Shown here: positions 1 to 64,000 of the stretch, one piece after another | How the letters are laid out: each line of letters begins with the position of its first letter | Numbering within the stretch: the stretch's first letter is position 1 | From: Xanthomonas sp. SI | GTDB lineage: Bacteria > Pseudomonadota > Gammaproteobacteria > Xanthomonadales > Xanthomonadaceae | Direction of reading: 5' to 3' | NCBI RefSeq assembly: GCF_014236855.1 | Contig: NZ_CP051261.1 | Span: 1,674,001 to 1,738,000, forward strand | Length of the DNA: 64,000 nucleotides | Notes under the pieces: generated by a model | What the model was told of the DNA's origin: nothing | Database searches by the model: none | What the model saw: the letters and a program-made list of their open reading frames with translations, nothing else | Program-made: the position numbers and the translations under genes

Positions 1-1079
1 CCGACGGCGTGGTGCCGGGCAGCGTCTGCATCACCGGCACCAAGGGCAAGAGCACCAGTACCGCGCTGCTGGCGCACCTGCTGCGCGCCGGCGGCCACCG
101 CACCGGCCTGGTCGGCAACATCGGCCTGCCGCTGCTGGAAGTGCTGGCGCCGCCGCAGCCGCCGCAGTACTGGGCGATCGAACTGTCCAGCTACCAGACC
201 GGCGACGTGGCGCGCAGCGGTGCGCGGCCGCAGCTGGCGCTGGTGCTGAACCTGTTCCCGGAACATCTGGACTGGCACGGCAGCCAGGCACGCTATGTCG
301 AAGACAAGCTGGCGCTGGTGACCCAGGCGCGGCCGCGCATCGCCCTGCTCAATGCCGCCGATCCGCAGCTGGCGGCGCTGGCGCTGCCCGACAGCGAGGT
401 GCGTTGGTTCAACCGCGAAGATGGCTGGCATATGCGCGGCGATGTCGTGCATCGCGGCGAGGTGGCGGTGTTCGACAGCGCGCACGTGCCGCTGCCGGGC
501 CGGCACAACCGCGGCAACCTGTGCGCGGTGCTGGCCGCGATTGAGGCCCTGGGTCTGGACGCGGCGGCGCTGGCGCCGGCCGCGGCGCAGTTCCGTCCGT
601 TGCCGAACCGGCTGCAGACCCTGGGCGAGCGCGACGGCGTGGCCTACGTCAACGACTCGATCAGCACCACGCCGCACGCCACGCTGGCGGCGCTGGAATG
701 CTTTCGCGGGCGCCGCATCGCGCTGCTGGTCGGCGGCCACGACCGCGGCCTGGACTGGCAGGACTTCGCCACGGCGATGCGCCAGGGTGCGCCGCTGGAG
801 ATCGTCACCATGGGCAGCAACGGTCCGCGCATTCACGCGCTGCTGGCGCCGCTGGCTGCCGCCGGCGGCTTCGGCCTGCACGCCGCCGCGGACCTGCCGG
901 CGGCGGTTGCATTGGCGCGCGCGGCGCTGGGCGAGGGCGGCGGTGTAGTGCTGCTGTCGCCGGGCGCGCCCAGCTTCGGCGCCTACCGCGACTACGTGGC
1001 GCGCGGCCGCCATTTCGCCGAACTGGCCGGGTTCGATCCTGACGCGATCAGCGCGATTCCCGGGCTGGGCATCGCCTGA
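1..1079 (+). CDS. murD2: MurD-family peptidoglycan ligase, probably MurD2 (5' end outside window)
   Basis: Cytoplasmic Mur ligase of peptidoglycan precursor synthesis; it adds the second stem-peptide residue to UDP-MurNAc-L-Ala using ATP. The frame is already open at the window edge, and about 356 C-terminal residues are visible of a protein that is normally about 450-470. The P-loop reads GTKGKST close to the left edge, followed by the Mur central-domain motif around ELSSYQ, then FPEHLDWH and [11 protein letters not shown], all typical of the family. Ordinary MurD usually has GTNGKT. In Xanthomonas a variant pair is known in which MurD2 adds L-Glu and MurL epimerises it. The GTKGKST loop and the apparent host suggest MurD2 rather than D-Glu-adding MurD. 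That is inference: murL would be expected just upstream, outside the window. The stop is TGA, followed by about 210 bp without a gene. Confidence 0.8.
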
Positions 1080-1161
1080 GCTGTTTGCTCCTGCATCGAA
1101 CCGGCATGCGCGCCGCTGACCAAGCGTCGTGCCTGGAGCATTTCGATCGAGATGACGCTGT

Positions 1162-1231
1162 CTGTGGGAGCGACGTCAGTCGCGACAGGCATTATCGGTA
1201 AAGCCCGTCGCGACTGACGTCGCACCCACAG
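1162..1231. repeat. REP-like palindromic repeat pair
   Basis: Two 25-bp arms (1162-1186 and 1207-1231) are inverted copies of each other with a single mismatch, separated by 20 bp. Each arm contains GACGTCAGTCGCGAC. The arrangement resembles the paired REP/BIME elements scattered through xanthomonad and pseudomonad intergenic regions. It lies between murD2 and the next plus-strand gene and could form a hairpin in mRNA. No T-tract follows, so it is not a classical intrinsic terminator. Confidence 0.75.
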
Positions 1232-1293
1232 GTGTGCAAATCGCCGAAAGAAAACGTTCTAGACTGCCGGCTGGTCCCAATGGGAGAGACGCG

Positions 1294-2088
1294 ATGCGCA
1301 TTCGTTCGATACGCTGGATCGGCCTGCTGGGCCTGGCCTTGGCGCTGCCGTTGCCGGCGCTGGCCGCGATGCAGGCCAAGCCGGTGGAATGGAAGGTCGG
1401 CAAGGACAGTTTCAGCGGCGTGCTGGTCTACGACGATGCCGACCACGACAAGCGCCCGGGCCTGGTGATGGTGCCGAACTGGCGCGGGGTCAACGCCTCG
1501 GCGATCGAAAAAGCCAAGCAGCTCGCCGGCGACGATTACGTGGTGCTGCTGGCCGACGTCTACGGCAAGGGCAAGCGCCCGGCCAACGATGCCGAGGCCG
1601 GGCAGTTCGCCGGTGCGCTGAAGAAGGATCCGGCGACGCTGCGCGCGCGTGCATTGAAGGCGGTCGAGGTGCTGAAGGCGCAGGCCGGCAAGGCGCCGCT
1701 CGACGCTGCACGGATCGGCGCGGTTGGCTTCTGCTTCGGCGGCACCACGGTGCTGGAACTGGTCCGCGCCGGCGCGCCGCTGGCGGGCGTGGTCAGCCTG
1801 CACGGCGGCCTGAGCACGCCGTCACCGGCCGCCGCGGGCAGCGCGAAGACGCCGCTGCTGGTGCTCAACGGCGCCGACGACAAGAGCGTGAGCCGCGACG
1901 ACATCGCCGCCTTCGAGCAGGAAATGAACGGCGCCGGCGCCGATTGGCAGTTCGTCAACTTCAGCGGCGCGGTGCATTGCTTCGCCGAGGCCGATGCCAA
2001 CAGCCCGCCGGGATGCCAATACAACCCGCGCGCGGCGAAGCGTGCCTTTCGCATGCTGCACGATTTCTTTGATGAGCGATGGGATTAG
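1294..2088 (+). CDS. secreted dienelactone hydrolase family protein
   Basis: Alpha/beta-hydrolase of the dienelactone hydrolase family, 264 residues. The ATG at 1294 is preceded by GGGAGAG and places a clear signal peptide at the N-terminus (MRIRSIRWIGLLGLALALPL, cleavage probably after ALA near residue 25). An upstream GTG at 1234 would put 20 hydrophilic residues before the signal and overlaps the palindromic repeat, so I reject it. The family Cys nucleophile sits in GFCFGG (about residue 149), with the acid in the NGADDKSV segment and the His in AVHCFAE near the C-terminus, which gives a Cys-Asp-His triad. Export to the periplasm is predicted. The substrate is unknown, because periplasmic members are poorly characterised and no catabolic genes are nearby. 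It converges on ispB. Confidence 0.85.
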   Translation: MRIRSIRWIGLLGLALALPLPALAAMQAKPVEWKVGKDSFSGVLVYDDADHDKRPGLVMVPNWRGVNASAIEKAKQLAGDDYVVLLADVYGKGKRPANDAEAGQFAGALKKDPATLRARALKAVEVLKAQAGKAPLDAARIGAVGFCFGGTTVLELVRAGAPLAGVVSLHGGLSTPSPAAAGSAKTPLLVLNGADDKSVSRDDIAAFEQEMNGAGADWQFVNFSGAVHCFAEADANSPPGCQYNPRAAKRAFRMLHDFFDERWD

Positions 2089-2109
2089 GGATTCGGGATT
2101 GGGGATTCG
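2081..2109. repeat. short tandem GGGATT-type repeat
   Basis: Imperfect repeats of GGGATTAGGGATTCGGGATT and related units overlap the stop codon of the dienelactone hydrolase gene and continue past it. Such GGGATT-rich tracts are common after genes in xanthomonads. No function can be assigned from the sequence. Confidence 0.6.
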
Positions 2110-2214
2110 CAAAAGCGGCAGGTCTGCGCTTTACGAATCCCAACCCTGTCAGGGCACGCGCGCGCGTCGGATCAGCGCTTAAGTTCGACTGCGGAGCACG
2201 CGTTTCGGAACCAT

Positions 2215-2255
2215 GGGGATTTGCAGAAGCCGCATCGCGGCTTCTGCAAATCCCC
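2215..2255. terminator. perfect hairpin between convergent genes
   Basis: A perfect 19-bp inverted repeat (2215-2233 and 2237-2255) with a 3-nt loop lies between the convergent dienelactone hydrolase and ispB genes. There is no U-tract on either side, so it may act as a bidirectional RNA-end stabiliser, a weak terminator or simply a palindromic repeat. The inverted symmetry is seen directly; the role is inferred from its position. Confidence 0.5.
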
Positions 2256-2285
2256 AATCCCGTCCGGCGCGCACAGCGCGCCGGA

Positions 2286-3284
2286 TCAATGCCTACGTTC
2301 GACCGCGTAACGCGCCAATCCGCGCAGCGCGGCCACTGCCTCGCTCTCAGGCAGGCCGTCCAGCGCGCGTTCGGCGGCGGCCGCGTATTCGGCGGCGCGG
2401 CGGCGGCTGTAGTCGAGTCCGCCGCTGGCCTGGATCGCCGCCAGCACTTCCGGCATGGCGTCGGCATCGCCTTGTTCGACGATATGGCGCAGGCGCTGGC
2501 GGGTGGCCTCGTCGGCGTGGGCCATCGCGTGGATCAGCGGCAGGGTGGCCTTGCCTTCGGCCAGGTCGTCGCCCAGGTTCTTGCCCAGGTCGGCGGCATC
2601 GGCGGTGTAGTCGAGCACGTCGTCGGCGATCTGGAACGCATAGCCCAGGTGCATGCCGTAGTCGTACAGGCGCTGCTGCACCTCTTCGGAAGCGCCCGAG
2701 GCCATCGCCCCGAGCCGGGTGCCGGCGGCGAACAGCACCGCGGTCTTGCGCTCGATCACGCGCAGATAGGCGGCCTCGTCGGTATCCGGGTTGTGCACGT
2801 GCAACAGCTGCAGCACCTCGCCCTCGGCGATGCGATTGGTGGTGTCGGCGAGCAGCCGCATCACCTGCATGCTGTCCAGCTCGACCATCAGCTGGAAGCT
2901 GCGCGAGTACAGGAAATCGCCGACCAGCACGCTGGGCGCGTTGCCCCACAGCGCGTTGGCGGTGCTGCGGCCGCGGCGCAGGTCCGATTCGTCGACCACG
3001 TCGTCGTGCAGCAGGGTCGAGGTATGGATGAACTCGACGATCACCGCCAGCTGGTGGTGCACCGGCCCGCCGCCGGCGCAGGCGCGCCCGGCCAGCATCA
3101 CCAGCATCGGCCGCAGGCGCTTGCCGCCTGCGGAGACGATGTGCTCGGCGATCTGGTTGATCAGCACCACGTCCGAGGCCAGACGGCGGCGGATCAGGGC
3201 ATCGGCGGCGCTCATGTCGGGCGCGGCCAGCGCCTGGATCTGAGGCAGCCCCAGGGCGGGGCGGAGGTCTTCGGCGAGGCTCAT
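2286..3284 (-). CDS. ispB: octaprenyl diphosphate synthase (trans-polyprenyl synthase)
   Basis: Trans-isoprenyl diphosphate synthase, 332 residues, the usual length for IspB. It elongates farnesyl diphosphate with isopentenyl diphosphate to make the ubiquinone side chain. The two Mg-binding aspartate motifs are visible: DDVVDESDLRRG (first, about residue 94) and DDVLDY (second, about residue 221). GGKRLRPML near residue 55 binds the diphosphate. It is divergent from ssb across a 190-bp promoter region, as in many gammaproteobacteria where ispB stands alone. The product chain length (C40) is assumed from the family and host, not read from the sequence. Confidence 0.9.
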   Translation of the reverse strand: MSLAEDLRPALGLPQIQALAAPDMSAADALIRRRLASDVVLINQIAEHIVSAGGKRLRPMLVMLAGRACAGGGPVHHQLAVIVEFIHTSTLLHDDVVDESDLRRGRSTANALWGNAPSVLVGDFLYSRSFQLMVELDSMQVMRLLADTTNRIAEGEVLQLLHVHNPDTDEAAYLRVIERKTAVLFAAGTRLGAMASGASEEVQQRLYDYGMHLGYAFQIADDVLDYTADAADLGKNLGDDLAEGKATLPLIHAMAHADEATRQRLRHIVEQGDADAMPEVLAAIQASGGLDYSRRRAAEYAAAAERALDGLPESEAVAALRGLARYAVERRH

Positions 3285-3383
3285 GCGGTCGGACTAGGGG
3301 GAATGCAGGGATTATAGGCCACCCCGGCGAGGGCTCGCCTGACGCCTGAACCAGGGGAAGGCTGATATCCGCCGCCAGCCCGG

Positions 3384-3389
3384 TATAAT
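3384..3389 (+). promoter_or_regulatory. probable -10 element of the ssb promoter
   Basis: A perfect TATAAT lies 88 bp upstream of the ssb ATG in the ispB-ssb divergent region. No good TTGACA is present 16-18 bp upstream, so the -35 is weak or activator-assisted. Orientation toward ssb is inferred. Confidence 0.5.
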
Positions 3390-3476
3390 TCACTGTCTGT
3401 GCCCGTTTCCGAGCGGGCGACCCTATCCGACTTGCCCGCGCCCGAGCGGGTTCACCACCCAGAACGGAAGAATTCC

Positions 3477-4007
3477 ATGGCCCGCGGCATCAATAAAGTC
3501 ATCCTCGTCGGCAACCTCGGCAACGACCCCGACACCAAGTACACCCAGGCCGGCATGGCGATCACCCGCATCAGCCTGGCCACCACCAGCGTGCGCAAGG
3601 ACAAGGACGGCAACCAGCAGGAGCGCACCGAATGGCACCGCGTGGTGTTCTTCGGCAAGCTCGGCGAGATCGCCGGCGAGTACCTGCGCAAGGGCAGCTC
3701 GGTCTACGTCGAAGGCTCGATCCGCTACGACAAGTACACCGGCCAGGACGGCGTGGAGAAGTATTCCACCGACATCGTCGCCGACGAGATGCAGATGCTG
3801 GGCGGTCGCGAAGGCGGCGGCGGTGGTGGTGCCGGCATGGGCGGCGATCGCCCGCAGCGTGCGGCCGCACCGCGCCAGGAACGCCCGAACCAGGGCGGCG
3901 GCGGGCAGGGCGGCGGTGGCCAGGACTACGCGCCGCGCCGCCAGCAGCCGGCGCCGCAGCAGTCCGCGCCGATGGACGATTTCGCGGACGACGATATCCC
4001 GTTCTGA
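3477..4007 (+). CDS. ssb: single-stranded DNA-binding protein
   Basis: Essential SSB that coats single-stranded DNA in replication, repair and recombination; 176 residues. The ATG at 3477 is preceded by a GGAAG Shine-Dalgarno and gives the canonical start [19 protein letters not shown]. An upstream in-frame start at 3399 would add 26 atypical residues and is rejected. The OB fold covers about residues 1-110, with [14 protein letters not shown] and [13 protein letters not shown] Gly/Gln/Arg/Pro-rich disordered linker follows, and the acidic interaction tip is [10 protein letters not shown] at the very C-terminus. The last codons and stop form one end of a long direct repeat with 19359-19441, which suggests that the 3' end of ssb has served as an integration site. 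Confidence 0.97.
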
Positions 4008-4080
4008 GAATACCTTTGCATAGATGTAAACAAAGGCTCTTGGCGCGTTTGCCAAGGGCCTTTTTTAATTGTTAACGTTT
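3999..4080 (+). repeat. left copy of ssb-3'-end direct repeat (putative attL)
   Basis: This segment covers the Pro-Phe codons and stop of ssb plus its terminator. It recurs in the same orientation at 19359-19441. Positions 4021-4080 are identical (60 bp) to 19382-19441. Only two substitutions (4009, 4020) and one 1-nt indel near the stop separate the rest. Similarity stops abruptly at 4080. Direct repeats containing a gene's 3' end are the usual footprint of a site-specifically integrated element. Confidence 0.7.
4032..4066 (+). terminator. intrinsic terminator of ssb
   Basis: A stem of 13 bp with one mismatch (4032-4044 with 4051-4063), loop GCGTTT, ends in a run of six T at 4061-4066. It begins 25 bp after the ssb stop, a classical Rho-independent terminator. 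Confidence 0.9.
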
Positions 4081-4387
4081 CGGTCACGATCAGGTCTATC
4101 AGTCACTGCAGGTGGCCCAGGATCGTGCCTTCAAGGGTATGTGCCTGCAGGTCTGGTACGCGGACGACCACACCGAGGCGTTGCTGTACCGACAAGCCGC
4201 GCAGTATGAGAGCGGCACTACGGAGGCGCCCATCAAGTTCCCTGCCGACATCGGCGTGATTGCAGGGGAGCAGCGCAAGATGGAGTCAGGGGCGATCGTC
4301 CGGATGGATGCGCTCTCGTCCGTACATCATGGCCCTTGGGTACTGGTGGCGGTGGCTTGCCGGCACTACAGGATACCGTTCCCCTAG
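4076..4387 (+). pseudogene. truncated hypothetical protein fragment at the island's left edge
   Basis: An open frame of about 103 residues starts directly at the end of the direct repeat (in-frame stop at 4073-4075) and ends at TAG. It reads plausibly as protein (HDQVYQSLQVAQDRAFKG, then CLQVWYADDHTEALLYRQA), but there is no convincing start or ribosome site. A GTG at 4112 is the only internal option in the first 12 codons. I do not recognise the family. It is probably the 3' remnant of a gene cut by insertion or recombination at the repeat boundary. Confidence 0.4.
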
Positions 4388-4841
4388 CAACTGTGGATGC
4401 CATTCTTGGTTGCCAGGCAGGGGATGCAGACGCCCGACCAAGACGCAACGACTGCATAACCGGCTTGGACTGATGCGATTTTTGCAGGTCTTGGGAGCGG
4501 GCGTGGCTTTCCCTAGTAAGGACGGCGGCAGAGGAGGCGCATCGGTAGCCTTCAGCCACTGCCCGTCACCTTCCGTCGCATGGGGACCAGCCGGGAACTT
4601 TCGGTGAAGATGGTTCTGGAGCATAGTCGCGCCACGCCCGGCTAGCGGTCGCATCGGCGGTCGCGCTCATCGACTTCGTAGCCGACACCTACCGACACCG
4701 AGAGGCGACGAAGGGCGAGGGGGCGCCGGGATGAAAACCGGGCGGCGATGAGCATGTCCTTGCATAGTTCCGCGCCCTCGCACACCACCGCGTGCAGTGC
4801 CATACTTAAGCCAGCTCAGTCATGGAAAGGCATAGCTCTTG
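4388..4841. other. gene-free stretch inside the island
   Basis: About 450 bp with no open frame that has credible codon use or a ribosome site on either strand. I see no terminator or repeat of note. The last 20 bp hold GGAAAGG, the ribosome-binding site of the lipoprotein gene that follows. Confidence 0.5.
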
Positions 4842-5279
4842 ATGAAGACACGGACTCTCCCCGCAATGTTTCTCGTACTGGTTGCAGCAGTTGCCTGCGA
4901 TCACGTCGACAAGCCGCACTTACAGCCGGGAGTTGCTTCCATCTCGCTGCAGTCGCTGACAGTTGGCAGCAACAAGGCGCGGGATGGAGTTCTTACGCAG
5001 CCGATCACTGTGCTGGACGCGCTGACCATTGAGGTCGCGTTGAATTCCGCTTCGCCGGCAGATGCCGATCCGATCAAAGCGCGATTCATCAACTTGGCAA
5101 CTGGCCAAGTAGCTTCCACTGGGTCCGGTGCCGTCGCCGACAAGCGAGCTACATTGACTCTGACCCCCAAGGGCCGTCGGGAATGGGAACCAGGACGTTA
5201 CTTGCTTGAAGTAAGTCTAGGCAGCTCTTTGTTGGGGACGCGTGACATCGACATCTCTGCGTCAGCGCCTGCAGGTTGA
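4842..5279 (+). CDS. small predicted lipoprotein, unknown function
   Basis: A 145-residue protein. ATG at 4842 with GGAAAGG 11 bp upstream. The N-terminus MKTRTLPAMFLVLVAAVAC is a lipoprotein signal, with the lipobox Cys at residue 19. The mature part is predicted to be beta-rich (SISLQSLTV, ITVLDALTIEVAL, ARFINLATGQV, ATLTLTPKG, GRYLLEVSLG), which suggests one Ig-like or beta-sandwich domain; I do not recognise a family. Its last 82 nt overlap, tail to tail, the 3' end of the MauG-type gene on the other strand. That overlap makes it possible, but unproven, that the two periplasmic proteins are functionally linked. Confidence 0.7.
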   Translation: MKTRTLPAMFLVLVAAVACDHVDKPHLQPGVASISLQSLTVGSNKARDGVLTQPITVLDALTIEVALNSASPADADPIKARFINLATGQVASTGSGAVADKRATLTLTPKGRREWEPGRYLLEVSLGSSLLGTRDIDISASAPAG

Positions 5280-6295
5280 TCCTCCGTAGAAATCGCGCGC
5301 AGGAACGCTGTCAGCTGCCTCTGTTCGGTCACCGTCAGGTTCACGGCCCGGCCGCGCCCAAGGCTGCGGTAGTAGATTTCACGCTCTACCGCCTTCTCCA
5401 GCGTGGCCACACTTCCATCGTGCATGTATGGCGCGGTAAGCGCGACATTGCGCAAGCTGGGGGTGCGGAACGCGCCCAGGTCGGCCGGCCTGCGCGTCAC
5501 CACGAAGCGACCCAATTCGGCGATCTCCCGCTCGGAGAGCACCAGGGTACCCAGCGGCTGATTGATGCGCCTGGCCTGTTCCAACCGGCCTAGTAGTGCA
5601 GCGACATCGCCAGCAATCTGCTCAAAACCGACGCCGGCATGATGGAACTTCTGATCGGTAAAGGTAGCTGGGCTGCCAGCAAGTAGGTGACACTCCGTAC
5701 AGGCCGCCTTGCCAGTGAAGAGTGCGAGACCAGCACGCTCATCTGCGTCTAGCAGTGACGGCTCTCCAATGCTTCTGTCGTAACGCGTCGGCTGACGTGG
5801 CAGGGCGCGCAGGTACTGCGTCAGACCTTCTGCGACGGCCGATTGGTCTAGCTGATTTCCATCAGCATATTTGGCATAGCGTGGCTGCGCGTTGATCCGC
5901 GCCAACAGCATACGCACGTCCGCCAGCCCCATCTCCTGCGAATTGGTGAACGCCTGCAGCGCTACTACCTTGAGATGGCGCTCCCGGCCATCCCAGAACA
6001 GCGTTGAGTAGACAGTGGCATCGGCCAGATCAGGCGCGTTTCGCGTGCTTACCCGGCCGTGCACGCCTACCGAGACCTCGCGGCCGTCGGTGAATGATTT
6101 GGCGGGGACGTGGCAGTCCGCACAGCTGACCGCACCATCAGCACTCAAGCTTCGATCAAAGAAAAGTTCGCGCCCTAGTGCAACCGTGGCCGCGTCACCC
6201 TGCGCGCCTGGAAGCCGTGCGGCTCGCTCGCATCCGGCCAATCCAGTTGCGGAAAAAATTGTGACTGCGGTAGCAAAAAATAATCTGAACTTCAT
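5198..6295 (-). CDS. MauG/cytochrome c peroxidase-family di-haem lipoprotein
   Basis: A 365-residue protein of the bacterial di-haem cytochrome c peroxidase/MauG superfamily, which reduces peroxide or uses it to oxidise a partner protein in the periplasm. The N-terminus carries a signal with lipobox LAGC (Cys about residue 21). Two covalent haem sites are visible: CADCH (about residue 57) and CTECH (about residue 198). GRELFFDRSLSADG before the first site and FRTPSLRNVALTAPYMHDGS in the second domain are family signatures. The tail after about residue 340 is unusually hydrophilic. It lies convergent to, and overlaps by 82 nt, the small lipoprotein gene, and is divergent from the giant repeat protein. 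Whether it is a true peroxidase or a protein-modifying MauG/MbnH-type enzyme cannot be decided here. Confidence 0.9.
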   Translation of the reverse strand: MKFRLFFATAVTIFSATGLAGCERAARLPGAQGDAATVALGRELFFDRSLSADGAVSCADCHVPAKSFTDGREVSVGVHGRVSTRNAPDLADATVYSTLFWDGRERHLKVVALQAFTNSQEMGLADVRMLLARINAQPRYAKYADGNQLDQSAVAEGLTQYLRALPRQPTRYDRSIGEPSLLDADERAGLALFTGKAACTECHLLAGSPATFTDQKFHHAGVGFEQIAGDVAALLGRLEQARRINQPLGTLVLSEREIAELGRFVVTRRPADLGAFRTPSLRNVALTAPYMHDGSVATLEKAVEREIYYRSLGRGRAVNLTVTEQRQLTAFLRAISTEDQPAGADAEMSMSRVPNKELPRLTSSK

Positions 6296-6464
6296 TTTCC
6301 GCCACGCGCTCCATCGCTGTTGATGTCATTGCTTGACACACAAGATCGCATTATGCAAAAAATATTGAAGCTAAAGAACTGCCAACGGAAGGCATGCTGG
6401 GCCAGGCAATCTGGCCTACGTGCTGATGCTCAACAGTGCGCAAAAGCAGATGGGGCCAAAGGAT
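6296..6464. other. AT-rich divergent intergenic region
   Basis: This region separates the minus-strand MauG-type gene from the plus-strand giant repeat protein. A perfect TTGACA lies at 6333-6338 on the plus strand, but no good -10 follows at 16-18 bp. On the minus strand CATAAT (complement of 6350-6355) could be a -10 for the MauG-type gene. Both promoter assignments are weak. Confidence 0.35.
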
Positions 6465-9400
6465 ATGGACGTTCCGCAACACCGCGTCGTACGACGTGCC
6501 GGTTGGCTCTATGCGCTTCTCGGCATTTCCATCATTGATTTCAGCATTGCGCGTCGCATCGGGTTGCGCATTGCTGGGTTCATCGCCCTGCTCGTGGGGA
6601 GCGAATCGGCATTGGCTGCTGCCTATGTCTATGACGCCAACGGGCGGCTGATCGCGGTCACCAATGAAGCGGGCGATACAGCGCGCTATCACTATGATGC
6701 CCTGGGGAACATTACCCGCGTCCAGCGCCTGCCATCGGGTGCGCTCGCCATCTTCGATTTCGCGCCGCGCCAGGGCGGCGCCGGTGACAGGGTCACGCTG
6801 AGAGGGCTGGGCTTCAGCGCAACGCCGGCGCAGAACGTCGTTCGCTTCAATGGCGTGGTTGCCGAAGTGGTCACCGCTAGCACAGGCAGCTTGACCACCA
6901 TCGTTCCAGCAGCCGCCACAACTGGAGTGCTGACTGTCACCGTAGGCAATCAATCCGCCAGCAGCGATGTCCCGTTCGTTGTCGAAGCCCAACCCCGCGC
7001 GCCCCTCATTACCGCCGTCAGCCCGCATATCACCTCGGTCGGGGCTGCCCTCACCATCAGCGGACAGTCGCTGCTGCCGCTTGCTGGGCAGACCAGCGCT
7101 CGCCTTGGCCTTGCGCCGCTTCTCCTTAGCCAGGCCAGTAACTCAACACTGCAGGCCGAAGTTCCTGGTGGTGCGAGTAGTGGCCGGATTAGGGTCACTA
7201 CACCCTACGGCAGCGCTATCAGCGCAGACGACGTGCTTGTCGTGCCTGCGGGAATTGATGACGTGGCCATTATTGGTACGGCGAAACGCTTGGCCGTCGA
7301 CGGGCAGCTCAACGATCTTTCGACGGACTCTGCGGGGAAAAGCGTAGCGATCCTGTTCGAGGCGCAAGGCGGTGACTACATCAGTGCGCAGTTCTCCGAG
7401 CTGACCAGCGAGCTGAACTATGCCCTGTATGGCATCGGGAACAAACGCCTCGCCACGGGGACGGTCTCAGCCAACGCGCCGAGCTTCCATATGCCCGCGC
7501 TGAAGTCAGCCGGGACTCATCTGCTGGTGTTGACCCCCAAGGCAGGCCCGCTGACGTGGAAGTTGCAACTCGAGCGGTCCGCCGTTCTGGAAATCGACGG
7601 CACCGTTCAGGATGTAAGCACAAGCATCGCAGGGCAGAGTCGCAGGCTGGTCTTCGATGCACGCAAAGGTATGCCACTTGGCTTGGGACTTGCGGAAAAA
7701 ACAGGGCCTCCCGCATGGGGTTCGGCTACGGTGACCGTGCAAGGGCCAGACGGAGGCCAAGCAGGATTCCAGCAGTGCGCGCAAGCGAACAATGGATGCA
7801 GTCTCAATCTTTCCGCATTGAATACGGGTAGACACGCGGTTCTCGTCACGCCCGCAGCCTCTGGAACCCGCCTTCTTGCGTTCCAGGCGGCTCTGTCAAC
7901 CGATGCGCAACGCACCCTGGCGCGCGGTACGCCACTAGCCCTTTCCCTTCCGCGCGCAGGCCAGAACGCTAGGCTGAGCTTCACTGGAGCCGCAGGCGAA
8001 GTGCTCGGCCTGCTGATTGCAGGACAAGCCACCCTACCTGCCGGCCGCAGCGTCTATTACCGCGTCAACCGCCCAGACGGAACGCTCTGGAAGTCTGTCG
8101 CAGCCTCAAGCGGACTGGTGCTGAACCTGGCACTCCCTGTCACCGGCACCTATGACGTCTTCGTCGACGCCGGATACGGTGAAACACTTGCCACGGAGGT
8201 GCTGCTGCGCGGCAGCGAGGGAAGCCCTGTCATCGGCGGCGCCACGTCGACACATGTGGCGGCACGCGCGGGTGAGGCGGCGTACTTCCAGATCACTGCG
8301 TCGTCCGGCGACTCCCTCGGCCTGGGCATCAGCAATCTGACGATTGCCAACGGCAGTGGCGCGGCTGTGAACGTATACCGGCCCAACGGCACGTTGCTGG
8401 CCAACACCACTTGCCATGCAGCGAATGCCGGCTGCGATCTCAACCTGTCCTCGCTGGAGGACGGCGTGCATGGCGTGGAGGTGGTGCCGCTGGATCCGGC
8501 GCAGACCATGCAGTTCGACGCCACGGTCTCCCGTGACCTCGCGGTGAACATGGTCCGAGCAACTCCGACTTCCCTGAGCTTGCCGCGCCATGGACAAAAC
8601 GCGCGCCTGGCATTCACCGCCGCGGCAAATGAAGTCATCGCGCTCAAGATTACCGCCCAGACCACGCAACCGTCTGGTGCCGGCGTGTACTTCCGCGCAC
8701 TCCGCCCAGATGGTGTGACCGTCACCTCTGGCTACGCCGCAGGCGACAAGACGCTGCTGATCGACACCAGCGTTGCCGGAACCTATCAGATCTTCGTCGA
8801 CCCCGAGAACGGTGCGACCGCGGCTGCGACGCTGACTCTGGAAGCAGGCGTGCTAGGTCAAATGGAACTGGATGGCAGCATCGGCGAGTACGAGAGCGCC
8901 GCAGGCAAGGACGTGTCCTTCGCCATCAACGCGGTAGCCGGCAAACATCTCGGGTTCGGCATCAGTCACTTGAGCGTGAACAGTGGCACGTACGTGCGTA
9001 TCTACGCCTATACGCCGAGCGGCGCCAGCGTTGGAAACGAAACGTACTGCTACGTGAGCAACGGCGGCTGCGACGTCCAGCTCTACAACCCGGTCAGCGG
9101 CACCTACAGCATCGTGATGCGGCCGGTGAGCAGCACGCAAACGATGAAGTTCAGGGCAACCCTGTCATCCGCGTTGCGCTCGACGCTATCCCGCGATGTC
9201 CCCTTCAATCTAAGCTTGGACCGGCGTGGCCAGGACGCGCTGATGACCTTCAGTGGGGTCGCCGGCGAAACGGTGGCGCTGCAGATTGCCGGCCAGTCGA
9301 GCCTGCCTGCGGGCAGGACGGTGGCCTACCGGGTCTACAAGCCCAGCGAACGCCGCAGCAGCTATCACATCGCCAGCATTGCGCCGGAGACCGGTGGTGC

Positions 9401-12107
9401 CCTCAACATTCGTTTACCGGAGAATGGCGAGTACTGGGTGTACGCCGATCCTCAGTTTGGCGCAGCCGCAGCGGCGAGGATCACTCTGTCCACAGGCAGC
9501 ACCAGCGGATTGGTGCTGGATGGTGCGTCGGCGGCATTCATCGCTGACCAGCCAGCGCAGACGGCGCACTATAGCTTTAACGCAATCGCCGGGCAGCACA
9601 TGGGCTTTGCGGTCAGCGACCTGGGCGTCTCCGATGGAACGTATGTGCGCATCTACGCCTATGGGCCCAACGGCAACAGTATCGAGGATGATTCGTACTG
9701 CTATGTGGAGCGCGGCGGCTGTGATGTGGATATCTACAATCCCGTCGCCGGCAGCTATAGCGTGGTGGTCGTGCCATCGGTCGCCGGACAGCGCATGCAG
9801 TTCACCGCCACGCTGTCCAGTAGCGCTCCTGTCGCGCTAGCCGCTGACACCCCGACAATGCTGCAGCTGTCTCGGCGGGGCCAGGATGGAATGCTGACCT
9901 TCAATGGCAGCCAGGGCGAAACCGTTGGCTTGCAGATTGCGGGCCAAGCGAGCGCTCCTGCTGGCAACACAGTGCGCTATCGGATCTACAAACCGAGCGA
10001 GCGCCGGCCGAGCTACCAGTTTGCCGACATCACTCCTCTCAATGGCGGGGCGCTGAACATGTCGCTGCCTGAGACCGGAACCTATTGGATATGGGCAGAT
10101 CCAGACAACGGTGCCACCGCAAGTGCCCAGATCACGCTCTCCACGGGAACCACCAGCGGGCTGGTCCAGAACGGCGGCGCGGCGGGAGTGGAGACCATCT
10201 TGCCCGGCCAGACCGCGTACTTCCGCTTCAATGCAACAGCCGGCCAGCACCTCGGTTTCGGTCTGAGCGACCTGGTCGTGAGCAGTGGAACGCTGGTGCG
10301 CATCTACGCCTATGCGCCGAACGGCAACAACATTCAGGACGACTCGTATTGCTACGTCGCCGACGGTGGCTGCGACATCGACATCTACAACCCCGTCACG
10401 GGCACCTACAGCGTCATGGTCGTGCCCGAACACGGCGATCAAGCGATGCAGTTCAATGCAACGCTCTCGTCCAGCGCGGGTGTCACCCTGGAGCGCGATG
10501 TTCCGGCAGTGCTTGATCTGACGCGCCGCGGCCAGGATGGTCTGATGACGTTCAACGGAACCCAGGGCGAGAATCTCGCTTTCCTGGTCGCTGGCCAGAC
10601 GACCGTACCTGGAGATCGCCAGGTGACCTATCGGGTCTTCAAGCCAAGCGATCGTCGGCCTAGCTACTACATTCACTCCTTCAACGCCCAGACCGGCGGA
10701 TCGGTGAACATGGTACTGCCGGAGACGGGGACCTATTGGATCTTGGCAGATCCGATCAAAGGCGCCACCAGCCGCTCGCACGTAACGCTGTCCACAGGTA
10801 CGGTCAGCGGCATGGAGCGCGATGGTGCAGTGGTCCAGTTCGCATCCACACACCCAGGGCAATCAGCCCACTTCCGCTTCAACGCGACAGCGGGCCAACA
10901 CCTCGGATTCGCTGTCAGCGATCTGACCGTAAGTACGAACAACTATGTGCGCATAGATGCGTATGCTCCAAATGGCAACGGCATCGCCGATACATCCTAT
11001 TGCTATGTGGCCGATGGCGGCTGCGACATCGATATCTACAATCCTGTAGCCGGGACATACAGCATCATCGTGTCCGCCGCGGAACCCGGTCAGACCATGC
11101 AGTTCAAAGCGGGGTTGAGCAGCAGCGCTGGCCCTGCACTGGCACGCGACACACCGTTGAACCTGCAATTGGATCGTCGTGGAAAAGATGCGGTCATGAC
11201 CTTTGCTGGCAACGCGGGAGAGTCGGTGGCGCTTCTTGTCGCCGGCCAATCTACTGTTCCTGCAGGGAAGATGGTCCGTTACCGCGTCTACAAGCCTAGT
11301 GAGCGGCGACGCTCCTACGAACTCGATGTCATCACGCCCATAACAGGGGGATCGACCAATCTGATCCTTACAGAGTCGGGGACCTACTGGCTGTGGGCGG
11401 ACCCCGACAATGGCGCAACCACCAACGCACGGGTGACGTTGTCCACCGGGAATGCGAATCCGCTTGTGCAGGATGGATCGCCAACTCAGTTTGCCTCGAC
11501 CCAAGCGGGTCAATCGGCACACTTCCGCTTCCCGGCGACAGCCGGTGCTCACCTGGGCTTTGCCATCAGTGGCCTAAGCCTGAGTGAAGGCAGCTATGTA
11601 CGGGTGTACGCCTATTCGCCCACTGGTACCGGCATCGCCGACACGTCTTACTGCTATGTCAGTGACGGCGGCTGCGACATCGATTTCTATAACACGGTTG
11701 CTGGCGATTACAGCATCTTGGTGCAACCCACCACGACCGGACAAACCATGCAGTTCACTGCAACGTTGTCCTCCAATGCTGGGGTCGCCCTCCAGCGCGG
11801 TGTCGTGGCGCCCCTGCCGCTTTCGCGCCGTGGTCAGGATGGTCTGCTGACCTTTACCGGCACCCAAGGCGAGAAAGTCACCCTGCAGGTCGCCGCGCAA
11901 GTCACACAGCCTGCTGGTGGCCGTGTCGTCTACAGCGTGTTCAAGCCTAGTGACAGGCGTCGTGGTTACGCGATAAGCACCGCCGGCCCAACCACTGCAG
12001 GCAACTTAAACGTGACATTGCCAGAGACGGGAACGTACTGGATTCTGGTCGACCCGGATCTTGGCCGGTCAGCCAGTGCCAATGTTTCCGTCTCGACCTC
12101 GCCCTAA
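6465..12107 (+). CDS. giant secreted YD/TIG/beta-repeat protein
   Basis: About 1,880 residues. The start is uncertain: ATG at 6465 follows AAAGG at short spacing, and 6426 or 6450 are alternatives. All give a long N-region ending in a hydrophobic signal before ALAAAYVYD. One or two YD repeats come first (YVYDANGRLIAVTNEAGD, then YHYDALGNITRV), followed by two IPT/TIG-like domains to about residue 260. The rest is seven beta-rich units of about 215 residues, recalling bacterial pre-peptidase C-terminal (PPC) domains. Each unit has a Cys-x6-Cys pair (as in YCYVADGGC) and a motif like RRGQDGLMTFNG; later units add YRVYKPSERR and GTYWI.DPD. The paired Cys probably form disulfides outside the cytoplasm. 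Only 27 bp separate it from the Rhs gene, so the two are probably co-transcribed, and this protein may be a surface partner or adhesin. That role is inference. Confidence 0.75.
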   Translation: MDVPQHRVVRRAGWLYALLGISIIDFSIARRIGLRIAGFIALLVGSESALAAAYVYDANGRLIAVTNEAGDTARYHYDALGNITRVQRLPSGALAIFDFAPRQGGAGDRVTLRGLGFSATPAQNVVRFNGVVAEVVTASTGSLTTIVPAAATTGVLTVTVGNQSASSDVPFVVEAQPRAPLITAVSPHITSVGAALTISGQSLLPLAGQTSARLGLAPLLLSQASNSTLQAEVPGGASSGRIRVTTPYGSAISADDVLVVPAGIDDVAIIGTAKRLAVDGQLNDLSTDSAGKSVAILFEAQGGDYISAQFSELTSELNYALYGIGNKRLATGTVSANAPSFHMPALKSAGTHLLVLTPKAGPLTWKLQLERSAVLEIDGTVQDVSTSIAGQSRRLVFDARKGMPLGLGLAEKTGPPAWGSATVTVQGPDGGQAGFQQCAQANNGCSLNLSALNTGRHAVLVTPAASGTRLLAFQAALSTDAQRTLARGTPLALSLPRAGQNARLSFTGAAGEVLGLLIAGQATLPAGRSVYYRVNRPDGTLWKSVAASSGLVLNLALPVTGTYDVFVDAGYGETLATEVLLRGSEGSPVIGGATSTHVAARAGEAAYFQITASSGDSLGLGISNLTIANGSGAAVNVYRPNGTLLANTTCHAANAGCDLNLSSLEDGVHGVEVVPLDPAQTMQFDATVSRDLAVNMVRATPTSLSLPRHGQNARLAFTAAANEVIALKITAQTTQPSGAGVYFRALRPDGVTVTSGYAAGDKTLLIDTSVAGTYQIFVDPENGATAAATLTLEAGVLGQMELDGSIGEYESAAGKDVSFAINAVAGKHLGFGISHLSVNSGTYVRIYAYTPSGASVGNETYCYVSNGGCDVQLYNPVSGTYSIVMRPVSSTQTMKFRATLSSALRSTLSRDVPFNLSLDRRGQDALMTFSGVAGETVALQIAGQSSLPAGRTVAYRVYKPSERRSSYHIASIAPETGGALNIRLPENGEYWVYADPQFGAAAAARITLSTGSTSGLVLDGASAAFIADQPAQTAHYSFNAIAGQHMGFAVSDLGVSDGTYVRIYAYGPNGNSIEDDSYCYVERGGCDVDIYNPVAGSYSVVVVPSVAGQRMQFTATLSSSAPVALAADTPTMLQLSRRGQDGMLTFNGSQGETVGLQIAGQASAPAGNTVRYRIYKPSERRPSYQFADITPLNGGALNMSLPETGTYWIWADPDNGATASAQITLSTGTTSGLVQNGGAAGVETILPGQTAYFRFNATAGQHLGFGLSDLVVSSGTLVRIYAYAPNGNNIQDDSYCYVADGGCDIDIYNPVTGTYSVMVVPEHGDQAMQFNATLSSSAGVTLERDVPAVLDLTRRGQDGLMTFNGTQGENLAFLVAGQTTVPGDRQVTYRVFKPSDRRPSYYIHSFNAQTGGSVNMVLPETGTYWILADPIKGATSRSHVTLSTGTVSGMERDGAVVQFASTHPGQSAHFRFNATAGQHLGFAVSDLTVSTNNYVRIDAYAPNGNGIADTSYCYVADGGCDIDIYNPVAGTYSIIVSAAEPGQTMQFKAGLSSSAGPALARDTPLNLQLDRRGKDAVMTFAGNAGESVALLVAGQSTVPAGKMVRYRVYKPSERRRSYELDVITPITGGSTNLILTESGTYWLWADPDNGATTNARVTLSTGNANPLVQDGSPTQFASTQAGQSAHFRFPATAGAHLGFAISGLSLSEGSYVRVYAYSPTGTGIADTSYCYVSDGGCDIDFYNTVAGDYSILVQPTTTGQTMQFTATLSSNAGVALQRGVVAPLPLSRRGQDGLLTFTGTQGEKVTLQVAAQVTQPAGGRVVYSVFKPSDRRRGYAISTAGPTTAGNLNVTLPETGTYWILVDPDLGRSASANVSVSTSP
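7780..12104 (+). repeat. seven-fold internal coding repeat, about 645 bp per unit
   Basis: The Cys-x6-Cys coding motif recurs near 7780, 8413, 9048, 9702, 10351, 11002 and 11653, a period of 635-654 bp. The first two units are more divergent (CAQANNGC, CHAANAGC) and lack the YKPSERR segment; the last five are closely similar. This indicates expansion by tandem duplication within the gene. Confidence 0.8.
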
Positions 12108-12134
12108 GCGCCGTCAGCGAAGAGATCAACGACT

Positions 12135-15100
12135 ATGAAGAATGGAATCTACAAGGTACAGGCAGTCAGCCGCATGCGCTCCAAGGTCTTCGTGGTGGGG
12201 ATGCTGCTGGGAGCGCTGTCGATGGTCGGCTCGCTGTGGCATCTGGAAGTGGGTTTGCTGCCCGCTGCTCAGGCCAGCGCGGCGGAAAGCGCCCTGGGCG
12301 ACGTTATGCAGCCGTTGGCGGCACTAGCGCAACGCGTGCAGCTGAAGGATGGTCGCTGGCTGCAACTGAACGCCGCCGGCACGCAGCTTCGAAAAGAGGG
12401 TGCGGGTGCAACTCCGTCGGACAAAGCGCTGGATCTGCCGGAAGTTCGCATCAACCCCAGCTTGACGCTACTGCCGAGTGGTCGTGTGTTGATCTGGGGC
12501 GGTACCGACGGTCACGGTACCTTGCGACGCGATGGGCTCTGGTATGACCCTACGCTGGACGCGCTTTCAGTTGCCAACGACCTGACGCTGTCTCCGCGTG
12601 CAGGCCACACCGCAACGGTGCTGACGGACGGTAGTGTACTGTTCGCCGGCGGCGACACCGCGTCGGCAGGCATGCCTGCCGAGCTTTGGGATGAACGCAG
12701 GAACCGCGCGTTGGCGCTTGCCGACGAGACCAGCATCGCGCGCCGTGGTCATACGGCGCTGCTGCAGAGTGACGGGCAGGTGCGCATTGCCGGTGGCGTC
12801 GATCGCCACGGAACACGTCAGGAAACAGATCTGGTCTACAGCCAGAACGGCGGGCGATTCTCCAATGCACTGTCGCAGCAAGACCATCTTCCAGCCGGAC
12901 TGGCTGGCTCGATCCCGGCCCAGGGAGCCAAGGACGTGCTGCCGTCCCAGCGTTTGTCGGTACGCTTCGCGCAACCCGTCAACGTGGCCGATTTTTCCAC
13001 GTCGTCGGTCACCTTGATCGGCCCCGGCGGCACTACCCCCATCGAGGTCATGCCGGCCGAAGGCGGCCGGCTGCTGTTCGTCTCGCCGAAACGGTCGCTG
13101 TTCCCCGCCTCCCACTACACCCTCATGGTTGACGGTGTGCGTACCCGGGAAGGAAAGCCACAGCCGCTGGTGGCGATCGACTTCAGCACCGCCGCCCTTG
13201 ACGCCGCTGGAAGCGCCACCGAGACCGCAGATACTGCAACAGAGCCGGAGAGTGAGCGAGTCACCACCGGGGATGCGCGTCATCGGAGTGGCTGCGATCA
13301 GACGGGAAGCGCCGCTCAGCCCTGTCGCGCGCACGGCTTTGTCGACAATGGCATCTGGTACCCCGGCCGTGACAACACCGATAGTCGGTGGCGCATCTAC
13401 AGCGATGAGAAGCGCGTCGAGTTGGCCGGATACTCGGCCATCATGGCCGCGCGCTACAAACTGACCGCGCTGCGCGGCCGCGTGGTCCGCGTGGACCAGA
13501 TGCCGGTCGCCAATGTCGAGGTCAGCATCGGCAGCATCACGACCCGAACCAATGCCGACGGCTGGTTCGCCCTGTTCGACTTGCCCCAGGGCCATCAGGA
13601 GCTGTACGTCGACGGCAGCACCGCCAATGTCGGCGCTGACCAGTATGGGCAGTTCGTGGTCGGCGTGGACATCAAGCCCGGTCGCCTCAACGAATTGCCG
13701 TACCTGATGCACCTGCCCAAGATCAGCGCTCGGGACAAGGTGCGCATCGCCTCCCCGCTGAAGCAGGACCTGGTCATCGGCCATCCGGACATCCCGGGGC
13801 TGGAGCTGCACATACCCAAAGGCACGGTCATTCATGACCGCAAGGGGCGACTGGTCAACGAGATCGCGATCGTGCCGACGCCGGTCAACAGGGCGCCATT
13901 CCCGGTGATGGAAAACCATCCCATGGCGTTCACGGTCGAGCCCGGTGCATCTCAGGTGCGCGGGCTGGATCCCGACGCGCGCAATGGCATCCGTGTCTAC
14001 TACCCGAACTACGACAATTACAGGAAGGGAACCGAAGCCGACTTCTGGATTTACGATCCAACCGATGGCTGGCGGGTGTACGGGCGCGGCACGGTTTCCA
14101 AGGACGGACGCCATTTCGTGCCGGAACAGGGCGTCGCCCTGCACGAAACCATGGGCGGCATGTACAGCGTTCCTGGGGGAAATGGCGCAAGCGAGCCCAA
14201 CCTGGCCGCGGACAACTCCGGGCAATGCGGCTGCAGCGGCGATGCTGCCGTCGCCGGCGATCCGGTCGACCTGAAGACCGGCGAGTTCACCCACGCCGAG
14301 ACCGACCTCTCCATCGACGATATCGTGCCCATTACCGTGGGGCGCAATTATCGGCCCAACGATCTCAAGCGCGGCGTCTTCGGCATTGGCATGTCGTGGA
14401 ATTGGGGCTACACCCTCAATCGCCCCAGTACCGCCAACTACGACGTCCTGGAACTGGTGCAGCCCAATGGCTCATCGTTGCGGTTCGACAGGATTTCCGG
14501 CACCGGCAACCAGGGCGAGTGGCGGCAGGCCGGCTCCAATACCCGCTTCGCCGGCGCGTTGATCAAGACCGTCTACGACTCGGATCCGACCCAGCCCTGG
14601 GGGCGAGCGTTCCTGCTCACCCTGCGTGACGGTTCCCGGATGCAGTTCTCCAGTTGGAACGACATCCGCGTGCGCTGGATCGAGGATCGTCACGGCAACC
14701 GCACGTCGCTGCTCTACAACGCAGGCCTGATATCGGAGATCATCTCGCCCAGCGGCCGCTCCGTCGCCATCGCCTACGACGGCAGCAATCGCATCAAGAC
14801 ACTGCGCGACCATACTGGCCGCGAGTGGTCGTACAGCTACGACAGCAACGGCCTGCTCTCGAAGGCAACGTATCCGGATGCGACGTTCCGCCAGTACACG
14901 TTCCAGACGCGTGTTCAGAACGGAGCCATGGCTCAGCACCGCATCGAGTCGATCACGAATCAGCGCGGGCATCGCCTGCTGCTCAACCGCTTCGAGACGG
15001 TCAATGGCGTTTCGACCGGGCGGGTGATCAAGCAGACCCAGGCCGATGGCGGCGAGATCAGCATCGACTACGCCCACGTCGACAACGGGGTGACCGGCAC

Positions 15101-17585
15101 GCTGGTTACCGAGGTTGATGGCAGCAAGCGCAGGATTGTATTCGCCGATGGCACCCCTTACCCGGTCTCGGAGACACTGGCGTATGGGACTGCGGAAGCG
15201 CAGACCTTCACCTACGAGCGCAACAGCAACGGCCAGCTGATTCGCAGCACCGACCCGCTGGGACGAAAGACCGAGTACAGCTACAACGCGGACGGCCAGA
15301 CCACACAGATCATAGCGATGGCGGGCACAGCGAAGGCCCGGACCCTCAGCATGACGTACAACGCCGATGGCGACCTGACGTCCATCACCGACCCGCTGAA
15401 CAGGGTCACGCGGCTGGGCTACCAGAACCGCTGCCTGAGTTCGGTGACCGATACGCTCAATCGCACCGCGCTCTATCGCTGCAACGCCGCTGGCCAGATG
15501 ATCAGCGCCACCGATCCACTGCAACGGACACTACAGCTCCACTACGACGGATTCGACTTGGTCGGGGTTACCGATACCCTGGGGCGTCGCACCAACTATC
15601 GCATCGATTCCCTGGGACGCGTGGTCGCAACAGAAGACCCGCAGGGCAACGTCGTCCGCCGCGAGTACGACGTGATGGGGCGGGTCAAGAAGCTGGTCGA
15701 TGCGCATGGCATGGCATTGGAGTACGGCTTCGATGCCAACGGCAATGTCGCCGCTGTGTTGCTGCCCAACGGCAATGGGATCACCTACACCTACGATAGC
15801 CGCGACCGTCCTTTGACCCGTACCGATGCGACTGGAAAGGGCGAGCAGTGGACGTACGACCTGGCTGATCGCGTCACCAGCCACATCGACAGGCTGCAGC
15901 GCGCTGTCGTCAACACATACGACGTGTTGGGACGACCGAAGACCACCACCTTCCAGGATGGCACCAAGGCCACCTATACATATGACGCCGGCAATCGCCT
16001 GCGTGCGCTTACGGACACTGGCGCGGTAGGCACACTGAGCTGGGACTACGACGACTTCGATGCGGTCATTGCCGAATCCGGCCCGCAGGGAACCGTCGGG
16101 TACGCCTACGACGGTGTCGGCCGTCGCAAGGAAATGCGTGCAGGTGCGCAGGCCCAAGTCATCTATACCTATGACGATGGCGACCGCCTGCGGCAGCTGG
16201 ACCAAGGGATGGAGAGGGTCCAGTTCGACTACGACGATGTCGACCGTCTGGGGACCTTGACGCTGCCCAATGGCGTCGAGGCCGTACACGGCTACGATGA
16301 AGGCAACCAGCTGACCAGCCTGGCCTGGCAGAAGCCCAGCAAGCCGGCGATCGGTACCTTGAGCTTCGACTATGACCGCAACGGACAGGTCGTCAGCCAG
16401 AGCGGCAGCTTTGCCAGCCAGGTCTTGCCCGCGGCAACAACGAGCACAAGCAGCTTCGACGACGCCAATCGTCAGCTGACGCACAACGGTCGCACGCTGA
16501 CCTACGACGACAACGGCAACCTCATCGGCGATGGGGTGCGCAGCTATGTCTGGAACGTCCGCAACCAGTTGGTGGAGATCCGTGAAGGGACCAGCACCAT
16601 CGCTGCATTCGGCTATGACCCGCTCGGCCGGCGAGTCGCACGGACCGAAGGAGGCGTTGCCACCCAGTACCTGTACGACGGGCAGAACGCGGTGCAGGAA
16701 GCGGTCGGCAACAACGCCAATCCGATCCTGACCGGACTCGGCGTCGATCAACGTTTTGCTCGCAACGGCGCGGGCGGTCGAACCTACTACCTGACCGACC
16801 ATCTGGGCAGCACGCGCGGGCTGACCAACGCGTCCGGCGATCTTCTCGAGCGCTACGACTACACCCCCTACGGGCAATTGCAGAACGCACCAAGTGGCTC
16901 CACCAACCCGTATCGCTATACCGGCAGAGAGGAGGACGAAAGCGGGCTCTACTACTATCGGGCGCGCTACTACAGCCCGGAAATGGGCCGCTTCATCAGC
17001 GAGGACTCCTACGGCTTCGCCTCCGGCGATGCGAACTTCTACGCCTACGCACTGGGCAACCCGATCAGCTACAACGATCCTTCGGGGCATATTGCTTGGT
17101 TTGTATTGGTTCCACTGATTTGGGGCGGAATTGAAGTCGCAATTTCCCTGTACGACGCATATGACACAGGGAGAACGCTGCTCGATCCCTGCGAAACCAC
17201 CGAAGCCAAGGTGATCGCTGCTGTTGGATTCGGTGTGGGCCTTTTCGCACCAGGGGGCGGTTACGGCTCGGGCTCAAAGAAGGTCTATCAATATGCGCTT
17301 CGAGCAAAAGCAGATGGCTGGTATCCTGTTATGACCAGGGGAAGTAAGAGCCCAACTTCGCAAGTCTGGCTATCCGAAGGTGAAGTGTGGAAATTTGGTA
17401 CGACTCAGAATCCAAATAAAAGGTATCCTAAGCAATATCTGCAAGGCATTGGAACCGGTGGTGTCGATATGGTGAAGGAGTTTGACGGGACTAGGTCCCA
17501 GGCGCTAATGCTTGAGCAAATGAAGATCGATAACTTCCATTTTCAGAATGGCCAACTCCCGCCAGGAAATAAGGTTAGAAGGTAG
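12135..17585 (+). CDS. Rhs/YD-repeat polymorphic toxin with GIY-YIG-like C-terminus
   Basis: An 1,816-residue protein. ATG at 12135, then a hydrophobic signal-like segment (residues 19-40). Domains in order: kelch-like segment (LLPSGRVLIWGGTDG, GHTATVLTDGSVLFAGGD), Ig-like segment (about 260-345), a carboxypeptidase-regulatory-like fold (NADGWFALFDLPQGH), the Rhs entry segment DPVDLKTGEFTHAETDLS (about 710), many YD repeats, and the core end RYTGREEDESGLYYYRARYY to NPISYNDPSG (about 1593-1652). After DPSG the sequence changes sharply and GC falls, giving a variable tip of about 165 residues. The tip has VWKFGTTQNPNKRY and a conserved-looking LEQMKID...LPPGNK, which resembles a GIY-YIG/URI-type nuclease; that fold is a moderate-confidence call. 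The next gene starts 6 bp downstream and is the likely immunity gene. No VgrG or PAAR is nearby, so delivery may not be by type VI secretion. Confidence 0.88.
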   Translation: MKNGIYKVQAVSRMRSKVFVVGMLLGALSMVGSLWHLEVGLLPAAQASAAESALGDVMQPLAALAQRVQLKDGRWLQLNAAGTQLRKEGAGATPSDKALDLPEVRINPSLTLLPSGRVLIWGGTDGHGTLRRDGLWYDPTLDALSVANDLTLSPRAGHTATVLTDGSVLFAGGDTASAGMPAELWDERRNRALALADETSIARRGHTALLQSDGQVRIAGGVDRHGTRQETDLVYSQNGGRFSNALSQQDHLPAGLAGSIPAQGAKDVLPSQRLSVRFAQPVNVADFSTSSVTLIGPGGTTPIEVMPAEGGRLLFVSPKRSLFPASHYTLMVDGVRTREGKPQPLVAIDFSTAALDAAGSATETADTATEPESERVTTGDARHRSGCDQTGSAAQPCRAHGFVDNGIWYPGRDNTDSRWRIYSDEKRVELAGYSAIMAARYKLTALRGRVVRVDQMPVANVEVSIGSITTRTNADGWFALFDLPQGHQELYVDGSTANVGADQYGQFVVGVDIKPGRLNELPYLMHLPKISARDKVRIASPLKQDLVIGHPDIPGLELHIPKGTVIHDRKGRLVNEIAIVPTPVNRAPFPVMENHPMAFTVEPGASQVRGLDPDARNGIRVYYPNYDNYRKGTEADFWIYDPTDGWRVYGRGTVSKDGRHFVPEQGVALHETMGGMYSVPGGNGASEPNLAADNSGQCGCSGDAAVAGDPVDLKTGEFTHAETDLSIDDIVPITVGRNYRPNDLKRGVFGIGMSWNWGYTLNRPSTANYDVLELVQPNGSSLRFDRISGTGNQGEWRQAGSNTRFAGALIKTVYDSDPTQPWGRAFLLTLRDGSRMQFSSWNDIRVRWIEDRHGNRTSLLYNAGLISEIISPSGRSVAIAYDGSNRIKTLRDHTGREWSYSYDSNGLLSKATYPDATFRQYTFQTRVQNGAMAQHRIESITNQRGHRLLLNRFETVNGVSTGRVIKQTQADGGEISIDYAHVDNGVTGTLVTEVDGSKRRIVFADGTPYPVSETLAYGTAEAQTFTYERNSNGQLIRSTDPLGRKTEYSYNADGQTTQIIAMAGTAKARTLSMTYNADGDLTSITDPLNRVTRLGYQNRCLSSVTDTLNRTALYRCNAAGQMISATDPLQRTLQLHYDGFDLVGVTDTLGRRTNYRIDSLGRVVATEDPQGNVVRREYDVMGRVKKLVDAHGMALEYGFDANGNVAAVLLPNGNGITYTYDSRDRPLTRTDATGKGEQWTYDLADRVTSHIDRLQRAVVNTYDVLGRPKTTTFQDGTKATYTYDAGNRLRALTDTGAVGTLSWDYDDFDAVIAESGPQGTVGYAYDGVGRRKEMRAGAQAQVIYTYDDGDRLRQLDQGMERVQFDYDDVDRLGTLTLPNGVEAVHGYDEGNQLTSLAWQKPSKPAIGTLSFDYDRNGQVVSQSGSFASQVLPAATTSTSSFDDANRQLTHNGRTLTYDDNGNLIGDGVRSYVWNVRNQLVEIREGTSTIAAFGYDPLGRRVARTEGGVATQYLYDGQNAVQEAVGNNANPILTGLGVDQRFARNGAGGRTYYLTDHLGSTRGLTNASGDLLERYDYTPYGQLQNAPSGSTNPYRYTGREEDESGLYYYRARYYSPEMGRFISEDSYGFASGDANFYAYALGNPISYNDPSGHIAWFVLVPLIWGGIEVAISLYDAYDTGRTLLDPCETTEAKVIAAVGFGVGLFAPGGGYGSGSKKVYQYALRAKADGWYPVMTRGSKSPTSQVWLSEGEVWKFGTTQNPNKRYPKQYLQGIGTGGVDMVKEFDGTRSQALMLEQMKIDNFHFQNGQLPPGNKVRR

Positions 17586-17591
17586 GTTGAG

Positions 17592-18038
17592 ATGAAGCTA
17601 GATTTTACGGCCGACTACGACTGGGAGGCGCGGATTGATAGGATCAAAAGTCACTACGCGCGCAATGCTGATGATTTTACCCATCGATCTTACGGCAGTG
17701 AGGTGGCCACAGTGTCTCTACTTTTCATGTGCCGCGATCCGTCCATAAAATTTAAACGAAGAGTTCGGTTTTTTTCTAAAAGCGCGGAGTTTTATACCGA
17801 CGTCATGTTGGATCTGCCAACCATCGTCCCGCTTTCGATGAAGGAGAAAATGCACTACGTTTCCTGTGAGCTTCTTCAGCAGCTGTCAGAACAGTTGAAC
17901 AAACGTAAGTTCAAGGACTTTGATCATGCTCGGTTTCTCAACGATCTAGAGAAATGGCTCGAGGGAATTGAAGAGCGCTATGACGGCCAGACGTCGGGAC
18001 CTTGGCGTTATGCGTCGGGCGAAGAGGTTGAGCAATGA
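17592..18038 (+). CDS. putative immunity protein for the Rhs toxin
   Basis: A 148-residue protein of unknown family; ATG six bases after the Rhs stop. It has no signal or membrane segment, so it is cytosolic. A charged, mixed alpha/beta composition (MKLDFTADYDWEARIDRI..., a C-terminal helix WLEGIEERYDGQ) and lower GC than the core genes are typical of polymorphic immunity genes. Its position directly after the toxin tip is the main evidence. The downstream CPCC gene overlaps its stop by 4 nt (ATGA), so the two are translationally coupled. Confidence 0.65.
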   Translation: MKLDFTADYDWEARIDRIKSHYARNADDFTHRSYGSEVATVSLLFMCRDPSIKFKRRVRFFSKSAEFYTDVMLDLPTIVPLSMKEKMHYVSCELLQQLSEQLNKRKFKDFDHARFLNDLEKWLEGIEERYDGQTSGPWRYASGEEVEQ

Positions 18039-18247
18039 ACGCAATTGAGATCGGCCTTTCCTTGATGCCGTGTCCATGCTGCGGAAATCTAACGATTGAA
18101 GAGCCCGGGCAATATGAGATTTGTCCAGTATGTCAATGGGAGGATGATCCAGTTCAATCAAGCGATCCAGGATACTCTGGTGGAGCCAACGAATTGTGTC
18201 TTAATCAAGTCAGGATCCACTGGGGATTGAATAATTTAGATGTATAA
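18035..18247 (+). CDS. CPCC-type cysteine-rich small protein
   Basis: A 70-residue protein with two Cys pairs, CPCCGN (residues 12-17) and YEICPVCQWEDD (about 28-39), which match the cysteine-rich CPCC family and probably bind Zn. The ATG overlaps the stop of the putative immunity gene. CPCC proteins are frequent in toxin-immunity neighbourhoods and may be accessory or orphan immunity proteins. The exact function is unknown. Confidence 0.75.
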   Translation: MNAIEIGLSLMPCPCCGNLTIEEPGQYEICPVCQWEDDPVQSSDPGYSGGANELCLNQVRIHWGLNNLDV

Positions 18248-18353
18248 TCTCGGACTAAGGATTTTGTGGCCGTTGGTTTATCTCGGGTGCCAATAAGGTT
18301 AGTGGCGAAATTGCAGTGAAGGAGGTTTATAAAATCTGAATATGAGGTAGGTC

Positions 18354-18692
18354 GTGAAAGCTGACGATTTCGTATCAGCAATTGAGACGTACGTGCTTGA
18401 GTCTGCCGTAGATGACACGATTTCCCTTCTCAAGCATCCGCCCGGACGCAAGGTTGCTCCTGATGTGGCGGCGCGCTCCGAATGGTTCAACAGCTTGTCT
18501 GATGCAGAGGCCGAATTGGTGCGCGCAGTCATCCACGATGCAGCGCACTCAGCGATCTTCGGATTTTTTGCGGTACTTGACCGTGCGCGTGTTATCGATG
18601 ATGAGAAAGGGGTCTTCGAGCTCTACTATGTCGGTCAGAAGAAGACTTTGTTGAATCCACCTGACATTGCTCTGCACGAATTACTTCAGTGA
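18354..18692 (+). CDS. hypothetical small protein in the immunity region
   Basis: A 112-residue protein starting with GTG at 18354 behind a GAGGTAGG ribosome site. It is predicted to be mostly helical (AETYVLESAVDDTI-like, SLSDAEAELVRAVIHDAAHSAIFGFFAVLDRARV), cytosolic, with no known motif. GC is lower than the neighbouring core genes. It lies 106 bp after the CPCC gene, so it could be a second, orphan immunity gene left from an earlier Rhs tip. That is a guess from position. Confidence 0.6.
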   Translation: MKADDFVSAIETYVLESAVDDTISLLKHPPGRKVAPDVAARSEWFNSLSDAEAELVRAVIHDAAHSAIFGFFAVLDRARVIDDEKGVFELYYVGQKKTLLNPPDIALHELLQ

Positions 18693-19358
18693 GGAAAAGA
18701 ACGTACGGAGGCATGTTGCCGCTCATTTGAACTAGGGAAATCAAGCGCAACGACAGAGATGCGGGCTGCTGATGCTGGACTCTATTAGCAAATACAAGGT
18801 TTAAGAAATCGGCAGTCGCCTCCTGGACGATAAATGCGCCACCTAACTCATCTGGACGTAGGAGCCAATCTTGCTGCTGGTCGTGATGTTGAGCAGTTGC
18901 TATCCGAGCGACATGAGATGAATAAACTCGTAATTTGCTATATCTCCATGAGAGAAATAAAATCAGATGGTTGGGGGAGTCCGCCCCAAACGGAAGTGGT
19001 GCTGCCACTTCGGCTGACGCTGGCGTGGTCGGCGGCGCTCTGGCGAGTCCGCGTGTCTATTGCCGTGCTACCTCCTGGTTTGGCTGGATGGCCCTCGCGA
19101 ACGCGCCTTCCGCGGGTGGCTGAAAGGGTCGTGATGCCTCGTATCCAGGCACGGCAAGAATGCTGAAGCGGGCGAGATAGGTCGTTGGCGGGAAACGTAT
19201 GCTTGTAGGAGCACTACCAAGTGGCTAGCAGCCCAACAAAAAATGTAAACAACTTTGGTTGGTACGCAAGGTTGTTTACACTTGTTGGATCCCGGTAAAG
19301 GCCAAGCCGTTGCCTGTCAATGCTTTTCCATGCTTGTTTACACTGTTGATACACACAA
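18693..19358. other. gene-poor right end of the island
   Basis: About 665 bp of mixed composition. Short frames exist on both strands, but none has a ribosome site plus consistent codon use. The last 115 bp are AT-rich and carry the TGTAAACAA-type repeats listed separately. Confidence 0.5.
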
Positions 19359-19395
19359 CCGTTCTAGAGGATACCTTTGCGTAGATGTAAACAAA
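19244..19395. repeat. cluster of TGTAAACAA motifs at the island's right end
   Basis: TGTAAACAAC at 19244-19253 and its inverse GTTGTTTACA at 19271-19280 form a perfect 10-bp inverted repeat with a 17-bp spacer. CTTGTTTACA recurs at 19333-19342, and TGTAAACAAA at 19386-19395 inside the direct repeat (also at 4025-4034 in the left copy). Such clustering beside an attachment-like repeat is what recombinase or excision-factor binding sites look like; this function is inferred. Confidence 0.5.
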
Positions 19396-19441
19396 GGCTC
19401 TTGGCGCGTTTGCCAAGGGCCTTTTTTAATTGTTAACGTTT
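19359..19441 (+). repeat. right copy of ssb-3'-end direct repeat (putative attR)
   Basis: Same orientation as 3999-4080, offset 15,361 bp over most of its length. It includes CCGTTC followed by TAG, which mimics the last Pro-Phe codons and stop of ssb without any upstream ssb sequence. Similarity ends at 19441. The pair delimits about 15.3 kb. Confidence 0.7.
19393..19427 (+). terminator. second copy of the ssb terminator
   Basis: An identical hairpin and T-run to the one after ssb, contained in the right direct repeat. It probably still works as a terminator that insulates the NRPS operon from transcription out of the island. Confidence 0.8.
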
Positions 19442-19718
19442 TCCTGAGGGCTGTTGGGGCACTCACAGGAGCACGAGCATGCTCATGCCCGTAGCCACGA
19501 GCGAACTTCCGAGCATGAACACGATTGTCCCAGCCTGTGAACCACGCTCAGGCGGGCAGTGCATCGGGGGCTGGAAGACTCTAACGTCGGCGTGGCTGTG
19601 CTCGCAAGATTAGAGGACGTTATCGGGGTAGGGTGGAGGTCCGCTGATGCCGTAACGGCATCTCTCCTTCAGGCTCGTCGGCGAGCGCGGCACTCGGATG
19701 TCAAAACGCGCTCAGGAC

Positions 19719-20105
19719 CTATTGCGTGACCTCGCTGTTGACCGAGGTCGCGGCCAGCGCCGCCAGCCGTCGAATCGCCACGACGAACGCATGGGTAGGC
19801 CGGCTCCACGACGAGCGGGTGTCACGATCGCGATGCGCGAGGCGCAGCACGTGCTCGTAGACTCCCCGCCACACGGCCTTCGCCTTCGTCCGAGGCACTC
19901 TCGAACTGACGCATTAGTTTGTCATCGGCCAGTTCCGGCTCAGTCAGGAAAGCATCGGCCAAGCGACCTGGAAGTCATGTGCGATTTTTGCTCAGTTCGG
20001 AATCGCACTCGATCTCGACCAGGAAATCCAGTCGGGGCAGGTGCGCCGCCAGCGGACGCACGAAGGGCCTGACCCAACGCTGCTTCGAGTGGTCAACAGC
20101 CCACA
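19719..20105 (-). pseudogene. decayed minus-strand gene remnant
   Basis: Read on the minus strand, two frames with typical high-GC codon use follow each other. The first runs from about 20105 (VDHSKQRWVRPFVRPLAAH, then LPRLDFLVEIECDSELSKN) to a TGA at 19975-19977 and continues in the same frame (GRLADAFLTEPELADDKL). It then gives way to a shifted frame (VWRGVYEHVLRLAHRDRD ... SVNSEVTQ) that ends with a TAG at 19719-19721. One in-frame stop plus a frameshift indicate a pseudogene. I do not recognise the family. Confidence 0.4.
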
Positions 20106-20510
20106 GCACAGGCCGTTACGTCCATCCTTGGTTGCCAGATGCGTGTTAACGCCTCATCTACGTCAGGTGCACATCTGAAAAATGTGATGAGAACCACATT
20201 ATTTGTGAACGCACGCTGTACGTTCGTGGGGTTATCATCGTCTGGCGGGGAAGACGTTTACGGGGAACGTTTTCCATGCCGACCGCTTGCTTCGCTGCAG
20301 GAAGCGCCGGCATCGGCGCAGTGCGATCCGTTCGCGCTCGCCACCGTCGCACGTCAATCGGTTCACAGCGAACGTACAGGCCATACGCACATCCGTTTCC
20401 GCCTTTTGAGGGGCGAGCCGGGCCGGCGCTGGACGTGGCTGGTCCGTGAACCGAATGCGCCAAACGATGCCGATTGCTGCGGTTCAGCTAGGGAAAGGCT
20501 GGGGAAAATC
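20106..20510. promoter_or_regulatory. upstream region of the NRPS operon
   Basis: About 400 bp before the acylase start. The acylase frame stays open upstream to 20139, but that part has no signal-peptide context, unusual composition and no ribosome site, so I treat it as non-coding. The operon promoter is expected here. I could not identify a convincing -35/-10 pair or operator by eye. Confidence 0.4.
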
Positions 20511-22973
20511 GTGTTGAAGCAATACCCGTTAACGTTGCGATTCGTGTTGTTCATCGTTGTTCCATTGCTGGCGCTGGCCGCCTGGGGAATCTCGCACCTC
20601 AGTTCCAGCCTGCCGCAGCAGGACGGTACGCTTGCCGTCACCGGACTGCGCGCGCCCGTGGAGATCCATCGCGACTCCGCGGGTGTTCCGAGCATCGTCG
20701 CAAGCAACGACCGCGACGCTTTTTTCGCCCTCGGCTATGCGCATGCGCAGGACCGCATGTGGCAGCTCGAGCTGCAACGACGCATCGCCAGCGGCCGCTT
20801 GAGCGAAGTCTTCGGCAAGGACAGCATCGATCAAGACATCTGGTTCCGGACGTTGGGGCTGCAAAGCTCGGCGCGCGAGGCGTGGAAGGCGTTGAGTCCG
20901 CAGGCGCGCGATTCGCTGCAGGCCTATGCGGACGGGGTCAACGCCTGGCTCGCGGGACATCCGAGCTTGCCGCTGGAGTTCTCTGCGATGGCGATCAAGC
21001 CCGAGCCCTGGTCGGTGTACGACTCGCTGGCCTGGATCAAGGTGTTCGCGCTCAATCTTGGCGGCAACTATCGCCAGGAAGTCGAGCACATGCTGGCGCG
21101 GCAGATGCTCGACCCGCACAAGTTCGCCGCGTTGTACCCGAATCTCCACGCGGAACCACCTATACCGGCGCCGCTCGCGGCCGCCTCGGTCGGCATGTCG
21201 CTGCAACGCATGGCGGATTTCCAAGAGAAACTGGAGCGCGATTTCGGCCTCGGCGGACGCTACGTAGGCAGCAATGCCTGGGCCGTGTCCGGTCACCTCA
21301 CCGGCAACGGTGCGGCGATGCTGGCGAACGATCCGCACCTGGGCCTGCAGATACCCTCGCTCTGGTACATGGCGGCGATCAAGGGCGACCGCATCGATGC
21401 GCGCGGTGCGACCATCGTCGGCTTGCCGGTGGTGATCTTCGGCCGCAACCAGCACATCGCCTGGGGCGGCACCAATTCCATGGCGGACGTGCAGGACCTG
21501 TACTTCGAGGAGGCCGATCCTGACGACGCGAACCGCTATCGTACCGAGAACGGGTGGGAAGGCTTCAAGAGCACGACCGAGCTGATCGCCGTCCGCCAGG
21601 ATTTTCCCGCCTTGCTCAGCCCCAAGCTGCGGCCGCTGCGCATCCAGGTCCGCAGCACGCGTCACGGCCCGGTGGTGAGCGATCTGTTCAAGGTGTTCGA
21701 TGCGCCGGTGTCGATGCGGTGGACCGCGCTGGACACGGACGATACCTCCTACGAAGCGTTCTATCGGCTCAATTACGCAGAGGACTGGAGCGGCTTCCGC
21801 CACGCGCTGGCACCGTTGGTCGCGCCGGCGCTGAACCTGCTCTATGCCGACGATACCGGCAACATCGGGATGCTCACCGCCGGACGCATTCCGATCCGCA
21901 CGGCCGGTGGCGGCGACGTGCCCGTCTCCGGCTGGGACGGAGGCCATGCATGGCGTGGCTACATCGCCCCGGAGGCGATGCCGAGCCGCTATAACCCGCC
22001 CAGTGGCGTGCTGGTGTCGGCGAACGAAAAATTCTTCGACTCCGATTACCCCTATCCAATCAATGGCGAATGGGCGCCGCCGGACCGCGCGCGCAGGATC
22101 GAGCACCTGCTTCTGGCCCTGAAGGACAAAGGCGGCGCGTTGACGCCACAGGCCATGGGCCGCATCCAGACCGACACGGTAAGCGAGCCGGCGCGGCGCC
22201 TGCTGGCGCGCATGCTGCGCCTGCAGCCTTCCAACGACCAGCAACGCAGGGCATTCGCGCTCCTGCGGACGTGGAACGGCGACATGTCGCGCGACAGCCG
22301 CGCGGCCAGCATCTTCAATGCGTGGGTGCAAACCCTCCGCCGCGAGTTGATGGCCGACGAGCTGGGCGGCAGCTGGAACCGGGAAACCCAGAACCGCTAC
22401 GTCAAGAGCGTGGCGGGCGACGTCGACCTGGACACCCTGGGCGCGATGCTGGTGGACGGGCCGGACAGCTGGTGCCAGAACCTCGATACACCGGAACCCG
22501 ATACCTGCGACGAGGTGCTCGACAGCTCGCTCAACGACGCCCTTTGGGAGCTTCTGAAGATGACCGGCGATTCATCCATGGACGATTGGGCGTGGGGCAA
22601 GTTACACGCCACGGTCTACAAGCACACGCCTTTCAGTAGCATCAACGTGCTGCGCAGCGTCTTCGAGCGCAGCATCGCCAGCGGCGGTTCGCCGGATACG
22701 GTCAACGTGGCGTCCTATCGCTACGATCGCGCAGGACGCTTCACTCAGGATTTCGGCGCCGGTTTCCGTCAGGTCATGGCGTTGGGCGGGAAGGGCGGCG
22801 CGCACCTGTACATAAACTCGACGGGCCAGTCGGGAAATGTCGTCAGTGCCCACTACGACGACATGGTCGAGCCCTTCCGCGACGGGGTGCTGCGCGCCTG
22901 GCCGTCCGCCTCCGCCGGCCAGGCGCTGCGCCTGACGCCGGCCTCCCCCGGCCACGTCCAGGATCCACGATGA
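20511..22973 (+). CDS. penicillin acylase/PvdQ-family Ntn hydrolase of the NRPS cluster
   Basis: An 820-residue precursor, normal for the family. GTG at 20511 follows GGGGAAAA and gives a short Lys start plus a hydrophobic export signal (LRFVLFIVVPLLALAAWGI), so it acts in the periplasm. HRDSAGVPSIVASN and GYAHAQDRMWQLELQRR are alpha-subunit motifs. Autocleavage is expected before Ser254 in GSNAWAVSG, which becomes the N-terminal nucleophile. NDPHLGLQIPSLWY, STRHGPVVSD and the C-terminal GQSGNVVSAHYDDM support the assignment. Its last 4 nt overlap the transporter start (ATGA), and the NRPS genes follow. By analogy with PvdQ in pyoverdine maturation, it probably removes a fatty acyl group from the exported peptide. 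A quorum-signal acylase is the alternative, but the operon position favours peptide maturation. Confidence 0.85.
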   Translation: MLKQYPLTLRFVLFIVVPLLALAAWGISHLSSSLPQQDGTLAVTGLRAPVEIHRDSAGVPSIVASNDRDAFFALGYAHAQDRMWQLELQRRIASGRLSEVFGKDSIDQDIWFRTLGLQSSAREAWKALSPQARDSLQAYADGVNAWLAGHPSLPLEFSAMAIKPEPWSVYDSLAWIKVFALNLGGNYRQEVEHMLARQMLDPHKFAALYPNLHAEPPIPAPLAAASVGMSLQRMADFQEKLERDFGLGGRYVGSNAWAVSGHLTGNGAAMLANDPHLGLQIPSLWYMAAIKGDRIDARGATIVGLPVVIFGRNQHIAWGGTNSMADVQDLYFEEADPDDANRYRTENGWEGFKSTTELIAVRQDFPALLSPKLRPLRIQVRSTRHGPVVSDLFKVFDAPVSMRWTALDTDDTSYEAFYRLNYAEDWSGFRHALAPLVAPALNLLYADDTGNIGMLTAGRIPIRTAGGGDVPVSGWDGGHAWRGYIAPEAMPSRYNPPSGVLVSANEKFFDSDYPYPINGEWAPPDRARRIEHLLLALKDKGGALTPQAMGRIQTDTVSEPARRLLARMLRLQPSNDQQRRAFALLRTWNGDMSRDSRAASIFNAWVQTLRRELMADELGGSWNRETQNRYVKSVAGDVDLDTLGAMLVDGPDSWCQNLDTPEPDTCDEVLDSSLNDALWELLKMTGDSSMDDWAWGKLHATVYKHTPFSSINVLRSVFERSIASGGSPDTVNVASYRYDRAGRFTQDFGAGFRQVMALGGKGGAHLYINSTGQSGNVVSAHYDDMVEPFRDGVLRAWPSASAGQALRLTPASPGHVQDPR

Positions 22974-24673
22974 AACTGTTGGGCACCTTCGCCAGGCGCG
23001 CGCCGAACCGGGTATTCCTGTCCATCGTGCTCGGCGCGCTGGCTGGCGTCAGCTACGCGCTGATCATCCCGTTGGTGCTCAGTGCCATCGACCCGGGCAA
23101 GGACCGGTTCGCCAAAGTCGATCCTGACATCGCGGTGTTCTTCGTCTGGCAGGTATCCAATTACCGCTATGCCGTGCTGTTCGTGCTGGTCTGCCTGCTG
23201 ATCCTGGTCGCGCGCACCGCCTCGCAGGTCATCCTCACGCGCATCTCGATGGACGTCACCACCGATCTGCGCACCCGCATGTACCGCCGCATTTCCAGCG
23301 CGCCGATCGCCGATCTCGAGCGCGTCGGCATGCCGCGGCTGATCGCGTCGATCACCGCCGATGTCCCCGTGATCATCGCCGGCGCGCGCCTGCTGCCGGA
23401 ACTGCTGACCAATGGCGTCACCCTGGTCGGCATGCTCGGCTTCCTGCTGTACCTGAATGCGGGTGTGTTCTGGTTCGTGCTGGGCTGTATCGGTTTCGGC
23501 GTGGTGACCTATCAGGTGCCGATGATGATCGGGCGCCGCTACCTGGTGCGTGCGCGGCGCAATCTCGACGACCTGCACGAGGCGATACGCGGCTTGGTCC
23601 ACGGCGCCAAGGAACTCAAGCTCAACCGCGACAAGCGCGTGGATTACTTTGATCGGGTGTTGGCCCATAACGAGACGCGGGTTCGCGAAACGGCCAAGAC
23701 CGGGCACTCGATCATGGGCGTGGCGGTGAACTACGGCGGACTGATCGTCTTCTTCGTGATCGGCGCGGTCAGCTTCGTGTTCGTCAACCATCATGCGATC
23801 GACAGCCAGGAGCTGAGCGGGGTGATCATGGCGCTGCTGTACGTCACCGGGCCGGTAGGCGCGCTGCTCAATTTCATTCCGCAGTTCACCACCGCGCAGA
23901 TCGCGCTGAAGCGCTTCAACGAGCTGTTCGACCGCATTCCCGAGGAGTCGATCGACCATGCCGCGCCCAAGCGCAGCGGCTGGTCGACCCTGCGCCTGGA
24001 AGGCGTGACCTACCACTATCCGAATCGCGCCGACGACAGCGGTTTCGCCGTCGGACCCCTGGATCTGGAAATACGCCGCGGCGAGATCACTTTCATCGTC
24101 GGCGGCAACGGTTCGGGAAAGTCCACCCTGAGTAAGCTCGTCACGCTGCACTACCTGCCTGACGGGGGCAGCATCTACTTCGACGGCGAGCGCGTGGACC
24201 AGGACAACATCTCCGGCTTTCGCTGCGGCATCGCCGCGATCTATTCCGACTACTTCCTGTTCGACCGCCCGCTGGGGGTCGACCCCGCGCAGGCGCGCCC
24301 GCAAGTCGAAGAGTACCTGCGCGAGTTCGCCCTGGACCACAAGGTGCGCTTCGAGCATGGACGCTTCTCCACGCTGGCGCTGTCGGATGGGCAGAAGCGC
24401 CGCCTGGCGCTGGTGGTGGCGATGATCGAGGACGCCGAGATGTATCTGTTCGACGAATGGGCCGCCGATCAGGACCCTGCATTCAAGGGCGTGTTCTATA
24501 ACCGCATCCTTCCCGATCTCAAGGCGCGCGGCAAGGCGGTCGTGGCGATATCGCACGACGACCGCTATTTCCACTTGGCCGATCAGATGATCGTGATGCG
24601 CGACGGAGTCGCGGTGCGCGACGATGCGCTCGCGCCCACCGTGGCGCCCGAGTCGCTGCTGGCCGCGCCATAA
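22970..24673 (+). CDS. cyclic-peptide-export ABC transporter, PvdE/SyrD type
   Basis: A 567-residue half-transporter that fuses an N-terminal membrane domain of about six helices (residues 15-310) to a C-terminal ATPase. Walker A is GGNGSGKST (about 379-387), the signature LSDGQKRRLAL (about 475), Walker B MYLFDEWAADQD (about 497), and the switch His is in AISHDDRYF. The signature Gln-Lys-Arg-Arg and the DEWAADQDP stretch are characteristic of the PvdE/SyrD group, which exports nonribosomal peptides across the inner membrane. Translation is coupled to the acylase by ATGA overlap, and the stop is 19 nt before the first NRPS start. The likely role is export of the acylated peptide to the periplasm, where the acylase acts. 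Confidence 0.9.
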   Translation: MKLLGTFARRAPNRVFLSIVLGALAGVSYALIIPLVLSAIDPGKDRFAKVDPDIAVFFVWQVSNYRYAVLFVLVCLLILVARTASQVILTRISMDVTTDLRTRMYRRISSAPIADLERVGMPRLIASITADVPVIIAGARLLPELLTNGVTLVGMLGFLLYLNAGVFWFVLGCIGFGVVTYQVPMMIGRRYLVRARRNLDDLHEAIRGLVHGAKELKLNRDKRVDYFDRVLAHNETRVRETAKTGHSIMGVAVNYGGLIVFFVIGAVSFVFVNHHAIDSQELSGVIMALLYVTGPVGALLNFIPQFTTAQIALKRFNELFDRIPEESIDHAAPKRSGWSTLRLEGVTYHYPNRADDSGFAVGPLDLEIRRGEITFIVGGNGSGKSTLSKLVTLHYLPDGGSIYFDGERVDQDNISGFRCGIAAIYSDYFLFDRPLGVDPAQARPQVEEYLREFALDHKVRFEHGRFSTLALSDGQKRRLALVVAMIEDAEMYLFDEWAADQDPAFKGVFYNRILPDLKARGKAVVAISHDDRYFHLADQMIVMRDGVAVRDDALAPTVAPESLLAAP

Positions 24674-24692
24674 GGAAAGACAGGACAGTCTC

Positions 24693-27600
24693 ATGATGAG
24701 AGCCGCATTCGCCGAATTTCCGCTGACGCTCGCGCAGTCGGATATCTATCTGGACCAGCAACGGTTCCCGGCCGACCCGATCTACAACATCGGCGGCTAC
24801 ATCCGGATGCAGGAAATCGACCTGGCGCGGCTGCGCGATGCGCACCGCAGGCTCGTGCTCGACAACGAGGCGTTCGGCCTGCGCATGCGCGCTGGCCGCG
24901 ACGGCGTGGTGCAGTACGTCTCGGCGCAGCGAAACGCGGAACTGCCGGAGTTCGATTTTTCCGCGTTCGCCGATCCTGAGGCCGAGGCGCGGGCGTGGAT
25001 GCAGGAGCGCTTCCAGCACGCGTTCGATTTGCACGACAGCGAGCTCTACCTCGCCTGCGTGTTGCGGGTTTCTTCGCGGCAGCACTGGTACTGCGTGATC
25101 GCGCACCACTTGATGATCGACGGTTGGGGCTACGCCAATCTGGCTCATTGCCTGGCGGGCCACTACCGCGGCGAGAGCCAGGCGCCGTCGCTGCAATGGC
25201 GCGAAGTGGCGAACGATGACCAGGAGTATGTGGCCGGCGCACGCTACGTTGCGGACCGGGACTATTGGGCGGCACGCATCGGTGCGGTACCCGATCCGTT
25301 GCTGCCGCCATACCATCGCCGGCGTTTTGCCGTCGAACGCGCGACGCCGAGCGGACGCGAGACCACGGTTGTGCCGCTTGCGGACTACGCGCGGCTGGCG
25401 GATCTGGCCGCGCATTATCGGGTTGGGTTGCCGCAATTGCTGCTCGGCGCGTTCGCGTTGTGCGTATCACGCCTGGCCGACAGCGAGGAGGCGGTCATCG
25501 GCCTGCCGGTGCACAATCGTCGCGGCCACGCGCAGAAGCGAGCCATCGGCGTGTTCACCGGGATGCTTCCCCTAGCGTTGCACCTGCCGAACGACACCAC
25601 TTTCGCCGCGCTGTTGCAGACGCTCGCGGAGCGGCAGCGCAGCGACTACCGGCGCCAGCGCTATCCGATCGGCCACCTCGGCCGCGACCTGGGCATCGCC
25701 GGCAGCGGTCGTAGCCTGTTCGACGCCAGTTTCAACTACCTCAAGCTCGACAGCCGCTTCGAGGTCGCCGGACGAACCGCGGAGATCTACTACCTCAGCC
25801 ATGGCTATAGCCAGGCGCCGTTGGCGCTCACGGTATGGGAGTACGGCCATTCGCAACCGGTCGAGTTCCATTTCGACCACAACCTAGCGTACCTGGACGC
25901 GGTGGAGGCGCGCATGTTCGCGGCGCGGTTCCACGCGGTGCTGCGGCAGCTGCTCGAGACGCCCGGGATCGCCCTGGACGACATCGTGGCGATGACCGAA
26001 GGCGAGGCGACGCGCTGCGCGGGTCTGGCACTCGGCCCACCCGCGAGCGTCGCCGGCTTCGCCTATGCGCACCAACTCTTCCAGGACTATGCATTGCGCC
26101 GGCCCGAAGCGGTCGCAGTGGTCGACGACCAGCGCAGCGTGTCCTACGGCGAACTCGAGCGTCGTGCCAATCGCCTGGCGCGCACGTTGCGCGACTATGG
26201 CGTGCGCCCGGACGACCGTGTCGCGCTTTGCGGCGAACGCGACTGGACCTTGATGCTCGGCGTGCTGGGCATTCTCAAGGCGGGCGGCGCCTACCTGCCG
26301 ATTGATCCGTCGCAGCCGGATGCGCGCATCGCCGCAATACTGGCGGACGCGATGCCGGTGCTGTGCCTGACCAGTACGGCGCTACGCGAACGGATCGGGG
26401 GTATCTGCGCCAGCCCATTGCTGGCCCTGGATGCGTGGGTCGACGACGCGATGCAGGAGGCGGACGAGGGGCTGGATCCCGACGCAATCGGTCTGGACCC
26501 CGGACATCTGGCCTATGTCATCTACACCTCCGGTTCGAGTGGAACACCCAAAGGCGTCATGCTGGAGCACGCCAGCCTGGCGCACCTGACCCAGTCCCTG
26601 CGCGACGTGTACGGCCTCGGCGCGGATGATCGCGTGCTGCAGTTCTCGTCGATCGCTTTCGACGCCGCGACCTGGGACTGGGCGCGCGCGTTCGCCGCAG
26701 GGGCGACGTTGTACATCTGTCCGGAGGACGCGCGCAGTTCCGGCGAAGGCCTGGGCCGCTACCTTCTGCAACACGGCATCACCCATGCCTTGATCCCGCC
26801 TGCCGCGTTGGCCCATCTGGACACCGCGCCCGGCTATGCGCTGCGTTCGTTGATCATTGGCGGCGACGTGTGCGATGCACGGCTGGCGGATGCTTGGACG
26901 CGCAAGTGCCGGCTGTTCAACGCCTACGGCCCGACAGAAGCGACGGTGGTGGTCAGCCAGGCGGAATTGACCCCGGGGACACAGGTGACGATCGGTTCGG
27001 CACTGCCGGGCTATGCGTTGCAGGTGGTCGATCGCGCCGGTCGGCTCGCGGCGATCGGCGCGCCGGGCGAGCTGTGGATCGCCGGTCCGGGCCTGGCGCG
27101 GGGCTACCTCGGGCGTGCGGACCTCACCGCCGCGCGCTTTGGCGAGGGCCGCGGCGCATTGGCCGGGCAACGCTGGTATCGCAGCGGCGACCGCGTCCGT
27201 CGCAACGCCGACGGCGCGCTCGAATTTCTTGGGCGTGTCGACGCACAGGTCAAGATCCGCGGGTTTCGTATCGAGCCGGGCGAGGTCGAGTCCGCCTTGC
27301 ATCGCTGCGAGCAGCTGGCGTCCGCGTTCGTCGGTGCGGTGGGCGAGGGCGCGGGCAAGCGCCTAGTCGCCTGGATCGTCGCTGCGGCGGACAACGCCTT
27401 GGACGATGCGGCGCTGTTTGCGGCGCTGCGTACGACCCTGCGGCGCGATCTGCCCGAGTACATGATCCCGACGGCTTGGGTGAGGCTGGAACGGATGCCC
27501 CTGAATACCAGCGGCAAGGTCGACCGGAGGGCGCTCCCCATGCCTCCCGCCGTCGACGCCGACGTGGAAAATACGCCCGACACCGAAACCGAGCGGCGCA

Positions 27601-30600
27601 TCGAAAGGTTGTGGTGCGAAGTACTGGGAATCCCGCGCGCGGATGTCGATCGCGATTTCTTCGCGCTCGGCGGTCATTCGTTGCTGGCTGCGCGTCTGGC
27701 GGTGGCGCTCAGCGAGGAGTTCGGCCGCAGTTGCGCGCTGCGCGACGTGTTCGAGCACCGCAGCATTCGCCAGCAGGCGCTTCACCTGGAGCACGCCGCA
27801 GCGGCATCCGCGGCGATTGTGCCCGCGCCTGCCGGGACGCCGCTGCCGCTGTCGTTCCAGCAGCGGCGCCTGTGGCTGACCGATCGCATCGAGGGAGCCG
27901 GCGCGCATTACAACATTCCGGCGGCCATGCGCTTACTGGGCGAGCTGGACCGGGGCGCGCTGGCCGCGGCCCTGCAGGCCGTCGCCCAGCATCATGCGGT
28001 ACTGCGCACGGTCTACGCCGAGCATGACGGCGAGCCCGTCCAGACGATCCTGCCGCGGGCCATCGTGCCGCGTATCGTCGATGCTTCCACCACCCCGGAA
28101 CACGCACGCCACGCTACGTCCCTCGCGTACTGGCGAACCGAGGCGTCAACCCCCTTCGATCTGGCCGCGGACCTGCCGCTGCGCGTGGTATTGGTGGCGT
28201 TCGCGCCACGCGACCACACGCTGTTGCTGACCCTCCATCACATCGCCGCCGATGGCTGGTCGATCGAGATCCTGGTGCGCGAACTTGGAGCTGCATATGC
28301 GGCGGCAATGCGCTGCGAAGATCCGCGCACGGCCTTGCTCGCTCCGAGCGTGCAGTACGCCGACTATGCCGTCTGGCAACGGCGCACGCTCACCGATGAG
28401 GCGCTGGCGGCGTCGCTGGATTTCTGGAGCGGAGCCTTGCATGGCGCGCCGCCATTGCATGCGCTGCCGCTGGATCGGCTGCGGGCGCCGCAGCCCGACG
28501 CGTTCGGCCATCATTTCGTCACTCCTATCGCACCATCCGCCGCGGCAGCGTTGCGTGGACTGGCGCAGGCGCACGATGCCACCGTGTTTATGGCGCTGCG
28601 CGCGGCGCTGGCGGCGTTGCTGTGGCGATGGAGCGGAGAGACCGACCTGATGGTCGGCGTGCCCGTCGCCGGTCGCGACCGGCCCGAGGTCGCGCCGCTG
28701 ATCGGCTTCTTCGTCAACACCTTGGCGCTGCGCAGCGACGTCTCCGGCGACCCCACCTTCACCGAATTGCTGGTGCGCAGCAGAGAGGAGGTACTGTCCG
28801 CGTTCGCGCACCAGCTGTTGCCGTTCGATCACTTGGTTCACGCGCTGGCGCCGGCTCGGGTTCCCGGAGCCGCGCCGCTGTACCAGATCATGCTGTCGTT
28901 CGGCGCCGAGCCGCTTCCGGCGCTCGAACTCTCCGGTGTGGACGTACTGCGGTACGGGGGCGACGCACAGCTGATCCCGTTGAACGTCGATCTGGATGTC
29001 GCGGTCGAACGTGACGGAGACAGCTATGCGGTCCGTTGGCATTACCGGGCCGATTTGTTCGATGCGGCCAGCGTGGAGCGATTGGCCTGCGCTTTTCATC
29101 GGTTGCTGGAGGCCGCCGTGGCGAGTCCGCAGCAGCGGATCGGCGCGTTGCCGCTGCTTGGCGTCGGCGATGCCGCCGTGCTCGATGCCTGGGAAGGAAC
29201 CGGCTGCGCCGCCGCCGACAGTTGGGCGCACGAGCGCATCGCCGCGCAGGCCATGCGTGCCGGCACGCATCCCGCGCTGGTCGATGGCGGTGTCGCGCTC
29301 GACTACGCCACGCTGGACGCCCAGGCCAACCGCCTAGCCCAGTGGCTGCGGGCGCGCGGTATTGGCGAGGGCGCCTGCATCGGCGTGTGCCTGGCGCGCG
29401 GCTGGCGCCAGCCGCTGGCGGCGCTGGCGGTCCTGAAGGCGGGGGCGGCCTATGTGCCGCTGGATCCGGTGACTCCGCAGGCACGCCTGCGCGATGCGGT
29501 CGTGGATGCCGGCATCGCGGTGGTGCTGAGCACGTCCGATCTGGCGGCGGAACTCGACCTCGGCGCCGTGGAAATGGCACTGCTCGATGCGCCGGGGATC
29601 GCGGCTGAACTGGAGGCGATGCCGGCGCAAGCGCCGCCGCTCGTCGTCACCGCTGCGACGCCGGCCTACGTGATCTTCACCTCCGGCTCCAGCGGCCGTC
29701 CCAAGGGCGTGGTCGTCGGCCATGGGGCGCTCGCCGCGTATCTGGACGGATTGCAGACACAGTGCAACGTCGGGCCCGCGGACAGGTTGCTGCAGTTCGC
29801 CTCGTTCGGTTTCGACGTCTATGTCGAAGAGTGCTTCATGGCCTTGTGCCATGGCGCGACCCTGGTGCTGCGCGACGAGGAGACGCTCGCCGACGGCGAG
29901 CGCTTCTGCTCCTGGGTGATGCGCCACCGCATCAGCGTGCTGAACCTGCCGACCGCGTTCTGGCACACGTTGGTGGAGACGCTGTCGCCCGAGGTCGCGC
30001 GCATGGCCGCGGACGTGCGCCTGTGCATGATCGGCGGCGAGGCGGCGCAGCCGGGCAAGATCCTTCGCTGGAACGCGCTCATGCCGCCCACGCTGCGGCT
30101 CCTGAATGGATATGGCCCTACCGAGGCGACGGTGACCGCCACGGTGGCGGACCTGGCGGACTTCGATGCGGCCAGCGCAGCGGTGCCGATCGGGCGGCCG
30201 TTGCCGCACGTGCGCTGCCGGGTGCTGGGAACGGCGCGCGAACGGGTACCGGTCGGCGTGGCCGGCGAGCTGTATCTGGGGGGCGCCAGCCTGGCGCTCG
30301 GCTACTTGCGGCAAGAGGCGCTCACCGCCGAACGCTTCGTGCAGTTGGACGGCGAGCGTTGGTACCGCAGCGGGGACCGGGTGCGCTGGCGCAACGACGG
30401 GCAGCTGGAGTTCCTGGGGCGGCTGGACGACCAGGTGAAGCTGCGCGGGTTCCGGATCGAGCTCGGCGAAATCCGCCTTCGTCTCGAAGCCCAGGCCGGC
30501 GTCGCGTCCGCGTTCGTGCAGGTGCTCGACTGCGGCGGCGAGCCTCGCCTGGCGGCTTGGGTGGTTCCCACCGCTCCGGTCGCCGACATCGCCTCGTTCG

Positions 30601-33600
30601 CCGCCGAGCTGCGGCATCGCCTTGGCCTGAGCTTGCCCGGCTACATGGTGCCATGGCAGATCGTGCCGATCGATGCGTTCCCGTTGACGCCCAGCGGCAA
30701 GGTCGATGCGCGCGCATTGCCGGAGCCGGCCGTCGGACAGGCGGACTTTGTCGCGCCGTCAACCGACACCGAGCGGGTCGTCGCGCAGGTGTGGAGCGAG
30801 CTGCTCGGCGGCGGGCCGATCAGCGCGGACGACGATTTTTTCGAGCTTGGCGGGCATTCATTGCTGGCGATGCGTGTCGTCGGCCAGCTCAGCCGGGCGC
30901 TGCGCAAGCTGGTGGGCGTGCGCACGTTATTCGAGCATCCCAGTGTACGCCGCCTGGCGGCCTGCCTGGATGCAATGGCGACGACCGAGGCGGTCGCCAT
31001 CGTCCCGGTCGAACGCGGCGGTTTGCTGCCGCTGTCTTCGGCGCAAGAACAACTGTGGTTCCTGGCGCAGCTGGCGCCCGACTCGACGGCCTATCACATG
31101 TCCACCGCGCTGCGCCTGCATGGGGCAATGTGCGGCGATGCGTTGCGGGCGGCGTTCGCGGCGGTGGTGGCGCGGCACGAGGCGCTGCGAACGGTGTTCG
31201 TCGATGTCGACGGCATTCCGATGCAGGCGATCCGCGACGACGCGGACTCGGCCTTGTCCTGGACCGAGATCGCCGGCGCCGACGGCGCGGCGCTCGAAGC
31301 GGCAATGCGGACGCAGGCCTGCACACCGTTCGATCTCGGAGGCGATGCGCTGCTGCGCGTATGCCTGGCGCGCGAAGCGGAGGACCGCCACGTGCTGCTG
31401 GTAAGCGTTCACCATATCGTGTTCGACGGCTGGTCGATGGCTGTGCTGATGGATGAGGTGGCGGCTTGCTATACGGCGCTGCGCGAGGGACGCACGGCGC
31501 CGTTGCCACCGTTGTCGATCCAGTACGCCGACTATGCGGTCTGGCAGAGAGCGCAAGCGGACGCGGCGCACGATGCTTGCGCTGACTACTGGACGCGCAC
31601 GCTGGAGGGCGCTCCGCGCTTGCTCGAGTTGCCGACCGACCGCCCGCGGCCGGCGCGACAGGTGCTGGCCGGCGACCGCGTCCCCATCGTCCTGGACGCA
31701 GGGCTGACGGCGGCATTGAGGGCGCTGGGCAGGCGCCGCGGCGCGACCTTGTTCACCACCTTGCTGGCTGGATGGGCCACGCTGATGGCACGCCTGAGTG
31801 GGCAGGAGGACTTGGTGCTCGGCATCGCCAGCGCCAACCGCGAACGTGAGGAGGTCCAAGGCCTGATCGGATTTTTCGTCAATTCCCTGGCGTTGCGCCT
31901 CGATGCCTTGAGCACTCTCACCGTCGCGCAATGGATCGACCAGACCCAGACACGTGTACTGGAGGCGCAGTCGCAGCAGGCGTTGCCATTCGACCGTGTG
32001 GTCCAGCGCGTGGCGCCCACGCGCAACCTGACCCACAGCCCCGTGTTCCAAGCGTTCTTCGCCTGGCAGGATGGCGATGTCGCCGACCTGAGCTTGCCGG
32101 GGATGCGGGTGGAGCCGATGGCGAGCGGCGAGGTGGTCGAAGCCAAGTTCGATCTCTCGCTGGCATTGCACGAAACCGCCGGGGGCGGTGTCGAAGGCGT
32201 CCTGGAATACGCCATGGCCTTGTTCGACCGCGAGACCGTACAGCGTTTCGTGGCGTGCTGGCGAACCTTGTTGCGCGCGATGGCGGATGGCGATGCGCTG
32301 GAGTTGGCCGAGCTGCCGCTGTTGGACGATGCCCAACGCCTGTGCCTGTTGCGCGATTGGTCGGGCCGGATTCTGCCTTACGCCGACGACGAGAAACTCG
32401 AGCAACGTTTCGACCGTATCGCCGCATCGATGCCGGACGCGATCGCCATCGTCGAAGGCGAGCGCAACTGGCGCTACGCCGAACTTGCCGCGCACTCGCG
32501 CTCGTTGGCCCGGCGCTTGCGCGCGCATGGAATCGTGGCGGGCGATCGGGTGGCGATCGAAGCGCCGCGCTCGGCGCTGCTGGTAGCGGCGCAGATCGCA
32601 GCGCTACGCTGCGGTGCGATCTATGTCCCGCTGGATCCGAACGTCCCGCAGGCGCGGCGCGACTTCATGCTCGATGACAGCGCGGCCAGGGTGTTGCTCG
32701 TGCCGACCGGCGAGGCCGACGAACTCGAACTGCGCCCGTTGGCGCATGCGTCGCAGGCCATGCCGGGCGAGGGCGTGGATGCGGTCGCCTACGTGATGTA
32801 CACCTCCGGGTCCACCGGCAGGCCCAAAGGCGTGGCCGTGACGCACCGGGGCGTCCGTCGCCTGGTGGTCGACGGCGGCTACGGCGATTTCAGCGCTTCG
32901 GACCGCGTGGCGTTTGCCGCGAATCCGGCCTTCGATGCCAGCACCCTGGAGGTGTGGATGCCGCTATGCAATGGCGGCCGCCTCGTGATCGTCGATCAAG
33001 ACACGCTGCTGGAGCCGCTGCGGCTGGCCGCGTTGTTGGAGCGCGAAGCGGTGACCGTGCTGTGGATGACGGTAGGCCTGTTCAACCACTATGCCGAAGA
33101 GATCGGTGCCGCATTGGGACGGCTGCGCGTGTTGATGATCGGCGGCGACGCGCTGGACTCGGCGATCGTGGCGCGCTTTTTGGCTTCGCATCCGCAGGTG
33201 CGCCTGTTCAACGGCTATGGCCCGACCGAGACCACGACGTTCGCATTGACCTATCCCGTCGTCTCGGCCTCGCCCGGACAGCGTATCCCTATCGGCCTGC
33301 CGATCCGCAATACCCGTATCTACGTGCTCGATGCGCGGCGCGAACCGGTGCCGGTGGGCGTGGTAGGCGAACTGTACATCGGCGGCGACGGCGTGGCTGC
33401 CTGCTATCTCAATCTTCCTGAACTGACCGCCGAACGTTTCCTGCCCGATCCTTTCCTCGGAGACCGCAGCCGCATGTATCGCAGCGGCGACCGGGTGCGC
33501 TGGCGCAACGACGGCACGGTGGAATTCATCGGGCGTACGGACCGGCAGGTGAAGATCCGCGGCTTCCGCGTCGAACTGGGCGAGATCGAAGCCTGCATCG

Positions 33601-36600
33601 GCGAACATCCAGGGGTGCGCGATGCCATCGTCGTGGCGCAGCAGGGCGCGAGCGGACGCACGTTGGCGGCGTATGTCGTATTCGATGCCTCGCTGTCGGG
33701 CGTGGACGCGGCGACGACGCTGCACGCACATCTCGCTGCTCGCATGCCGGACTACATGCTGCCGCAAGGCATCGTCGCGCTCGAGCGCTTCCCGCTGACC
33801 GCCAACGGCAAGGTCGACGTACGCGCACTGCCGCAGCTTACAGGTGCCGATGGCGGCCTCCACATTGCGCCGGCCACTCGGACCGAACAGGCGCTGGCCG
33901 AGATCTGGCAGCGCCTGCTCGGGCGCGAACGCGTCGGACGCAGCGACAACTTCTTCGTGCTCGGCGGCCATTCCCTGCTGGCCACGCGCGTGGCGGCCGA
34001 GATCGGGCGGCGCACGGGGGTGAAGACGCCGGTACGCATGCTGTTCGAGCTCCCGGAGTTGCACGCGCTTGCCGCCTGGGTCGATGCCAAGGTGGCGACG
34101 GACGCCATGCCGATCGCCAAGGTCGACCGCGCCGGTAGGCTGCCGTTGTCTTCGGCGCAGGAACGGCTCTGGTTCCTGGCGCAGCTCGAGCCGGAATCGA
34201 CGGCCTACCACGTTCCCTTGGGGCTGCGCTTGCGCGGCGAGCTGGATCGTGCTGCGTTGCGCATGGCACTGGAGCGCGTGGTCGCGCGGCACGATGCCTT
34301 GCGTACCGTGTTCGTCGATGTCGACGGTACGCCCGCGCAGGTAGTGACCGCGGCCGGATCCGCAGCGTTCGACTGGGAGTATCTCGACGCCCGTGATACG
34401 GGCGACGCCACCGCGCACCTCGCCGTCTCGGCCCAGAAGGCCTTCGACCTGGCCCATGGCCCGCTGTTGCGCGCCTGCCTGGTACGGGAGGCGGACACGC
34501 GCTATGCACTGCGGGTAACGGTGCATCACATCGTCTTCGACGGTTGGTCCGTGGGCCTGCTGATCGACGAGATCGCGACGCAGTACACCGCGTTGCGCGC
34601 GGGTGGCGCCGACCTCTTGCCGCCGTTGCCGATCCAGTATGTCGATTACGCCGCTTGGCAACGCGCACAACGCGAAGGACCGCAACAGCGCGTAAACGCG
34701 GAGTATTGGCGTCGCGCGCTCGCCGGCGCGCCCGGCCTGCTGGAGCTGCCCACCGACAGGCCGCGCCCGATGCAGCAGTCCTTCGCCGGCCAAACCCTGC
34801 CGTTCGTCTTCGATACGGAGTTGACGTCCGCGCTGAAGGTGCTGGGCATGCGTCGCGGCACTACCTTGTTCACAGTCGTGCTGGCCAGCTGGACGGCATT
34901 GCTGGCGCGCCTGAGCGGACAGCAGGACCTGGTGGTCGGCATCGCCAGCGCGAATCGCGGGCACGAGGACGTCCACGGCCTGATCGGACTGTTCGTCAAC
35001 TCGATGGCGCTGCGTTTCGACCTGTCCTGCACGCCGACGGTGGCGGCCTGGATCGAGCAGGTGCGCACCCGCCTGCTCGAGGCCCAGGCGCATCAGGATC
35101 TGCCGTTCGATCGCGTGGTCGACCTGGTCGCCCCCACGCGCAGCCCGGCCCACAGTCCCTTGTTCCAGGCCTTCTTCGCCTGGGAGGACAGCAGTGCCGT
35201 CGATCTGTCATTGCCTGGGCTGCAGGTCGAGGCGTTGGCCGAGGATGTGGACGGGGAGGCCATGTTCGATCTCAGTGCGGCGCTTGGAGAGGTCGACGGC
35301 CGCATCGTCGGCGCACTGGAATATGCGACCGCGTTGTTCGACCGGCGGACGATCGAACGTATTGTGGTCATGTGGCGCCGCCTGGCGCGCGCCATGGCCG
35401 AGGACGAACTGTGCGCGCTGTCGGTATTGCCGTTGCTGGACGACACGGATTTGTCCGTGCTGCAGTCCTGGGAAGGCCGAGGGCGCGCCGGCGGCGGCGA
35501 CTGGGCGCACGAGCGCATCGCCGCGCAGGCCATGCGCGCCGGTGCGCATCCAGCGTTGGTCGATGGCGAGGTGGTGCTCGACTACGCCACGCTGGAGACC
35601 CAGGCCAACCGCCTGGCGCAGTGGCTGCGGGCGCGTGGTATTGGCGAGGGCGCCTGCGTTGGCGTGTGTTTGGCGCGTAGCTGGCGCCAGCCGCTGGCGG
35701 CGCTGGCGGTCCTCAAGGCGGGTGCGGCCTATGTGCCGCTGGATCCTGCACATCCACAGGTACGCCTGCGCGATGCGGTCGAGGACGCTTGCATTGGCGT
35801 AGTGCTGAGCACGTCCGATCTGGCGGCGGAACTCGACTTGGGCGGTGTGGAAATGGCGCTACTGGATGCGCCGGGGATTGCGGCTGAACTGGAGGCGGCG
35901 CCGGCGCATGCGCCGCCGCTCGTCGTCAGCGGTGTGACGCCGGCCTACGTGATCTTCACTTCCGGCTCCAGCGGCCGTCCCAAGGGCGTGGTCGTCGGCC
36001 ATGGGGCGCTCGCCGCGTACCTCGACGGATTGCAGGCACAGTGCAATATCGGACCTGCGGACAGGTTGCTGCAGTTCGCCTCGTTCGGTTTCGATGCGTA
36101 CATCGAAGAATGCTTCATGGCTCTGTGCCACGGCGCGACCCTGGTGCTGCGCGACGAGGAGACGATCACCGACGGCGAGCGCTTCTGGTCCTGGGTCGTG
36201 CGCCACCGCATCAGCGTGCTGAACCTGCCGACCGCGTTCTGGCATGTCCTGGTGGAAACGCTGCCCCCTGCAGTGGCGGAGATGGCCGCGGGCGTGCGCC
36301 TTTGCGTGATCGGCGGCGAGGCGGCGCAGGCGGCGAAGGTGCTGCGCTGGAATGCGGCCATGCCGCTTGCCCTGCGGCTATTGAACACCTATGGCCCTAC
36401 CGAAGCGACGGTGACCGCCACGGCAGTGGATCTGACGACTTTCGATGCGGCCAGCGCAGCGGTACCGATCGGGCGGCCGTTGCCGCACGTGCGCTGCCGG
36501 GTGCTGGGAACGGCGCGCGAACGGGTGCCAGTCGGCGTGGCCGGCGAGCTGTATCTGGGGGGCGCCAGCCTGGCGCTCGGCTATTTGCGGCAAGAGGCGC

Positions 36601-39600
36601 TCACCGCCGAACACTTCGTGCAGTTGGACGGCGAGCGTTGGTACCGCAGCGGGGACCGGGTGCGCTGGCGCAACGACGGGCAGCTGGAGTTCCTGGGACG
36701 GCTGGACGACCAGGTGAAGCTGCGCGGGTTCCGGATCGAGCTGGGGGAGATCGAGAGCCGGCTGCATGCCGAGGGTTCGGTACGCGAGGCGGTGGTGGTG
36801 GTGCGCGGGGAGGGGGTGCAGGCGCGGCTGGTGGCGTACGTGACGCCGGCCGCTGGAGAGGCGGCGGAGGCGTGGATCGACGAGCTGCAGGCGGCGCTGG
36901 CGGCGTCCCTGCCGGGCTACATGCAGCCGTCGGCGTACGTGGTGCTGGAGGCGCTGCCGCTGACGGTGAACGGGAAGGTGGACAAGGGCGCGCTGCCGGA
37001 ACCGGTGCACGCACGCGGGGAGGAGGAGGAAGCGCCGTCGACCGAGACCGAACGGGCGCTGGCGCAGATCTGGAGCGGCATCCTCGGGCACGCGGACATC
37101 GGCGTCACCGCCAACTTCTTCGCACTGGGCGGTCACTCGCTGCTGGCCACGCGGATCGTGAGCGAGATCGGGCGAGCGCTGGGCAAGCAGGTGCCGGTGC
37201 GGGCGCTGTTCGAGCAGCCGACGCTGCGGGGCTTGGCGCAGTACGTGGAGCGTCAGGCGCGCAGCGGCTATGCGCCGATCCCGAAGGTGCCGCGCGTGGA
37301 TGCACTGCCGTTGTCGTTCGCGCAGCAGCGGCTGTGGTTCATCGACCGTCTGGAGGGCGGCAGCACGCAGTACAACATGCCGGTGGCGCTGCGGCTGCGC
37401 GGCGGGCTGTCGGTGGCGGCGCTGGGCCAGGCGCTGGCGGGGTTGCTGGCGCGGCACGAGGTGCTGCGCACGGTGTACCGGGAGGTGGACGGCACGCCGT
37501 GGCAGGTGATCCAGGCGCAGGCGCAGGCGCAGGTGCCGTTGGCGCACGAGGACCTGAGCGCGTTGCCGGCGGAGGCGCAGGACGCGGCGGTGCAGGCCTG
37601 GGTGCAGCGGGAGGCGGGTCAGGGGTTCGACCTGGCGCACGAGCCGATGCTGCGGTGCCGGGTGCTGCGGCTGGAGGCCGAGGAGCACGCGGTGCTGTTC
37701 ACGCTGCACCACATTGCCAGCGACGGCTGGTCGATGGGAGTGCTGGTGCGCGAGTTCGTGGCGCTGTATGCGGGTGCGCTGCGCGGGGAGGCGGCGGCGC
37801 TGGCGCCGCTGCCGGTGCAGTACGCGGACTATGCGGCGTGGCAGCGGGAGCGGTTGCAGGGGGCGTCGCTGGAGGCGGCGCTGGGGTACTGGCGGGAGCG
37901 GTTGCAGGGCCTGCCGGCGGTGCACGGGCTGCCGCTGGACCGGCCGCGCCCGGCGCGGCAGGCCTACGCGTCGGACTCGGTGGATCGGCTGCTGTCGCCC
38001 GTGTTGCTGCAAATGTGCAAGGACTTCGCTGCCGCGCATGACGCCACACTCTTCATGGTGCTGGAAGCGGCATTGGCGGCGCTGATCGCTCGTTGGAGCG
38101 GCGAGCACGACGTCGCAATCGGCACGCCGATCTCCGGGCGCGCCCACCAGGAACTCGAACCGCTGATCGGCTTCTTCATCAACACCGTGGTTCTGCGCAA
38201 CGACCTGTCTGGCGACCCCGACTTCCAGACGCTGCTCGCGCGTACGCGCCGCACCGCGCTCGACGCCTATGCGCACGATATCCCGTTCGAATTGATCGTC
38301 GATGAAATCAAGCCAGAGCGCAGCCTGGCCTACAATCCGCTTTGCCAGATCAAATTCATGCTGCAACACGGGGAGTCCGAAGCGCTGGCGCTTCCCGATG
38401 CGCAGGTCGACGTGATCGATGGCCTCTCCGGCAGCATCCGTTTCGACTTCGACCTCAATGCAGTCGATACCGACGACGGGTTGCAGCTGTACTGGAGCTA
38501 CCAAACAGCGCTGTTCGATCGCGAGACGCTCGAACGCATGGCGCATGGCTATGAATGCCTGCTTGCGGCTGCGTTGCGCGAACCGGGCAAGCCGTTCAAC
38601 CAGCTTCCGCTGCAGGATGAAAGCTTGCGCGAGCAGTTGCTGACGCAGGGCCGTGGCCCGCACAGCGAGCGCGGCCGCGAACAGCCGTTGATCCGGCAAC
38701 TGCAGGCGCAGGCACAGGCGACACCGGAGGCGGTGGCGGTGCGCTGCGGAGCGGCGCAGATGACCTATCGCGAGCTGGACCGGGCGTCCAACCGGCTGGC
38801 GCAGGCCTTGGCCGAGCAGGGGGTGGGGCTGGGCGCGCGGGTGGGGGTGGCGCTGGAACGGTCGTTGCCGCTGCTGGTGGCGCTGCTGGGCGTGATGAAG
38901 AGCGGTGCGGCGTATGTGCCGGTGGATGCGCAGCAGGCGCCGGCGCGGGTGCAGGCGATCCTGGAGGATGCCGAGGTGGCGCTGGTGCTGGGAACGGGGG
39001 CGGCGTTGGCCGGCACGTCGGTCCAGGTCCTGGCCATGGACGGGGCCGCGGAGGCCTCGTGGCTGTCGGCGTACCCGGACGCGGCACCGGCGGTGGCGCT
39101 GGAGGCCACGCACAGCGCGTACGTGCTGTACACCTCCGGTTCGACCGGGGTGCCCAAGGGCGTGGAGGTGCTGCAGCGCGGGCTGACCGACTACTGCGCC
39201 TTCGCGCGAGGGAACTACTACGCCGAGCATCTGGCCGGTGCGCTGGTGGCGACCTCGCCGGCGTTCGACCTGACGGTGCCGAGCTTGTACGTGCCGTTGC
39301 TGGCGGGCGGGTGCGTGACGCTGCTGGCGGAGGCGGACGCCATGGCGGGCCTGGCGGCGGCGTTGGAAGCGGCGTCGGCGCCGGGGTGGTTGCTGCGCCT
39401 GACGCCCTCGCACGTGCAGGGGCTGCTGGCGTTGTCGGATGCGCAGCCGCGGCCGGGGGCGCATGTGTTCGTGGTGGGCGGGGAGGCGTTCGCGGCGGAG
39501 TTGGCGCAGGCGCTGCGGGCGAAGTACCCGCAGGCGCAGGTGTACAACCACTACGGTCCGACCGAGGCGGTGGTGGGGAGCAGCTGGTATGCGGTAGACG

Positions 39601-42600
39601 GCCAGGCGCCGTGCAGCGGGATGCTGCCGATCGGCCGGGCGATGGAGAACACGACGCTGTACGTGCTGGACGCGCGGATGGGGCTGCAGCCGGCGGGGGT
39701 GGCGGGGGAGCTGTACATCGGTGGGTGGGGGGTGGCGAAGGGCTATGTGAAGCGGGAGGCGTTGACGGCCGAGCGGTTCGTGGCCAGTCCGTTCGTGGCG
39801 GGGGAGCGGTTGTACCGCAGCGGGGACCGGGTGCGCTGGCGCAACGACGGGCAGCTGGAGTTCCTGGGGCGTCTGGACGACCAGGTGAAGCTGCGCGGGT
39901 TCCGGATCGAGCTGGGGGAGATCGAGAGCCGGCTGCATGCCGAGGGTTCGGTACGCGAGGCGGTGGTGGTGGTGCGCGGGGAGGGGGTGCAGGCGCGGCT
40001 GGTGGCGTACGTGACGCCGGCCGCTGGAGAGGCGGCGGAGGCGTGGATCGACGAGCTGCAGGCGGCGCTGGCGTCGTCCCTGCCGGGCTACATGCAGCCG
40101 TCGGCGTACGTGGTGCTGGAGGCGCTGCCGCTGACGGTGAACGGGAAGGTGGACAAGGGCGCGCTGCCGGAGCCGGTGCACGCGCGCGGGGAGGAGGAGG
40201 AAGCGCCGTCGACCGAGACCGAACGGGCGCTGGCGCAGATCTGGAGCGGCATCCTCGGGCACGCGGACATCGGCGTCACCGCCAACTTCTTCGCACTGGG
40301 CGGTCACTCGCTGCTGGCCACGCGGATCGTGAGCGAGATCGGGCGAGCGCTGGGCAAGCAGGTGCCGGTGCGGGCGCTGTTCGAGCAGCCGACGCTGCGG
40401 GGCTTGGCGCAGTACGTGGAGCGTCAGGCGCGCAGCGACTATGCGCCGATCCCGAAGGTGCCGCGCGTGGATGCACTGCCGTTGTCGTTCGCGCAGCAGC
40501 GGCTGTGGTTCATCGACCGTCTGGAGGGCGGCAGCACGCAGTACAACATGCCGGTGGCGCTGCGGCTGCGCGGCGGGCTGTCGGTGGCGGCGCTGGGCCA
40601 GGCGCTGGCGGGGTTGCTGGCGCGGCACGAGGTGCTGCGCACGGTGTACCGGGAGGTGGACGGCACGCCGTGGCAGGTGATCCAGGCGCAGGCGCAGGCG
40701 CAGGTGCCGTTGGCGCACGAGGACCTGAGCGCGTTGCCGGCGGAGGCGCAGGACGCGGCGGTGCAGGCCTGGGTGCAGCGGGAGGCGGGTCAGGGGTTCG
40801 ACCTGGCGCACGAGCCGATGCTGCGGTGCCGGGTGCTGCGGCTGGAGGCCGAGGAGCACGCGGTGCTGTTCACGCTGCACCACATTGCCAGCGACGGCTG
40901 GTCGATGGGAGTGCTGGTGCGCGAGTTCGTGGCGCTGTATGCGGGTGCGCTGCGCGGGGAGGCGGCGGCGCTGGCGCCGCTGCCGGTGCAGTACGCGGAC
41001 TATGCGGCGTGGCAGCGGGAGCGGTTGCAGGGGGCGTCGCTGGAGGCGGCGCTGGGGTACTGGCGGGAGCGGTTGCAGGGCCTGCCGGCGGTGCACGGGC
41101 TGCCGCTGGACCGGCCGCGCCCGGCGCGGCAGGACTTTGCCGGCGGGCGGATCGAGCAGGGGATCGCAGCGGCGACGCTGGCGGGCCTGCAGGCGCTGGC
41201 GCAGCGGCACGATGCGAGCCTGTTCATGGTGCTGGAGGCGGCGCTGGCATGGTTGCTGGCCCGCTGGAGCGGGGAACGGGACATCGTCATCGGCACGCCG
41301 ATCGCCGGGCGGGTGCACCCGGACGTGGAGCCGCTGATCGGGTTCTTCGTGAACACGCTGGTGCTGCGCACGCAGCTGAGCGGGGAGGAGACGTTCGAGG
41401 GGCTGCTGGAGACGACGCGGGAGCGGGTGCTGGAGGCGTACACGCACCAGGAGATCCCGTTCGAGATGCTGGTGGACGAGCTCAAGCCGGTGCGCAGCCT
41501 GAGCCATGCGCCGTTGTTCCAGGTGTTGCTGTCGATGCGCAACACCGAGCAGGTGGCCTTGACGCTGCCGGGGCTGGAAGTGTCCTCGCTGGGCGAGGGG
41601 TATGAGCAGGCGAAGTTCGACCTGCAGCTGGCGGTGCAGGAGACGGGGGAGGGACTGCGGTTGGTCTGGGGCTATGCGACGCGCCTGTTCGAGGCGGCGA
41701 GCATCGACCGGCTGGCGCAGGCGTATGCGCAATTGCTGGCGCAGATCGTCGTGCAGCCGGACGCGCCGTTGGCCACGCTGCCGCTGATCGAAGAGAGCGA
41801 GCGCGCGATGTTGGCGGAGTGGAATGCGAACCAGCGACCTCTCCCCGATGCGGGGTTCCATCGGTTGTTCGCGCGGCAGGCGACAGCCACGCCCGATGCG
41901 ATCGCCGTGCGCTGTGGCCCGGCTCACCTGACGTATCGCGAGCTGGACGAGGCTTCCAGCCGGCTGGCGCACGATCTCCGTAACCTCGGAGTGGATCGCG
42001 GCGCCTTGGTCGCCCTGTGCCTGGAGCGAAGCATCGATCTGCCGCTGGCGATCCTCGGCGTGCTGAAGGCCGGCGCGGCGTGGCTGCCGCTGGATCCGGC
42101 CTATCCCGATGCGCATCTGCAGTATGTGCTTGGAGACAGCGCAACACCGTTCGTGCTCGGGCACGCGGCAACGGCGGAGCGTCTATCGGCGCTCGGCGTG
42201 CCGGCGCGGATGCTGGATGCGCAGGAAATCTCGCGCTGGCCGCGGACCGCTCCCGAGGTTCCGGGCGAGTCGACGGCGGATCTGGCCTATGCGATCTATA
42301 CCTCGGGCAGCACAGGTCGCCCCAAGGGGGTGCTGATCGAACACAGGTCGCTGTCGAACCTGGCGCTGAATCTCGGACCCGATGGTATCGCCGACGGCGT
42401 TCTCCACGGCTGTTGGGCCTTGGTCGGCTCGCATGCCTTCGATGGCTCGATCAAGGGGCTGATGCAGCTGGCGTGGGGCGGTTCCGTGCTGATCGTGCCG
42501 GAAGCCGTGAAGACCGATCCGGCGATGCTGCGCGCGCTCTTGCGATCGCAGCCGGTGGTCCTGATGGATTGCACGCCGTCGTTGCTGGAGTCCTGGCTGG

Positions 42601-45600
42601 CGGCGGGGCTGGAGGATTGCCTGCCGAACCTGGTGATCGGCGGCGAAGCGATTTCTTCCGGGCTGTGGCGCGAACTGGTCGCCTGGCAATCGCGTACGGG
42701 GCGCAAGGCGATCAACGTCTACGGCCCGACGGAATGCTGCGTGGACGCGACCTGGAGCGCAGTCCTGGGCGAGGCGCCGACGATCGGCCGCAATCTGGTC
42801 AATGTCGAGTGCCGCGTGCTGTCGCCTGCCGGTGCGCAGCAGCCGATCGGGGTACCCGGCGAGCTGTATATCGGCGGAGTGGGAGTGGGCCGCGGCTATC
42901 ACCGCCACCCCGAGCTCACCGCCGAACGCTTTGTGCAGTTGGACGGCGAGCGTTGGTACCGCAGCGGGGACCGGGTGCGCTGGCGCAACGACGGGCAGCT
43001 GGAGTTCCTGGGACGGCTGGACGACCAGGTGAAGCTGCGCGGGTTCCGGATCGAGCTGGGGGAGATCGAGAGCCGGCTGCATGCCGAGGGTTCGGTACGC
43101 GAGGCGGTGGTGGTGGTGCGCGGGGAGGGGGTGCAGGCGCGGCTGGTGGCGTACGTGACGCCGGCCGCTGGAGAGGCGGCGGAGGCGTGGATCGACGAGC
43201 TGCAGGCGGCGCTGGCGTCGTCCCTGCCGGGCTACATGCAGCCGTCGGCGTACGTGGTGCTGGAGGCGCTGCCGCTGACGGTGAACGGGAAGGTGGACAA
43301 GGGCGCGCTGCCGGAGCCGGTGCACGCGCGCGGGGAGGAGGAGGAAGCGCCGTCGACCGAGACCGAACGGGCGCTGGCGCAGATCTGGAGCGGCATCCTC
43401 GGGCACGCGGACATCGGCGTCACCGCCAACTTCTTCGCACTGGGCGGTCACTCGCTGCTGGCCACGCGGATCGTGAGCGAGATCGGGCGAGCGCTGGGCA
43501 AGCAGGTGCCGGTGCGGGCGCTGTTCGAGCAGCCGACGCTGCGGGGCTTGGCGCAGTACGTGGAGCGTCAGGCGCGCAGCGACTATGCGCCGATCCCGAA
43601 GGTGCCGCGCGTGGATGCACTGCCGTTGTCGTTCGCGCAGCAGCGGCTGTGGTTCATCGACCGTCTGGAGGGCGGCAGCACGCAGTACAACATGCCGGTG
43701 GCGCTGCGGCTGCGCGGCGGGCTGTCGGTGGCGGCGCTGGGCCAGGCGCTGGCGGGGTTGCTGGCGCGGCACGAGGTGCTGCGCACGGTGTACCGGGAGG
43801 TGGACGGCACGCCGTGGCAGGTGATCCAGGCGCAGGCGCAGGCGCAGGTGCCGTTGGCGCACGAGGACCTGAGCGCGTTGCCGGCGGAGGCGCAGGACGC
43901 GGCGGTGCAGGCCTGGGTGCAGCGGGAGGCGGGTCAGGGGTTCGACCTGGCGCACGAGCCGATGCTGCGGTGCCGGGTGCTGCGGCTGGAGGCCGAGGAG
44001 CACGCGGTGCTGTTCACGCTGCACCACATTGCCAGCGACGGCTGGTCGATGGGAGTGCTGGTGCGCGAGTTCGTGGCGCTGTATGCGGGTGCGCTGCGCG
44101 GGGAGGCGGCGGCGCTGGCGCCGCTGCCGGTGCAGTACGCGGACTATGCGGCGTGGCAGCGGGAGCGGTTGCAGGGGGCGTCGCTGGAGGCGGCGCTGGG
44201 GTACTGGCGGGAGCGGTTGCAGGGCCTGCCGGCGGTGCACGGGCTGCCGCTGGACCGGCCGCGCCCGGCGCGGCAGGACTTTGCCGGCGGGCGGATCGAG
44301 CAGGGGATCGCAGCGGCGACGCTGGCGGGCCTGCAGGCGCTGGCGCAGCGGCACGATGCGAGCCTGTTCATGGTGCTGGAGGCGGCGCTGGCATGGTTGC
44401 TGGCCCGCTGGAGCGGGGAACGGGACATCGTCATCGGCACGCCGATCGCCGGGCGGGTGCACCCGGACGTGGAGCCGCTGATCGGGTTCTTCGTGAACAC
44501 GCTGGTGCTGCGCACGCAGCTGAGCGGGGAGGAGACGTTCGAGGGGCTGCTGGAGACGACGCGGGAGCGGGTGCTGGAGGCGTACACGCACCAGGAGATC
44601 CCGTTCGAGATGCTGGTGGACGAGCTCAAGCCGGTGCGCAGCCTGAGCCATGCGCCGTTGTTCCAGGTGTTGCTGTCGATGCGCAACACCGAGCAGGTGG
44701 CCTTGACGCTGCCGGGGCTGGAAGTGTCCTCGCTGGGCGAGGGGTATGAGCAGGCGAAGTTCGACCTGCAGCTGGCGGTGCAGGAGACGGGGGAGGGACT
44801 GCGGTTGGTCTGGGGCTATGCGACGCGCCTGTTCGAGGCGGCGAGCATCGACCGGCTGGCGCAGGCGTATGCGCAATTGCTGGCGCAGATCGTCGTGCAG
44901 CCGGACGCGCCGTTGGCCGCCCTTTGCTGGCAGGACGCAGCGGCGCAGGCGCAGTTGCTGGCGCAGGGCCGTGGCCCGCACAGCGAGCGCGGCCGCGAAC
45001 AGCCGTTGATCCGGCAACTGCAGGCGCAGGCACAGGCGACACCGGAGGCGGTGGCGGTACGCTGCGGGGCGGCGCAGTTGACCTATCGCGAGCTGGACCG
45101 GGCGTCCAACCGGCTGGCGCAGGCGCTGGCCGAGCAGGGCGTGGGGCTGGGCGCGCGGGTGGGGGTGGCGCTGGAACGGTCGTTGCCGCTGCTGGTGGCG
45201 CTGCTGGGCGTGATGAAGAGCGGTGCGGCGTATGTGCCGGTGGATGCGCAGCAGGCGCCGGCGCGGGTGCAGGCGATCCTGGAGGATGCCGAGGTGGCGC
45301 TGGTGCTGGGAACGGGGGCGGCGTTGGCCGGCACGTCGGTCCAGGTCCTGGCCATGGACGGGGCCGCGGAGGCCTCGTGGCTGTCGGCGTACCCGGACGC
45401 GGCACCGGCGGTGGCGCTGGAGGCCACGCACAGCGCGTACGTGCTGTACACCTCCGGTTCGACCGGGGTGCCCAAGGGCGTGGAGGTGCTGCAGCGCGGG
45501 CTGACCGACTACTGCGCCTTCGCGCGAGGGAACTACTACGCCGAGCATCTGGCCGGTGCGCTGGTGGCGACCTCGCCGGCGTTCGACCTGACGGTGCCGA

Positions 45601-46808
45601 GCTTGTACGTGCCGTTGCTGGCGGGCGGGTGCGTGACGCTGCTGGCGGAGGCGGACGCCATGGCGGGCCTGGCGGCGGCGTTGGAAGCGGCGTCGGCGCC
45701 GGGGTGGTTGCTGCGCCTGACGCCCTCGCACGTGCAGGGGCTGCTGGCGTTGTCGGATGCGCAGCCGCGGCCGGGGGCGCATGTGTTCGTGGTGGGCGGG
45801 GAGGCGTTCGCGGCGGAGTTGGCGCAGGCGCTGCGGGCGAAGTACCCGCAGGCGCAGGTGTACAACCACTACGGTCCGACCGAGGCGGTGGTGGGGAGCA
45901 GCTGGTATGCGGTAGACGGCCAGGCGCCGTGCAGCGGGATGCTGCCGATCGGCCGGGCGATGGAGAACACGACGCTGTACGTGCTGGACGCGCGGATGGG
46001 GCTGCAGCCGGCGGGGGTGGCGGGGGAGCTGTACATCGGTGGGTGGGGGGTGGCGAAGGGCTATGTGAAGCGGGAGGCGTTGACGGCCGAGCGGTTCGTG
46101 GCCAGTCCGTTCGTGGCGGGGGAGCGGTTGTACCGCAGCGGGGACCGGGTGCGCTGGCGCAACGACGGGCAGCTGGAGTTCCTGGGGCGTCTGGACGACC
46201 AGGTGAAGCTGCGCGGGTTCCGGATCGAGCTGGGGGAGATCGAGAGCCGGCTGCATGCCGAGGGTTCGGTACGCGAGGCGGTGGTGGTGGTGCGCGGGGA
46301 GGCGGCGCAGGCGCGGCTGGTGGCGTACGTGACGCCGGCCGCTGGAGAGGCGGCGGAGGCGTGGATCGACGAGCTGAAGGCGGCGCTGGCGGCGTCCCTG
46401 CCGGGCTACATGCAGCCGTCGGCGTACGTGGTGCTGGAGGCGCTGCCGCTGACGGTGAACGGGAAGGTGGACAAGGGCGCGCTGCCGGAACCGGTGCACG
46501 TGCGCGGGGAGGAGGAAGCGCCGTCGACCGAGACCGAACGGGCGTTGGCGCAGATCTGGAGCGACGTCCTCGGGCACGCGGACATCAGCGTCACCGCCAG
46601 CTTCTTCGATCTCGGCGGCCATTCGTTGCTAGCGACGAGGCTGATCAATGCTGTCCAGCGTCGCATGGAGATGGAAGTGTCGATCCGCCTGTTGTTCGAG
46701 CGTTCCGACATTCGCAGCGTGGCCGCATTGATCGATGCGGAACGGTTGCGCAGACGCAATCGCGACATGGCGATGGAAGCAGGCAACCAAGTGGAAACGG
46801 AGTGGTGA
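24693..46808 (+). CDS. NRPS 1: seven modules, (C-A-T)x7, starter C domain first
   Basis: About 7,371 residues; ATG at 24693 behind AGGACAG. Every module is C-A-T. The first C domain (5-435, active site HHLMIDG) opens the protein, as in lipopeptide synthetases that acylate residue 1. T-domain serines lie at about 996, 2056, 3094, 4149, 5206, 6254 and 7311. Later C active sites are HHIAADG (C2), HHIVFDG (C3, C4) and HHIASDG (C5-C7). Nine-residue specificity codes read by alignment to PheA: A1 DAWLIGAVV (unassigned), A2 DVENMGGVT and A4 DAENVGTVT (resemble the Orn code DMENLGLIN, weak), A3 DALWMGGTF (Val-type), A5 and A7 DLPRVGHVG (Asp-like, DLTKVGHVG with two changes), A6 DGKDVGVVD (Glu-type). 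No E, MT or TE domain. It ends VETEW; the codons for ETEW also supply the GGAG ribosome site of NRPS 2. Confidence 0.95.
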   Translation: MMRAAFAEFPLTLAQSDIYLDQQRFPADPIYNIGGYIRMQEIDLARLRDAHRRLVLDNEAFGLRMRAGRDGVVQYVSAQRNAELPEFDFSAFADPEAEARAWMQERFQHAFDLHDSELYLACVLRVSSRQHWYCVIAHHLMIDGWGYANLAHCLAGHYRGESQAPSLQWREVANDDQEYVAGARYVADRDYWAARIGAVPDPLLPPYHRRRFAVERATPSGRETTVVPLADYARLADLAAHYRVGLPQLLLGAFALCVSRLADSEEAVIGLPVHNRRGHAQKRAIGVFTGMLPLALHLPNDTTFAALLQTLAERQRSDYRRQRYPIGHLGRDLGIAGSGRSLFDASFNYLKLDSRFEVAGRTAEIYYLSHGYSQAPLALTVWEYGHSQPVEFHFDHNLAYLDAVEARMFAARFHAVLRQLLETPGIALDDIVAMTEGEATRCAGLALGPPASVAGFAYAHQLFQDYALRRPEAVAVVDDQRSVSYGELERRANRLARTLRDYGVRPDDRVALCGERDWTLMLGVLGILKAGGAYLPIDPSQPDARIAAILADAMPVLCLTSTALRERIGGICASPLLALDAWVDDAMQEADEGLDPDAIGLDPGHLAYVIYTSGSSGTPKGVMLEHASLAHLTQSLRDVYGLGADDRVLQFSSIAFDAATWDWARAFAAGATLYICPEDARSSGEGLGRYLLQHGITHALIPPAALAHLDTAPGYALRSLIIGGDVCDARLADAWTRKCRLFNAYGPTEATVVVSQAELTPGTQVTIGSALPGYALQVVDRAGRLAAIGAPGELWIAGPGLARGYLGRADLTAARFGEGRGALAGQRWYRSGDRVRRNADGALEFLGRVDAQVKIRGFRIEPGEVESALHRCEQLASAFVGAVGEGAGKRLVAWIVAAADNALDDAALFAALRTTLRRDLPEYMIPTAWVRLERMPLNTSGKVDRRALPMPPAVDADVENTPDTETERRIERLWCEVLGIPRADVDRDFFALGGHSLLAARLAVALSEEFGRSCALRDVFEHRSIRQQALHLEHAAAASAAIVPAPAGTPLPLSFQQRRLWLTDRIEGAGAHYNIPAAMRLLGELDRGALAAALQAVAQHHAVLRTVYAEHDGEPVQTILPRAIVPRIVDASTTPEHARHATSLAYWRTEASTPFDLAADLPLRVVLVAFAPRDHTLLLTLHHIAADGWSIEILVRELGAAYAAAMRCEDPRTALLAPSVQYADYAVWQRRTLTDEALAASLDFWSGALHGAPPLHALPLDRLRAPQPDAFGHHFVTPIAPSAAAALRGLAQAHDATVFMALRAALAALLWRWSGETDLMVGVPVAGRDRPEVAPLIGFFVNTLALRSDVSGDPTFTELLVRSREEVLSAFAHQLLPFDHLVHALAPARVPGAAPLYQIMLSFGAEPLPALELSGVDVLRYGGDAQLIPLNVDLDVAVERDGDSYAVRWHYRADLFDAASVERLACAFHRLLEAAVASPQQRIGALPLLGVGDAAVLDAWEGTGCAAADSWAHERIAAQAMRAGTHPALVDGGVALDYATLDAQANRLAQWLRARGIGEGACIGVCLARGWRQPLAALAVLKAGAAYVPLDPVTPQARLRDAVVDAGIAVVLSTSDLAAELDLGAVEMALLDAPGIAAELEAMPAQAPPLVVTAATPAYVIFTSGSSGRPKGVVVGHGALAAYLDGLQTQCNVGPADRLLQFASFGFDVYVEECFMALCHGATLVLRDEETLADGERFCSWVMRHRISVLNLPTAFWHTLVETLSPEVARMAADVRLCMIGGEAAQPGKILRWNALMPPTLRLLNGYGPTEATVTATVADLADFDAASAAVPIGRPLPHVRCRVLGTARERVPVGVAGELYLGGASLALGYLRQEALTAERFVQLDGERWYRSGDRVRWRNDGQLEFLGRLDDQVKLRGFRIELGEIRLRLEAQAGVASAFVQVLDCGGEPRLAAWVVPTAPVADIASFAAELRHRLGLSLPGYMVPWQIVPIDAFPLTPSGKVDARALPEPAVGQADFVAPSTDTERVVAQVWSELLGGGPISADDDFFELGGHSLLAMRVVGQLSRALRKLVGVRTLFEHPSVRRLAACLDAMATTEAVAIVPVERGGLLPLSSAQEQLWFLAQLAPDSTAYHMSTALRLHGAMCGDALRAAFAAVVARHEALRTVFVDVDGIPMQAIRDDADSALSWTEIAGADGAALEAAMRTQACTPFDLGGDALLRVCLAREAEDRHVLLVSVHHIVFDGWSMAVLMDEVAACYTALREGRTAPLPPLSIQYADYAVWQRAQADAAHDACADYWTRTLEGAPRLLELPTDRPRPARQVLAGDRVPIVLDAGLTAALRALGRRRGATLFTTLLAGWATLMARLSGQEDLVLGIASANREREEVQGLIGFFVNSLALRLDALSTLTVAQWIDQTQTRVLEAQSQQALPFDRVVQRVAPTRNLTHSPVFQAFFAWQDGDVADLSLPGMRVEPMASGEVVEAKFDLSLALHETAGGGVEGVLEYAMALFDRETVQRFVACWRTLLRAMADGDALELAELPLLDDAQRLCLLRDWSGRILPYADDEKLEQRFDRIAASMPDAIAIVEGERNWRYAELAAHSRSLARRLRAHGIVAGDRVAIEAPRSALLVAAQIAALRCGAIYVPLDPNVPQARRDFMLDDSAARVLLVPTGEADELELRPLAHASQAMPGEGVDAVAYVMYTSGSTGRPKGVAVTHRGVRRLVVDGGYGDFSASDRVAFAANPAFDASTLEVWMPLCNGGRLVIVDQDTLLEPLRLAALLEREAVTVLWMTVGLFNHYAEEIGAALGRLRVLMIGGDALDSAIVARFLASHPQVRLFNGYGPTETTTFALTYPVVSASPGQRIPIGLPIRNTRIYVLDARREPVPVGVVGELYIGGDGVAACYLNLPELTAERFLPDPFLGDRSRMYRSGDRVRWRNDGTVEFIGRTDRQVKIRGFRVELGEIEACIGEHPGVRDAIVVAQQGASGRTLAAYVVFDASLSGVDAATTLHAHLAARMPDYMLPQGIVALERFPLTANGKVDVRALPQLTGADGGLHIAPATRTEQALAEIWQRLLGRERVGRSDNFFVLGGHSLLATRVAAEIGRRTGVKTPVRMLFELPELHALAAWVDAKVATDAMPIAKVDRAGRLPLSSAQERLWFLAQLEPESTAYHVPLGLRLRGELDRAALRMALERVVARHDALRTVFVDVDGTPAQVVTAAGSAAFDWEYLDARDTGDATAHLAVSAQKAFDLAHGPLLRACLVREADTRYALRVTVHHIVFDGWSVGLLIDEIATQYTALRAGGADLLPPLPIQYVDYAAWQRAQREGPQQRVNAEYWRRALAGAPGLLELPTDRPRPMQQSFAGQTLPFVFDTELTSALKVLGMRRGTTLFTVVLASWTALLARLSGQQDLVVGIASANRGHEDVHGLIGLFVNSMALRFDLSCTPTVAAWIEQVRTRLLEAQAHQDLPFDRVVDLVAPTRSPAHSPLFQAFFAWEDSSAVDLSLPGLQVEALAEDVDGEAMFDLSAALGEVDGRIVGALEYATALFDRRTIERIVVMWRRLARAMAEDELCALSVLPLLDDTDLSVLQSWEGRGRAGGGDWAHERIAAQAMRAGAHPALVDGEVVLDYATLETQANRLAQWLRARGIGEGACVGVCLARSWRQPLAALAVLKAGAAYVPLDPAHPQVRLRDAVEDACIGVVLSTSDLAAELDLGGVEMALLDAPGIAAELEAAPAHAPPLVVSGVTPAYVIFTSGSSGRPKGVVVGHGALAAYLDGLQAQCNIGPADRLLQFASFGFDAYIEECFMALCHGATLVLRDEETITDGERFWSWVVRHRISVLNLPTAFWHVLVETLPPAVAEMAAGVRLCVIGGEAAQAAKVLRWNAAMPLALRLLNTYGPTEATVTATAVDLTTFDAASAAVPIGRPLPHVRCRVLGTARERVPVGVAGELYLGGASLALGYLRQEALTAEHFVQLDGERWYRSGDRVRWRNDGQLEFLGRLDDQVKLRGFRIELGEIESRLHAEGSVREAVVVVRGEGVQARLVAYVTPAAGEAAEAWIDELQAALAASLPGYMQPSAYVVLEALPLTVNGKVDKGALPEPVHARGEEEEAPSTETERALAQIWSGILGHADIGVTANFFALGGHSLLATRIVSEIGRALGKQVPVRALFEQPTLRGLAQYVERQARSGYAPIPKVPRVDALPLSFAQQRLWFIDRLEGGSTQYNMPVALRLRGGLSVAALGQALAGLLARHEVLRTVYREVDGTPWQVIQAQAQAQVPLAHEDLSALPAEAQDAAVQAWVQREAGQGFDLAHEPMLRCRVLRLEAEEHAVLFTLHHIASDGWSMGVLVREFVALYAGALRGEAAALAPLPVQYADYAAWQRERLQGASLEAALGYWRERLQGLPAVHGLPLDRPRPARQAYASDSVDRLLSPVLLQMCKDFAAAHDATLFMVLEAALAALIARWSGEHDVAIGTPISGRAHQELEPLIGFFINTVVLRNDLSGDPDFQTLLARTRRTALDAYAHDIPFELIVDEIKPERSLAYNPLCQIKFMLQHGESEALALPDAQVDVIDGLSGSIRFDFDLNAVDTDDGLQLYWSYQTALFDRETLERMAHGYECLLAAALREPGKPFNQLPLQDESLREQLLTQGRGPHSERGREQPLIRQLQAQAQATPEAVAVRCGAAQMTYRELDRASNRLAQALAEQGVGLGARVGVALERSLPLLVALLGVMKSGAAYVPVDAQQAPARVQAILEDAEVALVLGTGAALAGTSVQVLAMDGAAEASWLSAYPDAAPAVALEATHSAYVLYTSGSTGVPKGVEVLQRGLTDYCAFARGNYYAEHLAGALVATSPAFDLTVPSLYVPLLAGGCVTLLAEADAMAGLAAALEAASAPGWLLRLTPSHVQGLLALSDAQPRPGAHVFVVGGEAFAAELAQALRAKYPQAQVYNHYGPTEAVVGSSWYAVDGQAPCSGMLPIGRAMENTTLYVLDARMGLQPAGVAGELYIGGWGVAKGYVKREALTAERFVASPFVAGERLYRSGDRVRWRNDGQLEFLGRLDDQVKLRGFRIELGEIESRLHAEGSVREAVVVVRGEGVQARLVAYVTPAAGEAAEAWIDELQAALASSLPGYMQPSAYVVLEALPLTVNGKVDKGALPEPVHARGEEEEAPSTETERALAQIWSGILGHADIGVTANFFALGGHSLLATRIVSEIGRALGKQVPVRALFEQPTLRGLAQYVERQARSDYAPIPKVPRVDALPLSFAQQRLWFIDRLEGGSTQYNMPVALRLRGGLSVAALGQALAGLLARHEVLRTVYREVDGTPWQVIQAQAQAQVPLAHEDLSALPAEAQDAAVQAWVQREAGQGFDLAHEPMLRCRVLRLEAEEHAVLFTLHHIASDGWSMGVLVREFVALYAGALRGEAAALAPLPVQYADYAAWQRERLQGASLEAALGYWRERLQGLPAVHGLPLDRPRPARQDFAGGRIEQGIAAATLAGLQALAQRHDASLFMVLEAALAWLLARWSGERDIVIGTPIAGRVHPDVEPLIGFFVNTLVLRTQLSGEETFEGLLETTRERVLEAYTHQEIPFEMLVDELKPVRSLSHAPLFQVLLSMRNTEQVALTLPGLEVSSLGEGYEQAKFDLQLAVQETGEGLRLVWGYATRLFEAASIDRLAQAYAQLLAQIVVQPDAPLATLPLIEESERAMLAEWNANQRPLPDAGFHRLFARQATATPDAIAVRCGPAHLTYRELDEASSRLAHDLRNLGVDRGALVALCLERSIDLPLAILGVLKAGAAWLPLDPAYPDAHLQYVLGDSATPFVLGHAATAERLSALGVPARMLDAQEISRWPRTAPEVPGESTADLAYAIYTSGSTGRPKGVLIEHRSLSNLALNLGPDGIADGVLHGCWALVGSHAFDGSIKGLMQLAWGGSVLIVPEAVKTDPAMLRALLRSQPVVLMDCTPSLLESWLAAGLEDCLPNLVIGGEAISSGLWRELVAWQSRTGRKAINVYGPTECCVDATWSAVLGEAPTIGRNLVNVECRVLSPAGAQQPIGVPGELYIGGVGVGRGYHRHPELTAERFVQLDGERWYRSGDRVRWRNDGQLEFLGRLDDQVKLRGFRIELGEIESRLHAEGSVREAVVVVRGEGVQARLVAYVTPAAGEAAEAWIDELQAALASSLPGYMQPSAYVVLEALPLTVNGKVDKGALPEPVHARGEEEEAPSTETERALAQIWSGILGHADIGVTANFFALGGHSLLATRIVSEIGRALGKQVPVRALFEQPTLRGLAQYVERQARSDYAPIPKVPRVDALPLSFAQQRLWFIDRLEGGSTQYNMPVALRLRGGLSVAALGQALAGLLARHEVLRTVYREVDGTPWQVIQAQAQAQVPLAHEDLSALPAEAQDAAVQAWVQREAGQGFDLAHEPMLRCRVLRLEAEEHAVLFTLHHIASDGWSMGVLVREFVALYAGALRGEAAALAPLPVQYADYAAWQRERLQGASLEAALGYWRERLQGLPAVHGLPLDRPRPARQDFAGGRIEQGIAAATLAGLQALAQRHDASLFMVLEAALAWLLARWSGERDIVIGTPIAGRVHPDVEPLIGFFVNTLVLRTQLSGEETFEGLLETTRERVLEAYTHQEIPFEMLVDELKPVRSLSHAPLFQVLLSMRNTEQVALTLPGLEVSSLGEGYEQAKFDLQLAVQETGEGLRLVWGYATRLFEAASIDRLAQAYAQLLAQIVVQPDAPLAALCWQDAAAQAQLLAQGRGPHSERGREQPLIRQLQAQAQATPEAVAVRCGAAQLTYRELDRASNRLAQALAEQGVGLGARVGVALERSLPLLVALLGVMKSGAAYVPVDAQQAPARVQAILEDAEVALVLGTGAALAGTSVQVLAMDGAAEASWLSAYPDAAPAVALEATHSAYVLYTSGSTGVPKGVEVLQRGLTDYCAFARGNYYAEHLAGALVATSPAFDLTVPSLYVPLLAGGCVTLLAEADAMAGLAAALEAASAPGWLLRLTPSHVQGLLALSDAQPRPGAHVFVVGGEAFAAELAQALRAKYPQAQVYNHYGPTEAVVGSSWYAVDGQAPCSGMLPIGRAMENTTLYVLDARMGLQPAGVAGELYIGGWGVAKGYVKREALTAERFVASPFVAGERLYRSGDRVRWRNDGQLEFLGRLDDQVKLRGFRIELGEIESRLHAEGSVREAVVVVRGEAAQARLVAYVTPAAGEAAEAWIDELKAALAASLPGYMQPSAYVVLEALPLTVNGKVDKGALPEPVHVRGEEEAPSTETERALAQIWSDVLGHADISVTASFFDLGGHSLLATRLINAVQRRMEMEVSIRLLFERSDIRSVAALIDAERLRRRNRDMAMEAGNQVETEW
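29223..30470 (+). repeat. A-domain duplicate, module 2 copy
   Basis: A paralogous copy of 35502-36749 (offset 6,279 bp). The two share most sequence from HERIAAQAMRAG to the A8 motif but differ in specificity residues (DVENMGGVT here, DAENVGTVT there). This is older and more diverged than the other NRPS repeats. After 30470 the sequence departs from all the other copies. Confidence 0.8.
35502..36749 (+). repeat. A-domain duplicate, module 4 copy
   Basis: Partner of 29223-30470. Its 3' part (from 36660) merges into the highly conserved A8-T-C block, so this copy has a different right flank from module 2. Confidence 0.8.
36660..37961 (+). repeat. conserved A8-T-C block, first copy (1,302 bp)
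   Basis: Covers the A8-A10 end of an adenylation domain, the whole T domain and the N-terminal half of the next C domain. Other full copies start at 39831, 42975 and 60762; a shorter one starts at 46149 (to about 46570), and another begins at 63936 and runs off the window. By eye the copies are almost identical. This copy ends where C5 switches to a unique C-terminal half (GRQAYASDS instead of RQDFAGG). Confidence 0.85.
38640..41772 (+). repeat. 3.1-kb near-identical direct repeat, copy 1
   Basis: Module 5 A domain, T5 and all of C6. It matches 59571-62703 at a constant offset of 20,931 bp with only scattered differences seen by eye (a few in the first 40 bp). Its 39831-41772 part also matches 42975-44916 (offset 3,144 bp), and 38660-39829 matches the module 7 A domain (offset 6,318 bp). 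Confidence 0.85.
42957..46213 (+). repeat. over 3.2-kb near-identical direct repeat, copy 1
   Basis: End of A6, T6, C7 and most of A7. It matches 60744-64000 at a constant offset of 17,787 bp up to the window edge, so the true repeat is probably longer. The shared junction between C7 and A7 (LAALCWQDAAAQAQLLAQGR) shows the same fused boundary in both genes. Confidence 0.85.
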
Positions 46809-46809
46809 T

Positions 46810-49800
46810 ATGACGATCCTGACTGTCGTCCAGGCCTTGAACGAGCTCGGCATCTTCCCGTACGTGGAGGACGGCAAGCTCAAGACGCGCTCCGATGCGC
46901 CCATTTCCGACTCGGGAGCCATCGCCCTGATCCGTGCCCATCGCGAGGAGCTGATCGAATTCCTTGCCGGAGCGGCGGAAGGGATCAGGCAGACGACGCC
47001 GATCCTGCCGATCTCCAATCGTGCATCGCCTGCACCGCTTTCCTTCGCGCAGCAGCGGCTGTGGTTCATCCACCAGCTCGAGGGCGGCAGTTCCCAATAC
47101 AACATCAATATCAACCTGGTGCTGCGTGGTGCGCTGGACATGGATGCGCTGCGTCGCACGATCGACACGATCGTCGCCAGGCACGAGACCCTGCGTACCC
47201 GCTTCATCCAGGATACCGGGGGCGATGTTGTGCAGTTGCCTGCCGCCGCAGGGCCGGTGCCGGTCACCTTGATCGAACTGGGCGCGCTGCCCGAGCAGGC
47301 GCGTTGGGAGGCGGTGGCCGAGCAAAGCCGCGCCGAGTCGGCGCGCAGTTTCGACCTGGGCGAGCCTCCGCTGTTGCGGGCGACGGTACTGCGTGTGCGC
47401 GCGGACGAACATGTGGTGCTGTTCGTGACCCACCACATCGCCTCCGACGGCTGGTCGAAGGACGTGCTGGTCGAGGAGTTTTGCCAGCTGTACGCCGCGT
47501 TCCATGCCGGTAGCGAGAATCCGCTGCCGGAGTTGCCGGTCCAGTACCGGGACTATGCCGCATGGCAGCGCCATGAACTGTCCGGAAAGGCACTGGAGAC
47601 GCAACTGTCGTGGTGGACGGCGCGGCTGGCAGGCCTGCCCCCGGTCCATGCGTTGCCGCTGTCGTGGCCACGGCCTGCGCAGCAGCGTTTCCACGGCGGC
47701 ATGCTGCGCGTGGATGTCCCTGCTGCCACCGCGCGCAAGGCGCGCGCCTGGTGCGCCACCAAGGGCATGACGCCGTTCGTGCTGATGCACGCCACGTTCG
47801 CGCTGTTGCTGGCGCGGCTGGGCGGGGAGGACGACGTCGCCGTGGGTACGCCGGTGTCCGGGCGCGTGCATCCGGATCTGGAGCATCTGGTCGGCTTCTT
47901 CATCAACACCCTGGTGCTGAGGACGCGCCTCGATCCGGCGCAAGGATTCGGCAATTACGTGGATGCCAGCAAGCGCGAGGTTCTCGAGGCCTTCAACCAC
48001 CAGACCCTTCCATTCGAGCTGTTGGTCGACGCGATCAATCCCGAGCGCAGCCTGAGCTACAGCCCGTTGTTCCAGTTGTTGTTCTCCTACCATAGCGGCA
48101 CGGCACGCGAGATCGTCCTGCCGGGGCTGGAAGTCGACTCGCTGGACCAGGCCGGCAACACCAACCAGTTCGATATGGAATTCAACATCGCCGACGACGG
48201 CGACGGCATGCAGCTGGGCATTTCCTACAACCGAACGCTGTTCGAGACAGGCATGATCGCGCAGCTCGCGTCGAGCTTCTGCGTTCTGCTCGATGCAGCG
48301 CTGGACATGCCCGACTGCCCTGTAGCGGACCTGCCGCTCCTGGATGAGGTCGAGCGCTCGCGCATGCTCGATCGGAACCGCACCGATGTGGCACTCGCGC
48401 ATGGCGGATGCATGCATGAGCGACTGTCCGCGATCGCCGCCGCCCACGCGGATCGGCCAGCAGTCGTCGCCGCCGAGGGGGAGCTTGACTTCCAGGCGCT
48501 GGATCGCGCCGGCAACCGCCTCGCGCACTATCTGGTCGAGCGGGGCGTACGGCCCGGCGACCGTGTCGGCATCTGCCTGCGGCGTTCGCTGGACCTGCCG
48601 GTGGCGCTGCTCGCGGTTCTCAAGGCCGGCGGTGCCTACGTGCCGATTGCGCCGGATACGCCGCAGAACCGTCTCTCGCACATGATCGAGGACGCTGGCA
48701 TCCGTCTGGTACTCACCCACTCCGAGCTGTGGGATGCGCTCTCCTTCGGCGACAGCGACGCCATTCCGATGGATGTCGTCGGGCCGGTACTGGACACGCA
48801 GTCCGGGCACGCGCCTGCGCTGGCGGTCGATGCCGATGCCGTCGCCTACGTCCTGTACACGTCAGGTTCGACCGGCCAGCCCAAGGGCGTGGCGGTGCCG
48901 CACCGTGCGCTGACGAATTACCTGGACTACGCCGCACGCCACTATCTCGGCGGCGGCGTCGCTGCCGGCGTGGTCGCGACACCGTTCGCGTTCGACGCCA
49001 CGGTGACGACCTTGATCGCACCGTGGTGCGCCGGCTTGCCGGTTTGTCTGCTCGACGACGAGAATGAAACCGCGCTGGAGCAATTGCTGGAGTACGCGGC
49101 ACGCCCGCAACCGCTGCTGTTCAAGCTGACACCAGCGCACCTGGATGCGCTGGCGCATCTGTCGCCAGGGCCGGTCGCGGATACGGCGCACCTGCTGGTG
49201 GTCGGTGGCGAACAGCTGGTGGCGCGCGTGCTCGAGCGTTTCCGCGCGCGCGTGCTGCCGAACGCCATCGTGGTGAACGAATACGGTCCGACCGAGGCCA
49301 CGGTCGGCTGTAGCACCTTCGTCTCGCGCCCGCACGACGACCTGTCCGGCGCCGAAGCCGTCCCGATCGGCTGCCCGATCCAGAACACCAGGCTCTACGT
49401 GCTCGACGCGCATGCGCAGCCGGTGCCGGACGGCGTGACGGGCGAGCTGTACATCGGTGGCACGGGCGTGGCCCTCGGCTACCTGAATCAGGAGGCATTG
49501 ACCCGGGCGAGCTTCCTGGCCGATCCATTCGCCGGCCAGGGCCGCATGTACCGCACCGGCGACCTGGTGCGCTGGCGCCGCGATGGAGAGCTGGAATTCG
49601 TCGGCCGTGCCGATGGCCAGGTCAAGCTCAACGGCTTCCGCATTGAGCCGGGCGAGATCGAAGCGGCCCTGCTGGCGCAGGCCGCGGTGGACAATGCGTG
49701 CGCCGTGGTGCATGCCGACAGCGCGGGCAGCAAGCGGTTGGTAGCCTATGTGGTGCCCTGCGGGAAACCGCCTGGCGCCGAGCACGACGAGAGCGAACTC

Positions 49801-52800
49801 GAGCGCTGGCGCTACCAGCGCGTGCGCGAACTGCGCGAGGCGATGCGCCGCAGCCTGCCGGAATACATGCTGCCTGCCGCGTATGTGCTGCTGGAGGCGC
49901 TGCCGCTGACGGCGAACGGCAAAGTCGACCGAGCGGCGTTGCCTGCGCCGGCGAGCGACGATTTCGACAAAGAGACCTTCACCGCAGCGAGTACCGCGAC
50001 CGAAGCGGCGCTGCTGGATATCTGGCGCCACGTGCTGAGACTGGAGATGATCGGCATCGACGATCACTTCTTCCGTATCGGAGGGCACTCGCTGCTGGCC
50101 ACGCGTGTGGTCGGGGAAATCGCCGAACGCCTGCGCCGGCGCGTGCAGGTACGCAGCATGTTCGAATATCCCACAGTGCGCGGGCTGGCTGCCCATATCG
50201 ACGCGCAGGCGGATGTGGACTATCGTCCGATCGAGCCGGTTGCGCACGACGGCGTCCTTCCGCTCTCCTACGGACAACAGCGGCTCTGGTTCATCGACCA
50301 GTTCAGCGGCGGCAGTCGCCAGTATCACATCTCCTCGGCGCTGCGCCTGAAGGGGCCGCTCGACCGCAATGCCTTGCAAGGCGCACTGGACGCGATCGTC
50401 GCGCGCCATGAGGTATTGCGTAGCCGCTTCGTGTCGGCATCCGGGACGGCGTCGCAGATCGTCGACCCTCCGGCACCGGTGCGGATGCATGCGCTCGATC
50501 TCGCGGCCGCGCCGCAGGACCGACGCGAGGCACGGATGGCGGCCATGATCGCCGAAGGCGCCGCAGCGCCGTTCGACCTGTCCGCCGATCCGATGCTGCG
50601 GATGATGCTGGTACGGATGGCGGAGGACGAGCACGTGCTGGGCCTGACCATGCACCACATCGCCTCCGACGGCTGGTCGACCGGCGTTCTGATCCGCGAG
50701 TTCACCCAACTGTACGCGGCATTCGCCCGCGGAGAGCGGCCAGCCTTGCCGCCACTGGCGATCCAGTACGGCGACTTCGTGCATTGGCAGCGGCGTGCGC
50801 TATCGCGCGAGGCGCTGCGGACGCATCTGGAATACTGGAAGCAGCAGCTTGCCGATTTGCCGCGTCTCCATCGCCTGCCGCTCGATCGTGCGCGCCCACC
50901 GCTCCAGGACTACGCCGGCGCCGCGGTGGAGCGTTGCATCGATGTCGAGCTGTCGCGGGCGCTGCGCGACCTGTCCATCCAGCACAGCGTGAGCATGTTC
51001 ATGCTGCTGCGTGCCGCGTTTGCGTTGCTGATCTCGCGCTGGAGCGGCGAGGAAGATGTCGCGATCGCCTCGCCATCGGCCGGCCGTACCCGCCGCGAAC
51101 TGGAACCGTTGGTCGGATTCTTCATCAACAGCCTGATATTGCGCACCGACCTGTCGGGGAACGAAGGATTCGGCGCACTTCTCAGGCAGGTCCGGCGCTC
51201 TACGCTCGATGCGTTCGCGCACCAGGTCGTGCCGTTCGACATGTTGGTCGACGAACTCAAGCCTGAGCGCAGCCTCAACCACGCGCCGCTGGCCCAGATC
51301 AGCTTCACTCTGCACAACTTGGAAGATGCCGTGCTGCAGTTGCCGGACCTGGAAATCTCGCGCGTGGACGACGGCGCTCCCGTCGCCCGCTACGACATCG
51401 AATTGCACGTCTTCGAGATCGACGGCGAACTGCACACGCGCTGGGTCTATGCCACGAGCCTGTTCGATGCATCCACCATCGAGCGCCTGGCCGATAGCTT
51501 CACGGTGCTGCTTCGTGCGGTCGCCGGCGACCCGGACCAACCGACCATGACACTGCCGCTGCTGCCAGCGCACGACGCGGTGGCGCTCGCGCACTGGTCG
51601 CGGCCACGGGCCGAGGCGCTGCCGCAGGCGTGCGCGCAGCACCTGTTCGAGGCCCACGCCGAACGAGCCCCGCAGGCGTTGGCGGTAGCGTTCGAACGGC
51701 AGCGCGTGCGCTACGGGGAACTGAACGTGGTGGCCAATCAGGTGGCGCACTGGCTGCGTGCGCAGGGCGTGGTGCGCGGCGATCGCATCGGCCTGTGCGT
51801 GGAGCGCTCGCCGGAGATGTTGGTGGGATTGCTCGGCATCCTCAAGGCGGGCGCGGCCTATGTGCCGATGGACCCGACGCATCCGCAGGAAAGGCTGGAA
51901 GCGATGCTGGACGCGGCCAAGGTCGAATTGGTATTGACCCAACAGAGCGTGCTGGAGACCTTGCCGATGCTGGGCGAACGCACGGTGTTGCCGTTGGATG
52001 CGGACCTGCGCGAGCTGCTGCTTTCGGCATTTTCCGGCGACAACCCGGAGGCGAGCGAGGTCGGCGCCGGCCCGGACGATGCGGCTTACGCGATCTTCAC
52101 CTCAGGCTCCACCGGGGTGCCCAAGGGGGTGCTCAACACGCATCGCGGAATGGTGAACCTCGCCACATACCAGCGGCGCGAGTTCGGCCTGGACGCAGAC
52201 AGTCGCGTGATGACGTTCGCCTCCATCGGTTTCGACGGCGCGGTGTTCGAATGGCTGATGGCCCTGGCCAGCGGCGCCAGCCTGCACATCTGCCTTGAGG
52301 AAGACCGCAAGTCGCCCGAGCGCCTGGCCCAGTTCCTCGTCGCCGAGCGCATCACCCATGGCTGGATACCGCCCGCACTGCTGGCACAGGTCCCGCTGGA
52401 CCGCGACTACGCGTTGCGCGTACTCATCGTCGCCGGCGAAGCCTGCGAGGAACGCCTGGCGTGGCGGTGGGCGGAGCGCTGCCGTGTGGTGAATTCCTAT
52501 GGCCCCTCGGAAGCCACGGTGGCCGCCACCCACGCCGATATCGTCCCGGGACGGCCGATCGTGCTCGGTCGCGCGCTTCCGAACGTGGAGTTGCGCGTGG
52601 TCAATGGGGCAGGCCAGCCACAACCGGTCGGTGTCGCCGGGGAGCTGATGCTCGGCGGCGCGGGGCTGGCGATCGGCTATCTCGGCCTGCCCGAATTGAC
52701 CGCCGAGCGCTTTCTGGCGCATCCGGATGGCGACGGCCGCCTGTACCGCACCGGCGACTTGGCGCGGTGGAACGAGCGCGGCGAGTTGCAATTCCTTGGC

Positions 52801-55800
52801 CGGGTCGACGACCAGGTCAAGATCCGCGGCTTTCGCATCGAGCTCGGCGAGGTCCAGACCCATTTGCTCGCGCACGCCTTGGTGCGCGAGGCCGTGGCGG
52901 TCGTGCGGGAAGACACTGGCGATCCGCGCTTGGCAGCTTACGTGGTCTGGGCCGACGGTGCCGACAGCGACGAAGAGGCGCTGCTGGCAAGGGTGCTGCG
53001 CGAGCATATGAAGGGTCGCGTGCCGGACTACATGGTGCCGGCGGCCTTCGTGGTGCTGCCCACGATTCCGTTGACCCGCAACGGCAAAGTCGACAGGCGC
53101 CGGCTGCCTAGGCCCAACTACGAAGCACAGCAGGTTTATGTGGCGCCCAGCGGCGACGTCGAGATCCGATTGGCCCAGATCTGGCAGCAGGTGCTGCGTG
53201 TCGAAAAGATCGGGGCGAACGACAACTTCTTCGAGATCGGAGGCGATTCGATCCTGTCGATCCAGGTCGTGTCCCGTGCCAACCAGGCCGGAATCGCGGT
53301 CACCACCAAGCAGCTTTTCGAGGCGCAGACCGTCGCCGAACTGGCGAAGTTGGCGGCGACCGCGCCCGCGCCGCAGGTGAGCGCACCGCAGGAGCCGGTG
53401 CGGGGCGCGCTGCCGCTGTTGCCCATCCATCACCTATTCCTGGGTGCCGAGTCGCGCGATCTCCATCACTACAATCAGGCGGTGCTGCTGATGACGCCGC
53501 AGGACTTCGCCGACGACGCGCTCGCGGCCGTGGTCGAGGCACTGTACCTGCGTCACGACGCGCTGCGCCTGCGCTTCGGCGACGAAACCGGCCAGTGGTT
53601 GGCCACGCATGCGCCGCTAGATGCGGCGATGGTCGCCGACAGCTGCATCGTCGAGGCCCTGCCCGAGGCAGGCGCCGATTTCGACGACCACTTGGCAGCG
53701 CGTTGCACGCATTGGCAACGCGCCTTCGACCTCGGCGCCGGTCCATTGCTGCGTGCGGTGTATTTCCGAGCGCATGATGCGCGGCCCGGTCGCCTGCTCC
53801 TGGTCGTGCACCATATCGTCGTCGATGGCGTGTCCTGGCGAATCCTGCTTTCCGATCTGGACCGCGCCTACGGGCAGCGCCGCGCCGGGCAGTCCATCGA
53901 GCTCGACGCCAAGACGTCGTCGTTCAAGCAATGGGGCGAGGCAATGTCGCACTACGCGACATCGCAGGCCCTGGATGCCGAGCGCGGCTTCTGGCTGCGC
54001 CAGGCCGCGCTCGTGGTGCCGCCGTTGCCCGTGGACCGCCGCATCGACGGCTTCGGCGAAATCGCGAGCACGCGCACGCTCGCCGTCGGCCTCGACGAGG
54101 CGCAGACGCAGGCGCTGCTGCACCGCTGCAACGCGGCCTACCGCACCCGGATCAACGAACTGCTGCTGGCCGGGGTCTATCTCGGCATGCGTGCCTGGAC
54201 CGGCGAAACCGCGCTGCGCATCCGCCTGGAAGGTCACGGCCGCGAACCCTTGTTCGACCATCTCAACACCAGCTCGACCGTGGGCTGGTTCACCAGCGTG
54301 TACCCGCTGACGCTGAGCGTGCCGCACGACGACACCGGCGCGACGATCAAGGCGGTCAAGGAGCAGTGCCGCAGGATTTCTAACAATGGCATCGGTTACG
54401 GCGCGCTGCGCCATCTCGCCCGCGACGCCGAGTTGCTTGCCTGCGACGTCACCGAGCCGGAACTGGAATTCAACTACCTCGGCCAGTTCGACCATGTGCT
54501 GAACCAGGACACCCTGTTCCAGCCGGCCGCCGAAGGCGTGGGCGAGAAGATCTCCGGCCGCCGCCGCCGCATGCACCAGATCGGACTGTCCGGCAAGGTG
54601 TTCGGCGGATGCCTGAACTTCGTGCTCGACTACAGCGACGCGCAGTACGACGTGGCGACGATGCAGCGGTTGGCGACCCTGATCGGTGATGGCTGGAAAC
54701 GCGTGATCACGCATTGCGTTCAGCGCGAAACCGCGGGCTTCACGCCGTCCGACTTCCCGCTGGCCAGCATCGGCCAGGATCGGCTGGATGGGTGGTGCGC
54801 GCGCTATCCATTGCTAGCGCGGCTGTATCCGGCCACGCCGATGCAGGTCGGCCTGCACTTTGAGAGCCAGATCGATCCGTCGACCTATGTCGTGCAGACG
54901 GCGTTGACCTTCCGTGGCACGCTCGATCGCCACGCGTTCCGCCGCGCCTGGCAAGGCGTGGTGCAACGGCACGACATCCTGCGAACCGCCTTCCTCGACG
55001 ACGGGGAGGAGGCGCTGCACCAACTGGTGTCCGCGCAGGCCGAGCTGCCGTGGCACGAAGAGGACTGGCGCTCGCTTGTGCCGCACGAGCAGGAAACCCG
55101 CCTGGAGGCATACCGCCTGCGCGACCGTGAGCGGGGCTTCGACTTCGCGAGCGCGCCGCTGATGCGCATTGCCGTATTCCAGTTGGCCGACGACTGCAGT
55201 CAGGTGCTGTGGACGACCCATCACATCATCGTCGATGGATGGAGCAGCCCGCTGATCCAGCGCGACGTGATCGCCCTGTACCAGGCCGCCGTCGAGGGCC
55301 GTGCAGCCGCGCTGCCCGAGCCGGAGCCGTATGAGCGCTATATCGCCTGGCTGCAGCGGCAGGACGTCGCGGCCGCGCGCGCGCGATGGCGCGAACTGCT
55401 CGGCGAAGTCGAGGGATGCACGCCATTGGCCGCGTTGCGTCAGGATCCCGACGGCGACGCTGTCCCGCGCGAGTTCATGCTCGAACTCGGCCAGGCCGAG
55501 ACCGCCGCGCTGCATCGCCTGGCGCAGGCATGCAGAGTCACGCCGAACACGGTCGTGCAGTGGGCCTGGGCCTATCTGCTGCATCGTTACAGCGGGGCGT
55601 CGCAAGTGGTGTTCGGCGCCACCATTTCCGGCCGTCGGCCGGAGGTGGACGGCATCGAGGACATGGTTGGCCTGTTCATCAACACCGTGCCGGTGCCGGT
55701 GGCATTTGCGCCGGATCTGGCCCTGGCCGACGCGTTGAACGCATTGCAGCGCGATTTCCAGGCGTGCAGCGATCACGGCTACCTGCCGCTGGCGGATATC

Positions 55801-58014
55801 CAGCGCCTGTCGGGATTACCGGCGGGCGTGGCCTTGTTCGACAGCCTGTTGGTGTTCGAGAACCTCGCGATCGATGCCGGCGCCGAAGCCGAGGCGATGG
55901 GGGCGGCGCTGCAGCTGGAGTTCGCCGCAAGCCAACGCCGCACGCAGTACGCGATGACCCTGATCGTCACGCTGGACGAGCGCCTGCGCGTGCGGATGGG
56001 CTATCGCGCCGATCAGCTCGACGATGCCGTCGTCGCGCGCATGGCGCAGCATTTTGCGGCGGTGCTGGCCGCGCTGCCGGCGCTGGCGGAGGATCGTGCG
56101 GCGGCGCCGGTGCTGCTGGATGCACAGGAGCAACGTCGCCTGGCGGCTTGGCAGGCGCCCGTGCGCGCCTATGCGCAGGAGGCAACCATCCACGGCCTGT
56201 TCGAAGCCTGCGTCGACCGCCATCCCGACGCCGTCGCCCTGGTTCATGGCGAGCAGCGCATGCGCTACGGAGAGCTGGAGCATCACGCGAACCGTCTGGC
56301 ACAGCATTTGCTGTCGCGTGGGATCGGACGCGACCAGGCGGTGGCCCTGCTGGTCGAGCGCAGCCCCTGCTACGTGATCGGCTTGCTCGGCATCCTGAAG
56401 GCAGGGGCCGCCTATCTGCCGATCGATGCCGAAGCGCCGGCCGAGCGCATCGCGGCGATGCTGCGCGTCAGCGACGTGCGGTGTGTGCTGGCGATGCGAA
56501 CACTGGCGGACAAGGTCGCGCACCGCGGCATCGACGTGGTGTTGCTGGACGATGCGCCTGCGCTTGCTGCGCAGTCCGAGGCGCGCCCGGACGTCGCCGC
56601 GCGCATCGACGATCTGGCCTTCGTCATGCACACCTCCGGGTCCACCGGGGTGCCGAAAGGCGTGCAGTTGAGCCATCGCACCATCGTCAACCTGATGACG
56701 TCGCTGGCAGCGCGCCATCCGATGCTGGCCGAACCGGCGCCGAGCCTGCAGTTCGCCGCGATCGGCTTCGACATGTCGCTTTACGAGGTCGCCGGGGCGC
56801 TGTTCAACGGCGGCCCGCTGGTGCTGCTGGAAGAGGACGACCGCCTCGACACGCGTCGCCTGCTGGAGGTGATGCGTCGCGAACGCATCGCGCGCGCCTA
56901 CCTGCCGACCGCGATGATCGACCATTTCGCGCAGACTGCGCTCGACAGCGGGATCGAGTTGCCCGATCTGAAGTGCCTGCAAGCGGCCGGCGAGCAGTTG
57001 GTGGTGTCGAACGCGCTGCGCACCTGGGCTGCGCGCAGCGGTTGCATGCTGCTCAATCTGTACGGCCCCACCGAGAGCCACGTCGTCAGCGAGCACGCGC
57101 TCGACGGCGATCCCGCTGCCTGGCCGGCGTTGCCGCCCATCGGCGCGCCAATCGACAATGTGGTCCTGCATATCCTGGATGCGGCATCGCAGCCGGCGCC
57201 GATCGGTGTCGTCGGCGAACTCTACATCGGCGGCGATGGCCTGGCGCGCGGCTACGCCGGACGCGCCGACCTGACCGACGAGCGCTTCATCACCGTGCAG
57301 TTCGGCCAGGGTTGCGCTCAACGCCTGTACCGCACCGGCGACCTGGCGCGCTGGCGCACCGACGGCCGGATCGAGTATCTCGGCCGTGCCGATCGCCAGG
57401 TCAAGGTGCGCGGGTTCCGCATCGAGCCTGGCGAAATCGAGGCGCGCCTGTGCGACCACGCCGCTGTATCCAAGGCGTTGGTGACCACGGCCGGCGAGGG
57501 CGCCGATCGCCAGTTGCTGGCCTACGTCGCCGCGGGCGCGGCGGACGAGACGGTGCTGGTGCCCGAATTGCGTGCGCTGCTGCAACGCCATCTTCCGCAT
57601 TTCATGCTGCCTTCGGCGTTCGTGGTGCTGCCCGTACTGCCATTGACGGCCAATGGCAAGGTGGACCGGCGTGCGTTGCCTTTGCCCAAGCGGATCGGTG
57701 CCCTGGCCCGCGTCGAACCCGCGACCGCCACCGAGCGCCGGCTCGCTGCGATCTGGGAGCAATTGCTGGGACAACAATCGATCGGCGCGACGGAGCGCTT
57801 CTTCGATCTGGGCGGCCACTCGCTGTTGGCGATGCGAATGCTGTCGAAGGTCGCCTCAGAGTTCGGCTGCACCCTGAAGATCAAGGATGTATTCGCTTAC
57901 CAGACGGTAGCGCTGCTGGCGCAGCTGATCGATGCCCTGACCGCAGGGCTTGCCGACGCGAATGCAAACGCCCCTGAGCGTGACGACGAAACGCTCGAAG
58001 AAACGGAGTGGTGA
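46810..58014 (+). CDS. NRPS 2: three modules, C-A-T-C-A-T-E-C-A-T
   Basis: About 3,734 residues; ATG one base after the NRPS 1 stop, GGAG 7 nt upstream. Residues 1-60 (TVVQALNELGIFPYVEDGKL ...) are a TubC-like N-terminal docking domain that should receive the chain from NRPS 1. C1 has HHIASDG (208), T1 Ser is 1094, and C2 HHIASDG (1282). T2 has the E-associated form GGDSI (Ser 2147). The epimerisation domain shows HHIVVDGVSW (2334), EGHGRE (2475) and NYLGQFD. C3 (HHIIVDG, 2804) should then be a DCL domain accepting a D-residue. T3 Ser is 3671. Specificity codes: A1 DATKVGEVG (Asn-like), A2 DGFWIASVA (unassigned, epimerised), A3 DMYYQALVV (unassigned). The C-terminus is EETEW, as in NRPS 1. 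NRPS 3 begins 5 nt after the stop. Confidence 0.95.
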   Translation: MTILTVVQALNELGIFPYVEDGKLKTRSDAPISDSGAIALIRAHREELIEFLAGAAEGIRQTTPILPISNRASPAPLSFAQQRLWFIHQLEGGSSQYNININLVLRGALDMDALRRTIDTIVARHETLRTRFIQDTGGDVVQLPAAAGPVPVTLIELGALPEQARWEAVAEQSRAESARSFDLGEPPLLRATVLRVRADEHVVLFVTHHIASDGWSKDVLVEEFCQLYAAFHAGSENPLPELPVQYRDYAAWQRHELSGKALETQLSWWTARLAGLPPVHALPLSWPRPAQQRFHGGMLRVDVPAATARKARAWCATKGMTPFVLMHATFALLLARLGGEDDVAVGTPVSGRVHPDLEHLVGFFINTLVLRTRLDPAQGFGNYVDASKREVLEAFNHQTLPFELLVDAINPERSLSYSPLFQLLFSYHSGTAREIVLPGLEVDSLDQAGNTNQFDMEFNIADDGDGMQLGISYNRTLFETGMIAQLASSFCVLLDAALDMPDCPVADLPLLDEVERSRMLDRNRTDVALAHGGCMHERLSAIAAAHADRPAVVAAEGELDFQALDRAGNRLAHYLVERGVRPGDRVGICLRRSLDLPVALLAVLKAGGAYVPIAPDTPQNRLSHMIEDAGIRLVLTHSELWDALSFGDSDAIPMDVVGPVLDTQSGHAPALAVDADAVAYVLYTSGSTGQPKGVAVPHRALTNYLDYAARHYLGGGVAAGVVATPFAFDATVTTLIAPWCAGLPVCLLDDENETALEQLLEYAARPQPLLFKLTPAHLDALAHLSPGPVADTAHLLVVGGEQLVARVLERFRARVLPNAIVVNEYGPTEATVGCSTFVSRPHDDLSGAEAVPIGCPIQNTRLYVLDAHAQPVPDGVTGELYIGGTGVALGYLNQEALTRASFLADPFAGQGRMYRTGDLVRWRRDGELEFVGRADGQVKLNGFRIEPGEIEAALLAQAAVDNACAVVHADSAGSKRLVAYVVPCGKPPGAEHDESELERWRYQRVRELREAMRRSLPEYMLPAAYVLLEALPLTANGKVDRAALPAPASDDFDKETFTAASTATEAALLDIWRHVLRLEMIGIDDHFFRIGGHSLLATRVVGEIAERLRRRVQVRSMFEYPTVRGLAAHIDAQADVDYRPIEPVAHDGVLPLSYGQQRLWFIDQFSGGSRQYHISSALRLKGPLDRNALQGALDAIVARHEVLRSRFVSASGTASQIVDPPAPVRMHALDLAAAPQDRREARMAAMIAEGAAAPFDLSADPMLRMMLVRMAEDEHVLGLTMHHIASDGWSTGVLIREFTQLYAAFARGERPALPPLAIQYGDFVHWQRRALSREALRTHLEYWKQQLADLPRLHRLPLDRARPPLQDYAGAAVERCIDVELSRALRDLSIQHSVSMFMLLRAAFALLISRWSGEEDVAIASPSAGRTRRELEPLVGFFINSLILRTDLSGNEGFGALLRQVRRSTLDAFAHQVVPFDMLVDELKPERSLNHAPLAQISFTLHNLEDAVLQLPDLEISRVDDGAPVARYDIELHVFEIDGELHTRWVYATSLFDASTIERLADSFTVLLRAVAGDPDQPTMTLPLLPAHDAVALAHWSRPRAEALPQACAQHLFEAHAERAPQALAVAFERQRVRYGELNVVANQVAHWLRAQGVVRGDRIGLCVERSPEMLVGLLGILKAGAAYVPMDPTHPQERLEAMLDAAKVELVLTQQSVLETLPMLGERTVLPLDADLRELLLSAFSGDNPEASEVGAGPDDAAYAIFTSGSTGVPKGVLNTHRGMVNLATYQRREFGLDADSRVMTFASIGFDGAVFEWLMALASGASLHICLEEDRKSPERLAQFLVAERITHGWIPPALLAQVPLDRDYALRVLIVAGEACEERLAWRWAERCRVVNSYGPSEATVAATHADIVPGRPIVLGRALPNVELRVVNGAGQPQPVGVAGELMLGGAGLAIGYLGLPELTAERFLAHPDGDGRLYRTGDLARWNERGELQFLGRVDDQVKIRGFRIELGEVQTHLLAHALVREAVAVVREDTGDPRLAAYVVWADGADSDEEALLARVLREHMKGRVPDYMVPAAFVVLPTIPLTRNGKVDRRRLPRPNYEAQQVYVAPSGDVEIRLAQIWQQVLRVEKIGANDNFFEIGGDSILSIQVVSRANQAGIAVTTKQLFEAQTVAELAKLAATAPAPQVSAPQEPVRGALPLLPIHHLFLGAESRDLHHYNQAVLLMTPQDFADDALAAVVEALYLRHDALRLRFGDETGQWLATHAPLDAAMVADSCIVEALPEAGADFDDHLAARCTHWQRAFDLGAGPLLRAVYFRAHDARPGRLLLVVHHIVVDGVSWRILLSDLDRAYGQRRAGQSIELDAKTSSFKQWGEAMSHYATSQALDAERGFWLRQAALVVPPLPVDRRIDGFGEIASTRTLAVGLDEAQTQALLHRCNAAYRTRINELLLAGVYLGMRAWTGETALRIRLEGHGREPLFDHLNTSSTVGWFTSVYPLTLSVPHDDTGATIKAVKEQCRRISNNGIGYGALRHLARDAELLACDVTEPELEFNYLGQFDHVLNQDTLFQPAAEGVGEKISGRRRRMHQIGLSGKVFGGCLNFVLDYSDAQYDVATMQRLATLIGDGWKRVITHCVQRETAGFTPSDFPLASIGQDRLDGWCARYPLLARLYPATPMQVGLHFESQIDPSTYVVQTALTFRGTLDRHAFRRAWQGVVQRHDILRTAFLDDGEEALHQLVSAQAELPWHEEDWRSLVPHEQETRLEAYRLRDRERGFDFASAPLMRIAVFQLADDCSQVLWTTHHIIVDGWSSPLIQRDVIALYQAAVEGRAAALPEPEPYERYIAWLQRQDVAAARARWRELLGEVEGCTPLAALRQDPDGDAVPREFMLELGQAETAALHRLAQACRVTPNTVVQWAWAYLLHRYSGASQVVFGATISGRRPEVDGIEDMVGLFINTVPVPVAFAPDLALADALNALQRDFQACSDHGYLPLADIQRLSGLPAGVALFDSLLVFENLAIDAGAEAEAMGAALQLEFAASQRRTQYAMTLIVTLDERLRVRMGYRADQLDDAVVARMAQHFAAVLAALPALAEDRAAAPVLLDAQEQRRLAAWQAPVRAYAQEATIHGLFEACVDRHPDAVALVHGEQRMRYGELEHHANRLAQHLLSRGIGRDQAVALLVERSPCYVIGLLGILKAGAAYLPIDAEAPAERIAAMLRVSDVRCVLAMRTLADKVAHRGIDVVLLDDAPALAAQSEARPDVAARIDDLAFVMHTSGSTGVPKGVQLSHRTIVNLMTSLAARHPMLAEPAPSLQFAAIGFDMSLYEVAGALFNGGPLVLLEEDDRLDTRRLLEVMRRERIARAYLPTAMIDHFAQTALDSGIELPDLKCLQAAGEQLVVSNALRTWAARSGCMLLNLYGPTESHVVSEHALDGDPAAWPALPPIGAPIDNVVLHILDAASQPAPIGVVGELYIGGDGLARGYAGRADLTDERFITVQFGQGCAQRLYRTGDLARWRTDGRIEYLGRADRQVKVRGFRIEPGEIEARLCDHAAVSKALVTTAGEGADRQLLAYVAAGAADETVLVPELRALLQRHLPHFMLPSAFVVLPVLPLTANGKVDRRALPLPKRIGALARVEPATATERRLAAIWEQLLGQQSIGATERFFDLGGHSLLAMRMLSKVASEFGCTLKIKDVFAYQTVALLAQLIDALTAGLADANANAPERDDETLEETEW

Positions 58015-58019
58015 CACGG

Positions 58020-61000
58020 ATGGGTATCGCTGAACTGTTGCATCTCTTGCGCACGAACAGGATCGCCATCTCGGCGGCAGGCGGGCGACTCAAGACCGCG
58101 GCGCCGAAGAATGCGATCACCGCCGAGCTCGCAGAATTGATCCGCAGCCACCGGACGCAGCTGCTCGAATTCCTGGAGCGTGCGTCCGAACAGACCGATG
58201 CCCCGGAACGGATCGTTCCGGCGCCGGCCATGCGCGCCTATCCGCTGTCGTTCCCGCAGCAGCGTCTGTGGTTCATCGATCGGCTGCAGGGCGGAAGCGC
58301 GCAGTACAACATTCCGATTGCCTTGCGCATGATCGGGCAGTTGGAGATCGGTGCGCTGCAGTCTGCCCTGGACGGCATCGTGGCCCGCCATGCGGTACTG
58401 CGCACGCGCTTCGAGGAACGCGACGGCGAACCCTTGCAGGTCGTCGATCCGCCGAGCGGGGTAGCGATCGACACACTTGATCTTTCGCTGCTGGACGCCG
58501 AGCAGCGCGAGCGCCGCATCCATGTCTTGGCCGATGAGGAGGTCGACCGCAGTTTCGTTCTCGCAACCGATCCGATGCTGCGTTGCAAGCTGATCCGAGA
58601 GGCGGCCGATCGCCACGTGGTCTTGTTCACCATGCACCACATCGCCAGCGACGGCTGGTCGATGGGCGTGTTGGTGCGCGAGTTCGCTGCGTTGTACTCG
58701 GCATGCCTGGGCGGCGTCGAGAAGGCCTTGCCGCCGCTGCCGATCCAGTATTTCGACTACGCCTACTGGCAACGCCGGGTGCGCGGCGAAGCCGCTTTCG
58801 AGCGGGATCTGGCCTATTGGCAACGCCGGCTGGCCGGTGCGCCGACCCTGCATGCCTTGCCGTTGGACCGACCGCGCCCGATGCAACCCAGCTCCAGCGC
58901 ACAGCGCCTGTCGGTCGGCATCGCGCCCGCCGAGGCGGATGCGCTGCGCGGGTTGGCGCAGCGCTGCGATGCCACGCTGTTCATGGTGTTGCAGACGGCG
59001 CTGGCGTTGCTGATCGCACGCTGGAGCGGAACGTACGACATCGTGATCGGCACGCCGGTGTCCGGGCGCCCGCACCAGGAAGTCGAGCCCTTGATCGGTT
59101 TCTTCATCAATACCATCGCGTGCCGGATCGACGTGTCCGGCGATCCGACGGTGGAAGCGCTGATCGGACGCGTGCGTTCCGAGGTGCTGGAAGATTTCGC
59201 GCATCAGCAGTTGCCTTTCGATCTGCTCATCGACGCGCTCAGGCCCGAACGCAGCCTGGCCTACAACCCGATCTGCCAGATCAAGTTCGTGTTGCAGAAC
59301 CACGAATCCACAACCCTCTCCTTGCCTGGATTGACGCTCGAGCCGGTGGCGCGCGGAGTGGAACGGGTGCGCTTCGATCTGGACCTGACCGTCGCCGAAT
59401 CTGCCGAAGGACTGCACCTGAGCTGGACCTGGAAAGAGGCACTGTTCGAGCGAAGCAGCGTCGAACGCATGGCGCACGCGTACGGGCATGTCTTGCGGCA
59501 GATCGTCGAGCGCCCGCAAGCGCTGCTGTCGGCGCTGTGCTGGCAGGACGCAGCGGCGCAGGCGCAGTTGCTGACGCAGGGTCGCGGCCCGCACAGCGAG
59601 GGCGGCCGCGAACAGCCGTTGATCCGGCAACTGCAGGCGCAGGCACAGGCGACACCGGAGGCGGTGGCGGTGCGCTGCGGAGCGGCGCAGATGACCTATC
59701 GCGAGCTGGACCGGGCGTCCAACCGGCTGGCGCAGGCCTTGGCCGAGCAGGGGGTGGGGCTGGGCGCGCGGGTGGGGGTGGCGCTGGAACGGTCGTTGCC
59801 GCTGCTGGTGGCGCTGCTGGGCGTGATGAAGAGCGGTGCGGCGTATGTGCCGGTGGATGCGCAGCAGGCGCCGGCGCGGGTGCAGGCGATCCTGGAGGAT
59901 GCCGAGGTGGCGCTGGTGCTGGGAACGGGGGCGGCGTTGGCCGGCACGTCGGTCCAGGTCCTGGCCATGGACGGGGCCGCGGAGGCCTCGTGGCTGTCGG
60001 CGTACCCGGACGCGGCACCGGCGGTGGCGCTGGAGGCCACGCACAGCGCGTACGTGCTGTACACCTCCGGTTCGACCGGGGTGCCCAAGGGCGTGGAGGT
60101 GCTGCAGCGCGGGCTGACCGACTACTGCGCCTTCGCGCGAGGGAACTACTACGCCGAGCATCTGGCCGGTGCGCTGGTGGCGACCTCGCCGGCGTTCGAC
60201 CTGACGGTGCCGAGCTTGTACGTGCCGTTGCTGGCGGGCGGGTGCGTGACGCTGCTGGCGGAGGCGGACGCCATGGCGGGCCTGGCGGCGGCGTTGGAAG
60301 CGGCGTCGGCGCCGGGGTGGTTGCTGCGCCTGACGCCCTCGCACGTGCAGGGGCTGCTGGCGTTGTCGGATGCGCAGCCGCGGCCGGGGGCGCATGTGTT
60401 CGTGGTGGGCGGGGAGGCGTTCGCGGCGGAGTTGGCGCAGGCGCTGCGGGCGAAGTACCCGCAGGCGCAGGTGTACAACCACTACGGTCCGACCGAGGCG
60501 GTGGTGGGGAGCAGCTGGTATGCGGTAGACGGCCAGGCGCCGTGCAGCGGGATGCTGCCGATCGGCCGGGCGATGGAGAACACGACGCTGTACGTGCTGG
60601 ACGCGCGGATGGGGCTGCAGCCGGCGGGGGTGGCGGGGGAGCTGTACATCGGTGGGTGGGGGGTGGCGAAGGGCTATGTGAAGCGGGAGGCGTTGACGGC
60701 CGAGCGGTTCGTGGCCAGTCCGTTCGTGGCGGGGGAGCGGTTGTACCGCAGCGGGGACCGGGTGCGCTGGCGCAACGACGGGCAGCTGGAGTTCCTGGGG
60801 CGTCTGGACGACCAGGTGAAGCTGCGCGGGTTCCGGATCGAGCTGGGGGAGATCGAGAGCCGGCTGCATGCCGAGGGTTCGGTACGCGAGGCGGTGGTGG
60901 TGGTGCGCGGGGAGGGGGTGCAGGCGCGGCTGGTGGCGTACGTGACGCCGGCCGCTGGAGAGGCGGCGGAGGCGTGGATCGACGAGCTGCAGGCGGCGCT

Positions 61001-64000
61001 GGCGTCGTCCCTGCCGGGCTACATGCAGCCGTCGGCGTACGTGGTGCTGGAGGCGCTGCCGCTGACGGTGAACGGGAAGGTGGACAAGGGCGCGCTGCCG
61101 GAGCCGGTGCACGCGCGCGGGGAGGAGGAGGAAGCGCCGTCGACCGAGACCGAACGGGCGCTGGCGCAGATCTGGAGCGGCATCCTCGGGCACGCGGACA
61201 TCGGCGTCACCGCCAACTTCTTCGCACTGGGCGGTCACTCGCTGCTGGCCACGCGGATCGTGAGCGAGATCGGGCGAGCGCTGGGCAAGCAGGTGCCGGT
61301 GCGGGCGCTGTTCGAGCAGCCGACGCTGCGGGGCTTGGCGCAGTACGTGGAGCGTCAGGCGCGCAGCGACTATGCGCCGATCCCGAAGGTGCCGCGCGTG
61401 GATGCACTGCCGTTGTCGTTCGCGCAGCAGCGGCTGTGGTTCATCGACCGTCTGGAGGGCGGCAGCACGCAGTACAACATGCCGGTGGCGCTGCGGCTGC
61501 GCGGCGGGCTGTCGGTGGCGGCGCTGGGCCAGGCGCTGGCGGGGTTGCTGGCGCGGCACGAGGTGCTGCGCACGGTGTACCGGGAGGTGGACGGCACGCC
61601 GTGGCAGGTGATCCAGGCGCAGGCGCAGGCGCAGGTGCCGTTGGCGCACGAGGACCTGAGCGCGTTGCCGGCGGAGGCGCAGGACGCGGCGGTGCAGGCC
61701 TGGGTGCAGCGGGAGGCGGGTCAGGGGTTCGACCTGGCGCACGAGCCGATGCTGCGGTGCCGGGTGCTGCGGCTGGAGGCCGAGGAGCACGCGGTGCTGT
61801 TCACGCTGCACCACATTGCCAGCGACGGCTGGTCGATGGGAGTGCTGGTGCGCGAGTTCGTGGCGCTGTATGCGGGTGCGCTGCGCGGGGAGGCGGCGGC
61901 GCTGGCGCCGCTGCCGGTGCAGTACGCGGACTATGCGGCGTGGCAGCGGGAGCGGTTGCAGGGGGCGTCGCTGGAGGCGGCGCTGGGGTACTGGCGGGAG
62001 CGGTTGCAGGGCCTGCCGGCGGTGCACGGGCTGCCGCTGGACCGGCCGCGCCCGGCGCGGCAGGACTTTGCCGGCGGGCGGATCGAGCAGGGGATCGCAG
62101 CGGCGACGCTGGCGGGCCTGCAGGCGCTGGCGCAGCGGCACGATGCGAGCCTGTTCATGGTGCTGGAGGCGGCGCTGGCATGGTTGCTGGCCCGCTGGAG
62201 CGGGGAACGGGACATCGTCATCGGCACGCCGATCGCCGGGCGGGTGCACCCGGACGTGGAGCCGCTGATCGGGTTCTTCGTGAACACGCTGGTGCTGCGC
62301 ACGCAGCTGAGCGGGGAGGAGACGTTCGAGGGGCTGCTGGAGACGACGCGGGAGCGGGTGCTGGAGGCGTACACGCACCAGGAGATCCCGTTCGAGATGC
62401 TGGTGGACGAGCTCAAGCCGGTGCGCAGCCTGAGCCATGCGCCGTTGTTCCAGGTGTTGCTGTCGATGCGCAACACCGAGCAGGTGGCCTTGACGCTGCC
62501 GGGGCTGGAAGTGTCCTCGCTGGGCGAGGGGTATGAGCAGGCGAAGTTCGACCTGCAGCTGGCGGTGCAGGAGACGGGGGAGGGACTGCGGTTGGTCTGG
62601 GGCTATGCGACGCGCCTGTTCGAGGCGGCGAGCATCGACCGGCTGGCGCAGGCGTATGCGCAATTGCTGGCGCAGATCGTCGTGCAGCCGGACGCGCCGT
62701 TGGCCGCCCTTTGCTGGCAGGACGCAGCGGCGCAGGCGCAGTTGCTGGCGCAGGGCCGTGGCCCGCACAGCGAGCGCGGCCGCGAACAGCCGTTGATCCG
62801 GCAACTGCAGGCGCAGGCACAGGCGACACCGGAGGCGGTGGCGGTACGCTGCGGGGCGGCGCAGTTGACCTATCGCGAGCTGGACCGGGCGTCCAACCGG
62901 CTGGCGCAGGCGCTGGCCGAGCAGGGCGTGGGGCTGGGCGCGCGGGTGGGGGTGGCGCTGGAACGGTCGTTGCCGCTGCTGGTGGCGCTGCTGGGCGTGA
63001 TGAAGAGCGGTGCGGCGTATGTGCCGGTGGATGCGCAGCAGGCGCCGGCGCGGGTGCAGGCGATCCTGGAGGATGCCGAGGTGGCGCTGGTGCTGGGAAC
63101 GGGGGCGGCGTTGGCCGGCACGTCGGTCCAGGTCCTGGCCATGGACGGGGCCGCGGAGGCCTCGTGGCTGTCGGCGTACCCGGACGCGGCACCGGCGGTG
63201 GCGCTGGAGGCCACGCACAGCGCGTACGTGCTGTACACCTCCGGTTCGACCGGGGTGCCCAAGGGCGTGGAGGTGCTGCAGCGCGGGCTGACCGACTACT
63301 GCGCCTTCGCGCGAGGGAACTACTACGCCGAGCATCTGGCCGGTGCGCTGGTGGCGACCTCGCCGGCGTTCGACCTGACGGTGCCGAGCTTGTACGTGCC
63401 GTTGCTGGCGGGCGGGTGCGTGACGCTGCTGGCGGAGGCGGACGCCATGGCGGGCCTGGCGGCGGCGTTGGAAGCGGCGTCGGCGCCGGGGTGGTTGCTG
63501 CGCCTGACGCCCTCGCACGTGCAGGGGCTGCTGGCGTTGTCGGATGCGCAGCCGCGGCCGGGGGCGCATGTGTTCGTGGTGGGCGGGGAGGCGTTCGCGG
63601 CGGAGTTGGCGCAGGCGCTGCGGGCGAAGTACCCGCAGGCGCAGGTGTACAACCACTACGGTCCGACCGAGGCGGTGGTGGGGAGCAGCTGGTATGCGGT
63701 AGACGGCCAGGCGCCGTGCAGCGGGATGCTGCCGATCGGCCGGGCGATGGAGAACACGACGCTGTACGTGCTGGACGCGCGGATGGGGCTGCAGCCGGCG
63801 GGGGTGGCGGGGGAGCTGTACATCGGTGGGTGGGGGGTGGCGAAGGGCTATGTGAAGCGGGAGGCGTTGACGGCCGAGCGGTTCGTGGCCAGTCCGTTCG
63901 TGGCGGGGGAGCGGTTGTACCGCAGCGGGGACCGGGTGCGCTGGCGCAACGACGGGCAGCTGGAGTTCCTGGGGCGTCTGGACGACCAGGTGAAGCTGCG
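58020..64000 (+). CDS. NRPS 3: at least two modules, C-A-T-C-A..., cut by window end
   Basis: The frame is open to the window edge (1,993 residues visible). ATG at 58020, with GGAG inside the end of NRPS 2. Residues 1-60 (IAELLHLLRTNRIAISAAGG) form a TubC-like docking domain. C1 starts near PLSFPQQRLW (76) with HHIASDG at 206. The A1 TSGSTG is at about 682, T1 Ser 1074, C2 HHIASDG 1264, A2 TSGSTG about 1740, and the window ends just after the A8 motif. Both A domains carry the code DLPRVGHVG (Asp-like), the same as modules 5 and 7 of NRPS 1. From 59571 onward the DNA looks nearly identical to parts of NRPS 1. C1 (58230-59560) is the only clearly distinct part. A terminal thioesterase is expected downstream. 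Confidence 0.93.
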   Translation, partial: MGIAELLHLLRTNRIAISAAGGRLKTAAPKNAITAELAELIRSHRTQLLEFLERASEQTDAPERIVPAPAMRAYPLSFPQQRLWFIDRLQGGSAQYNIPIALRMIGQLEIGALQSALDGIVARHAVLRTRFEERDGEPLQVVDPPSGVAIDTLDLSLLDAEQRERRIHVLADEEVDRSFVLATDPMLRCKLIREAADRHVVLFTMHHIASDGWSMGVLVREFAALYSACLGGVEKALPPLPIQYFDYAYWQRRVRGEAAFERDLAYWQRRLAGAPTLHALPLDRPRPMQPSSSAQRLSVGIAPAEADALRGLAQRCDATLFMVLQTALALLIARWSGTYDIVIGTPVSGRPHQEVEPLIGFFINTIACRIDVSGDPTVEALIGRVRSEVLEDFAHQQLPFDLLIDALRPERSLAYNPICQIKFVLQNHESTTLSLPGLTLEPVARGVERVRFDLDLTVAESAEGLHLSWTWKEALFERSSVERMAHAYGHVLRQIVERPQALLSALCWQDAAAQAQLLTQGRGPHSEGGREQPLIRQLQAQAQATPEAVAVRCGAAQMTYRELDRASNRLAQALAEQGVGLGARVGVALERSLPLLVALLGVMKSGAAYVPVDAQQAPARVQAILEDAEVALVLGTGAALAGTSVQVLAMDGAAEASWLSAYPDAAPAVALEATHSAYVLYTSGSTGVPKGVEVLQRGLTDYCAFARGNYYAEHLAGALVATSPAFDLTVPSLYVPLLAGGCVTLLAEADAMAGLAAALEAASAPGWLLRLTPSHVQGLLALSDAQPRPGAHVFVVGGEAFAAELAQALRAKYPQAQVYNHYGPTEAVVGSSWYAVDGQAPCSGMLPIGRAMENTTLYVLDARMGLQPAGVAGELYIGGWGVAKGYVKREALTAERFVASPFVAGERLYRSGDRVRWRNDGQLEFLGRLDDQVKLRGFRIELGEIESRLHAEGSVREAVVVVRGEGVQARLVAYVTPAAGEAAEAWIDELQAALASSLPGYMQPSAYVVLEALPLTVNGKVDKGALPEPVHARGEEEEAPSTETERALAQIWSGILGHADIGVTANFFALGGHSLLATRIVSEIGRALGKQVPVRALFEQPTLRGLAQYVERQARSDYAPIPKVPRVDALPLSFAQQRLWFIDRLEGGSTQYNMPVALRLRGGLSVAALGQALAGLLARHEVLRTVYREVDGTPWQVIQAQAQAQVPLAHEDLSALPAEAQDAAVQAWVQREAGQGFDLAHEPMLRCRVLRLEAEEHAVLFTLHHIASDGWSMGVLVREFVALYAGALRGEAAALAPLPVQYADYAAWQRERLQGASLEAALGYWRERLQGLPAVHGLPLDRPRPARQDFAGGRIEQGIAAATLAGLQALAQRHDASLFMVLEAALAWLLARWSGERDIVIGTPIAGRVHPDVEPLIGFFVNTLVLRTQLSGEETFEGLLETTRERVLEAYTHQEIPFEMLVDELKPVRSLSHAPLFQVLLSMRNTEQVALTLPGLEVSSLGEGYEQAKFDLQLAVQETGEGLRLVWGYATRLFEAASIDRLAQAYAQLLAQIVVQPDAPLAALCWQDAAAQAQLLAQGRGPHSERGREQPLIRQLQAQAQATPEAVAVRCGAAQLTYRELDRASNRLAQALAEQGVGLGARVGVALERSLPLLVALLGVMKSGAAYVPVDAQQAPARVQAILEDAEVALVLGTGAALAGTSVQVLAMDGAAEASWLSAYPDAAPAVALEATHSAYVLYTSGSTGVPKGVEVLQRGLTDYCAFARGNYYAEHLAGALVATSPAFDLTVPSLYVPLLAGGCVTLLAEADAMAGLAAALEAASAPGWLLRLTPSHVQGLLALSDAQPRPGAHVFVVGGEAFAAELAQALRAKYPQAQVYNHYGPTEAVVGSSWYAVDGQAPCSGMLPIGRAMENTTLYVLDARMGLQPAGVAGELYIGGWGVAKGYVKREALTAERFVASPFVAGERLYRSGDRVRWRNDGQLEFLGRLDDQVKL
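59571..62703 (+). repeat. 3.1-kb near-identical direct repeat, copy 2
   Basis: NRPS 3 A1, T1 and C2. Partner of 38640-41772 in NRPS 1. Confidence 0.85.
60744..64000 (+). repeat. over 3.2-kb near-identical direct repeat, copy 2
   Basis: NRPS 3 T1, C2 and A2, cut by the window end. Partner of 42957-46213 in NRPS 1. Confidence 0.85.

Follow-up and report, generated by a model that had tools for sequence, protein, structure and literature searches.

A paired Ntn acylase and PvdE-family exporter in an acyl-primed nonribosomal peptide synthetase cluster of Xanthomonas: probable export-coupled deacylation outside pyoverdine synthesis

The gene cluster described here is likely to direct the synthesis of an acylated peptide that is exported and then deacylated in the periplasm, outside the context of pyoverdine. 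A preliminary description of the same DNA had proposed this mechanism, and in this it is probably right. The support for export-coupled deacylation is indirect and comes from the acylase and exporter genes being conserved as a pair beside assembly lines that appear to be acyl-primed. The strongest new element is that this pair recurs beside assembly lines that are differently primed and differently built.

Organization of the cluster and its assembly line

The window, by which we mean the whole 64,000-nucleotide stretch that was analysed, spans bases 1674001-1738000 of a genome from the Xanthomonadaceae/Lysobacteraceae that consists of a single contig of 5.25 Mb. Open reading frames and Pfam matches revealed, in order, genes for an acylase, an exporter and 4 NRPSs, followed by genes for a MacAB-type pump, 2 beta-hydroxylases and a type II thioesterase (Table 1). 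The cluster ends at ~95.5 kb in window coordinates, with the NRPS genes extending 23 kb beyond the window, and it was by reading this additional sequence that the 3 NRPS genes described earlier became 4. The sequence ATGA at 22970-22973 forms the overlap of the acylase and exporter genes, as had been claimed, and the ATG of NRPS 1 (24693) lies within 20 bases of the end of the exporter gene. Since relatives align from GTG 20511, the start of the acylase was set there, and a plausible ribosome site precedes it. An alternative in-frame ATG is present upstream, at 20139.

Table 1. Features of the cluster. Coordinates above 64000 are extended window coordinates, taken from the neighbouring genome stretches L003 and L004.
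Feature	Coordinates	Strand	Evidence
Acylase, 820 aa, GTG start	20511..22973	+	PF01804 735 bits; start where relatives' alignment begins
PvdE/SyrD-family ABC exporter, 567 aa	22970..24673	+	TIGR01194 393.7 bits
NRPS 1, 7 modules, starter-type C domain first (HHLMIDG)	24693..46808	+	Motifs, C-domain tree, ATG start read
NRPS 2, 3 modules, 1 E domain (after residue 9)	46810..58014	+	Motifs, tree; start inferred from translation
NRPS 3, 4 modules, two E domains	58008..73784 (window cuts at 64000)	+	Motifs, ORFs
NRPS 4, 4 modules + TE	73781-87466		ORFs, motifs
HlyD/MacA-type adaptor	87601-88848		Pfam
ABC ATPase	88861-89568		Pfam
MacB/ADOP-type permease	89577-91991		Pfam
TauD/SyrP-like dioxygenase	92100-93098		Pfam
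Type II thioesterase	about 93143-93862		Pfam
CmlA-type diiron beta-hydroxylase	93937-95544		PF18456 273.9 bits + PF12706 38.5 bits

Motif reading of the 4 NRPS proteins gave 7 + 3 + 4 + 4 = 18 modules with three E domains and a terminal TE, a count that needs some care because parts of the NRPS 1 and NRPS 3 modules are nearly identical (99.1-99.9% DNA identity over 3.1-3.7 kb). Such near-identity is a sign of what may have been recent module copying or gene conversion. A search of the whole genome for the Condensation family returned 21 domains, comprising 18 C and 3 E domains. All 21 lie inside the cluster, which is therefore the sole NRPS locus found in the genome. Together with motif reading, this search corrects the original figure for the product, put at a minimum of 12 residues, to 18 modules. 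In a tree of these domains, starter, elongation (LCL), post-epimerization (DCL) and E groups were recovered, with a DCL domain after each E domain; in this tree the long branches of the E and starter groups meet, as a program warning indicated, and blastp scores are independent of the tree.

The first C domain carries the intact HHLMIDG motif attributed to it previously. Its closest solved structure was 7c1k (126.5 bits), the starter C domain of rhizomide RzmA. A structure of the same group, 7C1S, is named in PMC10587159. The module 2 C domain, taken as a control, matched teixobactin Txo2 best (279 bits) and reached only 49 bits with the rhizomide C domain; the characterised starter C references in these comparisons were PDB chains only. 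In the C-domain tree the first C domain grouped (100/100) with C domains that directly follow the exporter at four other loci, and this group stood apart from the LCL, DCL and E domains. By sequence, then, the domain is nearest to a starter C domain and separate from the other types. Because it lies nearest the rhizomide starter C domain while the module 2 control does not, its assignment as a starter-type domain, and with it acyl priming of the assembly line, is well supported. The acyl priming implied by the initial proposal is likewise supported by sequence.

Specificity codes of the A domains were read at motif positions that follow the PheA numbering, some being completed by eye. Five modules (residues 5, 7, 11, 12 and 15) have one common code, which we take, tentatively, to be Asp-like. 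Other modules may be of the Val/Ile, Glu, Asn, Ser and Thr types, an assignment that is weak and suggestive only; these suggestions cover all modules except 1, 2, 4, 9, 10, 16 and 17. The last gene of the cluster encodes both the CmlA_N and metallo-beta-lactamase domains of a CmlA-type beta-hydroxylase, and the genome contains two PPTase-family matches.

The view that the product is not a pyoverdine fits our results. The genome has 73 TonB-receptor matches, 0 of which fall within the cluster. The lysine/ornithine-oxygenase family PF13434 yielded two matches, both weak (29.3 and 20.6 bits; cut-off 21.3) and both >450 kb away, and is unspecific because it also matched in 12/14 control genomes. 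No MbtH match was found anywhere in the genome at E 0.001, and a Pfam scan of the six non-NRPS genes that follow NRPS 4 showed no PvdP or PvdO chromophore gene. None of the 3 features by which we would recognise a pyoverdine cluster, namely a hydroxyornithine gene, a TonB receptor gene and an MbtH gene within it, was thus found. We also considered a new siderophore that matures like pyoverdine, in which the Asp-like modules and the TauD/SyrP-like hydroxylase would furnish beta-hydroxyaspartate ligands. The shared and tentatively Asp-like code of five modules and the presence of a TauD-family enzyme in the cluster both point towards such a product. Against this, the nearest TonB receptor match on that side lies about 40 kb before the acylase and outside the cluster, no ornithine-hydroxylase match is nearby, and MbtH was absent from the genome search. 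We regard this possibility, which would be compatible with export-coupled deacylation, as quite unlikely.

Properties of the acylase and exporter

The acylase belongs to the penicillin-amidase (S45 Ntn) family, scoring far above the PF01804 cut-off of 21.3 bits. Across 32 aligned sequences, among them the window acylase, residues Ser254, His276 and Asn505 did not vary, and in the PDB comparison Ser254 aligned with residue 1 of many solved beta chains. Ser254 is the predicted N-terminal nucleophile of the beta chain. These findings confirm the earlier report of an Ntn acylase with Ser254 in GSNAWAVSG.

We likewise asked how closely the acylase resembles PvdQ. On the PvdQ equivalog model NF051460 (NCBIfam) it scored 93.4 bits against a cut-off of 950, compared with 67-89 bits for the related acylases scanned (n=4) and 35 bits for the second penicillin-amidase-family acylase of the genome (L002). 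Its best solved relatives were D-succinylase (249 bits) followed by penicillin/cephalosporin acylases, with PvdQ far lower at 64.5 bits. Identity with PvdQ is ruled out by the score on the equivalog model. The designation 'PvdQ-like' is accordingly appropriate in the wide sense of the Ntn family, but not for the PvdQ family itself.

Hydropathy revealed a hydrophobic helix at the N-terminus of the acylase, at about residues 9-27. The same feature was present in 23 of the 24 exporter-paired acylase rows (window included), the exception, L107, starting late; an acidic residue preceded the helix in 0/24 paired rows and a basic residue in 18, counts to be read with the rows beginning at match ends, such that some N-termini may be short. 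Because this helix is found in the window and in its paired relatives, we suggest that the acylase is membrane-anchored and faces the periplasm.

The exporter scored above the cut-off of 286.2 bits for TIGR01194 (cyclic peptide export ABC transporter), in agreement with its initial assignment to the PvdE/SyrD type, and the partner ABC proteins of the relatives scanned (5/5) also passed this cut-off. For the L036 partner ABC protein, the PRK10522 match was better than that to TIGR01194.

We propose the following sequence of events. The four NRPS proteins would assemble an 18-residue peptide, the first residue of which would, on the sequence evidence, be N-acylated by the starter C domain. The PvdE/SyrD-family ABC protein would, as expected of its family, carry this acyl-peptide across the inner membrane, where the acylase, held by its putative N-terminal anchor, would hydrolyse the N-terminal amide on the periplasmic side and free the fatty acid, a role suggested by its family and gene neighbourhood. 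The mature peptide, which probably bears beta-hydroxylated residues, would then leave via the MacAB-type pump. Under this model the acyl group would act transiently, as a tag during synthesis and transport and/or as a mask, like that of pyoverdine, and the acylase and exporter would constitute a two-gene maturation cassette that is reused with different acyl-primed assembly lines.

Recurrence of the acylase-exporter pair

Among 297 sampled genomes of the family, acylase matches at E 1e-60 or better were present in 28, comprising the genome itself, 19 with strong matches (44-58% identity) and 8 with weak matches only (32-35%). An exporter (47-66% identity) adjoined the acylase in 19/19 of the other strong-match genomes. 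In two of the 8 weak-match genomes (G033 and G214), scanned over one stretch each, neither C nor A nor FAAL domains were found. Counting the window and four marine loci, acylase and exporter share a strand in all 24 pairs, the gap from the end of one match to the other being 0-152 bases. The distance matrices of acylase and exporter were correlated (Spearman 0.87; matched in 0/5000 permutations) across 23 pairs, one near-copy having been dropped, and part of both the pairing and this correlation comes from shared ancestry alone.

The acylase tree was built from 49 chosen rows, consisting of the 24 pairs, L125, the second acylase of the genome and 23 of the 80 relatives kept from a scan of named genomes. 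A branch supported at 99/98 had all 24 paired rows on one side, while two Pseudomonas loci, in which the exporter arrangement is more distant, fell elsewhere. Since L006 and L113 (G240) are one contig, the named and family sets overlap by one, and only L113 was used in the tree. Outside the family, 0/368 sampled genomes of the class had an acylase match at E 1e-120, a strict threshold applied to the two best first-look candidates per genome; the acylase branch therefore seems to be rare beyond the family, named marine relatives notwithstanding.

To measure how the pair is associated with assembly lines, we derived profiles for C and A domains from the window, and one for FAAL from G134, G271, G101 and G293, and used them to scan the flanking sequence (at most about 20 kb per side, shorter at contig ends). 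NRPS or FAAL domains flanked the pair in 17 of the 19 loci, the other two being on contigs of 9,890 and 9,996 bases. FAAL was present in 8/19 (G134, G205, G271, G006, G101, G240, G293 and G157), four of which supplied the FAAL profile, the other four being independent of it. Three FAALs were scanned, two from these loci plus L010, and the PvdL-like and fatty-acyl-AMP-ligase models were best, below curated cut-offs; one FAAL compared with the PDB matched solved FAALs.

A starter C domain was present in 3/19 loci (G141, G159 and G261). In G141 and G159 a starter C domain of the window type lies shortly behind the exporter, as it does in two Pseudoalteromonas luteoviolacea loci. In G261 the pair is instead found at the 3' end of the NRPS, with the starter C domain at the opposite end of >60 kb of NRPS. 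A starter C domain had been expected at the start of the G261 assembly line, and further reading (about 80 kb) bore this out, the most upstream C domain being of starter type (268 bits versus 58 for the nearest elongation type). Three further loci (G252, G019 and G160) have a first C domain of the type that follows FAAL, with FAAL not found in the stretches fetched, and acyl priming is suggested for these as well. The priming type was thus settled in 11/19 loci (8 FAAL, 3 starter C), a count that leaves out G125, G115, G273, G137 and G241, where the start of the assembly line is beyond the stretches read. Within the starts reached among the 19 loci, none was seen to begin without an acyl-type C domain.

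The named-genome scan yielded 128 relatives, of which the 80 kept provide a comparison. FAAL or C domains were nearby in 7/7 kept relatives with the exporter, whereas C or A domains were nearby in 5/73 of those without it and FAAL in none (Fisher p 2.5e-7). The 7 include L006, the contig that the named set shares with the family set. Because the rows share ancestry, and so are not independent, and many flanks are short, this p value is only a guide. The 5 exporter-less relatives near C or A domains indicate that the acylase family also occurs near NRPSs in other settings.

These findings bear on whether the main substrates of the acylase might be N-acylhomoserine lactones, or some other small amide, its position in the cluster being incidental. 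PvdQ itself has both activities, according to the review PMC6206403, which lends the idea some credit. It is nevertheless highly improbable in our view: the acylase sits in the branch of 24 rows, all of them exporter-paired, and 68 of the 73 exporter-less kept relatives are without flanking C, A or FAAL domains, albeit with many short flanks.

Because the pair has unlike assembly lines as neighbours, what it seems to track is acyl priming and not a single product, and the same diversity suggests that the pair may move between clusters. A broader proposition, to which we give about even chances, is that the membrane-anchored acylase of a non-PvdQ branch and its PvdE-family exporter form a portable, general system by which Xanthomonadaceae and some marine Gammaproteobacteria export and deacylate large acyl-primed nonribosomal peptides. 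The tail would then act as a reusable transport tag, whatever the peptide, and many predicted 'lipopeptides' of this family would be secreted tail-less.

Relation to known systems and implications

PvdRT, like the pump encoded here, is MacAB-like. The pyoverdine order is PvdE, PvdQ and then PvdRT-OpmQ, with export of acylated ferribactin by PvdE considered 'most likely' (PMC6206403). The cluster resembles that system (PMC6206403) in its acyl-primed NRPS, PvdE-family exporter, periplasmic Ntn acylase (here predicted) and second-stage pump. In contrast to pyoverdine, the acylase is from another branch and seemingly membrane-anchored, priming would be by a starter C domain, and the assembly line has 18 modules accompanied by beta-hydroxylases.

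Glidonins are non-siderophore nonribosomal peptides that are deacylated by the PvdQ-like acylase GdnD, a step read as detoxification (PMC10587159). They share with our cluster a starter C domain, a lipopeptide (here predicted) that an Ntn acylase deacylates or, in our case, would deacylate, and a product that is not, or here probably not, a siderophore. Unlike the acylase studied here, GdnD is 68% similar to PvdQ and is encoded about 1 Mb from the glidonin cluster; a paired exporter is present here and goes unmentioned for GdnD in the available portions of that paper. Telomycin Tem25, mentioned in the same paper, provides a further likeness, its acylase gene being located inside a non-siderophore cluster.

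The glidonin example raises the question of self-protection, whereby the active, secreted product would keep its acyl tail and a periplasm-facing acylase would inactivate returning molecules. Acylated glidonins inhibit their producer and deacylation detoxifies them (PMC10587159), and self-protection predicts the same gene neighbourhood as maturation does. In our cluster, however, the acylase gene overlaps that of the exporter, and relatives keep this pairing beside different assembly lines, whereas the glidonin acylase gene is far from its cluster. An enzyme sited at the exporter would also meet the whole flux, which favours maturation without proving it. We consider self-protection unlikely, and retain maturation by export-coupled deacylation as our preferred explanation.

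Membership of the META-B group of Xanthomonas was considered on account of similar hydroxylases and size, and was dropped given the negative MbtH search described above. META-B clusters likewise combine a large acyl-primed NRPS, an ABC exporter and StaM/SyrP-like hydroxylases, but possess MbtH, AraC and Dpg genes, with no mention of an acylase or penicillin in the accessible parts of PMC3849588; no Dpg genes or AraC regulator were found among the cluster genes we scanned with Pfam. The colibactin ClbP, xenocoumacin XcnG and didemnin DidK systems are similar in that an acyl-capped precursor is trimmed at or after export (PMC10811503). In those cases the cap, an acyl-amino acid or acyl-polyglutamine, is taken off by peptidases or by a CAAX-type hydrolase (PMC10811503), whereas the acylase of our cluster, being of penicillin-amidase type, would detach the acyl group. 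A survey of Lysobacter genomes lists NRPS clusters, as yet uncharacterised, with as many as 17 modules, an acylase being unmentioned in the portions available (PMC11451712).

In light of the published glidonins (PMC10587159), the suggestion that export-coupled deacylation of another peptide class would be new was over-stated. The apparent novelty lies in the branch to which the acylase belongs, in its being paired with an exporter of the PvdE family, and in the way the pair recurs among Xanthomonadaceae and in some marine Gammaproteobacteria; among the matches listed, which were restricted to open-licence PMC papers, we recognised no description of such a pair.

If our interpretation is correct, product prediction for acyl-primed clusters bearing the pair would be systematically wrong, the released product being a free peptide rather than a lipopeptide. 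Why a peptide should be acylated and then deacylated after transport is raised as an open question in a review of pyoverdine (PMC6206403). One cassette acting with many peptides would provide a natural comparison set with which to address it.

Relatives of the acylase-exporter pair

The acylase-exporter pair is accompanied, a few kb away at most, by a CmlA-type beta-hydroxylase gene in L119, L120 and L121 (loci of the sampled genomes G115, G137 and G241, respectively) and in the Exilibacterium locus L010, and these hydroxylases share 57-63% identity with that of the window. The same-genus genome G261 (stretches L124, L148 and L154-L156) carries >60 kb of NRPS; a starter C domain lies at the 5' end of this assembly line and the acylase-exporter pair at the 3' end.

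In Pseudomonas defluvii (L033) and P. akapageensis (L036), a single locus joins an acylase, two ABC matches, a type II thioesterase, a TauD-like enzyme and a FAAL-NRPS; their acylases fall on a separate branch in the acylase tree. Acylases of the same wider family also lie in or near NRPS domains in L040 and L045 (Myxococcaceae) and L044 (Blastocatellia). The scanned flanks of these three acylases lacked a PvdE-type exporter; NRPS pathways perhaps employ acylases in a separate way here.

RHS-repeat region and near-identical NRPS modules

Coordinates of the repeated and upstream features
Feature	Position	Counterpart (NRPS 3)	Basis
RHS-repeat region (two very large proteins, then a 148-aa ORF)	6420-18038		Pfam
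Near-identical DNA, first pair	38633-41774 (NRPS 1)	59564-62705	window coordinates
Near-identical DNA, second pair	42945-46619 (NRPS 1)	60732-64409	extended window coordinates

Upstream of the acylase, the RHS-repeat region is lower in G+C than the NRPS genes. Pfam placed TIG and PPC domains in one of its two RHS-repeat proteins, and the 148-aa ORF that follows them had no Pfam match.

Modules of NRPS 1 and NRPS 3 are 99.1-99.9% identical in DNA over 3.1-3.7 kb, pointing to gene conversion or recent copying of modules.
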